From Apostichopus japonicus (lineage: Eukaryota; Echinodermata; Holothuroidea; Aspidochirotida; Stichopodidae), in the NCBI RefSeq assembly GCF_037975245.1, contig NC_092564.1, positions 22,779,984 to 22,843,983 of the forward strand: a stretch of DNA of 64,000 bases, given 5' to 3'. Positions 1-64,000 of the stretch are shown here, one piece after another (position 1 is the first letter of the stretch; each line of letters opens with the position of its first letter). The notes under the pieces are model-generated. The model was not told the DNA's origin. It searched no databases and was given only the letters and a program-made list of their open reading frames with translations. Both the position numbers and the translations under genes were made by a program.

Positions 1-818
1 TACATTCATCTCCACTTCTATCGGTCTCCACTTCGAAATATTCTGCTGTGACGTCACTCAACTGTTGATATTCTCCTAAATCAACAACGTCTTTTTCTAT
101 CTGGTTGTTTGGGATCTCTTCAAAAATTATCGATAAAGTCGTCTGATCTGGGACATCTCGTCTCGCCTGATCATCGTGGACATGCAAGACACTTTCGTAA
201 GAGTTTTCCGTTTGCCCGTGGCTGTCGGTTGTTTTCTCATCATTTTGATCACTTCTAAGGGGAATTCCCTGGTATGCACATGCATCTTCTGCAATCTCAA
301 AATACTCGCTGTCATCCTTCGAGCTCTTCATCTCACTCACCTCCATCTTGCTGTCAGTGGCCGATGTAGACTTCATCAGTGCGGACAACTTTCCCTTTGA
401 AGAAGATGGTAGCCCAATGGACATGGATGAGGTTTCAAAGCTTGTCCTGGTCCGACAAACACGCAACCAACCAGCCCATATGACTCTGACATCATTCTGC
501 CGGACACCGAAGAAGACAAAGATACAGAATCCTTGTAGTGAGTTAAAGGTGCAAAATAAAATGTTGGAAAGAGTTTTGAGTCCCAAAATGGAGACATATC
601 CAAAGATCCAAGTCATTCCAAGTAAAACAGCAATAACGATTGCATTCTGAAACCGACGCAGCATCTCTCTGCTTTTATTGGTTTTAGCGACTTTCTTCCT
701 CCCACATGTCAATTTCGTTATTACCAGGATGAATATTATGAAATTGCAAAGGATCAAGAACGCCACTAATCCAAATACAAATATCAGAAAGACAAGTGAT
801 TCTGAACGTGGAAAACAA
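1..818 (-). CDS. Exon: transmembrane helices 5-7 and cytoplasmic tail (partial)
   Basis: Phase 2 in, with acceptor cctttgcag; the frame stays open to the window edge. It encodes L-V-F-L-I-F-V-F-G-L-V-A-F-L-I-L-C (TM5), a basic loop C-G-R-K-K-V-A-K, A-V-L-L-G-M-T-W-I-F-G-Y (TM6) and F-N-S-L-Q-G-F-C-I-F-V-F-F (TM7), all typical of adhesion GPCRs. The tail is Ser-rich and then strongly acidic, with five Y-x-x-hydrophobic motifs (YFEI, YQGI, YESV, YQQL, YFEV). A strong potential donor, ATGGAG|gtgagt, at 341/340 could end the exon early, but the 113 further open codons and their composition favour read-through. The stop codon lies outside the window. Confidence 0.95.
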
Positions 819-3800
819 CTGCAAAGGAAAAGAAAATTAATGCATTTTTAATTTATTGGTATTACAAATTTTAAATAGACTGTTTGCAATAATTTCAGGT
901 ATTAAAACATGGACTGTACGGATACATATGAAATAAACCATATAATATTGCTCTTCATTAAAAATCAATACTAAACGGTTCCTTACTACAAAATGTGTTG
1001 TATTCGAAGGTAACTAGTTTATTGATGGAAAAGTTTGACCAAAAGTGAGATATCTCCCATACCGACATGTTCATGAATCATTTGCATACGCTAATCGAAA
1101 ATTACCTTAAAAAACAATATAACACTGCATGTTTAAGAGAAAGTATTGCACAATGTTGACTCAAAACCCCCTTTCAATATCTTGTCCTAACTCAAGATAT
1201 GGTGGATAATAATAATATGATATACCGTGAAAAAATATGTCAGATGGTGACATCAAACTCTGCTGTTTTTAGATGATTACCTGATACATCATCAAATGTG
1301 ACAAAAAGCTATATGGCAGATATAGTTATGACCTAAATATGCAAAACTATTCCAGCCTTCTTGTTAAACAATCAAATTTATCCAACGGAATATCTCATGA
1401 AATGTGTATTTCGTTTGTTAAGATACTAAACTTCAAAGTTTACGAAAATGCTATGTCTCTATCCACACTTTAGCTATCTAAAATTATAATAATGCAATAC
1501 ACAAATCAAGGCGTCCTTTAAATCTGTCATATTTATATGGTTTAACTCACAATGTGCTACTCACCATGTAGATTAAATTCGCTTACATTTTATTATGAAC
1601 GTGTTTTTACTGCAATGTCACAATTTCATGGCGACAATTTAAATTAAAACTCTGAGTCTGTCATTTCTGATAGCAGGAAAATCCCTAATATAACTCTACT
1701 TGTTGACCTGTTTAGTACAACTAATACAACTGAGTATTGGTTCGAGATTCAAAATTCACTTTTGACCGTTCTCTAAATATATAACTAGTTGCTTATTCCT
1801 GCACTGTACCTGCAGGAATAAGCAACTAAACGCCAAACAGCTGTCTCGACCCGACAGATATGTGTGCCAATAGCAAAATGATCAAACCACCAGAATTGAT
1901 ATGATTTAATTTATGCCATATTTAATCTTTATTAACCTGCGTCAACGGCCAAGACTTTCTTGAAGGAATTAATATTTACAGAATTTTAGTCATTGTATGA
2001 CATAGTCCAAGAAAAAAAATTGAATGCTTTTAATTTGTCTACAGTTGTTATTTTTTTGGGTTTTCTCCATTAAAATATGTTAGATCTCTGGAATACTCCT
2101 TTAAGGCCAACTTGATGATCATGTAAGCTCTTCAATGTAGGCCTAAATCTTAATATTCATCCATTGCTTTATATAAGCTCTGATTACTTCTTTTAAGTTC
2201 GTATAACCAATAGGGAATCCTTGGATGACATTCAACACCATTATAAAGACACTGTAAACATGTAATTTGAGGCGTTTTCCATTGAGCTTGTGTTACATCC
2301 GAGAACCTGACCTATGATGGTCTATGTATTAGGATATTTAGTCCAGTCACTTTAATTGATGAACCCCAATTGTAAAAGAATAGTCTCAAAAAATTAAAAG
2401 TGTTATATAAGTACCAGCAGGACTGATAACAGTCCTTTTAAACGGTCTTAATTAAAATTAATGTTTTTCCTTGGTCATCCTTTAATATATTTACTATTTA
2501 CCTTTATTACATAGACCAAACAGAAGACCAAATTTAATTTAATTTAATTTGACATATATATTAAATTTCTTTCTATACCGTTCATTAGCTATGTCCTGAT
2601 GCAGGATTACTGCTACTAACGGTATCTTATGGAAAACTTACTAGTCGCAACTTGCATACGAGTCTGGTGAATACGACACACATGCAACAACAATCACAGC
2701 TGGAGCACCTGCAAATAGAAAATATGTATACAAATTACCTGCTAACATGTTTTCTTAATCATGGTTTCTTTGCAAGTGTAATTCCTCTAAACATGATATG
2801 AACATTTCAATCATCTTATTCATGAGATGAGTGCTTGGTCGGATTTTAGTTACCGCACTACAGATCATTACTTTTATCAATGTGTTGTTAATAATTCATA
2901 TTAAAAAAGTAATAATGATATTATTTACTCAATATTTTAATGTCGAAGAATGCTTATACAGTAAAATACATCTTTAATTGTAACGGTAATGCCTTAACCT
3001 AAACTGAATTCACCACGAAGTTTGATATCAAAAATTATTTTCCGTTTACTTTTTATTGTGGAATTTTAGCAGTAATCCCCAGAGAGTAGAAAGCCAATGT
3101 AAAGGCGTATTGAAAGCCGTTCTGATAATGTTCTACATTTGATAAGTTTTACAATTAACTCATGTCTTACTAAAATTACTTATAATGTCCTCATATTAAA
3201 CCGAAACTTATGCACCCCCACTGAGAGCTGTCTCTAACTATTGCCGTAAATTGGTAACTTCTGGAATAATGTGTTCATGTTACCTTTTGTAGCTGTTAGA
3301 GATACCAAAGTTCAATATTTCCTACTTTGTTAATAATGTATAAATTGTCAATTCAGACAATTGATCTCACGTTGTATAACAGAAATCAATAAATGAGATG
3401 GAGGGGAAACAATTATTATTTGTTATTATTTCTGACTCACTAGGAAAGCCGTGGACAGTCCACACTCTAGGGCTCCAGGGTATGTATATTACAACCTTAT
3501 TAGAAAGTGGGAGTTTGTATTTCCTCTTTGTCCATTAACGGAATAGGCAAAAAACCCAACCAGAACAACAGTAGATAGTGCTACAATCTCCAACTTTCAT
3601 AGTATTTTCCAAATAGATTTTTAGTTTGAAACTTACATCGTCATATTTGACATAAATTTGACCTAACAGCTGGCCTATTACGTCTTTGTTTTGTCCAAAA
3701 AAAGTGACCATTTTTTTGTGCATCTGGCAGCCCTGACAAGCTCCACTTACTTATCATCATAGCTTCATTAAAAGCATCATTATACAACCAACCGAGGAAG

Positions 3801-6800
3801 GTTGTAGAGGATCAGCCTTACTTCTACCTCCCATCCCACCCCTCTCTATCTCGCTCCTCTAATTGGATAGCAAAGCTCCATAGAAGAATAGCAAATCTTC
3901 CTCGGGCAAAACCATATCTAGAGGTCTCAAAGTTTGACGAACTAAACTACACATTACAAAACTATTGACAAATATCTAAAAGCGACAATGCAAAACATAT
4001 CAAATATTAAGTATGAAGTTGTTTCGATGGTTAGAACGACAGACTAGTACATTATGACATACTGATGTGAACAGATACATATGTATGAGAAAACTCACCC
4101 CATCCAATAGCACAAGCTTTCAGTAAGAAGTTGCGTATTGTGGAGTTGAAAACTTTGACAAAGAGTAGATACATGTTTGCGGCCTCAATGCTCATCCAAG
4201 TCACAGATGCAAGAAGGAAGAAGTGAGTGAGGGCGCCAAAGGAGACACAGATACCTTTACGACGCGTTTGATTGATACCGATGACGAAACAAAAGTACAA
4301 GCCTAGAAGACTGATGCTCAGGTTGAGAATTATCTGCTTAGGTCTATTGCTTCGTAGCTTCCTGTGGTAATATCAAAAAATTGTTATCTTTAATTCTAAT
4401 GATTCAACGGATGGATTTTAAAATAATTATATTTTGTACGTTATGGCTTTAAGTTATTCAATCTCCGTTTCTACAATTTATTTAACTTTTCGAAATAACG
4501 TAACCATTACGAAACGTATTAACGTATATTTACGTATCGTCACTTGCAATTAGCTAGCATAAATCCACCTGCAATTAGCTAGCATACCTACACATGCAAT
4601 TAGCTAGCATACCTTCACCTGGAATAAGCTAGCATACCTACACCTACAATAAGCTAGCATACCTATTCATGCATTTAGCTAGCATACCTAGTCATGCATT
4701 TAGCTAACATACTTCCACCTGCAATTAGCTAGCATACCTATTCATGCACTTAGCTAGAATACCTATTCATGCAAGCAGCTAGCAAATCTTTTCATGCATT
4801 TTGCCAGCAAACCTATTCATGCACTTGACTAGCATACCTTATCCTGCATTGAGCGAGCTTACCTTCAATTGTATCTGGATAGCGTACCTACTTCTGTATT
4901 TAGCTCGCATACCTACTCCTGGATTTAGCTAGCATGACTACTTCTGGATTTAGCTAGCAAACATTCCCCTGTATTGATAGCTAGTATACACACCACTGCA
5001 TTGAGCTAGCATACCTACTCCTGCACTTAGCTCGCAAACCTACTCCAGTTATCTGTAGTTAGGTGTAGCATACGGCTTCACTATCATTAGCTAGCATCCC
5101 AATATATACATGAAGCTACATACACACTCCTGCAATTACCTAGCTTACCTCCATCTGCAATTAACTAGCAACCTTCACCTGCAATTAACTAGCATACTTC
5201 TACCTGCAATTAGCTAGCATATCTCAACCTGCAATTAGCTAGGATACCTACTCTTGCATTTAGCTAGCGTACCTACTCATGATTTTGGCAAACGTATTTT
5301 CAACTGTATCTGGCTAGCACACCTACTCCTGCATAAAGCTAGCATACTTTCACCTGTATGTCGGTAGCTTACCATCTCTTTAATTTAACAAGCATATCTC
5401 TACCTGCATTTGCTCATAACGGTTTTCACATCTGCATTTTCATCCTAATTGCCAGGCACTCAAGGTTTATACAGCGTGTTGCGTTGACCAGCTGTTTTTT
5501 TTGTTGTTGCAAATTTCATAATAGCGTCAGTGCCTCAATCCTTGCCTTATTGTAAATGTTAAGTCATTGCCTTGTTAAGTTACTAATTAATTGCTACTTA
5601 CAACAATCAAACTGTCTTTATGTGTTGTATCCTACACTCCCCTCCCCTCCCCAAACCCACTTACCACCCTGCCATAATGGTATCAAAATACTAGCCCATG
5701 AAATAATACACCACTGACCCTCTTAATCAACAAAACTGATCTTAGTCATAAATAATATTTATAACAGGCTTACTTGCTTGAGAGATAAGTTACTATGATA
5801 ACGATGAGGCCCATAACCGATATAATACATCCGATGATGCTAAATATATCCAACGCTTTGCTCTCGATGCTGCCATGAACATCCTGAAATGAAACAGATA
5901 AACATAAATTTTGTGTTAGGACCAGCGTCATCTTTTACATTCCTTTACAGATAAACCATCATTTTTTTTCTAGAGTTTTAAGTTTTCACTCGTGCGGACC
6001 GGAGAGTGAAGAATTGGTTCTTCAGCGGTTATTTTATTTGTAAAGTTAAAACAAAGTGGTTTTTTAAAACTTTCTACACAAAAATTATATGACTGTATAA
6101 TTGTGTCAGAGTGTGGTACCTAATTCAACATAGGCATTTGAGCATGGTTTTCTGTTGGTGCGTACTTATAAGCGTTTGCTATATCATTCTATCCCATAAA
6201 ATTGGAGTATGTGATTCAAAACCATTTATTTTAGTATCATGTTAACTACTCAGAACCAACACTTGAAATGTTTGCTCAGGTTATTCCACACGTAGCAGGG
6301 TTGACCGAGATTATCAAGTATTTCATGTCAAGTTTTACGTTGATGGATTTGTAGAGACCATGCATGACCAAGTACCATGATCTGTCGTGACGTCAGTGAT
6401 GACGACAAGCAAATATGCTAATCGAATGTTAGATTAAAATGTTCAATCTAACTAAGTTTAATTATTTCATTCACTAGCTATGATTTTATGAAGTGACGAA
6501 CTGTTGGAAAAATGATCAGAATTATGAAACTTCACTTTCTGTTTTGATAATAAACTCACCATCTCATTATCATACAATATTACCTCATTATTGGACAACA
6601 TTACCTAAATACTGGACAATATTTTCTCATTATTGGACAATATGAGGCTAAAAACAGGTGTTTGGATTTGGTCGGCAATTTTATCAAGCTTAGAAGAAAG
6701 CAATAGTGCCATCCGTTTCTCACCTTTACGTCACTCACTAACTTTGCCATGTTAAAGGGGACACGAGTCCAACTATTATGTTAACATATTTGTAAGAGTT

Positions 6801-9800
6801 CTTTGTAAAGAACAGCTCTGAAAATCTTGGTCCGTTTGGGAGAAACCTTAGTTTAAAAGTCATGTCGAGGAGCTGTCAGTTTGGTGAATCTATGACGTTA
6901 TATCGCTACTAGGATCTAAAACATTTACTTTCTCTTTTTTTTTCGTTATTTGAAAGTAAAATGTTGACAGTGTTGACATGGAACAAGTGCCATCATCAGG
7001 GTTATGATAAAAGATTCAATATTTTACATTCTGCATTTACAAAAGCCATATCAGGAGATAAACATTGCTGTTAAATAAAGGATCATGGAACTGAAGCATG
7101 GATGGCTCGATGATATCATATTTAGACTTGATCAAGTCTTCAGCTTTGTTTGTGAAGGAACATGAAATATGTGTTGTCTGTCCATTGGAATGAGATGTAT
7201 CTGTTTGGGGAAGTTGTTCATGTTAGTTATCTCCATGAAGTTGACTGACTGGTGATGATGACTGGGTTTGTGTCTCCTTCAATCAACAAAAATTAAACTT
7301 GGACTATTCGATAAAATGTAGATGGGGAAATTTGCTATTGAATTAGTTCTTATACTCACAACAAGAACAGCAAAGTTGGTAAGATGGCTGAATTTACATC
7401 TGTAAGATCCGTAATCCAGACCTCCTACCAATTTACCTCCATCATCTGCCCATCCTTTGTCGGTTGTGTTCCAGTAACAGCACTTAGTTTCTCTACACCA
7501 AAATGACTGAGAATTGCAAATATAATTAAACACAGTAGGAAATTTACATGGAAATTTAACATCTTAAAGTGCTTACTTTTTTGTTTGTAATTTAGATAGC
7601 TAGATAATACTAAAACGCAATACGTTGGTTAGCAATACTGGAACACTGGTAGCATTCTCGTAGTAAATGTAACACACTAGTGATGACTACAACGCGTGTG
7701 TGGTAACCAAAGCGAGTTTGTGATCAATATAGAGCTTTAACCAAAACATAACGATGTTATCAATGGTCATCGTTGATAAGCAATATTATTACATGATGAT
7801 AACCAACACGAATTAAGTCATTACCAAAGATTATGTAAATCGCCGAAGGCGCTTAATTGATGACCATAAAGGCGCATTGATACGACTTACACACAGGAAA
7901 GTGAAACCACTACACGTGCGTGTCGGAACACAATCGGTTTTGACAATATCATTTCTCGAAGCGCGATGCTATACACTAATGATGACGTCAACTTGAGCAT
8001 AAACGCACAGGTAATGCATTGACCTGCAATGCTTTAAGAATATTGTGAAGGCAATTTATTATTTTTTTTTTTTTCTTCGAAGTACAGCAAATAGTTGAAT
8101 AAAACAAGAACTTGGGCACGATTATCATGTTCATTTGGATTTACTGGCAGGTAACTGGTGTTTCTTGCAGGGTGTATGAAGTAGGAAAACAGGTAGAGAA
8201 TCATACCGGAATATCCCAATTTTGGTGCAGCTACGATGTACCTTATCTGCTATGCACAATAAACAATAATTATACTAACGGAAAAATAAGTTTATCTTGT
8301 GCCTTCAGCACTGTAACGTCATATATGGTGATATTCAAAATTGCATGAGTGATAAGCAGCACACACTACATACATTCAAAACCCATTGTCAAGACGCATA
8401 GGTGTAAACCAAATCATAATGGTGATGTCTAAGACAACCAAGGCCCGTTATTGATAACCGCGAGTTAGGAATATCATCACATTAATGCAAATTGAATTGG
8501 AGGAATGTTTGGTTGTAGGGTTATAGTTTCACCGGACAGTATTTGTTTGGAATTTTACTGTAGGTTGAGAGTAAGTGCAAAAATATACCTCTATTGGACT
8601 ACTTGTTGTCTCAATGTTGGAATTATCTGGAAGGTCCTTGATTTGAATGTCTGTTGTTGGAGATGCTGAGATGATTAGACTGTTGACTTTCTCTGTTCTC
8701 CTAGTAGGGTCTTGAAAAAGGACATCAGTTCGATGAACCGTAAACACCAGAGCAACGAGTACCTGAGACACTGCAACAAATAAAAGAACAATTCTAACAT
8801 CAAGCATATAAACTTCAGCTAGAAATTTCATGTACACATATTACAAGGAGTCTGTGCTGCTGGAACATTCATGGTATTAATCCTGATCTGCTTCTAGCTG
8901 AATCAAGTTGTCTCAATTTGGTTTTGAGGACCATATCTAAATATTAACTATGTCAAGAAGTGAAAAAAAAAACCTAATAGTTAGCAATTGTTCATTAAGG
9001 CTGACACGAGCAAACCCAATCTGATGAATGTCTACTGAATTACACTCCCATAGTAGTCCCTTCTGACCTGTTGTATTCCAGGTGTGTACATAATGAAGCA
9101 AGACAACCTATGCTGTGCCACTGAGAAGTATAGGAAATACTAAGGTTGGATGAAAGATAAACTAAACTCTACCATTACTGGAATCCGCCGAAATTCTCCT
9201 TCCCACTTCGTGCGGTACTTTTATTGATGCCTTGACTTCACCAGCACTTTCTTGTGTAGCCTTTTGTAGACTAGGGGTCAATACTATTTTAGTTTGTGTG
9301 TCAAAATCTTCGTCGACGTTCCTATCTTTACCATCTCCGAAAGGAAGCTTGTATTCCACAGTTGCAGAAATAGAAATATCTATTTGTGCAACAGTTGCAG
9401 CAATGTTCGGTGTCTTATGGGAGAAGTTCTGGCCACTATTTCCTACGTTATCCAGCTGATGACTGAATGCTTGTAATATTTCTGAAGAAGCTTCCTGACT
9501 TATATCGATATTGGAATCTTCGGTGCCTGATGTTGAATGCACTACATTATCAATAGTATTTACAACGGCCACTGTTACCTATATGCAGAGCAAGAAACAG
9601 GAAGATGTTAGACTAAGCTATCAGAATGCATATCACATTGTTAATTGCTCCCTGTTAGTGAATTGCGGTATGAAAGTAGCTCATTTACAAACAGATAGAA
9701 TGCAAATATATTGGCTTCGTTCAGTTGAATGTGTTATTAGTATAATATCATGTTTCATGATGTTTTTGTCATTTTGTTGCAATAAACATATGCTTGATTG

Positions 9801-12800
9801 TTTTACTAAATATCGCATTTGGTTCCTATATCCTCTAAAGCTTGACACGTTATAAAAGCCTTTTATAAGTTTAAATTACATTTGACATCAAGCAGTAATC
9901 TGGCATTTACCAAGGAGAGCAAGAAACACGAATGTGTCTGGTGGGACAATCCAAGCTGCAATAGGATGGATTTCTATATTGCATTCAATTTAATAGGTCA
10001 GTATCTGGTTTAGTAAGTTCGTATATCCGTGATCGATGAATCGGTCTGTGTTACTCGAGTAGTCAGTTTGAAATGCCGAGCCTCACAAATTTCCATTAAG
10101 TTGATGAATTGTTCGATGCGTTGATCTATTAATTATCATATATATGTCATGCTACATGCTATACACATATAATTACGGTGTTGTATAAGCATTGTCAGAT
10201 ATAACCCTTTATTTTTGGTAATCGTGCCAGGGCCGTAAGTGGGGACAAGTAAGGTCGGTTTATATCGATTCTATGTTAACAAATTGATTATGTCAACTGA
10301 TGTTAAAGTCACAGCGCTCTGCTGCTCTAAGTTGGCGATAACGGTTTCAAGACAGCCGCATGGAAACACACCACTCTTTTAAATGAAAGGCTTTACGTAT
10401 CAATAATAGATAACCCAAAAAATAATAATAATAAAAAATTAATTTACCAAAGCATGTATATATCTGATTTACAGGTTGAGAGAATGGTATTGTAAACTTT
10501 TCATTTGTCCCCAAATTTATCAAAAGTTGTTTTGTCACAAATTCACTGTAACTGCGCCAAATAATTTCTGCCGCCTGTTTCATTTCTTTGGAAGGTTTCA
10601 AAGTATTATTTTAACACCTAGCTATAAGTTGGACAAATATGCATCTGTGCATTGTCTGTATGAGGGATATGGTCTACCTAGATTAGATGTATGGACGCAG
10701 GGTTAATCCTTAACGTCACAACCATGTTTGCATCATTCAATGTTTTGTAATTGTAGGTTTCAACACGTAATCCATATGAGCAGATGCTTTGGTGTAGTGC
10801 TGTTGTGAATGTTTCTGGGTATATTTGCAAGAAATATGAAAAAGTTTGCACTATGATAAAATAGCAGTACAAGTTTACCTGGCTTGATGTGTCGTTGGCA
10901 TTTGATACCTTTTCCAGGCCTTGTGCGACAATGTCAACATTTTCCGTTTCGATGGTGGGAGACTTAGTCAAATTAACCAAGACCTCAGCTACGTAAAAAG
11001 CGTTATCAGTCGTTACACTTAACGTCCGGAGGGTCTGTAAGACAAAAATGACATACTGACGTGAACTTGTAAAGACATATGAATTGAGTGAAGTTGCCCT
11101 TTATCCCTTTGCTGGGTCTGATCAGTTAAAACCCTACTACACCACCACCGCTCCAAGTTCCCAACCCCTCCCCCGGGCCCTCCATTCTCTCCCTCATATG
11201 GAACATATTTAGTGGTAGCTTCGTATACCTCATTCAGGGTCTGGTATCTAGCGCTGTCATTAGCTGCACCGTCGTCTTGTACCTGAACAATTACAGGGTC
11301 ATCCCACAACGCCTCTTTGAACGTATCACCGTTACATCTGCAAGTGGCTTGTGATCGGTCTGTGAAAATTTAATGACATGTTCTAATTATTCCTTTATTT
11401 GCAAACAATCATTATTTTCAAATAAATTGAACAACAATTACACATCATATTTCAATCGTGTCCGTTGACTTTCTACTTTCATTGATAATGCAATACTTAT
11501 AAAAACAGTGGCGTCGCCAAGGAGGCGGAGGGGGGGGGAGGGGACCACTCCCCTTAGACCCCTCACCCAGGACGGCATTTACAAATAAACATGGTGCCCC
11601 ACTATTAAGTGATGTGCCCTCCCTGCCCCCCCCCCTTCGCCGATTGAAATGTCTGGCGAGGCCACTGCATAAAACCAGAAAACCAGCAGGCCTTACAAAT
11701 CCTTGTCATGGTATGTTTGAGAATGTTGAACATACCACTGTAAAACTGCATAGTTACAAGTTAGTGTTATCGTTGCTGGCTCCATTTGATGAGACAGGTC
11801 CTTGCACTAATGCGACTTTACACATCACGTGTAAAGTTCATCCAGCGATAATTAATTCTTGGAGTCCAGTTTACCAGGTGTTCAGAATTTGACCTCAGTT
11901 AAAGTTAATTGTTCTTGACCTTTTTTTCATAAATATAAAGAGGCCTTGTAATCAGTAAAGTGGACGTTCTAAACGTGTTTCAAATTAATAAAGGTTGTAG
12001 CTCATTTACTAGAGGATAATCAGAATTCTATTGGATTCAGATTTGGAAATCTGTCCAGCCTTAATTATTTATGACCTGCACATGAAACAATAGGCTTTCT
12101 TGAATAGGCTTAGGCTACTCAGTTTGTTTAACAAATTCCTTTTACCCTAGGCAAGGAATAATAAAACAAGGAGTAAAAAATAATCCTTCCAATGTTAATG
12201 AATAGAAATTCAATTTTACACAAACACACGTACATATGTGTGAAATACTTGATTTTACACAAACACAAGTACATATGTGTGAAATTCTTGCTACTTTTTA
12301 TTCGAAATGATGTGATGATAAACAGTAACACAAGCTATTCCGCGTTGAATCATTGCACAACGTATCAGAAGAACATACTAATTATGCAGAAGAAAAATCA
12401 ATGTCCTTTCATCAGTGTAGTTTAACTTACCTGATGTCAAAGACTTTTGGGAAGAATTCGCATTTACACCAAGGAAAGTGTTAGGGAATTCTATCCTGCC
12501 GTAATCAGTATGAATGGACTCTTCTTTACAGTAAGCTGCGTATAGAGATGTTAGATATAACGTTAAAAGTCTATTTGTCCTCAACTTTGACTTTTTTGTA
12601 AGTGTGTTAAGAGTTACTTTATCTTAGTCGTGACACCAATTAAAAGTTCTGGCTCTAAGCTGCATGTAAAAACAAGCGTAGTCGATAGAAGGGAAGGGTC
12701 AGTGCACAATTAGCAGTCAAATCATATGTGGTAAACTTGACAGCTCCCCCCCCCCCCCTTCGCATCCCTCTTCGTTAACCACAAACCTTTACCCACCCTT

Positions 12801-15800
12801 TGGGACACTCTTCTACTTAAATTTGTATTACTTTCAACTCCCTGATCCGACAACCACATATCAGATAATATACCGTACTCTTCTGAAATCTCTCCACCCC
12901 GTTGGTCCCTCTAGTAACGATCATTGGACACTATGTATGCTAGCTCTTTAGCGCTATGATCTAGTTACGATCATTTGATACACTATGCTATCCTCATTGG
13001 GCCCTGCGCTTGCTACGATCATTTAATACACTGCAAGCTATCCCCACTGGGCCCTGCTTTAGTTACGATCATTTGATGCACTATATGATATCCCAATTGG
13101 GCCTTGCTTGAGTAAAGATCATGTGATACACTGCGTGCTATCCCAATCGGGCCCTGCTCTAGTTACGATCATTTAATACACTGTATGCTATCCCCACTGG
13201 GCCCTGCTCTAGTTACGATAATTTGATACACTATATGCTATCCCAATTGGGCCCTGCTTGAGTTACGATCATGTGGTACAGTGCATGCTATCCCGAACGC
13301 GCCCTGGTCTAGTTACGATCATTTGGTATACTGTATGCTATCCCAACTGGATCCTGCTCTGGTAAAGATCATGTGATACACCGAATGCTATCCCTATTGT
13401 GCCCTGCTCTAGTTACCAACATTTGACGCACTGTATGCTATCCCCATTGGGCCCTGCTATAGCTAGGAACAATCGATACACTGTTTGCTGTCTCCCATTG
13501 GGCCCTGCTCTAGTTAAAATCATTTGGATCCGTATGCTATCACCATTGTGCCCTGCATTAGTTACAATAATTTGATACCTGTATGCTATTCCAGTTGGGC
13601 CTTTCTCGTGTTACCATCACTTGATACACTAAATGCTATCCCCCAGCGGTCCCGCTCTAGCTACGGTCATTTGATACAATTTATGCTATCCCTATGGACC
13701 CTGCTATTGTTACCATCACTCAATACACTGTATAATATCTCTGTTGGGCCCTGCTCTGGTTACGATCATTCGATACTATGTATGCTTCCCCACTGGGCCC
13801 TGCTCTCGTTACGATCATTTGATGTATGCTATGGACATTGGGCATTCCTATTGTTTCCATCACTTGATACACTAGATGCTATCCCCATTTCTCCCTGCTG
13901 TAGTTACGATCATTTGCTATACTGTATACTATCCCTTTGGGCCCTGCTCTGGTTACGATCATTCGATACACTGTATGCTTCCCCACTGGGCCCTGCTCTC
14001 GTTACGATCATTTGATAAATTGTATGCTATCCCCATTTCTCCCTGCTGTAGTTACGATCATTTGCTATACTGTATACTATCCCTTTGGGCCCTGCTCTCG
14101 TTACGATCATTTGATAAATTGTATGCTATCCCCATTTCTCCCTGCTGTAGTTACGATCATTTGCTATACTGTATACTATCCCTTTGGGCCCTGCTCTGGT
14201 TTCGATCATTCGATACACTGTATGCTTCCCCACTGGGCCCTGCTTTCGTTACGATCATTTGATAAATTGTATGCTATCCCCATTTCGCCATGCCGTAGTT
14301 ACGATTATTTGCTATACTGTATACTATCCCTTTGGACCCTGCTTTTGTTACGATCGTTTGATACACTGTATGCTATCCCCACTGGGCCCTGCCTTCGTTG
14401 CGATCATTTGATAAATTGTATGCTATCCCCATTTGGCCCCGTACTAGTTATGATCATTTGCTTCACTGTATACTATACCCCACTGGGCCGTGCTCTAGTT
14501 ACGATCATGTGAAACACTGTATGCTATGGACATTGGGCATTCCTATTGTTTCCATCACTTGATACACTAGATGCTATCCCCATCGGGCCCTATTTAGGAA
14601 CGTTTGATACAATGCATGCTATCCCCTTTATGCCCTGCTCTCGATACGGTTATTTGAACTGTATGCTATCCCCATTGAGCCCTGCTCTCGTTATGTTCAT
14701 TTGATACACTGTATGCTACTGTATGATATTTCCACAATAAAGCAGGTTAGAGTGGTATCCTTCGCTCTACATAACAATAGGGTAAAATCATTGTCATCAA
14801 TCGCCTCATCCCGTACTCCTTTCTTCCCGACACACGTATTGTATGAAAACTCCTGCTTCAAAGTTGCAAACTTATAATGCAAAATCACAAGGGCAAGCAT
14901 GTGAACCAAATTTTAAGTTTAAGTAGATGGTCGAGATGAAGATATCAATCATTTTGTAGACTCACAGTTTATTGTAATATTCCAGTCCTCCCATTTGTCT
15001 AGAATCTGAGTTAAGTTGTGTACAACGTTATAGTCAACTTCGTCTGTACTTCGTTTCTTGTAGATGAAGATTTTTGATGAGTCAGCTGCTTGCGTCACGT
15101 CATAACCTTCGTTTAGCAACTACAAAATGAAATGGGGAGGGCTCAAATTGTTAAACTAGTTTGCTGGAAATCCAATTTAGTCCAAATATAACCTCTCTCA
15201 ACATATTCTAAATACCAATATCTAATTATACCTCCATGCCAGAAACCAGTATACCCCATGCCAGGTACCACTATAAAACTATGCTGGCCACCATTATAAA
15301 GCCATGCCAGATACCAGTAGAAACCATGCCAGAAACCATTATAAAACCATGCAAGATACCACTACAAAACCATGCAAGATACCAATACAATACCATGCCA
15401 GATACCAGTCTATTCCCATGCCAGATACCTTAAGGTATCTTTATACACCCAGTACTGATATTACCCCCCTCCTTTGACTCTCCCACACATATTACCCAGA
15501 GACATTGTATCGTTAAGTAGATACTCTTACCGAGTACTAACATCATGCTTCTCGAGGATACTCCCTCGTTATATTAATAAAACAGTAAGCTTTCGATCCA
15601 CCAAAACAACAACTTATTTCCATTTAGGAGAAACTGCAGTAATTTTCGTGGTTATCAGGTTACGTTGTTTGTTTTTACACGGTTCAAAATAAAAATAGAA
15701 TATACGTACCATGCCATTGATGGTGGGGGCAATTGATTGGTTGAATACCGATAGAGTGAATTTCAAGAAATCTTTGGAGAAAAATCACAAAACATATTAT

Positions 15801-18800
15801 TTCCATCTACCTTTTTAACCATTGTGTTTATTTTTCAAAATTTTCATGTGAATGTATGTGTCACTTCCAGTGGTGAGGTTAGCTGGTACAAACACAAAAA
15901 GCAGTCAGATTATAGAATTTGACATAAAGACTATAATAACAAGGATGTGTATATTCAGTTTCTCTTCATTTTGGTGAATCAATTGCTTAAAGTGTCTTAA
16001 CTTGGAATATTGGCTTGCAATACCAAAGTGGTGTAAAGACGCTGGTTAAGTAACACAAGTAATATTTGAATAACTGGAAAGCCCTTACAATGGTGTGGTT
16101 TTGTGCTTCGGACGTACCTCATCGCTACGCCATTTCATATAAAAATAATTGTAGAACTTAATATCACCACAATCAAACCTCAGCTAAATAAAGCATTGTA
16201 GATCAAAACGTATGCCCTTACTCTACCATGTGACTATCATTGTCAGGCATTTTCAACAGTGGGGTGTACCCTTCACCCTTCAATAGGATGATGTTGGTTT
16301 TAATATGTCTGTTTTGTGAATAATAAGATGTGTAAAATTTCATCTCAGAGATATCATCATCATTGACAAAAAACAAAATGTTTGCAGGTCTACTGACGTA
16401 TCAAAATTATTTGAAGATATATGTTCTTTGTTAAGAAAGCATACGTAACCATCTGCTTGTAAATAATTTTTTTTTATATCATCAGACAGAAAATCGAATA
16501 AGTAGTTCCCTTACCACTAATGACCAAGACCTGAGGCTCACTCTTTACGGTCGTGGTGCCGATTGCTGTACACACATAGCTCCCTTGATTAACTAAGCTC
16601 GCGTTGAAAATAAGTTCTTTTCCACGACTTACAGGTTTTTTTGCCCCCACTCTCGTCCACGATATCAAGTCAGCATTCTTTGCATCGCACGATAAATCGA
16701 ACGACTCGCCCAACTTTAGCGGGTAAAATTTCTTCTCCATGAGTTCCTCTTGAATTATGGGTGGATCTTTTAACGAGGAAAATGATTGAATCAGTTAAAT
16801 GTTCTCCTTTTTTTGCTAGTTTTAACCCCCCCCCCCCCACCCCATCGCCTGCTCCCTCCAGTATTTTCAAAATTTGGTTTTGGTGTCCGTCTATATGTAA
16901 TGGTTGTTAATTTGGCGTGGACTTGATGTTATTTTATCACCTGTTTACAAGGAAACATACCATTGTCCAATGGTAAATTATAACAAATTATTGTCACATA
17001 AGCTATAGTATGTTTTCTCAAATCATGTTGCCAATAAATGCAGTGTCTGTGTCAGCCACATATCACAAATAAACTAGTATGTTTCTTTTAAGCATGTCCA
17101 AAACTGGTTTACACCGGTCTTTACAAATTTTTAGTCAAGGAAGTAAAAAATCATTGGTGTAGGTAACAACTGCAGATAGTTCAGAAATAATGTCAAACAT
17201 GACAATAGCTTTGGCCACTTAAAATTTGAATAGACCCATTGTAGTAGTGATCATTTACATAGCCAGTCTACATCCATTCATCGTAGATTAACTATAGCGC
17301 TGCTCATCAACTCGGACAATTCTTTCGTCCCTTTCAGATTCAAGACCACTGAATCCTTGCAAAAGAGTACATTGGGGTCGTTTCGTGAACTGGAATGTTG
17401 AAAATCTCTACACTTTTCTTAAGAACTGATGGAAGAGAAGTAGAGAATCCATGCAGTCAACATATTTAGTTTTCCACACCAGGAACAGAAAAGACCATTT
17501 TCCACATGCACCAGATTTAAAATAAACACAGTTCACCTCTCAATACCACCCTACAGCAAGTGTGAACAGCTCGTAAGAATGTAGTACTTGGGAGGTTGTT
17601 TCGATATTAAAATCTTCATGATTCAATAAGCATCACCAAACATAATGGAGACGACATTATGTTACATGTTTCACAAGAGGATGAAAGTTTCTTGGTTAAT
17701 GTTCAAAACAAGTTTACACCAGTCCACATAGCTTTTCTTTTCAAATGAGAACTAGATCACAACTTAACTATTCACCAATAAAGTCACACATTAATATAGC
17801 TTTGGTAAGTATGAAATGTAATATATACGATTCTCATACTTTGTATCAATTTTGATGTTTGACAGGGAACATCAGCAGAGATTTTTGGTCAATGAAGTAG
17901 AACATCACATGTAGCAAAGATCTGTGCAAATAAGCCATAGAGTTTAGCTTCTTGCCAAACTAGCCTTATATGGTAATTAATTGATAAAAGAATTTGTCCG
18001 TGATAGTTTTCAGTAACTTCCTGTCAAAAATTCTAGGATTTTAATGTTTTTTTTTTTTAAATTGGAATTTGACTATCAAAACAAGACTCAATTTAACAGC
18101 TAGCATTCAGATAACCCTTTTTTTAATTCTTCCCAATATAAAAGAGATTCTCTCATACTAACCTTTAACAGTAATGGTAAAAGAACATTCATCAGTATTT
18201 CGAGACAAATCTTGACAAGAACAAGTCACTGTCGTTACTCCCACTGGAAAGCCACTTTCTCTTGATGCATTACAAGCAGCTTCAATGTCGGTGTCAATGT
18301 TGTCAGAACATGATGCAACAAAATCAACTCTTGCAGTTGTTCCTTCTTGTAGCCTAACACCAGTATCTATATTATCTGGACAACTAGCCGTAGGGTGAGT
18401 CACATCTTCAAATGATAATAGCAAATAAGAAAGATTAACTACCAAATGTACTGGGATGTTATTCATTTTATTATTTTTGTATTATTATCATCTTTAATGA
18501 GGGCAGTCCTGCTCAGTACAGATTTTACTGTATATTTTACTGTACATTTAACTAATAGAAGGCCATAAGCAGGGACACTGCTCAATGTTCAATGCTAAAT
18601 ATTCAACACTTTGATGGTCACAAAAGTTGAAGTTTGTCGTCTAAATATGATAGCAATAAACGCATTTGCAAGTGTCAGCCAAGGAATTAAGACATCATTG
18701 GTGTAGGTAACAACTGCAGTTAGTTCAGAATTAAGATCAGACGTTTCAATAGCTTTGGTCACTTTAACTTTGATAAGACCAGTATAGATAAATGTTTGTG

Positions 18801-21800
18801 TTCAAAAGAGAGCATAAGAAGACATGTTTGGTCAAGAAAGTAGAACATCACATGTGTAGGTAAGATCTGTGCAGATCAGCCACAGAGTTAAGCGTCTTTG
18901 TCCGTGATAGTTCTAGTAATTTCCCATCAAATATACTAGGCTTTTAATTTTCTTTATTGATATTGGAATTTGGAATTTGACTATCAAAACAAGACACAAT
19001 TTAATAGGTAGCATTCAGATTACCTTTTTTATTTAAATCTTTGCAATAAGTAAGAAAGTCTCTCAAACTAACCTGTAACTGTGACGGTGAAAAAACACTC
19101 GTCAGTATTTTGAGACATATCTTCACAAGAACAGGTGACTGTCGTTACTCCCACTGGAAATTCACTTTCGCTTCTTGCATTACAAACAGCTTGAATGCCT
19201 TTGTCAATGTTGTCAGAACATAATGCCACAAAGTCAACTCTTGCAGTGGTTCCTTCTTGCAGCCTTGCATCAGTATCTATATCATTTGGACAGCTAGCCG
19301 TAGGGTGAGTCACATCTTTTAATTATAAAAGAAACTAAGAATATTAAAAAGCAAATGTATTCCGATGTATTTTTTACTGTAGATTAAACGATTAGAAGGT
19401 GATAAGAAATGACACTTTTCACTTTTCATCGCTAAATAATCAACAAATTGATGATTACAGAAGCTAGAGTATGTCACGTAAAAGATGTTTCCAAAAAAAT
19501 GCAATTGCAAGTATCATCCACATATCACAAAAAAAATCCACTCCTCATGACGTTTCATTTTAAGCAAAAGGAATGTGGAAATTTGGTTTACACGGGTCTT
19601 CACGACTTTTCAGACAAGGAAGTACAGAATCATAGGTATACGCAGCAGCTTTGTTCTTACCAATAAAGTTAAACATTAATATAGCTTTAGTCAGCCTGAT
19701 ATGTTCTAATAGCCAAGTTTAATACTTTGTTTCAATTTCTGTGTTTGGAAGGAAGCATACTTAGAAGACAGTTTTGGTCGAGGAAGTAGAATATCACATG
19801 AGTAGGTTAAATCTGTTCAGATCAGCCACAGAGTAAAGCCTCTTGCCAAACTAGCCGTATCTTGTGCTGACATGATATAAGCATTTGTCCTTGATAGTTT
19901 TCATTAACTTCCTATTAAAAAATTAGGCTTTTACTGTTTTTTTATATTGGAACTTAACTATCAAAACAAAATTCAAACAGATAGCATTCATATACCCTTT
20001 TTTAAATCCTTTGCAATATATAAAAAAGTTTCTCAAACTAACCGTTAACACTGACATTGAAAGAACAATCGTCAGTATTTTTGGACAAATCTTGACAAGA
20101 ACAAGTCACTATCGTGACTCCAATTAGAAATTCACTTCCGCTGGTTGCAGTACAATCAGCTTGAATGTCTGTGTCAATGTTGTCAGAACATGATGCCAGA
20201 AAATCAACTATTGCAGTGGTTCCTCCTTGAAGATTTGCATCAGTACTTATATTTTCTTGACAACTAGCCATAGGGGGTGTCACATCTTTAAAGTATAAAA
20301 GCAGACAAGAAATGTTCTCTAGCAATTGTACTCAGACATGCTTCCGCTGTAGACTTAACTCATAAAAGGTAATTAGAAGGGTCATTTCTCATTGTCCAAC
20401 TCTAAATATTCTACAAATCGATTGTCACAAAACGCTGTGGTAGTCGTCTAAAGCATGTTGACAATAATTCAAGCTGAAGGATATATAACATATATAACGA
20501 AATATAGGAAAGTTCTCTCAAACTAACCTTTAACGGTGACATTGAAAGAACAGTCATCAGCATTTCGAGACAAATCTTGACAAGAACATATCACTATCGT
20601 TACTCCAACTGGTAATTCACTTCCGCTGATTGCAGTACAATCAGCTTGAATGTCTGTGTCAATGTTGTCAGAACATGATGTCACAAAATTAACTATTGCA
20701 GTGGTTCCTCCTTGAAGATTTGCATCAGTACTTATATTTTCTTGACAACTAGCCATAGGGGGAGTCACATCTTTAAAGTATAAAAGCAGACAAGAAATAT
20801 TCTCTAGCAATTGTACTCAGACATGCTTCCGCTGTAGACTTAACTCATAAAAGGTAATTAGAAGGGTCATTTCTCATTGTCCAACTCTAAATATTCTACA
20901 AATCGATTGTCACAAAACGCTGTAGTAGTCTTCTAAAGCATGTTGACAATAATTCAAGCTGCAGGATATATAATATATATAACGAAATATAAGAAAGTTC
21001 TCTCAAACTAACCTTTAACTGTGACATTGAAAAAACAGTCCTCAGTATTTCGAGACAAATCTTGACAAGAACAAATCACTATCGTTACTCCAACTGGAAA
21101 TTCACTTCCGCTGATTGCAGTACAATCAGCTTGAATGTCTGTGTCAACGTTGTCAGAACATGATGTCACAAAATTAACTATTGCAGTGGTTCCTCCTTGA
21201 AGATTTGCATCAGTACTTATATTTTCTTGACAACTAGCCATAGGGGGAGTCACATCTTTAAAGTATAAAAGCAGACAAGAAATATTCTCTAGCAATTGTA
21301 CTCAGACATGCTTCCGCTGTAGACTTAACTCATAAAAGGTAATTAGAAGGGTCATTTCTCATTGTCCAACTCTAAATATTCTACAAATCGATTGTCACAA
21401 AACGCTGTAGTAGTCGTCTAAAGCATGTTGACAATAATTCAAGCTGAAGGATATATAACATATATAACGAAATATAGGAAAGTTCTCTCAAACTAACCTT
21501 TAACGGTGACATTGAAAGAACAGTCCTCAGTATTTCGAGACAAATCTTGACAAGAACATATCACTATCGTTACTCCAACTGGAAATTCACTTCCGCTGAT
21601 TGCAGTACAATCAGCTTGAATGTCTGTGTCAATATTGTCAGAACATGATGTCACAAAATCAACTCTTGCAGTGGTTCCTCCTTGCAGACTTCCACCAGTA
21701 GTTATATCATTTGGACAGCTAGCCGTAGGGTGAGTCACATCTGCAAATATAGAAGAAAATAAGAAGAATTAATTACAAAATGTATTAAGATGTAATTCTT

Positions 21801-24800
21801 TTGTAGATTTAACTATTGGGAGGTGATAAGAACTGACACTGCTCATTGTCCAACGCTTAATATTTAACAAATTGATGGTCAGAAAAGCTATAGTATGTCG
21901 TCCAAAACATGGTGACAATATGCGCAGTTGCAAGTGTCAGCCACATAGCCTATCACAAAATATGCCAGTAATGATGTTCTAAGCTGGGAGAATGTTCAAA
22001 ATTGGTTTACACCGGTCTTTACAACTTTTCGATCAAGGAAGTAAAACACCATTGGTGCAGGTAACAACTGTTAATAGTTCAGAAGATCAAACGTTACAAT
22101 TTTTGTGTTTGAAAGGGGGCATGCGAAGAGATGTTTGGTCAAAGGGTAGAACATCACATGTGTAAGTTAGATCTGTGCAGATCAGCTACGGAGTTAGGCT
22201 TCTAGTCAAACTAGCCATATCTGTTGCATAATTGATATGGGCATTCGTCCGTAAGAGTTTTCCGTAAAATCCCATCAAATGAACTAGGCTTTTAATGTTC
22301 TTCATTGATAATGGAAATAAATTTTCGAGAAAAGACTCAATCAAACAGGAAGCATTCAGATAACCTTTTTTTGAAAACTTCTTTGCATTATGTAAGAAAT
22401 ATACTCAAAATTACCTTTAACTGTGACGGTGAAAGAACATTCATCAGTATTTTGTGACAAATCTTCACAAGAACAAGTCACTGTTGTTACTCCCACTGGG
22501 AATTTACGTTGGCTCGTTGCATTACAAGCAGCTTGAATGCCTGTGTCAACGTTGTCAGAACATGATGCCTCAAAGTTAACTCTTGCAGTGGTTCCATTTT
22601 GCAGCCTTGCATCAGTATCTATATCATTTGGACAGCTAGCCGTAGGATGAGTCACATCTTCAAATTATAAAAGCAGACAAGAAAGGTTAACTAGCAAATT
22701 TACTCAGATGTGATAGTACTGTAGATTTAACCATTGGAAGGTGCTAAGAAATAAACTTGCTCGTTGTCTAACTCAAAATTTTCAACAAATTGATGGTCAC
22801 AAAAGCTATTGTATGTCGTCTCAAATGGGTTGCCAATAAATGCAGTTGCAAGTGTCAGCCACATATCATAAAATCTAATACAAATTATGTTGTTCAAGCC
22901 AAAAGAATGTCTAAAACTGGTTAACCCTTGTCGTAACAACTTTTCATTCCAGGAAGTAAAACATCATAGGTATAGGTAACAGCTTTGTTGTTCATCAATA
23001 AAGTTAAACATTAATATAGCTGTGGTCAGCCTGAAATGTCATAAAGGCCCATTCCGATAGTTTTCATTGTTTGAAAGGGAGCATAAGAAGAGATTTTTAG
23101 TTAAAGTAGTAGAAAATCACATGTGTAGGTAAGATCTGTTCAGATCAACCACGGAGTTAGGATACTAGCCAAACTAGCCTTATCTTGTGCTTATTTGATA
23201 CAAGCATTTGTCCGTGATAGTTTTCCGTAAATTCACATAAAATGAACTAGGCTTTGAATGTTCTTTATTGATAATGGTAATAAACTTTCGAGAAAAGACT
23301 TAATCAAACAGACAGCATTCAGATAACCTTTTTTTTAAAACTTCTTTGCATTATGTAAGAAATTCACTCAAAATTACCTTTAACTGTGACGGTGAAAGAA
23401 CATTCATCAGTATTTTGTGACAAATCTTCACAGGAACAAGTCACTGTTGTTACTCCCATTGAAAATTCACTTTGGCTTGTTGCATTACAAGCAGCTTGAA
23501 TGCCTGTGTCAACGTTTTCAGAACATGATGCCACAAAGTCAACTCTTGCAGTGGTTCCATTTTGCAGCCTTGCATCAGTATCTATATCATTTGGACAGCT
23601 TGCCGTAGGATGAGTCACATCTTCAACTTATAAAAGAAGACAAGAAAGGTTAACTAGCAAATGTACTCAGATGAGATAGTACTTTAGATTTAACTATTGG
23701 AAGGTGCTAAGAAATAAACTTGCTCATTGTCTAACTCAAAATTGTCAACAAATTGATGGTCACAAAAGCTATGGTTTGTCGTCTCAAATGGGTTGCCAAT
23801 AAATGCAGTCGCAAGTGTCAGCCTTATATCATAAAATCTAATACAAATTATGTTGTTCAAGCCAAAAGAATGTCTAAAACTGGTTAACCCTTGTCGTCAC
23901 AACTTTTCATTCAAGGAAGTAAAACATCATGGGTATAGGTAACAGCTTTGTTGTTCATCAATAAAGTTAAACATTAATATAGCTTTGGTCAGCCTGAAAT
24001 GTCATAAAGGCCCATTCCGATAGTTTTCTGTGTTTGAAAGGGAGCATAAGAAGGGATTTTTGGTTAAAGTAGTAGAACATCACATGTGTAGGTAAGGTCT
24101 GTTCAGATCAACCACGGAGTTAGGATTCTAGCCTTATCTGGTGCTTATTTGATACAAGCATTTGTCCGTAATAGTTTTCCGTAAATTCCTATCAAATAAA
24201 CTAGGCTTTGAATGTTCTTTATTGATAATGGAAATAAACTTTCGAAGAAGACTCACTCAAACAGGCAGCATTCAGATAACCTTTTTTTAAACTTCTTTGC
24301 ATTATGTAAGAAGTTCACTCAAAATTACCTTTAACTGTGACGGTGAAAGAACATTCATCAGTATTTTGTGACAAATCTTCACAGGAACAAGTCACTGTTG
24401 TAACTCCAATTGGAAATTCACTTTGGCTTGTTGCATTACAAGCAGCTTGAATGCCTGTGTCAACGTTGTCAGAACATGATGCCACAAAGTCAACTCTTGC
24501 AGTTGTTCCATTTTGCAGACTTGCATTAGTATCGATATCATTTGAACAGCTAGCCGTAGGATGAGTCACATCTACATATTATAAAGGCAGACAAGAAAGG
24601 TTAACTAGCAAATGTACTCAGATGTGATAGTACTGTAGATTTAACTATTGGAAGGTGCTAAGAAATAAAATTGCTTATCGTCTCACTCAAAATTTTCAAC
24701 AAATTGATGGTCACAAAAGCTATTGTTTGTCGTCTAAATGATGTTGCCAATAAATGCAGTTGCAAGTGTCAGCCACATATCATAAAATCTACGGGAAATG

Positions 24801-27800
24801 ATGTTTTTAAGCGAGAAGAATATCTAATACTGGTCAACACTTGTCGTCACAACTTTTCATTCAAGGAAGTAAAACATTATGGGTATAGGTATAAGTGACA
24901 GCTTTCTTGTTCTTCAATAAAGTTAAACATTAATATAGCTTTTGTTAGTCTAAATATCATAAAGACCGATTCCGATGCTTCATATCAATTTTTTTTTGTG
25001 TTGGAAAGGGAGCATAAGAAGAGATGTTTGGTCAAGGAAGTAAAACATGACATGTGTAGGTAAGATCTGTGCAGATCAGCTACGGAGTTAGGATTCTAGC
25101 CAAACTAGCCTTATCTGGTGCTTATTTGATACAAACATTCGTTCGTAATAGTTTTCCGTTAATTCCCATCAAATGAACTAGGCTTTGAATGTTCTTTATT
25201 GATAATGGAAATAAACTTTCGAGAAAAGACTCAATCAAACAGGAAGCATTCAGAGAACCTTTTTTTGAAAACTTCTTTGCCTTATGTTTGAAATATACTC
25301 AAAATTACCTTTAACTGTGACGGTGAAAGAACATTCATCAGTATTTTGTGACAAATCTTCACAGGAACAAGTCACTGTTGTTACTCCCACTGGGAATTTA
25401 CGTTGGCTCGTTGCATTACAAGCAGCTTGAATGCCTGTGTCAACGTTGTCAGAACATGATGCCTCAAAGTTAACTCTTGCAGTGGTTCCATTTTGCAGAC
25501 TTGCATCAGTATCTATATCATTTGGACAGCTAGCCGTAGGATGAGTCACATCTTCATATGATAAAAGCAGACAAGAAAGGCTAACTAGCAAATGTACTCA
25601 GATGAGATAGTACTGTAGATTTAACTATTGGAAGGTGCTAAGAAATAAACTTGCTCATCGTCTAACTCAAAATTTCCAACAAATTGATGGTCACAAAAGC
25701 TATTGTATGTCGTCTCAAATGGGTTGCCAATAAATGCAGTTGCAAGTGTCAGCCACATATCATAAAATCTAATACAAATTATGTTGTTAAAGCCAAAAGA
25801 ATGTCTAAAACTGGTTAACCCTTGTCGTCACAACTTTTCATTCAAGGAAGTAAAACATCATGGGTATAGGTAACAGCTTTGTTGTTCATCAATAAAGTTA
25901 AACATTAATATAGCTTTGGTCAGCCTGAAATGTAATAAAGGCCCATTCCTTAAGTTTTCTGTGTTGGAAAGGGAGCATAAGAAGAGATTTTTGGTTAAAG
26001 TAGTAGAACATCACATGTGTAAGTAAGATTTGTTCAGATCAACCACGGAGTTAGGATTCTAGCCAAACTAGCCTTATATGGTGCTTATTTGATACAAGCA
26101 TTTGTCCGTAATAGTTTTCCGTAAATTCCCATCAAATGAACTAGGCTTTGAACGTTCTTTATTGAAAATGGAAATAAACTTTCGAAGAAGACTCAATCAA
26201 ACAGGCAGCATTCAGATAACCTTTTTTTAAACTTCTTTGCATTATGTAAGAAGTTCACTCAAAATTACCTTTAACTGTGACGGTGAAAGAACATTCATCA
26301 GTATTTTGTGACAAATCTTCACAGGAACAAGTCACTGTTGTTACACCCATTGGAAATTCACTTTGGCTTGTTGCATTACAAGCAGCTTGAATGCCTGTGT
26401 CAACGTTTTCAGAACATGATGCCACAAAGTCAACTCTTGCAGTGGTTCCATTTTGCAGACTTGCATTAGTATTGATATCATTTGGACAGCTAGCCGTAGG
26501 ATGAGTCACATCTTCAAATTATAAAAGCAGACAAGAAAGGTTAACTAGCAAATGTACTCAGATGTGATAGCACTGTAGATTTAACTATTGGAAGGTGCTA
26601 AGAAGTAAAATTGCTCATTGTCTCACTCAAAATTTTCAACAAATTGATGGTCACAAAAGCTATTGTATGACGTCTAAAAGATGTTGCTAATAAATGCAGT
26701 TGCAAGTGTCAGCCACATATCATAAAATCTACGAGCAATGATGTTTTTAAGCGAGAAGAATATCTAATACTGGTCAACACTTGTCGTCACAACTTTTCAT
26801 TCAAGGAAGTAAAACATTATGGGTATAGGTTTAGGTGACAGCTTTCTTGTTCTTCAATAAAGTTAAACATTAATATAGCTTTTGTTAGTCTGAAATATCA
26901 TAAAGACCGATTCCGATACTTCATATCAATTTTTTTTTTGTGTTGGAAAGGTACTATAAGAAGAGATGTTTAGTCAAGGAAGTAAAACATGACATGTGTA
27001 GGTAAGATCTGTGCAGATCAGCTACGGAGTTAGGATTCTAGCCAAACTAGCCTTATCTGGTGCTTAATTGATACAAACATTCGTTCGTAATAGTTTTCCG
27101 TAAATTCCCATCAAATGAACTAGGCTTTGAATGTTCTTCATTGATAATGGAAATAAACTTTCGAGAAAAGACTCAATCAAACAGGCAGCATTCAGATAAC
27201 CTTTTTTTGAAAACTTCTTTGCATTATGTAAGAAATATTCTCAAAATTACCTTTAACTGTGACGGTGAAAGAACATTCATCAGTATTTTGTGACAAATCT
27301 TCACAGGAACAAGTCACTGTTGTTCCTCCCATTGGAAATTCACTTTGGCTTGTTGCATTACAAGCAGCTTGAATGCCTGTGTCAACGTTGTCAGAACATG
27401 ATGCCACAAAGTCAACTCTTGCAGTGGTTCCATTTTGCAGCCTTGCATTAGTATCTATATCATTTGGACAGCTAGCCGTAGGATGAGTCACATCTTCATA
27501 TGATAAAAGCAGACAAGAAAGGTTAACTAGCAAATGTACTCAGATGTGATAGTACTGTAGATTTAACTATTGGAAGGTGCTAAGAAATAAACTTGCTCAT
27601 TGTCTAACTCAAAATTTCCAACAAATTGATGGTCACAAAAGCTATTGTATGTCGTCTCAAATGGGTTGCCAATAAATGCAGTTGCAAGTGTCAGCCACAT
27701 ATCATAAAATCTAATACAAATTATGTTGTTAAAGCCAAAAGAATGTCTAAAACTGGTTAACCCTTGTCGTCACAACTTTTCATTCAAGGAAGTAAAACAT

Positions 27801-30800
27801 CATGGGTATAGGTAACAGCTTTGTTGTTCATCAATAAAGTTGAACATTAATAAAGCTTTGGTCAGCATGAAATGTCATAAAGGCTCATTCCGATAGTTTT
27901 CTGTGTTGGAAAGGGAGCATAAGAAGGGATTTTTGGTTAAAGTAGTAGAACATCACATGTGTAAGTAAGATTTGTTCAGATCAACCACGGAGTTAGGATT
28001 CTAGCCAAACTAGCCTTATATGGTGCTTATTTGATACAAGCATTTGTCCGTAATAGTTTTCCGTTAATTCCTATCAAATGAACTAGGCTTTGAACGTTCT
28101 TTATTGAAAATGGAAATAAACTTTCGAAGAAGACTCAATCAAACAGGCAGCATTCAGATAACCTTTTTTTAAACTTCTTTGCATTATGTAAGAAGTTCAC
28201 TCAAAATTACCTTTAACTGTGACGGTGAAAGAACATTCATCAGTATTTTGTGACAAATCTTCACAGGAACAAGTAACTGTTGTTGCTCCCAATGGAAATT
28301 CACTTTGGCTTGTTGCATTACAAGCAGCTTGAATGCCTGTGTCAACGTTTTCAGAACATGATGCCACAAAGTCAACTCTTGCAGTGGTTCCATTTTGCAG
28401 ACTTGCATTAGTATCTATATCATTTGGACAGCTAGCCGTAGGATGAGTCACATCTTCATATAATAAAAGCAGACAAGAAAGGTTAACTAGCAAATGTACT
28501 CAGATGTGATAGTACTGTAGATTTAACTATTGGAAGGTGCTAAGAAATAAACTTGCTCATTGTCTAACTCAAAATTTCCAACAAATTGATGGTCACAAAA
28601 GCTCTTGTATGTCGTCTCAAATGGGTTGCCAATAAATGCAGTTGCAAGTGTCAGCCACATATCATAAAATCTAATACAAATTATGTTGTTAAAGCCAAAA
28701 GAATGTCTAAAACTGGTTAACCCTTGTCGTCACAACTTTTCATTCAAGGAAGTAAAACATCATGGGTATAGGTAACAGCTTTGTTGTTCATCAATAAAGT
28801 TAAACATTAATAAAGCTTTGGTCAGCATGAAATGTCATAAAGGCCCATTCCGATAGTTTTCTGTGTTGGAAAGGGAGCATAAGAAGGGATTTTTGGTTAA
28901 AGTAGTAGAACATCACATGTGTAAGTAAGATTTGTTCAGATCAACCACGGAGTAAGGATTCTAGCCAAACTAGCCTTATATGGTGCTTATTTGATACAAG
29001 CATTTGTCCGTAATAGTTTTCCGTTAATTCCTATCAAATGAACTAGGCTTTGAGCGTTCTCTATTGAAAATGGAAATAAACTTTCGAAGAAGACTCAATC
29101 AAACAGGCAGCATTCAGATAACCTTTTTTTTAAACTTCTTTGCATTATGTAAGAAGTTCACTCAAATTACCTTTAACTGTGACGGTGAAAGAACATTCAT
29201 CAGTATTTTGTGACACATCTTCACAGGAACAAGTCACTGTTGTTACTCCTACTGGGAATTTACGTTGGCTCGTTGCATTACAAGCAGCTTGAATGCCTGT
29301 GTCAACGTTGTCAGAACATGATGCCTCAAAGTTAACTCTTGCAATGGTTCCATTTTGCAGACTTGCATTAGTATCTATATCATTTGGACAGCTAGCCGTA
29401 GGATGAGTCACATCTTCATATGATAAAAGCAGACAAGAAAGGTTAACTAGCAAATGTACTCAGATGTGATAGTACGTAGATTTAACTATTGGAAGGTGCT
29501 AAGAAATAAAATTGCTCATTGTCTCACTCAAAATTTTCAACAAATTGATGGTCACAAAAGCTATTGTATGTCGTCTCAAATGGGTTGCCAATAAATGCAG
29601 TTGCAAGTGTCAGCCACATATCATAAAATCTACGAGAAATGATGTTTTTAAGCGAGAAAAATATCTAATACTGGTCAACACTTGTCGTCACAACTTTTTA
29701 TTCAAGGAAGTTAAACATCATGGGTATAGGTAACAGCTTTGTTGTTCATCAATAAAGTTAAACAATAATATAGCTTTGGTCAGCCTGAAATGTCATAAAA
29801 GCCCATTCCGATAGTTTTCTGTGTTTGAAAGGGAGCATAAGAAGGGATTTTTGGTTAAAGTAGTAGAACATCACATGTGTAAGTAAGATATGTTCAGATC
29901 AACCACGGAGTTAGGATTCTAGCCAAACTAGCCTTATATGGTGCTTATTTGATACAAGCATTTGTCCGTAATAGTTTTCCGTAAATTCCCATCAAATGCA
30001 CTAGGCTTTGAACGTTCTTTATTGAAAATGGAAATAAACTTTCGAAGAAGACTCAATCAAACAGGCAGCATTCAGATAACCTTTTTTTAAACTTCTTTGC
30101 ATTATGTAAGAAGTTCACTCAAAATTACCTTTAACTGTGACGGTGAAAGAACATTCATCAGTATTTTGTGACAAATCTTCACAGGAACAAGTCACTGTTG
30201 TTGCTCCCAATGGAAATTCACTTTGGCTTGTTGCATTACAAGCAGCTTGAATGCCTGTGTCAACGTTTTCAGAACATGATGCCACAAAGTTAACTCTTGC
30301 AGTGGTTCCATTTCGCAGACTTGCATTAGTATCTATATCATTTGGACAGCTAGCCGTAGGATGAGTCACATCTTCAAATTATAAAAGCAGACAAGAAAGG
30401 TTAACTAGCAAATGTACTCAGATGTGATAGTACTGTAGATTTAATTATTGGAAGGTGCTAAGAAATAAAATTGCTCATTGTCTCACTCAAAATTTCCAAC
30501 AAATTGATGGTCACAAAAGCTATTGTATGTCGTCTAAAAGATGTTGCCAATAAATGCAGTTGCAAGTGTCAGCCACATATCATAAAATCTACGAGAAATG
30601 ATGTTTTTAAGCGAGAAGAATATCTAATTCTGGTCAACACTTGTCGTCACAACTTTTCATTCAAGGAAGTAAAACATTATGGGTATAGGTATAGGTGACA
30701 GCTTTCTTGTTCTTCAATAAAGTTAAACAATAATATAGCTTTTGTTAGTCTGAAATATCATAAAGACCCATTCCGATACTTCATATCAATTTTTTTTGTG

Positions 30801-33800
30801 TTGGAAAGGTACTATAAGAAGAGATGTTTAGTCAAGGAAGTAAAACATCACATGTGTAAGTAAGATTTGTTCAGATCAACCACGGAGTAAGGATTCTAGC
30901 CAAACTAGCCTTATATGGTGCTTATTTGATACAAGCATTTGTCCGTAATAGTTTTCCGTAAATTCCTATCAAATGAACTAGGCTTTGAACGTTCTCTATT
31001 GAAAATGGAAATAAACTTTCGAAGAAGACTCAATCAAACAGGAAGCATTCAGATAACCTTTTTTTGAAAATTTCTTTGCATTATGTAAGAAATATACTCA
31101 AAATTACCTTTAACTGTGACGGTGAAAGAACATTCATCAGTATTTTGTGACAAATCTTCACAGGAACAAGTCACTGTTGTTACTCCCACTGGGAATTTAC
31201 GTTGGCTCGTTGCATTACAAGCAGCTTGAATGCCTGTGTCAACGTTGTCAGAACATGATGCCTCAAAGTTAACTCTTGCAGTGGTTCCATTTTGCAGACT
31301 TGCATTAGTATCTATATCATTTGGACAGCTAGCCGTAGGATGAGTCACATCTTCATATGATAAAAGCAGACAAGAAAGGTTTACTAGCAAATGTACTCAG
31401 ATGTGATAGTACTGTAGATTTAACTATTGGAAGGTGCTAAGAAATAAAATTGCTCATTGTCTCACTCAAAATTTTCAACAAATTGATGGTCACAAAAGCT
31501 ATTGTATGTCGTCTAAAAGATGTTGCCAATAAATGCAGTTGCAAGTGTCAGCCACATATCATAAAATCTACGAGAAATGATGTTTTTAAGCGAGAAAAAT
31601 ATCTAATACTGGTCAACACTTGTCGTCACAACTTTTTATTCAAGGAAGTTAAACATCATGGGTATAGGTAACAGCTTTGTTGTTCATCAATAAAGTTAAA
31701 CAATAATATAGCTTTGGTCAGCCTGAAATGTCATAAAAGCCCATTCCGATAGTTTTCTGTGTTTGAAAGGGAGCATAAGAAGGGATTTTTGGTTAAAGTA
31801 GTAGAACATCACATGTGTAAGTAAGATATGTTCAGATCAACCACGGAGTTAGGATTCTAGCCAAACTAGCCTTATATGGTGCTTATTTGATACAAGCATT
31901 TGTCCGTAATAGTTTTCCGTAAATTCCCATCAAATGAACTAGGCTTTGAACGTTCTTTATTGAAAATGGAAATAAACTTTCGAAAAAGACTCAATCAAAC
32001 AGGCAGCATTCAGATAACCTTTTTTTAAACTTCTTTGCATTATGTAAGAAGTTCACTCAAAATTACCTTTAACTGTGACGGTGAAAGAACATTCATCAGT
32101 ATTTTGTGACAAATCTTCACAGGAACAAGTAACTGTTGTTGCTCCCAATGGAAATTCACTTTGGCTTGTTGCATTACAAGCAGCTTGAATGCCTGTGTCA
32201 ACGTTTTCAGAACATGATGCCACAAAGTCAACTCTTGCAGTGGTTCCATTTCGCAGACTTGCATTAGTATCTATATCATTTGGACAGCTAGCCGTAGGAT
32301 GAGTCACATCTTCAAATTATAAAAGCAGACAAGAAAGGTTAACTAGCAAATGTACTCAGATGTGATAGTACTGTAGATTTAATTATTGGAAGGTGCTAAG
32401 AAATAAAATTGCTCATTGTCTCACTCAAAATTTCCAACAAATTGATGGTCACAAAAGCTATTGTATGTCGTCTAAAAGATGTTGCCAATAAATGCAGTTG
32501 CAAGTGTCAGCCACATATCATAAAATCTACGAGAAATGATGTTTTTAAGCGAGAAGAATATCTAATTCTGGTCAACACTTGTCGTCACAACTTTTCATTC
32601 AAGGAAGTAAAACATTATGGGTATAGGTATAGGTGACAGCTTTCTTGTTCTTCAATAAAGTTAAACAATAATATAGCTTTTGTTAGTCTGAAATATCATA
32701 AAGACCCATTCCGATACTTCATATCAATTTTTTTTGTGTTGGAAAGGTACTATAAGAAGAGATGTTTAGTCAAGGAAGTAAAACATGACATGTGTAGGTA
32801 AGATCTGTGCAGATCAGCTACGGAGTTAGGATTCTAGCCAAACTAGCCTTATCTGGTGCTTAATTGATACAAACATTCGTTCGTAATAGTTTTCCGTTAA
32901 TTCCCATCAAATGAACTAGGCTTTGAATGTTCTTTATTGATAATGGAAATAAACTTTCGAGAAAAGACTCAATCAAACAGGAAGCATTCAGATAACCTTT
33001 TTTTGAAAACTTCTTTGCATTATGTAAGAAATATAAGAAATATTCTCAAAATTACCTTTAACTGTGATGGTGAAAGAACATTCATCAGTATTTTGTGACA
33101 AATCTTCACAGGAACAACTCACTGTTGTTACTCCCACTGGAAATTTACGTTGGCTCGTTGCATTACAAGCAGCTTGAATGCCTGTGTCAACGTTGTCAGA
33201 ACATGATGCCACAAAGTCAACTCTTGCAGTGGTTCCATTTTGCAGACTTGCATTAGTATCTATATCATTTGGACAGCTAGCCGTAGGATGAGTCACATCT
33301 TCAAATTATAAAAGCAGACAAGAAAGGTTTACTAGCAAATGCACTCAGATGTGATAGTACTGTAGATTTAACTATTGGAAGGTGCTAAGAAATAAAATTG
33401 CTCATAGTCTCACTCAAAATTTCAACAAATTGATGGTCACAAAAGCTATTGTATGTCGTCTAAAGATGTTGCCAATAAATGCAGTTGCAAGTGTCAGCCA
33501 CATATCATAAAATCTACGAGAAATGATGTTTTTAAGCGAGAAAAATATCTAATACTGGTCAACACTTATCGTCACAACTTTTCATTCAAGAAAGTAAAAC
33601 ATTATGGGTATAGGTAAAGGTGACAGCTTTCTTGTTCTTCAATAAAGTTAAACAATAATATAGCTTTTGTTAGTCTGAAATATCATAAAGACCCATTCCG
33701 ATACTTCATATCAATTTTTTTTTGTGTTGGAAAGGTACTATAAGAAGAGATGTTTTGTCAAGGAAGTAAAACATGACATGTGTAGGTAAGATCTGTGCAG

Positions 33801-36800
33801 ATCAGCTACGGAGTTAGGATTCTAGCCAAACTAGCCTTATCTGGTGCTTAATTAATACAAACATTCGTTCATAATAGTTTTCCGTAAAATCCCATCAAAT
33901 GAACTAGGCTTTGAATGTTCTTTATTGATAATGGAAATAAACTTTCGAGAAAAGACTCAATCAAACAGACAGCATTCAGATAACATTTTTTTGAAAACTT
34001 CTTTGCATGATGTAAGAAATATAAGAAATATACTCAAAATTACCTTTAACTGTGACGGTGAAAGAACATTCATCAGTATTTTGTGACAAATCTTCACAGG
34101 AACAAGTCACTGTTGTTACTCCCATTGAAAATTCACTTTGGCTTGTTGCATTACAAGCAGCTTGAATGCCTGTGTCAACGTTTTCAGAACATGATGCCAC
34201 AAAGTCAACTCTTGCAGTGGTTCCATTTTGCAGCCTTGCATCAGTATCTATATCATTTGGACAGCTAGCCGTAGGATGAGTCACATCTTCATATGATAAA
34301 AGCAGACAAGAAAGGCTAACTAGCAAATGTACTCAGATCAGATAGTACTGTAGATTTAACTATTGGAAGGTGCTAAGAAATAAACTTGCTTATTGTCTAA
34401 CTCAAAATTTCCAACAAATTGATGGTCACAAAAGCTATTGTATGTCGTCTAAAATGGGTTGCCAATAAATGCAGTTGCAAGTGTCAGCCACATATCATAA
34501 AATCTAATACAAATTATGTTGTTCAAGCCAAAAGAATGTCTAAAACTGGTTAACCCTTGTGGTCACAACTTTTCATTCAAGGAAGTAAAACATCATGGGT
34601 ATAGGTATAGGTAACAGCTTTTTTGTTCATCAGTTAAAGTTAAACATTAATATAGCTTTGGTCAGCCTGAAATGTCATAAAGGACCATTCCGATAGTTTT
34701 CTGTGTTTGAAGGGAGCATAAGAAGAGATTTTTGGTTAAAGTCGTAGAAAATAACATGTGTTGGGAAGATCTGTGCAGATCAGTCACAGAGTTTAGCTTC
34801 TTGCAAACTAGCCAAACATTTACTGGTGCTTGTGAAGATCATTTGTTCTTGAAAATTTTCAGTAACTTCCCATTAATTAAACTAGGCTTTGAATGTTCTT
34901 TATTAATAATGGAAATAAACTTTCAAGGAAAGACTCAATTAAACAGGAAGTATTCATATAACACTTTCTTCAAACTTGTTAGCAATATGTAAGAAATTCA
35001 CTCAAAATAACCTTTAACTGTGATGGTGAAAGAACATTCATCAGTATTTTGTGACAAATCTTCACAGGAACAAGTCACTGTTGTTATTCCCATTTGAAAT
35101 TCACTTCGGCTTGTTGCATCACAAGCAGCTTGGATGCCTGTGTCAATGTTGTCAGAACATGATGCCTCAAAGTCAACTCTTGCAGTGGTTCCTCTTTGCA
35201 GCCTTGCATCAGTACGTATATCATTTGGACAGCTAGCCGTAGGATTCGTCACATCTTCAAATTATAAAAGCAGACAAGATAGATTAACTAGCAAATGTAC
35301 TCAGATGTGACAGTACTGTTTATTTAAATATTCGAAGGTGCTAAGAAATAAACTTGCTCATTGTCTCACTCGAAACTTTTAACAAATTGATGGTCAAGAA
35401 AGCTATTGTATGTCGTCTAAAATGGGTTGCCAATAAATGCAGTTGCTAGTGTTAGCCACATATCATAAAACCTACTACAAATTATGTTGTTCAAGCCAGA
35501 AGAATGTCTAAAACTGGTTAACCCTTGTCGTCACAACTTTTCATTCAAGGAAGTAAAACATCATGGGTATAGGTATAGGTAACAGCTTTTTTGTTCATCA
35601 ATAAAGTTAAACATTAATATAGCTTTGGTCAGCCTGAAATGTCATAAAGGACCATTCCGATAGTTTTCTGTGTTTGAAGGGAGCATAAGAAGAGATTTTT
35701 GGTTAAAGTCGTAGAACATAACAGGTGTAAGTAAGATCTGTTCAGATCAACCACGAAGTTAAACTTCTTGGCAAACTACCCTTATCTGGTGCTTATTTGA
35801 TACAAGTATTTGTCCGTAACAGTTTTCCGTAAATTCCCATCAAATGAACTAGGCTTTGAATCTTCTTTATTGATAATAGAAATAAACTTTCGAGGAAAGA
35901 CTCAATCAAACAGAAAGCATTAGTTAACCTTTTTTTTAAACTTCTTTGCATTATGTAAGAAATTCACTCAAAATTACCTTTAACTGTTATGGTGAAAGAA
36001 CATTCATCAGTATTTTGTGACATATCTTCACAGGAACAAGTCACTGTTGTTACTCCCATTGGAAATTCACTTTGGCTTGTTGCATTACAAGCAGCTTGAA
36101 TGCCTGTGTCAATGTTGTCAGAACATGATGTCACAAAGTCAACTCTTGCAGTGGTTCCTCTTTGCAGCGTTGCATCAGCATCTATATCATTTGGACAGTT
36201 AGCCGTAGGATTCGTCACATCTTCAAATTATAAAAGCAGACAAGAAACGTTAACTAGCAAATGTACTCAGATGTGATAGTACTGTAGATTTAACTATTGG
36301 AATGTGCTAAGAAATAAAATTGCTCATTGTCTCACTCAAAATTATCAACAAATTGATGGTCACAAAAGCTATTGTTTGTCGTCAAAAACGGTTTGCCAAT
36401 AAATGCAGTTGCTAGTGTTAGCCACATATCATAAAATCTACCAGTAATGATGTTTTCAAGCGAGAAGAATATACAATACTGGTTAACACTTGTCGTCACA
36501 ACTTTGCATTCAAGGAAGTAAACATCATGGGTATAGGTATAGGTAACAGCTTTATTGTTCATAAATAAACTTAACACTTAATATAGCTATGGTCAGCCTG
36601 AAATGTCATAAAGGACCATCCCGATAGTCTTCTGTGCTTGAAAGGGAGCATAAGAAAAGATTTTTGGTCAAGGTGGTAGAACATCGCATGTGTAGGTAAG
36701 ATCTGTGCAGATCAGTCACAGAGTTTAGCTTCTTGTAAACTAGCCAAACATTTTCTGGTGCTTGCGAAGATCATTTGTCCTTGAAAATTTTCAGTAACTT

Positions 36801-39800
36801 CCCATTAAATAAACTAGGCTTTGAATGTTCTTTATTGATAATGGAAATACACTTTTGAGGAAAGACTCAATTAAACAGAAAGCATTAGATAACGTTTTTT
36901 TTTAAACTTCTTTGCATTATGTAAGAAATTCACTCAAAATTACCTTTAACTGTGATGGTGAAAGAACATTCATCAGTATTTTGTGACAAATCTTCACAGG
37001 AACAAGTCACTGTTGTAACTCCCATTGGAAATTCACTTTGGCTTGTTGCATTACAAGCAGCTTGAATGCCTGTGTCAATGTTGTCAGAACATGTTGTCAC
37101 AAAGTCAACTCTTGCAGTGGTTCCTCTTTGCAGCGTTGCATCAGCATCTATATCATTTGGACAGTTAGCCGTAGGATTCGTCACATCTTCAAATTATAAA
37201 AGCAGACAAGAAAGGTTAGCAAGCAAATGTACTCAGATGTGAAATTACTCTAGATTTAACTATTGGAAGGTGCTAAGAAATAAAATAGCCCAATGTCTCA
37301 CTCAAAATTATTGACAAATTGATGGTCACAAAAGCTATTGTTTGTCGTCTAAAATGAGTTGCCAATAAACGCAGTTGCTAGTGTCAGCCACTTATCATAA
37401 AATCTACCGTACAAGCTTTGTTGTTCAAGCGAGAAGAATTTCTAAAACTGGTTAGCACTTGTCGTCACAACTTTTTATTCAAGGATGTAAAACATCATGG
37501 GTATAGGTATAGGTAACAGCTTTTTTGTTCAACAATAGACTTAAACATTAATATAGCTTTGGTCAGCCTGAATTATCATAAACTACCATTCCGATAGTTT
37601 TCTGTGATTGAAAGGGAGTATAAGGAGAGATTTTTGATTAAAGTAGTAGAAGATAACATGTGTAATTAATATCTGTTCAGATCAACCACGGAGTTAAGCT
37701 TCTTGACATCCTACCCTTATCTGGTGCTTATTTGATACAAGTATTGGTATGTAATAGTTTTCCATAAATTCCCATCAAATGAACTAGGCTTTGAATCTTC
37801 TTTATTGATAATAGAAATAACTTTCGAGGAAAGACTCAATCAAACAGAAAGCATTAGATAACGTTTTTTTAAAACTTCTTTGCATTATGTAAGAAATTCA
37901 CTCAAAGTTACCTTTAACTGTGATGGTGAAAGAACATTCATCAGTATTTTGTGACAAATCTTCACAGGAACAAGTCACTGTTGTTACTCCCATTGGAAAT
38001 TCACTTCGGCTTGTTGTATTACAAGCAGCTTGAATGCCTGTGTCAATGTTGTCAGAACATGATGTCACAAAGTCAACTCTTGCAGTGGTTCCTCTTTGCA
38101 GCCTTGCATCAGCATCTATATCATTTGGACAGTTAGCCGTAGGATTCGTCACATCTTCAAATTATAAAAGCAGACAAGAAAGGTTAACTAGCAAATGTAC
38201 TCAGATGTGATAGTACTGTAGATTTAACTATTGGAATGTGCTAAGAAATAAAATTGCTCATTGTCTCACTCAAAATTATCAACAAATTGATGGTCACAAA
38301 AGCTATTGTTTGTCGTCAAAAACGGTTTGCCAATAAATGCAGTTGCTAGTGTCAGCCACATATCATAAAATCTACCAGTAATGATGTTTTCAAGCGAGAA
38401 GAATATACAATACTGGTTAACACTTGTCGTCACAACTTTGCATTCAAGGAAGTAAACATCATGGGTATAGGTATAGGTAACAGCTTTATTGTTCATCAAT
38501 AAACTTAAAACTTAATATAGCTATGGTCAGCCTGAAATGTCATAAAGGACCATCCCGATAGTCTTCTGTGTTTGAAAGGGAGCATAAGAAAAGATTTTTG
38601 GTCAAGGTGGTAGAACATCGCAAGTGTAGGTAAGATCTGTGCAGATCAGTCACAGAGTTAAGCTTCTTGTAAACTAGCCAAACATTTTCTGGTGCTTGCG
38701 AAGATCATTTGTCCTTGAAAATTTTCAGTAACTTCCCATTAAATAAACTAGGCTTTGAATGTTCTTTATTGATAATGGAAATACACTTTTGAGGAAAGAC
38801 TCAATTAAACAGAAAGCATTAGATAACGTTTTTTTTTTTAAACTTCTTTGCATTATGTAAGAAATTCACTCAAAATTACCTTTAACTGTGATGGTGAAAG
38901 AACATTCATCAGTATTTTGTGACAAATCTTCACAGGAACAAGTCACTGTTGTAACTCCCATTGGAAATTCACTTTGGCTTGTTGCATTACAAGCAGCTTG
39001 AATGCCTGTGTCAGTGTTGTCAGAACATGATGTCACAAAGTCAACTCTTGCAGTGGTTCCTCTTTGCAGCATTTCATCAGCATCTATATCATTTGGACAG
39101 TTAGCCGTAGGATTCGTCACATCTTCAAATTATAAAAGCAGACAAGAAAGGTTAACTAGCAAATGTACTCAGATGTGATAGTACTGTAGATTTAACTATT
39201 GGAATGTGCTAAGAAATAAAATTGCTCATTGTCTCACTCAAAATTATCAACAAATTGATGGTCACAAAAGCTATTGTTTGTCGTCAAAAACGGTTTGCCA
39301 ATAAATGCAGTTGCTAGTGTCAGCCACATATCATAAAATCTACCAGTAATGATGTTTTCAAGCGAGAAGAATATACAATACTGGTTAACACTTGTCGTCA
39401 CAACTTTGCATTCAAGGAAGTAAACATCATGGGTATAGGTATAGGTAACAGCTTTATTGTTCATAAATAAACTTAACACTTAATATAGCTATGGTCAGCC
39501 TGAAATGTCATAAAGGACCATCCCGATAGTCTTCTGTGTTTGAAAGGGAGCATAAGAAAAGATTTTTGGTCAAGGTGGTAGAACATCGCATGTGTAGGTA
39601 AGATCTGTGCAGATCAGTCACAGAGTTTAGCTTCTTGTAAACTAGCCAAACATTTTCTGGTGCTTGCGAAGATCATTTGTCCTTGAAAATTTTCAGTAAC
39701 TTCCCATTAAATAAACTAGGCTTTGAATGTTCTTTATTGATAATTGAAATACACTTTTGAGGAAAGACTCAATTAAACAGAAAGCATTAGATAACGTTTT

Positions 39801-42800
39801 TTTTTAAACTTCTTTGCATTATGTAAGAAATTCATTCAAAATTACCTTTAACTGTGATGGTGAAAGAACATTCATCAGTATTTTGTGACAAATCTTCACA
39901 GGAACAAGTCACTGTTGTAACTCCCATTGGAAATTCACTTTGGCTTGTTGCATTACAAGCAGCTTGAATGCCTGTGTCAATGTTGTCAGAACATGTTGTC
40001 ACAAAGTCAACTCTTGCAGTGGTTCCTCTTTGCAGCGTTGCATCAGCATCTATATCATTTGGACAGCTAGCCGTAGGATTCGTCACATCTTCAAATTATA
40101 AAAGCAGACAAGAAAGGTTAGCAAGCAAATGTACTCAGATGTGAAATTACTCTAGATTTAACTATTGGAAGGTGCTAAGAAATAAAATAGCCCAATGTCT
40201 CACTCAAAATTATTGACAAATTGATGGTCACAAAAGCTATTGTTTGTCGTCTAAAATGAGTTGCCAATAAACGCAGTTGCTAGTGTCAGCCACTTATCAT
40301 AAAATCTACCGTACAAGCTTTGTTGTTCAAGCGAGAAGAATTTCTAAAACTGGTTAGCACTTGTCGTCACAACTTTTTATTCAAGGATGTAAAACATCAT
40401 GGGTATAGGTATAGGTAACAGCTTTTTTGTTCATCAATAGACTTAAACATTAATATAGCTTTGGTCAGCCTGAATTATCATAAACTACCATTCCGATAGT
40501 TTTCTGTGATTGAAAGGGAGCATAAGGAGAGATTTTTGATTAAAGTAGTAGAAGATAACATGTGTAATTAATATCTGTTCAGATCAACCACGGAGTTAAG
40601 CTTCTTGACATCCTACCCTTATCTGGTGCTTATTTGATACAAGTATTGGTATGTAATAGTTTTCCATAAATTCCCATCAAATGAACTAGGCTTTGAATCT
40701 TCTTTATTGATAATAGAAATAACTTTCGAGGAAAGACTCAATCAAACAGAAAGCATTAGATAACGTTTTTTTAAAACTTCTTTGCATTATGTAAGAAATT
40801 CACTCAAAATTACCTTTAACTGTGATGGTGAAAGCACATTCATCAGTATTTTGTGACAAATCTTCACAGGAACAAGTCACTGTTGTTACTCCCATTGGAA
40901 ATTCACTTTGGCTTGTTGTATTACAAGCAGCTTGAATGCCTGTGTCAATGTTGTCAGAACATGATGTCACAAAGTCAACTCTTGCAGTGGTTCCTCTTTG
41001 CAGCGTTGCATCAGCATCTATATCATTTGGACAGTTAGCCGTAGGATTCGTCACATCTTCAAATTATAAAAGCAGACAAGAAAGGTTAACTAGCAAATGT
41101 ACTCAGATGTGATAGTACTGTAGATTTAACTATTGGAATGTGCTAAGAAATAAAATTGCTCATTGTCTCACTCAAAATTATCAACAAATTGATGGTCACA
41201 AAAGCTATTGTTTGTCGTCAAAAACGGTTTGCCAATAAATGCAGTTGCTAGTGTCAGCCACATATCATAAAATCTACCAGTAATGATGTTTTCAAGCGAG
41301 AAGAATATACAATACTGGTTAACACTTGTCGTCACAACTTTGCATTCAAGGAAGTAAACATCATGGGTATAGGTATAAGTAACAGCTTTATTGTTCATAA
41401 ATAAACTTAACACTTAATATAGCTATGGTCAGCCTGAAATGTCATAAAGGACCATCCCGATAGTCTTCTGTGTTTGAAAGGGAGCATAAGAAAAGATTTT
41501 TGGTCAAGGTGGTAGAACATCGCATGTGTAGGTAAGATCTGTGCAGATCAGTCACAGAGTTTAGCTTCTTGTAAACTAGCCAAACAGTTTCTGGTGCTTG
41601 CGAAGATCATTTGTCCTTGAAAATTTTCAGTAACTTCCCATTAAATAAACTAGGCTTTGAATGTTCTTTATTGATAATGGAAATACACTTTTGAGGAAAG
41701 ACTCAATTAAACAGAAAGCATTAGATAACGTTTTTTTTTAAACTTCTTTGCATTATGTAAGAAATTCACTCAAAATTACCTTTAACTGTGATGGTGAAAG
41801 AACATTCATCAGTATTTTGTGACAAATCTTCACAGGAACAAGTCACTGTTGTAACTCCCATTGGAAATTCACTTTGGCTTGTTGCATTACAAGCAGCTTG
41901 AATGCCTGTGTCAATGTTGTCAGAACATGTTGTCACAAAGTCAACTCTTGCAGTGGTTCCTCTTTGCAGCGTTGCATCAGCATCTATATCATTTGGACAG
42001 CTAGCCGTAGGATTCGTCACATCTTCAAATTATAAAAGCAGACAAGAAAGGTTAGCAAGCAAATGTACTCAGATGTGAAATTACTCTAGATTTAACTATT
42101 GGAAGGTGCTAAGAAATAAAATAGCCCAATGTCTCACTCAAAATTATTAACAAATTGATGGTCACAAAAGCTATTGTATGTCGTCTAAAATGAGTTGCCA
42201 ATAAACGCAGTTGCTAGTGTCAGCCACTTATCATAAAATCTACCGTACAAGCTTTGTTGTTCAAGCGAGAAGAATTTCTAAAACTGGTTAGCACTTGTCG
42301 TCACAACTTTTTATTCAAGGATGTAAAACATCATGGGTATAGGTATAGGTAACAGCTTTTTTGTTCATCAATAGACTTAAACATTAATATAGCTATGGTC
42401 AGCCTGAATTATCATAAACTACCATTCCGATAGTTTTCTGTGATTGAAAGGGAGCATAAGGAGAGATTTTTGATTAAAGTAGTAGAAGATAACATGTGTA
42501 ATTAATATCTGTTCAGATCAACCACGGAGTTAAGCTTCTTGACATCCTACCCTTATCTGGTGCTTATTTGATACAAGTATTGGTATGTAATAGTTTTCCA
42601 TAAATTCCCATCAAATGAACTAGGCTTTGAATCTTCTTTATTGATAATAGAAATAACTTTCGAGGAAAGACTCAATCAAACAGAAAGCATTAGATAACGT
42701 TTTTTTAAAACTTCTTTGCATTATGTAAGAAATTCACTCAAAATTACCTTTAACTGTGATGGTGAAAGAACATTCATCAGTATTTTGTGACAAATCTTCA

Positions 42801-45800
42801 CAGGAACAAGTCACTGTTGTTACTCCCATTGGAAATTCACTTCGGCTTGTTGTATTACAAGCAGCTTGAATGCCTGTGTCAATGTTGTCAGAACATGATG
42901 TCACAAAGTCAACTCTTGCAGTGGTTCCTCTTTGCAGCCTTGCATCAGCATCTATATCATTTGGACAGTTAGCCGTAGGATTCGTCACATCTTCAAATTA
43001 TAAAAGCAGACAAGAAAGGTTAGCAAGCAAATGTACTCAGATGTGAAATTACTCTAGATTTAACTATTGGAAGGTGCTAAGAAATGAAATAGCTCAATGT
43101 CTCACTCAAAATAATAAACAAGTTGATGGTCACAAAGGCTATTGTATGTCGTCTAAAATGAGTTGCCAATAAATGCAGTTGCTAGTGTCAGCCACTTATC
43201 ATAAAATCTACCGTACAAGTTTTGTTGTTCAAGCCAGAAGAATTTCTAAAACTGGTTAGCACTTGTCGTCACAACTTTTTATTCAAGGATGTAAAACATC
43301 ATGGGTATAGGTATAGGTAACAGCTTTATTGTTCATCAATAAACTTAAAACTTAATATAGCTATGGTCAGCCTGAAATGTCATAAAGGACCATCCCGATA
43401 GTCTTCTGTGTTTGAAAGGGAGCATAAGAAAAGATTTTTGGTCAAGGTGGTAGAACATCGCATGTGTAGGTAAGATCTGTGCAGATCAGTCACAGAGTTT
43501 AGCTTCTTGCAAACTAGCCAAACATGTTCTGGTGCTTGTAAAGATCATTTGTCCTTGAAAATTTTCAGTAACTTCCCATTAAATAAACTAGGCTTTGAAT
43601 GTTCTTTATTGATAATGGATATACATTTTTGAGGAAAGACTCAATTAAACAGGAAGTATTCATATAACACTTTCTTCAAAGTTGCTAGCAATATGTAAGA
43701 TATTCACTCAAACTAACCTTTGACTGTGATGGTGAAAGAACATTCATCAGTATTTTGTGACAAATCTTCACAGGAACAAGTCACTGTTGTTATTCCCGTT
43801 GGAAATTTACTTTGGCTTGTTGCATTACAAGCAGCTTGAATGCCTGTGTCAATGTTGTCAGAACATGATGTCACAAAGTCAACTCTTGCAGTGGTTCCTC
43901 TTTGCAGCCTTGCATCAGCATCTATATCATTTGGACAGTTAGCCGTAGGATTCGTCACATCTTCAAATTATAAAAGCAGACAAGAAAGGTTAGCAAGCAA
44001 ATGTACTCAGATGTGAAATTACTCTAGATTTAACTATTGGAAGGTGCTAAGAAATGAAATAGCTCAATGTCTCACTCAAAATAATAAACAAGTTGATGGT
44101 CACAAAGGCTATTGTATGTCGTCTAAAATGAGTTGCCAATAAATGCAGTTGCTAGTGTCAGCCACTTATCATAAAATCTACCGTACAAGTTTTGTTGTTC
44201 AAGCCAGAAGAATTTCTAAAACTGGTTAGCACTTTTCGTCACAACTTTTCATTCAAGGATGTAAAACATCATGGGTATAGGTATAGGTAACAGCTTTATT
44301 GTTCATCAATAAACTTAAAACTTAATATAGCTATGGTCAGCCTGAAATGTCATAAAGGACCATCCCGATAGTCTTCTGTGTTTGAAAGGGAGCATAAGAA
44401 AAGATTTTTGGTCAAGGTGGTAGAACATCGCATGTGTAGGTAAGATCTGTGCAGATCAGTCACAGAGTTTAGCTTCTTGCAAACTAGCCAAACATGTTCT
44501 GGTGCTTGTAAAGATCATTTGTCCTTGAAAATTTTCAGTAACTTCCCATTAAATAAACTAGGCTTTGAATGTTCTTTATTGATAATGGATATACATTTTT
44601 GAGGAAAGACTCAATTAAACAGGAAGTATTCATATAACACTTTCTTCAAACTTGCTAGCAATATGTAAGATATTCACTCAAACTAACCTTTGACTGTGAT
44701 GGTGAAAGAACATTCATCAGTATTTTGTGACAAATCTTCACAGGAACAAGTCACTGTTGTTATTCCCGTTGGAAATTTACTTTGGCTTGTTGCATTACAA
44801 GCAGCTTGAATGCCTGTGTCAATGTTGTCAGAACATGATGTCACAAAGTCAACTCTTGCAGTGGTTCCTCTTTGCAGCGTTGCATCAGCATCTATATCAT
44901 TGGGACAGTTAGCCGTAGGATTCGTCACATCTTCAAATTATAAAAGCAGACAAGGAAGTTTAGCAAGCAAATGTACTCAGATGTGAAATTACTCTAGATT
45001 TAACTATTGGAAGGTGCTAAGAAATGAAATAGCTCAATGTCTCACTCAAAATAATAAACAAGTTGATGGTCACAAAGGCTATTGTATGTCGTCTAAAATG
45101 AGTTGCCAATAAATGCAGTTGCTAGTGTCAGCCACTTATCATAAAATCTACCGTACAAGTTTTGTTGTTCAAGCCAGAAGAATTTCTAAAACTGGTTAGC
45201 ACTTGTCGTCACAACTTTTTATTCAAGGATGTAAAACATCATGGGTATAGGTATAGGTAACAGCTTTATTGTTCATCAATAAACTTAAAACTTAATATAG
45301 CTATGGTCAGTCTGAAATGTCATAAAGGACCATCCCGATAGTCTTCTGTGTTTGAAAGGGAGCATAAGAAAAGATTTTTGGTCAAGGTGGTAGAACATCG
45401 CATGTGTAGGTAAGATCTGTGCAGATCAGTCACAGAGTTTAGCTTCTTGCAAACTAGCCAAACATGTTCTGGTGCTTGTAAAGATCATTTGTCCTTGAAC
45501 ATTTTCAGTAACTTCCCATTAAATAAACTAGGCTTTGAATGTTCTTTATTGATAATGGATATACATTTTTGAGGAAAGACTCAATTAAACAGGAAGTATT
45601 CATATAACACTTTCTTCAAAGTTGCTAGCAATATTTAAGATATTCACTCAAACTAACCTTTGACTGTGATGGTGAAAGAACATTCATCAGTATTTTGTGA
45701 CAAATCTTCACAGGAACAAGTCACTGTTGTTATTCCCGTTGGAAATTCACTTTGGCTTGTTGCATTACAAGCAGCTTGAATGCCTGTGTCAATGTTGTCA

Positions 45801-48800
45801 GAACATGATGTCACAAAGTCAACTCTTGCAGTGGTTCCTCTTTGCAGCCTTGCATCAGCATCTATATCATTTGGACAGTTAGCCGTAGGATTCGTCACAT
45901 CTTCAAATTATAAAAGCAGACAAGAAAGGTTAGCAAGCAAATGTACTCAGATGTGAAATTACTCTAGATTTAACTATTGGAAGGTGCTAAGAAATGAAAT
46001 AGCTCAATGTCTCACTCAAAATAATAAACAAGTTGATGGTCACAAAGGCTATTGTATGTCGTCTAAAATGAGTTGCCAATACATGCAGTTGCTAGTGTCA
46101 GCCACTTATCATAAAAACTACCGTACAAGTTTTGTTGTTCAAGCCAGAAGAATTTCTAAAACTGGTTAGCACTTGTCGTCACAACTTTTTATTCAAGGAT
46201 GTAAAACATCATGGGTATATGTATAGGTAACAGCTTTATTGTTCATCAATAAACTTAAAACTTAATATAGCTATGGTCAGCCTGAAATGTCATAAAGGAC
46301 CATCCCGATCGTCTTCTGTGTTTGAAAGGGAGCATAAGAAAAGATTTTTGGTCAAGGTGGTAGAACATCGCATGTGTAGGTAAGATCTGTGCAGATCAGT
46401 CACAGAGTTTAGCTTCTTGCAAACTAGCCAAACATGTTCTGGTGCTTGTAAAGATCATTTGTCCTTGAAAATTTTCAGTAACTTCCCATTAAATAAACTA
46501 GGCTTTGAATGTTCTTTATTGATAATGGATATACATTTTTGAGGAAAGACTCAATTAAACAGGAAGTATTCATATAACACTTTCTTCAAACTTGCTAGCA
46601 ATATGTAAGATATTCACTCAAACTAACCTTTGACTGTGATGGTGAAAGAACATTCATCAGTATTTTGTGACAAATCTTCACAGGAACAAGTCACTGTTGT
46701 TATTCCCGTTGGAAATTTACTTTGGCTTGTTGCATTACAAGCAGCTTGAATGCCTGTGTCAATGTTGTCAGAACATGATGTCACAAAGTCAACTCTTGCA
46801 GTGGTTCCTCTTTGCAGCGTTGCATCAGCATCTATATCATTGGGACAGTTAGCCGTAGGATTCGTCACATCTTCAAATTATAAAAGCAGACAAGAAAGGT
46901 TAGCAAGCAAATGTACTCAGATGTGAAATTACTCTAGATTTAACTATTGGAAGGTGCTAAGAAATAAAAAAAGCTCAATGTCTCACTCAAAATAATAAAC
47001 AAGTTGATGGTCACAAAGGCTATTGTATGTCGTCTAAAATGAGTTGCCAATAAATGCAGTTGCTAGTGTCAGCCACTTATCATAAAATCTACCGTACAAG
47101 TTTTGTTGTTCAAGCCAGAAGAATTTCTAAAACTGGTTAGCACTTGTCGTCACAACTTTTTATTCAAGGATGTAAAACATCATGGGTATAGGTATAGGTA
47201 ACAGCTTTATTGTTCATCAATAAACTTAAAACTTAATATAGCTATGGTCAGTCTGAAAAGTCATAAAGGACCATCCCGATAGTCTTCTGTGTTTGAAAAG
47301 GAGCATAAGAAAAGATTTTTGGTCAAGGTGGTAGAACATCGCATGTGTAGGTAAGATCTGTGCAGATCAGTCACAGAGTTTAGCTTCTTGCAAACTAGCC
47401 AAACATGTTCTGGTGCTTGTAAAGATCATTTGTCCTTGAAAATTTTCAGTAACTTCCCATTAAATAAACTAGGCTTTGAATGTTCTTTATTGATAATGGA
47501 TATACATTTTTGAGGAAAGACTCAATTAAACAGGAAGTATTCATATAACACTTTCTTCAAAGTTGCTAGCAATATTTAAGATATTCACTCAAACTAACCT
47601 TTGACTGTGATGGTGAAAGAACATTCATCAGTATTTTGTGACAAATCTTCACAGGAACAAGTCACTGTTGTTATTCCCGTTGGAAATTCACTTTGGCTTG
47701 TTGCATTACAAGCAGCTTGAATGCCTGTGTCAATGTTGTCAGAACATGATGTCACAAAGTCAACTCTTGCAGTGGTTCCTCTTTGCAGCCTTGCATCAGC
47801 ATCTATATCATTTGGACAGTTAGCCGTAGGATTCGTCACATCTTCAAATTATAAAAGCAGACAAGAAAGGTTAACAAGCAAATGTACTCAGATGTGAAAT
47901 TACTCTAGATTTAACTATTGGAAGGTGCTAAGAAATGAAATAGCTCAATGTCTCACTCAAAATAATAAACAAGTTGATGGTCACAAAGGCTATTGTATGT
48001 CGTCTAAAATGAGTTGCCAATACATGCAGTTGCTAGTGTCAGCCACTTATCATAAAAACTACCGTACAAGTTTTGTTGTTCAAGCCAGAAGAATTTCTAA
48101 AACTGGTTAGCACTTGTCGTCACAACTTTTTATTCAAGGATGTAAAACATCATGGGTATAGGTATAGGTAACAGCTTTATTGTTCATCAATAAACTTAAA
48201 ACTTAATATAGCTATGGTCAGCCTGAAATGTCATAAAGGACCATCCCGATCGTCTTCTGTGTTTGAAAGGGAGCATAAGAAAAGATTTTTGGTCAAGGTG
48301 GTAGAACATCGCATGTGTAGGTAAGATCTGTGCAGATCAGTCACAGAGTTTAGCTTCTTGCAAACTAGCCAAACATGTTCTGGTGCTTGTAAAGATCATT
48401 TGTCCTTGAAAATTTTCAGTAACTTCCCATTAAATAAACTAGGCTTTGAATGTTCTTTATTGATAATGGATATACATTTTTGAGGAAAGACTCAATTAAA
48501 CAGGAAGTATTCATATAACACTTTCTTCAAACTTGCTAGCAATATGTAAGATATTCACTCAAACTAACCTTTGACTGTGATGGTGAAAGAACATTCATCA
48601 GTATTTTGTGACAAATCTTCACAGGAACAAGTCACTGTTGTTATTCCCGTTGGAAATTTACTTTGGCTTGTTGCATTACAAGCAGCTTGAATGCCTGTGT
48701 CAATGTTGTCAGAACATGATGTCACAAAGTCAACTCTTGCAGTGGTTCCTCTTTGCAGCCTTGCATCAGCATCTATATCATTTGGACAGTTAGCCGTAGG

Positions 48801-51800
48801 ATTCGTCACATCTTCAAATTATAAAAGCAGACAAGAAAGGTTAGCAAGCAAATGTACTCAGATGTGAAATTACTCTAGATTTAACTATTGGAAGGTGCTA
48901 AGAAATGAAATAGCTCAATGTCTCACTCAAAATAATAAACAAGTTGATGGTCACAAAGGCTATTGTATGTCGTCTAAAATGAGTTGCCAATACATGCAGT
49001 TGCTAGTGTCAGCCACTTATCATAAAAACTACCGTACAAGTTTTGTTGTTCAAGCCAGAAGAATTTCTAAAACTGGTTAGCACTTGTCGTCACAACTTTT
49101 TATTCAAGGATGTAAAACATCATGGGTATAGGTATAGGTAACAGCTTTATTGTTCATCAATAAACTTAAAACTTAATATAGCTATGGTCAGCCTGAAATG
49201 TCATAAAGGACCATCCCGATCGTCTTCTGTGTTTGAAAGGGAGCATAAGAAAAGATTTTTGGTCAAGGTGGTAGAACATCGCATGTGTAGGTAAGATCTG
49301 TGCAGATCAGTCACAGAGTTTAGCTTCTTGCAAACTAGCCAAACATGTTCTGGTGCTTGTAAAGATCATTTGTCCTTGAAAATTTTCAGTAACTTCCCAT
49401 TAAATAAACTAGGCTTTGAATGTTCTTTATTGATAATGGATATACATTTTTGAGGAAAGACTCAATTAAACAGGAAGTATTCATATAACACTTTCTTCAA
49501 AGTTGCTAGCAATATGTAAGATATTCACTCAAACTAACCTTTGACTGTGATGGTGAAAGAACATTCATCAGTATTTTGTGACAAATCTTCACAGGAACAA
49601 GTCACTGTTGTTATTCCCGTTGGAAATTCACTTTGGCTTGTTGCATTACAAGCAGCTTGAATGCCTGTGTCAATGTTGTCAGAACATGATGTCACAAAGT
49701 CAACTCTTGCAGTGGTTCCTCTTTGCAGCCTTGCATCAGCATCTATATCATTTGGACAGTTAGCCGTAGGATTCGTCACATCTTCAAATTATAAAAGCAG
49801 ACAAGAAAGGTTAGCAAGCAAATGTACTCAGATGTGAAATTACTCTAGATTTAACTATTGGAAGGTGCTAAGAAATGAAATAGCTCAATGTCTCACTCAA
49901 AATAATAAACAAGTTGATGGTCACAAAGGCTATTGTATGTCGTCTAAAATGAGTTGCCAATACATGCAGTTGCTAGTGTCAGCCACTTATCATAAAAACT
50001 ACCGTACAAGTTTTGTTGTTCAAGCCAGAAGAATTTCTAAAACTGGTTAGCACTTGTCGTCACAACTTTTTATTCAAGGATGTAAAACATCATGGGTATA
50101 GGTATAGGTAACAGCTTTATTGTTCATCAATAAACTTAAAACTTAATATAGCTATGGTCAGCCTGAAATGTCATAAAGGACCATCCCGATCGTCTTCTGT
50201 GTTTGAAAGGGAGCATAAGAAAAGATTTTTGGTCAAGGTGGTAGAACATCGCATGTGTAGGTAAGATCTGTGCAGATCAGTCTCAGAGTTTAGCTTCTTG
50301 CAAACTAGCCAAACATGTTCTGGTGCTTGTAAAGATCATTTGTCCTTGAAAATTTTCAGTAACTTCCCATTAAATAAACTAGGCTTTGAATGTTCTTTAT
50401 TGATAATGGATATACATTTTTGAGGAAAGACTCAATTAAACAGGAAGTATTCATATAACACTTTCTTCAAAGTTGCTAGCAATATGTAAGATATTCACTC
50501 AAACTAACCTTTGACTGTGATGGTGAAAGAACATTCATCAGTATTTTGTGACAAATCTTCACAGGAACAAGTCACTGTTGTTATTCCCGTTGGAAATTCA
50601 CTTTGGCTTGTTGCATTACAAGCAGCTTGAATGCCTGTGTCAATGTTGTCAGAACATGATGTCACAAAGTCAACTCTTGCAGTGGTTCCTCTTTGCAGCC
50701 TTGCATCAGCATCTATATCATTTGGACAGTTAGCCGTAGGATTCGTCACATCTTCAAATTATAAAAGCAGACAAGAAAGGTTAGCAAGCAAATGTACTCA
50801 GATGTGAAATTACTCTAGATTTAACTATTGGAAGGTGCTAAGAAATGAAATAGCTCAATGTCTCACTCAAAATAATAAACAAGTTGATGGTCACAAAGGC
50901 TATTGTATGTCGTCTAAAATGAGTTGCCAATACATGCAGTTGCTAGTGTCAGCCACTTATCATAAAAACTGCCGTACAAGTTTTGTTGTTCAAGCCAGAA
51001 GAATTTCTAAAACTGGTTAGCACTTGTCGTCACAACTTTTTATTCAAGGATGTAAAACATCATGGGTATAGGTATAGGTAACAGCTTTATTGTTCATCAA
51101 TAAACTTAAAACTTAATATAGCTATGGTCAGCCTGAAATGTCATAAAGGACCATCCCGATCGTCTTCTGTGTTTGAAAGGGAGCATAAGAAAAGATTTTT
51201 GGTCAAGGTGGTAGAACATCGCATGTGTAGGTAAGATCTGTGCAGATCAGTCACAGAGTTTAGCTTCTTGCAAACTAGCCAAACATGTTCTGGTGCTTGT
51301 AAAGATCATTTGTCCTTGAAAATTTTCAGTAACTTCCCATTAAATAAACTAGGCTTTGAATGTTCTTTATTGATAATGGATATACATTTTTGAGGAAAGA
51401 CTCAATTAAACAGGAAGTATTCATATAACACTTTCTTCAAAGTTGCTAGCAATATGTAAGATATTCACTCAAACTAACCTTTGACTGTGATGGTGAAAGA
51501 ACATTCATCAGTATTTTGTGACAAATCTTCACAGGAACAAGTCACTGTTGTTATTCCCGTTGGAAATTCACTTTGGCTTGTTGCATTACAAGCAGCTTGA
51601 ATGCCTGTGTCAATGTTGTCAGAACATGATGTCACAAAGTCAACTCTTGCAGTGGTTCCTCTTTGCAGCCTTGCATCAGCATCTATATCATTTGGACAGT
51701 TAGCCGTAGGATTCGTCACATCTTCAAATTATAAAAGCAGACAAGAAAGGTTAGCAAGCAAATGTACTCAGATGTGAAATTACTCTAGATTTAACTATTG

Positions 51801-54800
51801 GAAGGTGCTAAGAAATGAAATAGCTCAATGTCTCACTCAAAATAATAAACAAGTTGATGGTCACAAAGGCTATTGTATGTCGTCTAAAATGAGTTGCCAA
51901 TACATGCAGTTGCTAGTGTCAGCCACTTATCATAAAAACTACCGTACAAGTTTTGTTGTTCAAGCCAGAAGAATTTCTAAAACTGGTTAGCACTTGTCGT
52001 CACAACTTTTTATTCAAGGATGTAAAACATCATGGGTATAGGTATAGGTAACAGCTTTATTGTTCATCAATAAACTTAAAACTTAATATAGCTATGGTCA
52101 GCCTGAAATGTCATAAAGGACCATCCCGATCGTCTTCTGTGTTTGAAAGGGAGCATAAGAAAAGATTTTTGGTCAAGGTGGTAGAACATCGCATGTGTAG
52201 GTAAGATCTGTGCAGATCAGTCACAGAGTTTAGCTTCTTGCAAACTAGCCAAACATGTTCTGGTGCTTGTAAAGATCATTTGACCTTGAAAATTTTCAGT
52301 AACTTCCCATTAAATAAACTAGGCTTTGAATGTTCTTTATTGATAATGGATATACATTTTTGAGGAAAGACTCAATTAAACAGGAAGTATTCATATAACA
52401 CTTTCTTCAAAGTTGCTAGCAATATGTAAGATATTCACTCAAACTAACCTTTGACTGTGATGGTGAAAGAACATTCATCAGTATTTTGTGACAAATCTTC
52501 ACAGGAACAAGTCACTGTTGTTATTCCCGTTGGAAATTCACTTTGGCTTGTTGCATTACAAGCAGCTTGAATGCCTGTGTCAATGTTGTCAGAACATGAT
52601 GTCACAAAGTCAACTCTTGCAGTGGTTCCTCTTTGCAGCCTTGCATCAGCATCTATATCATTTGGACAGTTAGCCGTAGGATTCGTCACATCTTCAAATT
52701 ATAAAAGCAGACAAGAAAGGTTAGCAAGCAAATGTACTCAGATGTGAAATTACTCTAGATTTAACTATTGGAAGGTGCTAAGAAATGAAATAGCTCAATG
52801 TCTCACTCAAAATAATAAACAAGTTGATGGTCACAAAGGCTATTGTATGTCGTCTAAAATGAGTTGCCAATAAATGCAGTTGCTAGTGTCAGCCACTTAT
52901 CATAAAATCTACCGTACAAGTTTTGTTGTTCAAGCCAGAAGAATTTCTAAAACTGGTTAGCACTTTTCGTCACAACTTTTCATTCAAGGATGTAAAACAT
53001 CATGGGTATAGGTATAGGTAACAGCTTTATTGTTCATCAATAAACTTAATATAGCTATGGTCAGCCTGAAATGTCATAAAGGACCATCCCGATAGTCTTC
53101 TGTGTTTGAAAGGGAGCATAAGAAAAGATTTTTGGTCAAGGTGGTAGAACATCGCATGTGTAGGTAAGATCTGTGCAGATCAGTCACAGAGTTTAGCTTC
53201 TTGCAAACTAGCCAAACATGTTCTGGTGCTTGTAAAGATCATTTGTCCTTGAAAATTTTCAGTAACTTCCCATTAAATAAACTAGGCTTTGAATGTTCTT
53301 TATTGATAATGGATATACATTTTTGAGGAAAGACTCAATTAAACAGGAAGTATTCATATAACACTTTCTTCAAACTTGCTAGCAATATGTAAGATATTCA
53401 CTCAAACTAACCTTTGACTGTGATGGTGAAAGAACATTCATCAGTATTTTGTGACAAATCTTCACAGGAACAAGTCACTGTTGTTATTCCCGTTGGAAAT
53501 TTACTTTGGCTTGTTGCATTACAAGCAGCTTGAATGCCTGTGTCAATGTTGTCAGAACATGATGTCACAAAGTCAACTCTTGCAGTGGTTCCTCTTTGCA
53601 GCGTTGCATCAGCATCTATATCATTGGGACAGTTAGCCGTAGGATTCGTCACATCTTCAAATTATAAAAGCAGACAAGAAAGGTTAGCAAGCAAATGTAC
53701 TCAGATGTGAAATTACTCTAGATTTAACTATTGGAAGGTGCTAAGAAATGAAATAGCTCAATGTCTCACTCAAAATAATAAACAAGTTGATGGTCACAAA
53801 GGCTATTGTATGTCGTCTAAAATGAGTTGCCAATAAATGCAGTTGCTAGTGTCAGCCACTTATCATAAAATCTACCGTACAAGTTTTGTTGTTCAAGCCA
53901 GAAGAATTTCTAAAACTGGTTAGCACTTGTCGTCACAACTTTTCATTCAAGGATGTAAAACATCATGGGTATAGGTATAGGTAACAGCTTTATTGTTCAT
54001 CAATAAACTTAAAACTTAATATAGCTATGGTCAGCCTGAAACGTCATAAAGGACCATCCCGATCGTCTTCTGTGTTTGAAAGGGAGCATAAGAAAAGATT
54101 TTTGGTCAAGGTGGTAGAACATCGCATGTGTAGGTAAGATCTGTGCAGATCAGTCACAGAGTTTAGCTTCTTGCAAAATAGCCAAACATGTTCTGGTGCT
54201 TGTAAAGATCATTTGTCCTTGAAAATTTTCAGTAACTTCCCATTAAATAAACTAGGCTTTGAATGTTCTTTATTGATAATGGATATACATTTTTGAGGAA
54301 AGACTCAATTAAACAGGAAGTATTCATATAACACTTTCTTCAAACTTGCTAGCAATATGTAAGATATTCACTCAAACTAACCTTTGACTGTGATGGTGAA
54401 AGAACATTCATCAGTATTTTGTGACAAATCTTCACAGGAACAAGTCACTGTTGTTATTCCCGTTGGAAATTTACTTTGGCTTGTTGCATTACAAGCAGCT
54501 TGAATGCCTGTGTCAATGTTGTCAGAACATGATGTCACAAAGTCAACTCTTGCAGTGGTTCCTCTTTGCAGCCTTGCATCAGCATCTATATCATTTGGAC
54601 AGTTAGCCGTAGGATTCGTCACATCTTCAAATTATAAAAGCAGACAAGAAAGGTTAGCAAGCAAATGTACTCAGATGTGAAATTACTCTAGATTTAACTA
54701 TTGGAAGGTGCTAAGAAATGAAATAGCTCAATGCCTCACTCAAAATAATAAACAAGTTGATGGTCACAAAGGCTATTGTATGTCGTCTAAAATGAGTTGC

Positions 54801-57800
54801 CAATAAATGCAGTTGCTAGTGTCAGCCACTTATCATAAAATCTACCGTACAAGTTTTGTTGTTCAAGCCAGAAGAATTTCAAAAACTGGTTAGCACTTGT
54901 CGTCACAACTTTTCATTCAAGGATGTAAAACATCATGGGTATAGGTATAGGTAACAGCTTTATTGTTCATCAATAAACTTAAAACTTAATATAGCTATGG
55001 TCAGCCTGAAATGTCATAAAGGACCATCCCGAATGTCTTCTGTGTTTGAAAGGGAGCATAAGAAAAGATTTTTGGTCAAGGTGGTAGAACATCGCATGTG
55101 TAGGTAAGATCTGTGCAGATCAGTCACAGAGTTTAGCTTCTTGCAAACTAGCCAAACATGTTCTGGTGCTTGTAAAGATCATTTGTCCTTGAAAATTTTC
55201 AGTAACTTCCCATTAAATAAACTAGGCTTTGAATGTTCTTTATTGATAATGGATATACATTTTTGAGGAAAGACTCAATTAAACAGGAAGTATTCATATA
55301 ACACTTTCTTCAAACTTGCTAGCAATATGTAAGATATTCACTCAAACTAACCTTTGACTGTGATGGTGAAAGAACATTCATCAGTATTTTGTGACAAATC
55401 TTCACAGGAACAAGTCACTGTTGTTATTCCCGTTGGAAATTTACTTTGGCTTGTTGCATTACAAGCAGCTTGAATGCCTGTGTCAATGTTGTCAGAACAT
55501 GATGTCACAAAGTCAACTCTTGCAGTGGTTCCTCTTTGCAGCCTTGCATCAGCATCTATATCATTGGGACAGTTAGCCGTAGGATTCGTCACATCTTCAA
55601 ATTATAAAAGCAGACAAGAAAGGTTAGCAAGCAAATGTACTCAGATGTGAAATTACTCTAGATTTAACTATTGGAAGGTGCTAAGAAATGAAATAGCTCA
55701 ATGTCTCACTCAAAATAATAAACAAGTTGATGGTCACAAAGGCTATTGTATGTCGTCTAAAATGAGTTGCCAATAAATGCAGTTGCTAGTGTCAGCCACT
55801 TATCATAAAATCTACCGTACAAGTTTTGTTGTTCAAGCCAGAAGAATTTCTAAAACTGGTTAGCACTTGTCGTCACAACTTTTTATTCAAGGATGTAAAA
55901 CATCATGGGTATAGGATAGGTAACAGCTTTATTGTTCATCAATAAACTTAAAACTTAATATAGCTATGGTCAGCCTGAAATGTCATAAAGGACCATCCCG
56001 ATAGTCTTCTGTGTTTGAAAGGGAGCATAAGAAAAGATTTTTGGTCAAGGTGGTAGAACATCGCATGTGTAGGTAAGATCTGTGCAGATCAGTCACAGAG
56101 TTTAGCTTCTTGCAAACTAGCCAAACATGTTCTGGTGCTTGTAAAGATCATTTGTCCTTGAAAATTTTCAGTAACTTCCCATTAAATAAACTAGGCTTTG
56201 AATGTTCTTTATTGATAATGGATATACATTTTTGAGGAAAGACTCAATTAAACAGGAAGTATTCATATAACACTTTCTTCAAACTTGCTAGCAATATGTA
56301 AGATATTCACTCAAACTAACCTTTGACTGTGATGGTGAAAGAACATTCATCAGTATTTTGTGACAAATCTTCACAGGAACAAGTCACTGTTGTTATTCCC
56401 GTTGGAAATTCACTTTGGCTTGTTGCATTACAAGCAGCTTGAATGCCTGTGTCAATGTTGTCAGAACATGATGTCACAAAGTCAACTCTTGCAGTGGTTC
56501 CTCTTTGCAGCCTTGCATCAGCATCTATATCATTTGGACAGTTAGCCGTAGGATTCGTCACATCTTCAAATTATAAAAGCAGACAAGAAAGGTTAGCAAG
56601 CAAATGTACTCAGATGTGAAATTACTCTAGATTTAACTATTGGAAGGTGCTAAGAAATGAAATAGCTCAATGTCTCACTCAAAATAATAAACAAGTTGAT
56701 GGTCACAAAGGCTATTGTATGTCGTCTAAAATGAGTTGCCAATAAATGCAGTTGCTAGTGTCAGCCACTTATCATAAAATCTACCGTACAAGTTTTGTTG
56801 TTCAAGCCAGAAGAATTTCTAAAACTGGTTAGCACTTGTCGTCACAACTTTTCATTCAAGGATGTAAAACATCATAGGTATAGGTATAGGTAACAGCTTT
56901 ATTGTTCATCAATAAACTTAAAACTTAATATAGCTATGGTCAGCCTGAAATGTCATAAAGGACCATCCCGATAGTCATCTGTGTTTGAAAGGGAGCATAA
57001 GAAAAGATTTTTGGTCAAGGTGGTAGAACATCGCATGTGTAGGTAAGATCTGTGCAGATCAGTCACAGAGTTTAGCTTCTTGCAAACTAGCCAAACATGT
57101 TCTGGTGCTTGTAAAGATCATTTGTCCTTGAAAATTTTCAGTAACTTCCCATTAAATAAACTAGGCTTTGAATGTTCTTTATTGATAATGGATATACATT
57201 TTTGAGGAAAGACTCAATTAAACAGGAAGTATTCATATAACACTTTCTTCAAACTTGCTAGCAATATGTAAGATATTCACTCAAACTAACCTTTGACTGT
57301 GATGGTGAAAGAACATTCATCAGTATTTTGTGACAAATCTTCACAGGAACAAGTCACTGTTGTTATTCCCGTTGGAAATTTACTTTGGCTTGTTGCATTA
57401 CAAGCAGCTTGAATGCCTGTGTCAATGTTGTCAGAACATGATGTCACAAAGTCAACTCTTGCAGTGGTTCCTCTTTGCAGCGTTGCATCAGCATATATAT
57501 CATTGGGACAGTTAGCCGTAGGATTCGTCACATCTTCAAATTATAAAAGCAGACAAGAAAGGTTAGCAAGCAAATGTACTCAGATGTGAAATTACTCTAG
57601 ATTTAACTGTTGGAAGGTGCTAAGAAATGAAATAGCTCAATGTCTCACTCAAAATAATAAACAAGTTGATGGTCACAAAGGCTATTGTATGTCGTCTAAA
57701 CTGAGTTGCCAATAAATGCAGTTGCTAGTGTCAGCCACTTATCATAAAATCTACCGTACAAGTTTTGTTGTTCAAGCCAGAAGAATTTCTAAAACTCGTT

Positions 57801-60800
57801 AGCACTTGTCGTCACAACTTTTTATTCAAGGATGTAAAACATCATGGGTATAGGTATAGGTAACAGCTTTATTGTTCATCAATAAACTTAAAACTTAATA
57901 TAGCTATGGTCAGCCTGAAATGTCATAAAGGACCATCCCGATAGTCTTCTGTGTTTGAAAGGGAGCATAAGAAAAGATTTTTGGTCAAGGTGGTAGAACA
58001 TCGCATGTGTAGGTAAGATCTGTGCAGATCAGTCACAGAGTTTAGCTTCTTGCAAACTAGCCAAACATTTTCTGGTGCTTGTAAAGATCATTTGTCCTTG
58101 AAAATTTTCAGTAACTTCCCATTAAATAAACTAGGCTTTGAATGTTCTTTATTGATAATGGATATACATTTTTGAGGAAAGACTCAATTAAACAGGAAGT
58201 ATTCATATAACACTTTCTTCAAACTTGCTAGCAATATTTAAGATATTCACTCAAACTAACCTTTGATTGTGATGGTGAAAGAACATTCATCAGTATTTTG
58301 TGACAAATCTTCACAGGAACAAGTCACTGTTGTTATTCCCGTTGGAAATTTACTTTGGCTTGTTGCATTACAAGCAGCTTGAATGCCTGTGTCAATGTTG
58401 TCAGAACATGATGTCACAAAGTCAACTCTTGCAGTGGTTCCTCTCTGCAGTCTTGCATCAGCATCTATATCATTTGGACAGTTAGCCGTAGGATTCGTCA
58501 CATCTTCAAATTATAAAAGCAGACAAGAAAGGTTAACAAGCAAATGTACTCAGATGTGAAAGTACTCTAGATTTAACTATTGGAAGGTACTAAGAAATAA
58601 AAATAGCTCATTGTCTCACTCAAACTTTTTAACAAATTAATGGTCACAAAAGCTATTGTATGTCGTCTTAAATGGGTTGCCAATAAATGCAGTTGCTAGT
58701 GTCAGCCACTTATCATAAAATCTACCGTACAAATTTTGTTGTTCAAGACAGAAGAATGTCTAAAACTGGTTAGCACTTGTCGTCACAGCTTTTCATTCAA
58801 GGAAGTAAAACATCATGGGTATAGGTATAGGTAACAGCTTTTTTGTTCATCAATAAAATTAAACATTACTTTAGCTTTGGTCAGCCTGAAATGTCATAAA
58901 GGACCATTCCGATAGTTTTCTGTGTTTGAAAGGGAGCATAAGAAGAGATTTTTGGTTAAAGTAGTAGAAAATAACATGTGTAGGTAAGATCTGTGCAGAT
59001 CAGTCACAGAGTTTAGCTTCTTGCAAACTAGCCAAACATTTTCTGGTGCTTGTGAAGATCATTTGTTCTTGAAAATTTTCAGTAACTTCCCATTAATTAA
59101 ACTAGGCTTTGAATGTTCTTTATTAATAATGGAAATAAACTTTCAAGGAAAGACTCAATTAAACAGGAAGTATTCATATAACACTTTCTTCAAACTTGTT
59201 AGCAATATGTAAGAAATTCACTCAAACTAACCTTTAACTGTGATGGTGAAAGAACATTCATCAGTATTTTGTGACAAATCTTCACAGGAACAAGTCACTG
59301 TTGTTATTCCCACTGGAAATTTACGTTGGCTTGTTGCATTACAAGCAGCTTGGATGCCTGTGTCAATGTTGTCAGAACATGATGCCTCAAAGTCAACTCT
59401 TGCAGTGGTTCCTCTTTGCAGCCTTGCATCAGTACGTATATCATTTGGACAGCTAGCCGTAGGATTCGTCACATCTTCAAATTATAAAAGCAGACAAGAA
59501 AGGTTAACTAGCAAATGTACTCAGATGTGACAGTACTGTTTATTTACCTATTCGAAGGTGCTAAGAAATAAACTTTCTCATTGTCTCACTCGAAACTTTT
59601 AACAAATTGATGGTCAAAAGAGCTATTGTATGTCGTCTAAAGTGGGTTGCCAATAAATGCAGTTGCTAGTGTTAGCCACATATCATAGAACCTACTACAA
59701 ATTATGTTGTTCAAGCCAGAAGAATGTCTAAAACTGGTTAACACTTGTCGTCACAACTTTTCATTCAAGGAAGTAAAACATCATGGGTATAGGTATAGGT
59801 AACAGCTTTTTTGTTCATCAATAAAGTTAAACATTAATATAGCTTTGGTCAGCCTGAAATGTCATAAAGGACCATTCCGATAGTTTTCTGTGTTTGAAAG
59901 GGAGCATAAGAAGAGATTTTTGGTTAAAGTAGTAGAAAATAACATGTGTAGGTAAGATCTGTGCAGATCAGTCACAGAGTTTAGCTTCTTGCAAACTAGC
60001 CAAACATTTTCTGGTGCTTGTAAAGATCATTTGTCCTTGAAAATTTTCAGTAACTTCCCATTAAATAAACTAGGCTTTGAATGTTCTTTATTGATAATGG
60101 ATATACATTTTTGAGGAAAGACTCAATTAAACAGGAAGTATTCATATAACACTTTCTTCAAACTTGCTAGCAATATGTAAGATATTCACTCAAACTAACC
60201 TTTGACTGTGATGGTGAAAGAACATTCATCAGTATTTTGTGACAAATCTTCACAGGAACAAGTCACTGTTGTTATTCCCGTTGGAAATTCACTTTGGCTT
60301 GTTGCATTACAAGCAGCTTGAATGCCTGTGTCAATGTTGTCAGAACATGATGTCACAAAGTCAACTCTTGCAGTGGTTCCTCTTTGCAGCGTTGCATCAG
60401 CATCTATATCATTTGGACAGTTAGCCGTAGGATTCGTCACATCTTCAAATTATACAAGCAGACAAGAAAGGTTAAGTAGCAAATGTACTCAGATGTGATA
60501 GTACTGTAGATTTAACTATTGGAAGGTGCTAAGAAATAAAATTGCTCATTGTCTCACTCAAAATTATCAACAAATTGATGGTCACAAAAGCTATTGTTTG
60601 TCGTCAAAAACGGTTTGCCAATAAATGCAGTTGCTAGTGTCAGCCACATATCATAAAATCTACCAGTAATGATGTTTTCAAGCGAGAAGAATATACAATA
60701 CTGGTTAGCACTTGTCGTCACAACTTTGCATTCAAGGAAGTAAACATCGTGGGTATAGGTATAGGTAACAGCTTTATTGTTCATCAATAAACTTAAAACT

Positions 60801-63675
60801 TAATATAGCTATGGTCAGCCTGAAATGTCATATAGGACCATTCCGATAGTTTTCTGTGATTGAAAGGGAGCATAAGGAGAGATTTTTGGTTAAAGTAGTA
60901 GAACATAACTTGTGTAAGTAAGATCTGTTCAGATCAACCACGGAGTTTAGCTTCTTGACAAACTACCCTTATCTGGTGCTTATTTGATACAAGTATTTGT
61001 CCGTAATAGTTTTCCTAAATTCCCATCAAATGAACTAGGGTTTTAATATTCTTTATTGATAATAGAAATAAAGTTTCGAGGAAAGACTCAATCAAACAGA
61101 AAGCATTAGATAACGTTTTTTTAAACTTCTTTGCACTATGTAAGAAATTCACTCAAAATTACCTTTAACTGTGATGGTGAAAGAACATTCATCAGTATTT
61201 TGTGACAAATCTTCACAGGAACAAGTCACTATTGTTACTCCCATTTGAAATTCACTTCGGCTTGTTGCATCACAAGCAGCTTGGATGCCTGTGTCAATGT
61301 TGTCAGAACATGATGTCACAAAGTCAACTCTTGCAGTGGTTCCTCTTTGCAGCGTTGCATCAGCATCAATATCATTTGGACAGTTAACCGTAGGATTCGT
61401 CACATCTTCATATTATAAAAGCAGACAAGAAAGGTTAACAAGCAAATGTACTCAGATGTGATAGTACTGTAGATTTAACTTTTGGAAGGTGCTAAGAAAT
61501 AAAATATCTCATTGTCTCACTCAAAATTATCAACAAATTGATGGTCACAAAAGCTATTGTATGTCGTCTAAAATGAGTTGCCAATAAATGCAGTTGCTAG
61601 TGTAAGCCACATATCATAAAATCTACCAGTAATGATGATTTCAAGCGAGAAGAATATACAATACTGGTTAACACTTGTCGTCACAACTTTGCATTCAAGG
61701 AAGTAAACATCATGGGTATAGGTATAGGTAACAGCTTTATTGTTCATCAATAAACTTAAAACTTAATATAGCTATGGTCAGCCTGAAATGTCATAAAGGA
61801 CCATCCCGATAGTCTTCGGTGTTTGAAAGGGAGCTTAAGAATAGATTTTTGGTCAAGGTGGTAGAACATCGCATGTGTAGGTAAGATCTGTGCAGATCAG
61901 TCACAGAGTTTAGCTTCTTGTAAACTAGCCAAACATTTTCTGGTGCTTGCGAAGATAATTTGTTCTTGAAAATTTTCAGTAACTTCCCATTAAATAAACT
62001 AGGCTTTGAATGTTCTTTATTGATAATGGAAATACACTTTTGAGGAAAGACTCAATTAAACAGAAAGCATTAGATAACGTTTTTTTAAAATTTCTTTGCA
62101 TTATGTAAGAAATTCACTCAAAATTACCTTTAACTGTGATGGTGAAAGAACATTCATCAGTATTTTGTGACAAATCTTCACAGGAACAAGTCACTGTTGT
62201 TACTCCAATTTGAAATTCACTTTGGCTTGTTGCATTACAAGCAGCTTGAATGCCTGTGTCAATGTTGTCAGAACATGATGTCACAAAGTCAACTCTTGCA
62301 GTGGTTCCTCTCTGCAGTCTTCCATCAGTATCTATATTATGTGGACAGCTAGCCGTTGGGGGAACCACATCTTCAAGTTATAAACGAAAATAAGAAAGAT
62401 TAACAAGAAAATGTACTCAGATGTGATTCCACTGTAGATTTAACTATTGGAAGGTGATAAGAAATGACACTGCTCATTGTCCAATGATAAATAGCCAAAA
62501 AAACGATGGTCAAAAAAGCTATAGCATGTCGTCTAAAACATGTTGGCATTAAATGCAGTTGCAAGTGTCAGCCACATATCACAAATTTTACTATTCATGA
62601 TGTTTTGTTTTTGGCCGGAAGAATCTCCAAAACTGGTTTACACCGGTCTTTACAAGTTTTCATTCAAGGAAGTACAACATTATTGGTGTAGATAACAATT
62701 GCAGACAAAAGGTCAATCGTTACAATAGCTTTGGTCACTTAAAAGTTTATATACCCTCTATAGTACTGATCACTTTCTTAGTCAGTCTAAATCCATTCAA
62801 TATAGTTAAACTTTATAGCTGCTCATCAACTCTCACAAGTCTCTCTTTCCTTCCATATTCAAAACTATTGAATTCTTGTAAAATGATACTTCGGGATCAT
62901 TTCGTGAACTAGAATGTTGCGCAAACATCTTCTTAATAATAAACATCTTCCTTTCCCAATGTACACAATTGGCGAAAAACAAATAAATTGAATAAATTAA
63001 GTGTGGTGAACAACTGAAGAATCATAGATAAGATCATTACGTTGCACATCTTATCACTACATTGCAATAAAGTTTGCACTACTGGAGTAAACATTCTGAT
63101 AGTCTGCGATGATGTCATTGTGCTGTTATCATGACCTCTGACCAATATCAAAGGCCCTATTGCAAAGCCACAAACTTTAATACATAATAAATACACAATT
63201 AAGATTCGTTACAGTAACATTAAATCTTAAAAAATTACTGAAGATGTTAGGCACAAGAGATGAACTAAGTACTTGATAAGTGTGCCTGGTAGTACCTTTC
63301 TCTTTGGAAGGAAGATAAAATGTTGCTCGCTTCAGGATGGGTACAAAATTGCAAAGATAGTGCACCGATTAACCGATTTACCTAGTTTTCGGCAGATCCA
63401 TCTTTCACGTTGACAGTTTCGCGAAGAAGACCCCGAGCCACATTTTCTGTAGTGCAAATTTCTACCAAAGCATACCAAGTTATTGGGCAAATTGTTAATG
63501 TTAGCCCCACTTGTAACGATTGCAGTAGATGAAGGAGGCCTATTTTCAGTATCTGTGCATCTGTCATTTTCATCTGCTACTGTCGGATTTCCCGCTGAAC
63601 ATTTCAAGCGACCTGCATAATGAAATGTACGTCTTTGTGCATTGTTGCATCCCACAGTTTGACAGGATTTGCGAT
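1..63675 (-). CDS. Giant HYR-array adhesion GPCR gene (62 exons, partial at both ends)
   Basis: Locus-level entry; the exons are listed separately. Read from right to left they give a Cys-rich N-terminal module, 48 HYR domains, an Ig domain, an unassigned segment, a HormR-like region, a GAIN domain, a GPS, seven transmembrane helices and a cytoplasmic tail. This is family B2 (adhesion) GPCR architecture: autoproteolysis at the GPS leaves a non-covalent N-terminal/C-terminal fragment pair, and the new N-terminus of the membrane part acts as a tethered agonist. All 61 internal junctions have GT/AG and consistent phase, and no exon contains a frameshift or stop, so the gene looks functional. With about 4,937 codons in view it is in the size range of the largest known adhesion GPCRs, such as ADGRV1. 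Ligand and G protein are unknown. No orthologue symbol can be assigned. Confidence 0.9.
819..2641 (-). other. Intron
   Basis: 1.82 kb of AT-rich sequence containing the hairpin at 1786-1828 and a short aattt repeat at about 2529-2551. Otherwise nothing is recognised. Confidence 0.65.
1786..1828. repeat. Perfect 18-bp inverted repeat (hairpin)
   Basis: Arms 1786-1803 (tagttgcttattcctgca) and 1811-1828 are exact reverse complements around a 7-base loop. Intronic; function unknown. Confidence 0.9.
2642..2708 (-). CDS. Exon: transmembrane helix 4 and extracellular loop 2
   Basis: A 67-base exon, phase 1 in and phase 2 out, with acceptor atttgcag and donor GACTA|gtaagt. It encodes G-A-P-A-V-I-V-V-A-C-V-S-Y, completing the family's G-W-G-x-P motif from the previous exon, and then D-S-Y-A-S-C-D-Y, which supplies the second Cys of the TM3-loop disulfide. 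Confidence 0.93.
2709..4098 (-). other. Intron
   Basis: 1.39 kb of AT-rich sequence. I see no repeat, RNA or coding signal; the minus-strand open frame at 3535-3723 has no family resemblance. Confidence 0.6.
4099..4361 (-). CDS. Exon: transmembrane helices 2-3 and start of 4
   Basis: A 263-base exon, phase 2 in and phase 1 out, with acceptor taccacag and donor ATGGG|gtgagt. It encodes I-I-L-N-L-S-I-S-L-L-G-L-Y-F-C-F-V-I-G-I (TM2), the extracellular-loop Cys in K-G-I-C-V, H-F-F-L-L-A-S-V-T-W-M-S-I-E-A (TM3) with N-M-Y-L-L-F-V-K-V-F, and C-A-I-G-W-G at the TM4 start. These are hallmark family B2 GPCR motifs. Confidence 0.97.
4362..5773 (-). other. Intron carrying a minisatellite
   Basis: 1.4 kb between the TM1 and TM2-4 exons, mostly occupied by the repeat at 4541-5415. 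No other feature is seen. Confidence 0.7.
4541..5415. repeat. Minisatellite, about 25 bp unit, about 35 copies
   Basis: Degenerate head-to-tail copies of a unit with aattagctagcatacct followed by a short actcctgc-like spacer. The palindromic core gctagc is the best conserved part. Copies decay toward both ends. Confidence 0.9.
5774..5883 (-). CDS. Exon: transmembrane helix 1
   Basis: A 110-base exon, phase 0 in and phase 2 out, with acceptor atttcag and donor AGCAA|gtaagc. It encodes D-V-H-G-S-I-E-S-K-A-L-D, then the hydrophobic stretch I-F-S-I-I-G-C-I-I-S-V-M-G-L-I-V-I-I-V-T-Y, which is TM1 of the seven-helix bundle. Confidence 0.93.
5884..7359 (-). other. Intron
   Basis: 1.48 kb of AT-rich sequence with a short local repeat of attattggacaatat words at about 6565-6645. 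No gene is seen. Confidence 0.6.
7360..7506 (-). CDS. Exon: GPS autoproteolysis site and tethered agonist
   Basis: A 147-base phase 0-0 exon with acceptor ttctcag and donor CTTGTT|gtgagt. Its 49 residues carry the GPS: C-C-Y-W near the start, K-G-W-A-D-D-G, then Y-R-C-K-F-S-H-L-T-N-F-A-V-L-V. The His-Leu/Thr cleavage triad is intact, and T-N-F-A-V-L-V is a good match to the Stachel tethered agonist. Two of the four canonical GPS cysteines are absent: the one after W-x-x-x-G is Gly, and the second of the C-x-C pair is Phe. The exon boundary falls inside the Stachel segment, seven residues after the cleavage site. Confidence 0.95.
7507..8588 (-). other. Intron
   Basis: 1.08 kb. About 7690-7860 and 8405-8470 contain irregular, loosely repeated gataaccaa/gatgat words. 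The plus-strand 78-codon open frame at 8112-8348 has no recognisable domain. Confidence 0.55.
8589..8770 (-). CDS. Exon: GAIN beta-sandwich
   Basis: A 182-base exon, phase 1 in and phase 0 out, with acceptor tgttgcag and donor ATAGAG|gtatat. It encodes V-S-Q-V-L-V-A-L-V-F-T-V-H-R, then R-T-E-K-V-N-S-L-I-I-S-A-S, the V-N-S-x-[IV]-I-[SG]-A-S strand pair typical just before the GPS. The final residues lead directly into the GPS exon. Confidence 0.9.
9173..9578 (-). CDS. Exon: GAIN domain core
   Basis: A 406-base exon, phase 0 in and phase 1 out, with acceptor gcatatag and donor AATG|gtagag. It encodes about 135 residues: a helical start (V-V-N-T-I-D-N-V-V-H), a Ser/Thr/Asn-rich middle with Q-L-D-N-V and N-F-S, then beta-rich sequence ending near V-P-H-E-V-G. 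It spans the junction between the helical and beta-sandwich GAIN subdomains. Confidence 0.88.
9579..10878 (-). other. Intron
   Basis: 1.3 kb, AT-rich. I see no repeat or coding signal beyond chance open frames. Confidence 0.6.
10879..11034 (-). CDS. Exon: GAIN subdomain A helices
   Basis: A 156-base phase 0-0 exon with acceptor cttacag and donor AGCCAG|gtaaac. Its 52 residues include D-N-A-F-Y-V-A-E-V-L-V-N-L-T and N-V-D-I-V-A-Q-G-L-E-K-V, the amphipathic helices typical of GAIN subdomain A. Two N-glycosylation sequons, N-L-T and N-D-T, are visible. Confidence 0.9.
11229..11359 (-). CDS. Exon: start of GAIN domain
   Basis: A 131-base exon, phase 1 in and phase 0 out, with acceptor ttcacag and donor AATGAG|gtatac. 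It encodes D-R-S-Q-A-T-C-R-C-N-G, then F-K-E-A-L-W-D-D-P, then A-R-Y-Q-T-L-N-E, the helical start of GAIN subdomain A. A second in-frame donor, GTTCAG|gtacaa, lies 51 bases earlier (about 11280) and would also keep phase 0, giving a product 17 residues shorter. The longer form fits the family better. Confidence 0.82.
11506..11667. mobile_element. Possible MITE-like element, about 162 bp
   Basis: The left end reads cagtggcgtcgcca and the right end is the reverse complement of cagtggcctcgcca, a 13/14 match. The interior is G-rich on the left and C-rich on the right, so it could fold back. Its GC content is far above the flanks. There is no coding capacity, and the target duplication is unclear (ataaaa occurs near both ends but not flush). 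It resembles the short non-autonomous repeats with this terminal motif that are common in invertebrate genomes. Confidence 0.55.
12213..12290. repeat. 39-bp tandem duplication
   Basis: Two head-to-tail copies (12213-12251 and 12252-12290) that start attttacacaaacaca and contain gtacatatgtgtgaaat. They differ at two or three bases. Intronic. Confidence 0.85.
12431..12535 (-). CDS. Exon: HormR-like / pre-GAIN region
   Basis: A 105-base phase 1-1 exon with acceptor tatacgcag and donor TCAG|gtaagt. It encodes Y-C-K-E-E, then D-Y-G-R-I-E-F-P-N-T-F-L-G, matching the C...G-x-I-x-[WF]-P-x-T-x-x-G signature that starts the HormR/pre-GAIN segment of adhesion GPCRs. The next exon supplies T-C-R-C. The full set of HormR cysteines is not evident, so this is HormR-like rather than a clear hormone-binding module. 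Confidence 0.85.
12536..14965 (-). other. Intron carrying a large minisatellite
   Basis: 2.4 kb, most of it the minisatellite listed at 12903-14720. A C-rich tract lies at about 12744-12758. No coding signal remains outside the repeat. Confidence 0.7.
12903..14720. repeat. Minisatellite, about 50 bp unit, about 36 copies
   Basis: Degenerate tandem copies of a unit with gttacgatcatttgataca, then tatgctatcccc, then the palindrome gggccc. Around 13870-14450 there is higher-order structure (100/150 bp). Because three units equal 150 bases, open frames appear on the plus strand with repeated W-A-L-L-S-L-R-S-F-D; these are repeat artefacts, not genes. Confidence 0.88.
14966..15119 (-). CDS. Exon: unassigned extracellular segment, part 2
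   Basis: A 154-base exon, phase 0 in and phase 1 out, with acceptor attttgtag and donor AACT|gtgagt. It encodes 51 residues: L-L-N-E-G-Y-D-V-T at the start, a basic K-K-R-S-T patch, N-L-T and N-I-T sequons, and a W-E-D-W near the end. With the preceding exon it forms a segment of about 72 residues between the Ig domain and the HormR-like exon. No cysteine is present, which argues against EGF, CCP or LDLa. Confidence 0.82.
15234..15430. repeat. Minisatellite, about 23-24 bp unit
   Basis: About eight degenerate copies of a unit built around ccatgccagataccagta plus a short A-rich spacer, all in one orientation, inside the intron between the two unassigned exons. A short plus-strand open frame across it is a by-product of the repeat. 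Confidence 0.8.
15710..15771 (-). CDS. Exon: unassigned extracellular segment, part 1
   Basis: A 62-base exon, phase 1 in and phase 0 out, with acceptor ctccaaag and donor GGCATG|gtacgt. It encodes 20 residues after the split Asp, beginning F-L-K-F-T-L-S-V-F-N-Q-S, with an N-Q-S sequon. The small exon is supported by exact phase fit to both neighbours. I do not recognise the domain; a SEA-like fold is possible but unproven. Confidence 0.75.
15772..16514 (-). other. Intron
   Basis: 743 bases of AT-rich, apparently unique sequence. I see no coding or repeat signal. Confidence 0.6.
16515..16766 (-). CDS. Exon: immunoglobulin domain
   Basis: This 252-base phase 1-1 exon has acceptor gttaaaag and donor AGTG|gtaagg. 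It encodes 84 residues forming a C2/I-set Ig domain: D-P-P-I-I at the start (A strand), Cys at the B strand in F-D-L-S-C-D, Trp in I-S-W-T-R (C strand), N-Q-G-S-Y-V-C in the F strand, and L-V-I-S closing strand G. One Ig domain next to the HormR/GAIN region is common in adhesion GPCRs; it probably serves binding or spacing between the HYR rod and the GAIN domain. Confidence 0.92.
16767..18162 (-). other. Intron between HYR48 and the Ig exon
   Basis: It contains decayed array-type intron sequence: about 16970-17400 matches 62500-62935, and about 17690-18060 gives a second partial match. I see no seventh-strand HYR exon or pseudoexon between them. A C-rich tract sits at about 16829-16844. Confidence 0.65.
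18163..18405 (-). CDS. HYR exon 48 (membrane-proximal end of array)
   Basis: Old unit: C-P-D-N-I-D-T-G, D-I-E-A-A-C-N-A-S, S-G-F-P-V-G. It is spliced in phase 1 to the Ig exon. Confidence 0.92.
19073..19315 (-). CDS. HYR exon 47
   Basis: Old unit: V-A-L-C-S-D-N, I-D-K-G, A-V-C-N-A-R (usual sequon lost) and a V-T-V-T ending. Its acceptor tract and flanking introns are diverged. Confidence 0.92.
20043..20285 (-). CDS. HYR exon 46
   Basis: Compact-unit type with F-L-A-S-C, F-L-I-G and an N-V-S-V-N ending; more diverged than HYR44 and HYR45. Confidence 0.92.
20528..20770 (-). CDS. HYR exon 45
   Basis: Compact-unit type with S-E-L-P-V-G and R-N-A-D-D-C. Confidence 0.92.
21013..21255 (-). CDS. 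HYR exon 44
   Basis: Compact-unit type, D-V-T-P-P-M-A-S-C, with an N-I-S sequon at 12-14 and N-V-T near the end. Confidence 0.92.
21498..21740 (-). CDS. HYR exon 43
   Basis: Hybrid: its first third (T-H-P-T-A-S-C-P-N-D) resembles the upstream block, while the rest (A-D-C-T-A-I-S-G, I-V-I-C-S-C, F-N-V-T) matches the compact 485-bp units. Confidence 0.92.
22415..22657 (-). CDS. HYR exon 42
   Basis: R-K-F-P-V-G type; last unit of the T-H-P-T, N-G-T block. Confidence 0.93.
23378..23620 (-). CDS. HYR exon 41
   Basis: S-E-F-S-M-G type; twin of HYR30. Confidence 0.93.
24329..24571 (-). CDS. HYR exon 40
   Basis: S-E-F-P-I-G type with C-S-N-D (Pro10 to Ser). The acceptor reads atatgtag instead of the usual ttgaag. 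Confidence 0.92.
25309..25551 (-). CDS. HYR exon 39
   Basis: R-K-F-P-V-G type with T-D-A-S at 15-18. Confidence 0.93.
26269..26511 (-). CDS. HYR exon 38
   Basis: S-E-F-P-M-G type with D-I-N-T-N at 12-16. Confidence 0.93.
27251..27493 (-). CDS. HYR exon 37
   Basis: S-E-F-P-M-G-G type; T-N-A-R at 15-18 removes the extra N-A-S sequon present in its neighbours. Confidence 0.93.
28211..28453 (-). CDS. HYR exon 36
   Basis: S-E-F-P-L-G-A type with L-Q-N-G. Confidence 0.93.
29171..29413 (-). CDS. HYR exon 35
   Basis: R-K-F-P-V-G type with private G-T-I-A at 22-25 and E-D-V-S at 65-68. Confidence 0.93.
30129..30371 (-). CDS. HYR exon 34
   Basis: S-E-F-P-L-G-A type; differs from HYR32 in having Asn28 instead of Asp28. 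Confidence 0.93.
31108..31350 (-). CDS. HYR exon 33
   Basis: R-K-F-P-V-G type with V-N-F-E-A-S-C. Confidence 0.93.
32067..32309 (-). CDS. HYR exon 32
   Basis: S-E-F-P-L-G-A type with L-R-N-G at 19-22; 1,938 bp from its near twin HYR34. Confidence 0.93.
33056..33298 (-). CDS. HYR exon 31
   Basis: R-K-F-P-V-G type with T-V-S-C-S-C (Thr61 to Ser). Confidence 0.93.
34044..34286 (-). CDS. HYR exon 30
   Basis: First T-H-P-T unit, with an added N-G-T sequon at 21-23 and S-E-N-V-D at 34-38. The protein is identical to HYR41, 10.7 kb away. Confidence 0.93.
35012..35254 (-). CDS. HYR exon 29
   Basis: Boundary unit: D-I-R-T-D and F-E-A-S-C as in HYR4, and C-D-A-T-S-R-S-E-F-Q-M-G as in HYR2. It is the last T-N-P-T unit. 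Confidence 0.93.
35978..36220 (-). CDS. HYR exon 28
   Basis: Class gamma with C-E-D-M-S at 64-68; 2,902 bp from HYR25. Confidence 0.93.
36944..37186 (-). CDS. HYR exon 27
   Basis: Class alpha with A-N-C at 7-9; 2,902 bp from HYR24. Confidence 0.93.
37912..38154 (-). CDS. HYR exon 26
   Basis: Class beta; the protein is identical to HYR21. Its donor reads AAAG|GTAACT. Confidence 0.93.
38880..39122 (-). CDS. HYR exon 25
   Basis: Class gamma with private D-E-M-L at 16-19 and S-D-N-T-D (Ile37 to Thr). Confidence 0.93.
39846..40088 (-). CDS. HYR exon 24
   Basis: Class alpha with A-S-C at 7-9. Confidence 0.93.
40814..41056 (-). CDS. HYR exon 23
   Basis: Class beta with Thr18 and a private E-C-A-F at 73-76 (Ser to Ala). 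Confidence 0.93.
41780..42022 (-). CDS. HYR exon 22
   Basis: Class alpha: T-T-C-S-D-N at 31-36 and A-S-C at 7-9; the protein is identical to HYR24, 1,934 bp away. Confidence 0.93.
42748..42990 (-). CDS. HYR exon 21
   Basis: Class beta of the 36-43 kb region: C-N-T-T-S at 45-49, S-R-S-E-F-P-M-G, Arg18. Confidence 0.93.
43718..43960 (-). CDS. HYR exon 20
   Basis: Arg18/Lys52 type; last unit of the young block. Its donor reads AAAG|GTTAGT, whereas the next units use AAAG|GTAATT. Confidence 0.93.
44688..44930 (-). CDS. HYR exon 19
   Basis: Thr18/Lys52 type with the linked silent CCC proline codon; the acceptor tract has a private caaggaag variant. Confidence 0.93.
45658..45900 (-). CDS. HYR exon 18
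   Basis: Arg18/Glu52 type. Confidence 0.93.
46628..46870 (-). CDS. HYR exon 17
   Basis: Thr18/Lys52 type with the linked silent CCC proline codon. Confidence 0.93.
47599..47841 (-). CDS. HYR exon 16
   Basis: Arg18/Glu52 type. Spacing to HYR17 is 971 because of a longer A run near 46966. Confidence 0.93.
48569..48811 (-). CDS. HYR exon 15
   Basis: Arg18/Lys52 type, lying between two Glu52 units. Confidence 0.93.
49539..49781 (-). CDS. HYR exon 14
   Basis: Arg18/Glu52 type; last of the four-unit identical run. Confidence 0.93.
50509..50751 (-). CDS. HYR exon 13
   Basis: Arg18/Glu52 type. The intron on its right, toward HYR12, has a private base change (aactgccg for aactaccg near 50970). 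Confidence 0.93.
51479..51721 (-). CDS. HYR exon 12
   Basis: Arg18/Glu52 type; protein identical to its neighbours HYR11 and HYR13. Confidence 0.93.
52449..52691 (-). CDS. HYR exon 11
   Basis: Arg18/Glu52 type; one of four consecutive units (HYR11-14) with identical protein. Confidence 0.93.
53412..53654 (-). CDS. HYR exon 10
   Basis: Thr18/Lys52 type. The downstream intron lacks 7 bases near 53046, so spacing to HYR11 is 963 rather than 970. Confidence 0.93.
54382..54624 (-). CDS. HYR exon 9
   Basis: Arg18/Lys52 type; the protein is identical to HYR8, 15 and 20. Confidence 0.93.
55352..55594 (-). CDS. HYR exon 8
   Basis: Arg18/Lys52 type, but it carries the silent CCC proline codon otherwise linked to Thr18 units, so it looks recombinant. 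The spacing to HYR7 is one base short (969). Confidence 0.93.
56321..56563 (-). CDS. HYR exon 7
   Basis: Arg18/Glu52 type; the protein is identical to HYR11-14, 16 and 18. Confidence 0.93.
57291..57533 (-). CDS. HYR exon 6
   Basis: Thr18/Lys52 type with a private Asp14-to-Tyr change. Confidence 0.93.
58261..58503 (-). CDS. HYR exon 5
   Basis: First unit of the young 970-bp block. Arg18/Lys52 type, with a private I-T-I-K ending instead of I-T-V-K. Confidence 0.93.
59232..59474 (-). CDS. HYR exon 4
   Basis: It carries D-I-R-T-D at 12-16, F-E-A-S-C at 29-33 and R-K-F-P-V-G at 51-56. Its first 40 residues and the following intron match HYR29, 24 kb away, so the two bracket the younger T-N-P-T units. 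Confidence 0.9.
60200..60442 (-). CDS. HYR exon 3
   Basis: Threonine at residue 18 combined with glutamate at 52, a pairing not seen in the young block HYR5-20. The preceding intron (60443 onwards) is the type found around HYR22-28 rather than the type beside HYR5-20. Confidence 0.9.
61163..61405 (-). CDS. HYR exon 2
   Basis: A T-N-P-T unit with V-N-C at residues 7-9 and D-A-T at 46-48, which removes the usual N-glycosylation sequon. It shares S-R-S-E-F-Q-M-G with HYR29. Confidence 0.9.
62128..62370 (-). CDS. HYR exon 1 (most N-terminal)
   Basis: It is the outlier at the N-terminal edge: it opens D-V-V-P-P instead of D-V-T-N-P, closer to the general HYR consensus, and has F-Q-I-G where most units have F-P-x-G. 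This is probably an old edge unit that escaped homogenisation. Confidence 0.9.
62371..63381 (-). other. Intron between the Cys-rich exon and HYR1
   Basis: About 1 kb. Its HYR1-proximal half (roughly 62450-62935) is a copy of the array's intron sequence and extends beyond what the inner units keep. It matches the intron at the far end of the array (about 16970-17400). The remainder shows no coding signal; short minus-strand open frames at 62933-63365 have no family resemblance. Confidence 0.7.
63382..63675 (-). CDS. Exon: Cys-rich N-terminal module (TSP1 tail plus CCP-like)
   Basis: This 294-base phase 1-1 exon has acceptor ttccacag and donor CTAG|gtaaat. It encodes 98 residues with eight cysteines at 5, 10, 26, 40, 69, 79, 88 and 95. 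The opening DRKSCQTVGC resembles the last Cys pair of a thrombospondin type-1 repeat whose start would lie in an upstream exon outside the window. Residues 40-95 (Cys, Pro-Pro, Gly, a Leu-His-Tyr-Arg-Lys-Cys stretch, then Arg-Asn-Cys and Arg-Trp-Ile-Cys) are spaced like a degenerate CCP/sushi module, which often accompanies HYR. The exon call is firm from splice sites and phase; the domain names are tentative. Confidence 0.7.
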
Positions 63676-64000
63676 CTGTGGAAAGGATAGCAAAGGAATT
63701 TAATATCGGAATTCATGCAATATGTGAGTAGAGACAATTCCACTGGTATGTGAAACACCATGGAACTTTGAACTCTGATAAGTATAAATTATGGGATGTA
63801 AAAACCGTTAACTACTGTTAATCTACTACAAAAAGCCTTCGCAGATAAATATATAGAGTTAGAAGTCCATTTTACTCTATTCATTGCTCAATGGTGCAAT
63901 TTAGCTGTATGTCCATCTGTCTCTTTGAAATGATTATATGTGTTTAATCCCACAAGGATAAAATAGTCTGGTACTTTTAAAAGTAGGAATTATGTCACCA
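63676..64000 (-). other. Partial intron at the right window edge
   Basis: 325 bases upstream of the Cys-rich exon. No coding signal is seen. The remaining N-terminal exons should lie beyond position 64000. Confidence 0.6.

Follow-up and report, generated by a model that had tools for sequence, protein, structure and literature searches.

On the minus strand of sea cucumber contig C4 lies a gene, here called g3, that by its sequence is an adhesion GPCR (class B2) with an unusual, recently amplified ectodomain containing 48 HYR domains. Read as a whole, the locus is rather probably a single adhesion GPCR gene whose predicted product is self-cleaving and carries a long HYR stalk that would bind matrix, sense force, and have grown by unequal exchange. 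The gene is a member of a C4 tandem cluster of six related loci (g0 to g5), which is reported here as new.

Gene model and receptor class

The window, that is, the whole stretch of 64,000 nucleotides that was analyzed, corresponds to C4:22779984-22843983 in a genome of 671.6 Mb and 35 contigs. For modelling, 10 kb of flank was added on each side, splice sites were listed, and the exon chain was then required to be consistent in phase. A single phase-consistent chain results, comprising 63 exons that encode 5,028 amino acids with zero internal stops. The predicted product opens with a signal peptide and a Cys-rich N domain, continues with the 48 HYR domains, and then has an Ig-like domain, a stem, a putative GAIN domain, the GPS, the 7TM part, and a tail. 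The window holds 62 of the 63 exons, encoding the N domain (1), HYR (48), Ig (1), stem (4), GAIN (3), GPS (1), and TM segments (4), while the signal-peptide exon lies just beyond it. A preliminary description had proposed 62 in-phase exons in one orientation within the window, which the splice-site and phase model confirms. Its placement of the gene at 1-63675 holds for the exon count inside the window but not for the extent, as the gene passes both window ends. The exons, in window numbering, are as follows:

66515-66449 (C4:22846498-22846432), minus strand: signal-peptide exon; donor phase 1; 73% matches in g2, g0, and g1
63382-63675, minus strand: N-domain exon; 98 aa with 8 Cys; phase 1-1, AG/GT
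18163-62370, minus strand: 48 HYR exons, from HYR1 (62370-62128) to HYR48 (18405-18163); 243 nt each
16515-16766, minus strand: Ig-like exon; phase 1-1; Ig_2 at 24.2 bits (Pfam cut-off 27)
15771-15710, 15119-14966, 12535-12431, and 11359-11283, minus strand: four stem exons, by phase chain; each matched in g2, g4, and g5
11034-10879, 9578-9173, and 8770-8589, minus strand: three GAIN exons, by phase chain; matched in g2, g4, and g5
7360-7506, minus strand: GPS exon; HLT tripeptide, with TNFAVLV as start of the predicted tethered agonist; PF01825 at 29.1 bits (cut-off 22.5)
5774-5883, minus strand: TM1 exon, by phase chain; 7tm_2
4099-4361, minus strand: TM2-TM3 exon, by phase chain; dN/dS 0.05 vs g2
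2642-2708, minus strand: TM4 exon; top score of three phase-compatible candidates; matched in g2, g4, and g5
1-818, minus strand: TM5-TM7 and cytoplasmic tail exon; runs ~260 bases left of position 1 to TAA

The signal-peptide exon is the better of two candidates, the TM4 exon the best of three, and the stem-1 exon the sole one listed; each of these choices was later matched in sister genes. Minisatellites occupy intron sequence at 12909-14718 (50-bp units), 4540-5347 (25-bp units), and 15234-15429 (23-bp units); the first of these arrays also contains the open frames of the plus strand at 13518-14512.

A 7TM of the secretin/adhesion type is present in g3. The Pfam 7tm_2 model (PF00002) matches at 132.9 bits (E 1.5e-38, cut-off 20.6), and the top solved-structure matches are adhesion GPCRs, led by ADGRG2 as closest PDB relative of the 7TM part (E 1.7e-50). 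PDB alignments extend into the GAIN region (query 232-776 for ADGRG6, 389-779 for ADGRG2); the Pfam GAIN model gives no match in g3 at E 1. Two of the 48 HYR exons were tested against Pfam HYR (PF02494) and score 45.8 and 48.2 bits, with a cut-off of 21.7, and a PDB sequence search with HYR at E 1 yields no match. The N domain has neither a Pfam match nor a PDB sequence match at E 5. AlphaFold2 models of the N domain and HYR are poor, with mean pLDDT of 44.5 and 43.6, respectively.

The GPS sequence HLTNFAVLV is conserved in g3, g2, g4, and g5. The usual Cys positions of a GPS include one in GC and two in a CxC before HLT. Inspected by eye, these same four genes depart from the four-Cys pattern in having other residues at two usual positions, one being the Cys of GC and the other the second in CxC; the g0 GPS has the usual pattern. 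Despite its two missing Cys, the g3 GPS passes the Pfam cut-off. Part of one article on adhesion GPCRs gives a GPS tripeptide rule of H-L/I-S/T, describes four conserved Cys, and notes cleavage in many, not all, of these receptors (PMC13197933). The g3 receptor may be called cleavable on the evidence of its HLT tripeptide, with a predicted cut after residue 4515 and a predicted N-terminal fragment of ~4,500 residues.

Among solved structures the ADGRG group (ADGRG2, ADGRG6, ADGRG4) aligns best with g3, over the 7TM and part of GAIN, a likeness drawn from best PDB matches. We know of no HYR ectodomain in this group. ADGRV1 (VLGR1), likewise an adhesion GPCR, resembles g3 in the giant size of its repeat ectodomain, but its repeats are Calx-beta rather than HYR (two g3 repeats tested) and its solved chain is a far weaker match to g3 (E 3.9e-9). 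On these two grounds kinship with ADGRV1 was rejected. In Pfam, Calx-beta is absent from the two tested repeats (of 48) and from the Ig-to-tail part; it is among the domains named for adhesion GPCRs in the part of one article consulted (PMC13197933). Hyalin, from the hyaline layer of sea urchins, is an echinoderm HYR-repeat protein and has tandem HYR domains in common with g3; it is an extracellular matrix glycoprotein, whereas g3 is a predicted membrane receptor with a 7TM in the same gene model. Hyalin is described as a cell-adhesion substrate in the sections seen of two papers (PMC11212366, PMC9382459).

Constraint and history of the HYR array

Each of the 48 HYR exons is exactly 243 nt long and open, is entered and left in phase 1, is preceded by AG and followed by GT, and codes for six Cys, with 69 N-glycosylation sequons in total. 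A motif scan counts 48, and a profile built from these exons and run over the window and its flanks again counts 48, in agreement with the number first proposed. The repeat unit is ~970 bp, falling to 485 bp in units 43-45. Indels were compared between exons and introns in the first 42 of 47 units (three of the other five are 485 bp). HYR exons are under weak constraint on residues and strong constraint on frame, the latter because 0 indel intervals occur in 243 exon columns vs 32 in 760 intron columns (Poisson P 3.6e-5). Variable columns number 62 of 243 in exons vs 358 of 725 in introns. Within the array dN/dS is 0.80 (1,128 pairs), and in units 21-29 dN (0.029) exceeds dS (0.018), on few changes. 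An origin of the exons as chance or decaying repeats was rejected on the zero indels.

Mean identity among units 3-20 is 98.8% in exons and 97.8% in introns. The closest relative of an HYR exon, ties counted, lies within its own array for 46 of 48 exons in g3, 20 of 22 in g2, 7 of 11 in g1, 4 of 6 in g4, and 12 of 16 in g0. The stalk would have grown through repeated unequal exchange of single-exon phase-1 units. Such units can be gained or lost without breaking the frame, and stalk length therefore varies among the sister genes; it probably also differs between individuals.

Near-identical repeats may mislead an assembly, and the number 48 could in part be an artefact of this kind, given that each of units 5-20 has a partner at least 99% alike and that units 10 and 19 are identical save for a 7-bp length difference. 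Yet this pair is the only one at 1.0 among the three best partners per unit, the units flanking its members differ, and units 21-42 are of other types; an assembly error of this sort appears very unlikely. A different source of variable length would be splicing, with one gene including its HYR exons in variable numbers to produce stalks of many lengths. The phase 1-1 symmetry of all 48 exons would permit it, and 46 of the 48 acceptors in g3 are AAG with weak pyrimidine tracts, scoring a mean of 0.53 vs 3.74 for 14 other exons on a simple ad hoc scale. In g2, however, the HYR acceptors are CAG in 20 of 22 exons, and acceptor weakness is therefore not general. Variable splicing is conceivable, but we are inclined to doubt it.

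The C4 cluster and the probable continuity of the gene

In the stretches read, the six loci contain 48 (g3), 22 (g2), 16 (g0), 11 (g1), 6 (g4), and 0 (g5) HYR exons. A genome-wide search with TM5-7, in which 95 matches of 125 candidates were scored, found four other places on C4 at >90% identity and a fifth at 49%. At E 0.001, the N domain has three other genome matches, all on C4, and the Ig exon has five including its own, all in the C4 cluster. N-domain identity to g3 is 86% in g2 and 83% in g0.

The g2 gene is complete and, with 22 HYRs, mirrors the g3 model exon for exon. In all 22 of its HYR exons AG and GT sit where the model places them. Among its non-HYR exons, each of the 14 tested acceptors and 13 of the 14 tested donors lie at the predicted base; the stem-1 donor lies one codon further on, and the GAINb2 end and TM5-7 start were placed by hand. 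The non-HYR exons are under purifying selection: pooled over 15 of them (1,114 codons, the tail in part), g2 and g3 differ with dS 0.133 and dN 0.053, a dN/dS of 0.40 (Fisher P 1.9e-10). For individual exons the ratio is 0.05 in TM2-3, 0.62 in the N domain, and 0.99 in GAINb2, with TM4 undefined.

The remaining loci depart from this plan in various ways. In g0 there are a signal peptide, an N domain, 16 HYRs, GAIN exons, the GPS with usual Cys, and a diverged 7TM; the stretch read gave no match to Ig. The DNA of g0 is ~77-86% identical to g3 over the 5' half, sequence before the signal peptide included, and its TM5-7 is only 49% identical. The g1 locus has a signal peptide, a broken N domain of which only 37 aa were matched, and 11 HYRs, with an Ig exon 41 kb away from these; its 7TM exon is known from the TM5-7 genome search alone. 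In both g0 (C4:22618270) and g1 (C4:22703496), a C run follows the usual AG of the first HYR and leaves that exon out of phase 1. Among the six HYRs of g4, one is without AG, and all 13 Ig-to-TM5-7 exons are matched; g5 has matches to the same 13 exons, with zero HYR in 14.9 kb read upstream of Ig. The g1 and g4 loci look like decaying or rearranged sisters.

The preliminary description had joined the HYR array, Ig, GAIN/GPS, and 7TM in one gene, and this is supported by exon phase, by the order found in g2, by purifying selection (0.40), and by the lack of an intervening signal-peptide exon candidate. A scan for such exons from the last HYR to Ig returned no candidate in 1,396 nt of g3 or 1,071 nt of g2; the same scan recovers the known signal-peptide exon, and one transcript is therefore favored. 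The HYR array as a separate gene was set aside on this result. With a stricter donor threshold, longer stretches upstream of Ig gave six candidates in g1, two in g4, and three in g5. Between HYR48 and Ig, g3 has four short terminal frames after acceptors scoring at least 2, one of them of 28 aa with an acceptor of 6.1; the corresponding g2 interval has no terminal frame at the same thresholds.

Proposed function and HYR domains elsewhere

In the adhesion GPCR model, as presented in parts of two articles, the GAIN domain cuts itself and the resulting parts stay joined until pull or release (PMC13197933, PMC12716839). By analogy, the GAIN domain of g3 would cut between HL and T, with the two parts held together. 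The HYR stalk would extend far from the cell, and its partners might be either matrix that contains HYR (hyalin-like proteins) or the HYR stalks of other cells; a pull on the stalk would expose the tethered agonist TNFAVLV and activate the 7TM. HYR proteins are present in echinoderm adhesive matrix, according to the sections seen of two papers (PMC11212366, PMC9382459), and binding to matrix or to other stalks would therefore be the likeliest use. The analogy suggests a role in adhesion or mechanosensing toward HYR-containing matrix.

The locus might instead hold two neighbouring genes, one for a secreted N-HYR product that stops after the array and another, under its own promoter, for an Ig-GAIN-7TM receptor. 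A separate promoter of this kind is possible in a sister gene, since the receptor part of g5 has a candidate signal peptide at C4:22975898 and no HYR was seen in the 14.9 kb read before its Ig exon. The halves of g1 are 41 kb apart, the good acceptor (6.1) of the 28-aa terminal frame lies between HYR48 and Ig in g3, and in g0 a ~80% DNA-alike 5' half precedes a 7TM only 49% identical over TM5-7, such that the halves had separate histories. The g0/g3 pattern may be read as an exchange of halves between related genes, and would also indicate that the halves can part. Still, no signal-peptide exon candidate separates the halves in g3 or g2, g2 is without a terminal frame, and phases fit across the entire g3 chain; two genes at this locus are highly improbable. 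As to what a single receptor would do, an immune-type or self-recognition family, with clustered genes and changing arrays that recognise microbes or other individuals, could account for the tandem cluster of six loci with unequal repeat numbers and shared 5' halves, for its damaged members (the g1 N domain, the g4 HYR without AG), and for the excess of dN over dS in units 21-29, on few changes. Against this, the HYR copies are homogenised, not diversified (exon identity of 98.8% in units 3-20), and the pooled HYR dN/dS of 0.80 is below 1; a recognition family seems unlikely, and matrix adhesion or mechanosensing is the function we would propose.

Each of the three ingredients, adhesion GPCRs, HYR domains, and giant ectodomains, is already known on its own. 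A search of mainly open-access literature found no recognised account of an HYR adhesion GPCR. One article may name HYR for some adhesion GPCR (PMC12716839); "HYR" is absent from the portion searched of another (PMC13197933). A more speculative reading, to which we give a small chance, is that HYR arrays constitute an exchangeable, length-variable cassette, with exon amplification, promoter-SP-N-HYR halves moving between 7TMs, and non-7TM use on contig C20. If so, individuals would differ in stalk length, and exon copy number, perhaps together with exon skipping, would set receptor reach. Sister genes with 0 to 48 HYRs (as far as read) before a near-same 7TM form a natural series for relating stalk length to force sensitivity or reach. 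A domain familiar from the matrix and adhesive proteins of echinoderms, HYR is now tied to a predicted signalling receptor, and the possibility is raised that some echinoderm genes named hyalin may be receptors.

Genome-wide HYR counts are lower bounds, because scoring covered 150 of 1,534 candidates in the family search and 150 of 836 in the protein search with HYR. Close relatives of the g3 HYRs (77-88% identity) occur in at least three blocks on C20. The 10 kb read after the last HYR there (C20:34160400-34170399) contain Ser/Thr-rich frames and, by eye, a probable single-pass helix, and gave no match to 7TM; the last frame matches LRR_8 alone in Pfam, below cut-off. A locus at C2:11760320-11813500 has at least 25 HYRs, and after them, in the same orientation, come exons that pass the Pfam cut-offs for GPS (49.8 bits) and 7tm_2. 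The order HYR-GPS-7TM is the same as in g3, but the HYR sequence differs and the 7TM is ~40% identical. This locus is a candidate second HYR adhesion GPCR. It also has GAIN-like frames without a Pfam match, and the 13 kb read gave no convincing N-domain or Ig match. Within C2:11802300-11815299 the HYRs are unlike those of g3, many lying in paired units of ~3.4 kb.

The STNHKDIG stretch of cox1 is conserved. Code table 9 keeps the cox1 gene on C35 open, and the codon for the Asn of this stretch is AAA, a combination that agrees with an echinoderm source; ARAGORN found nothing on the mitochondrial piece. Further cox1 pieces with in-frame TGA lie at C29:14745-31219; they may be copies in the nuclear genome, or the contig may be a mitochondrial duplicate.
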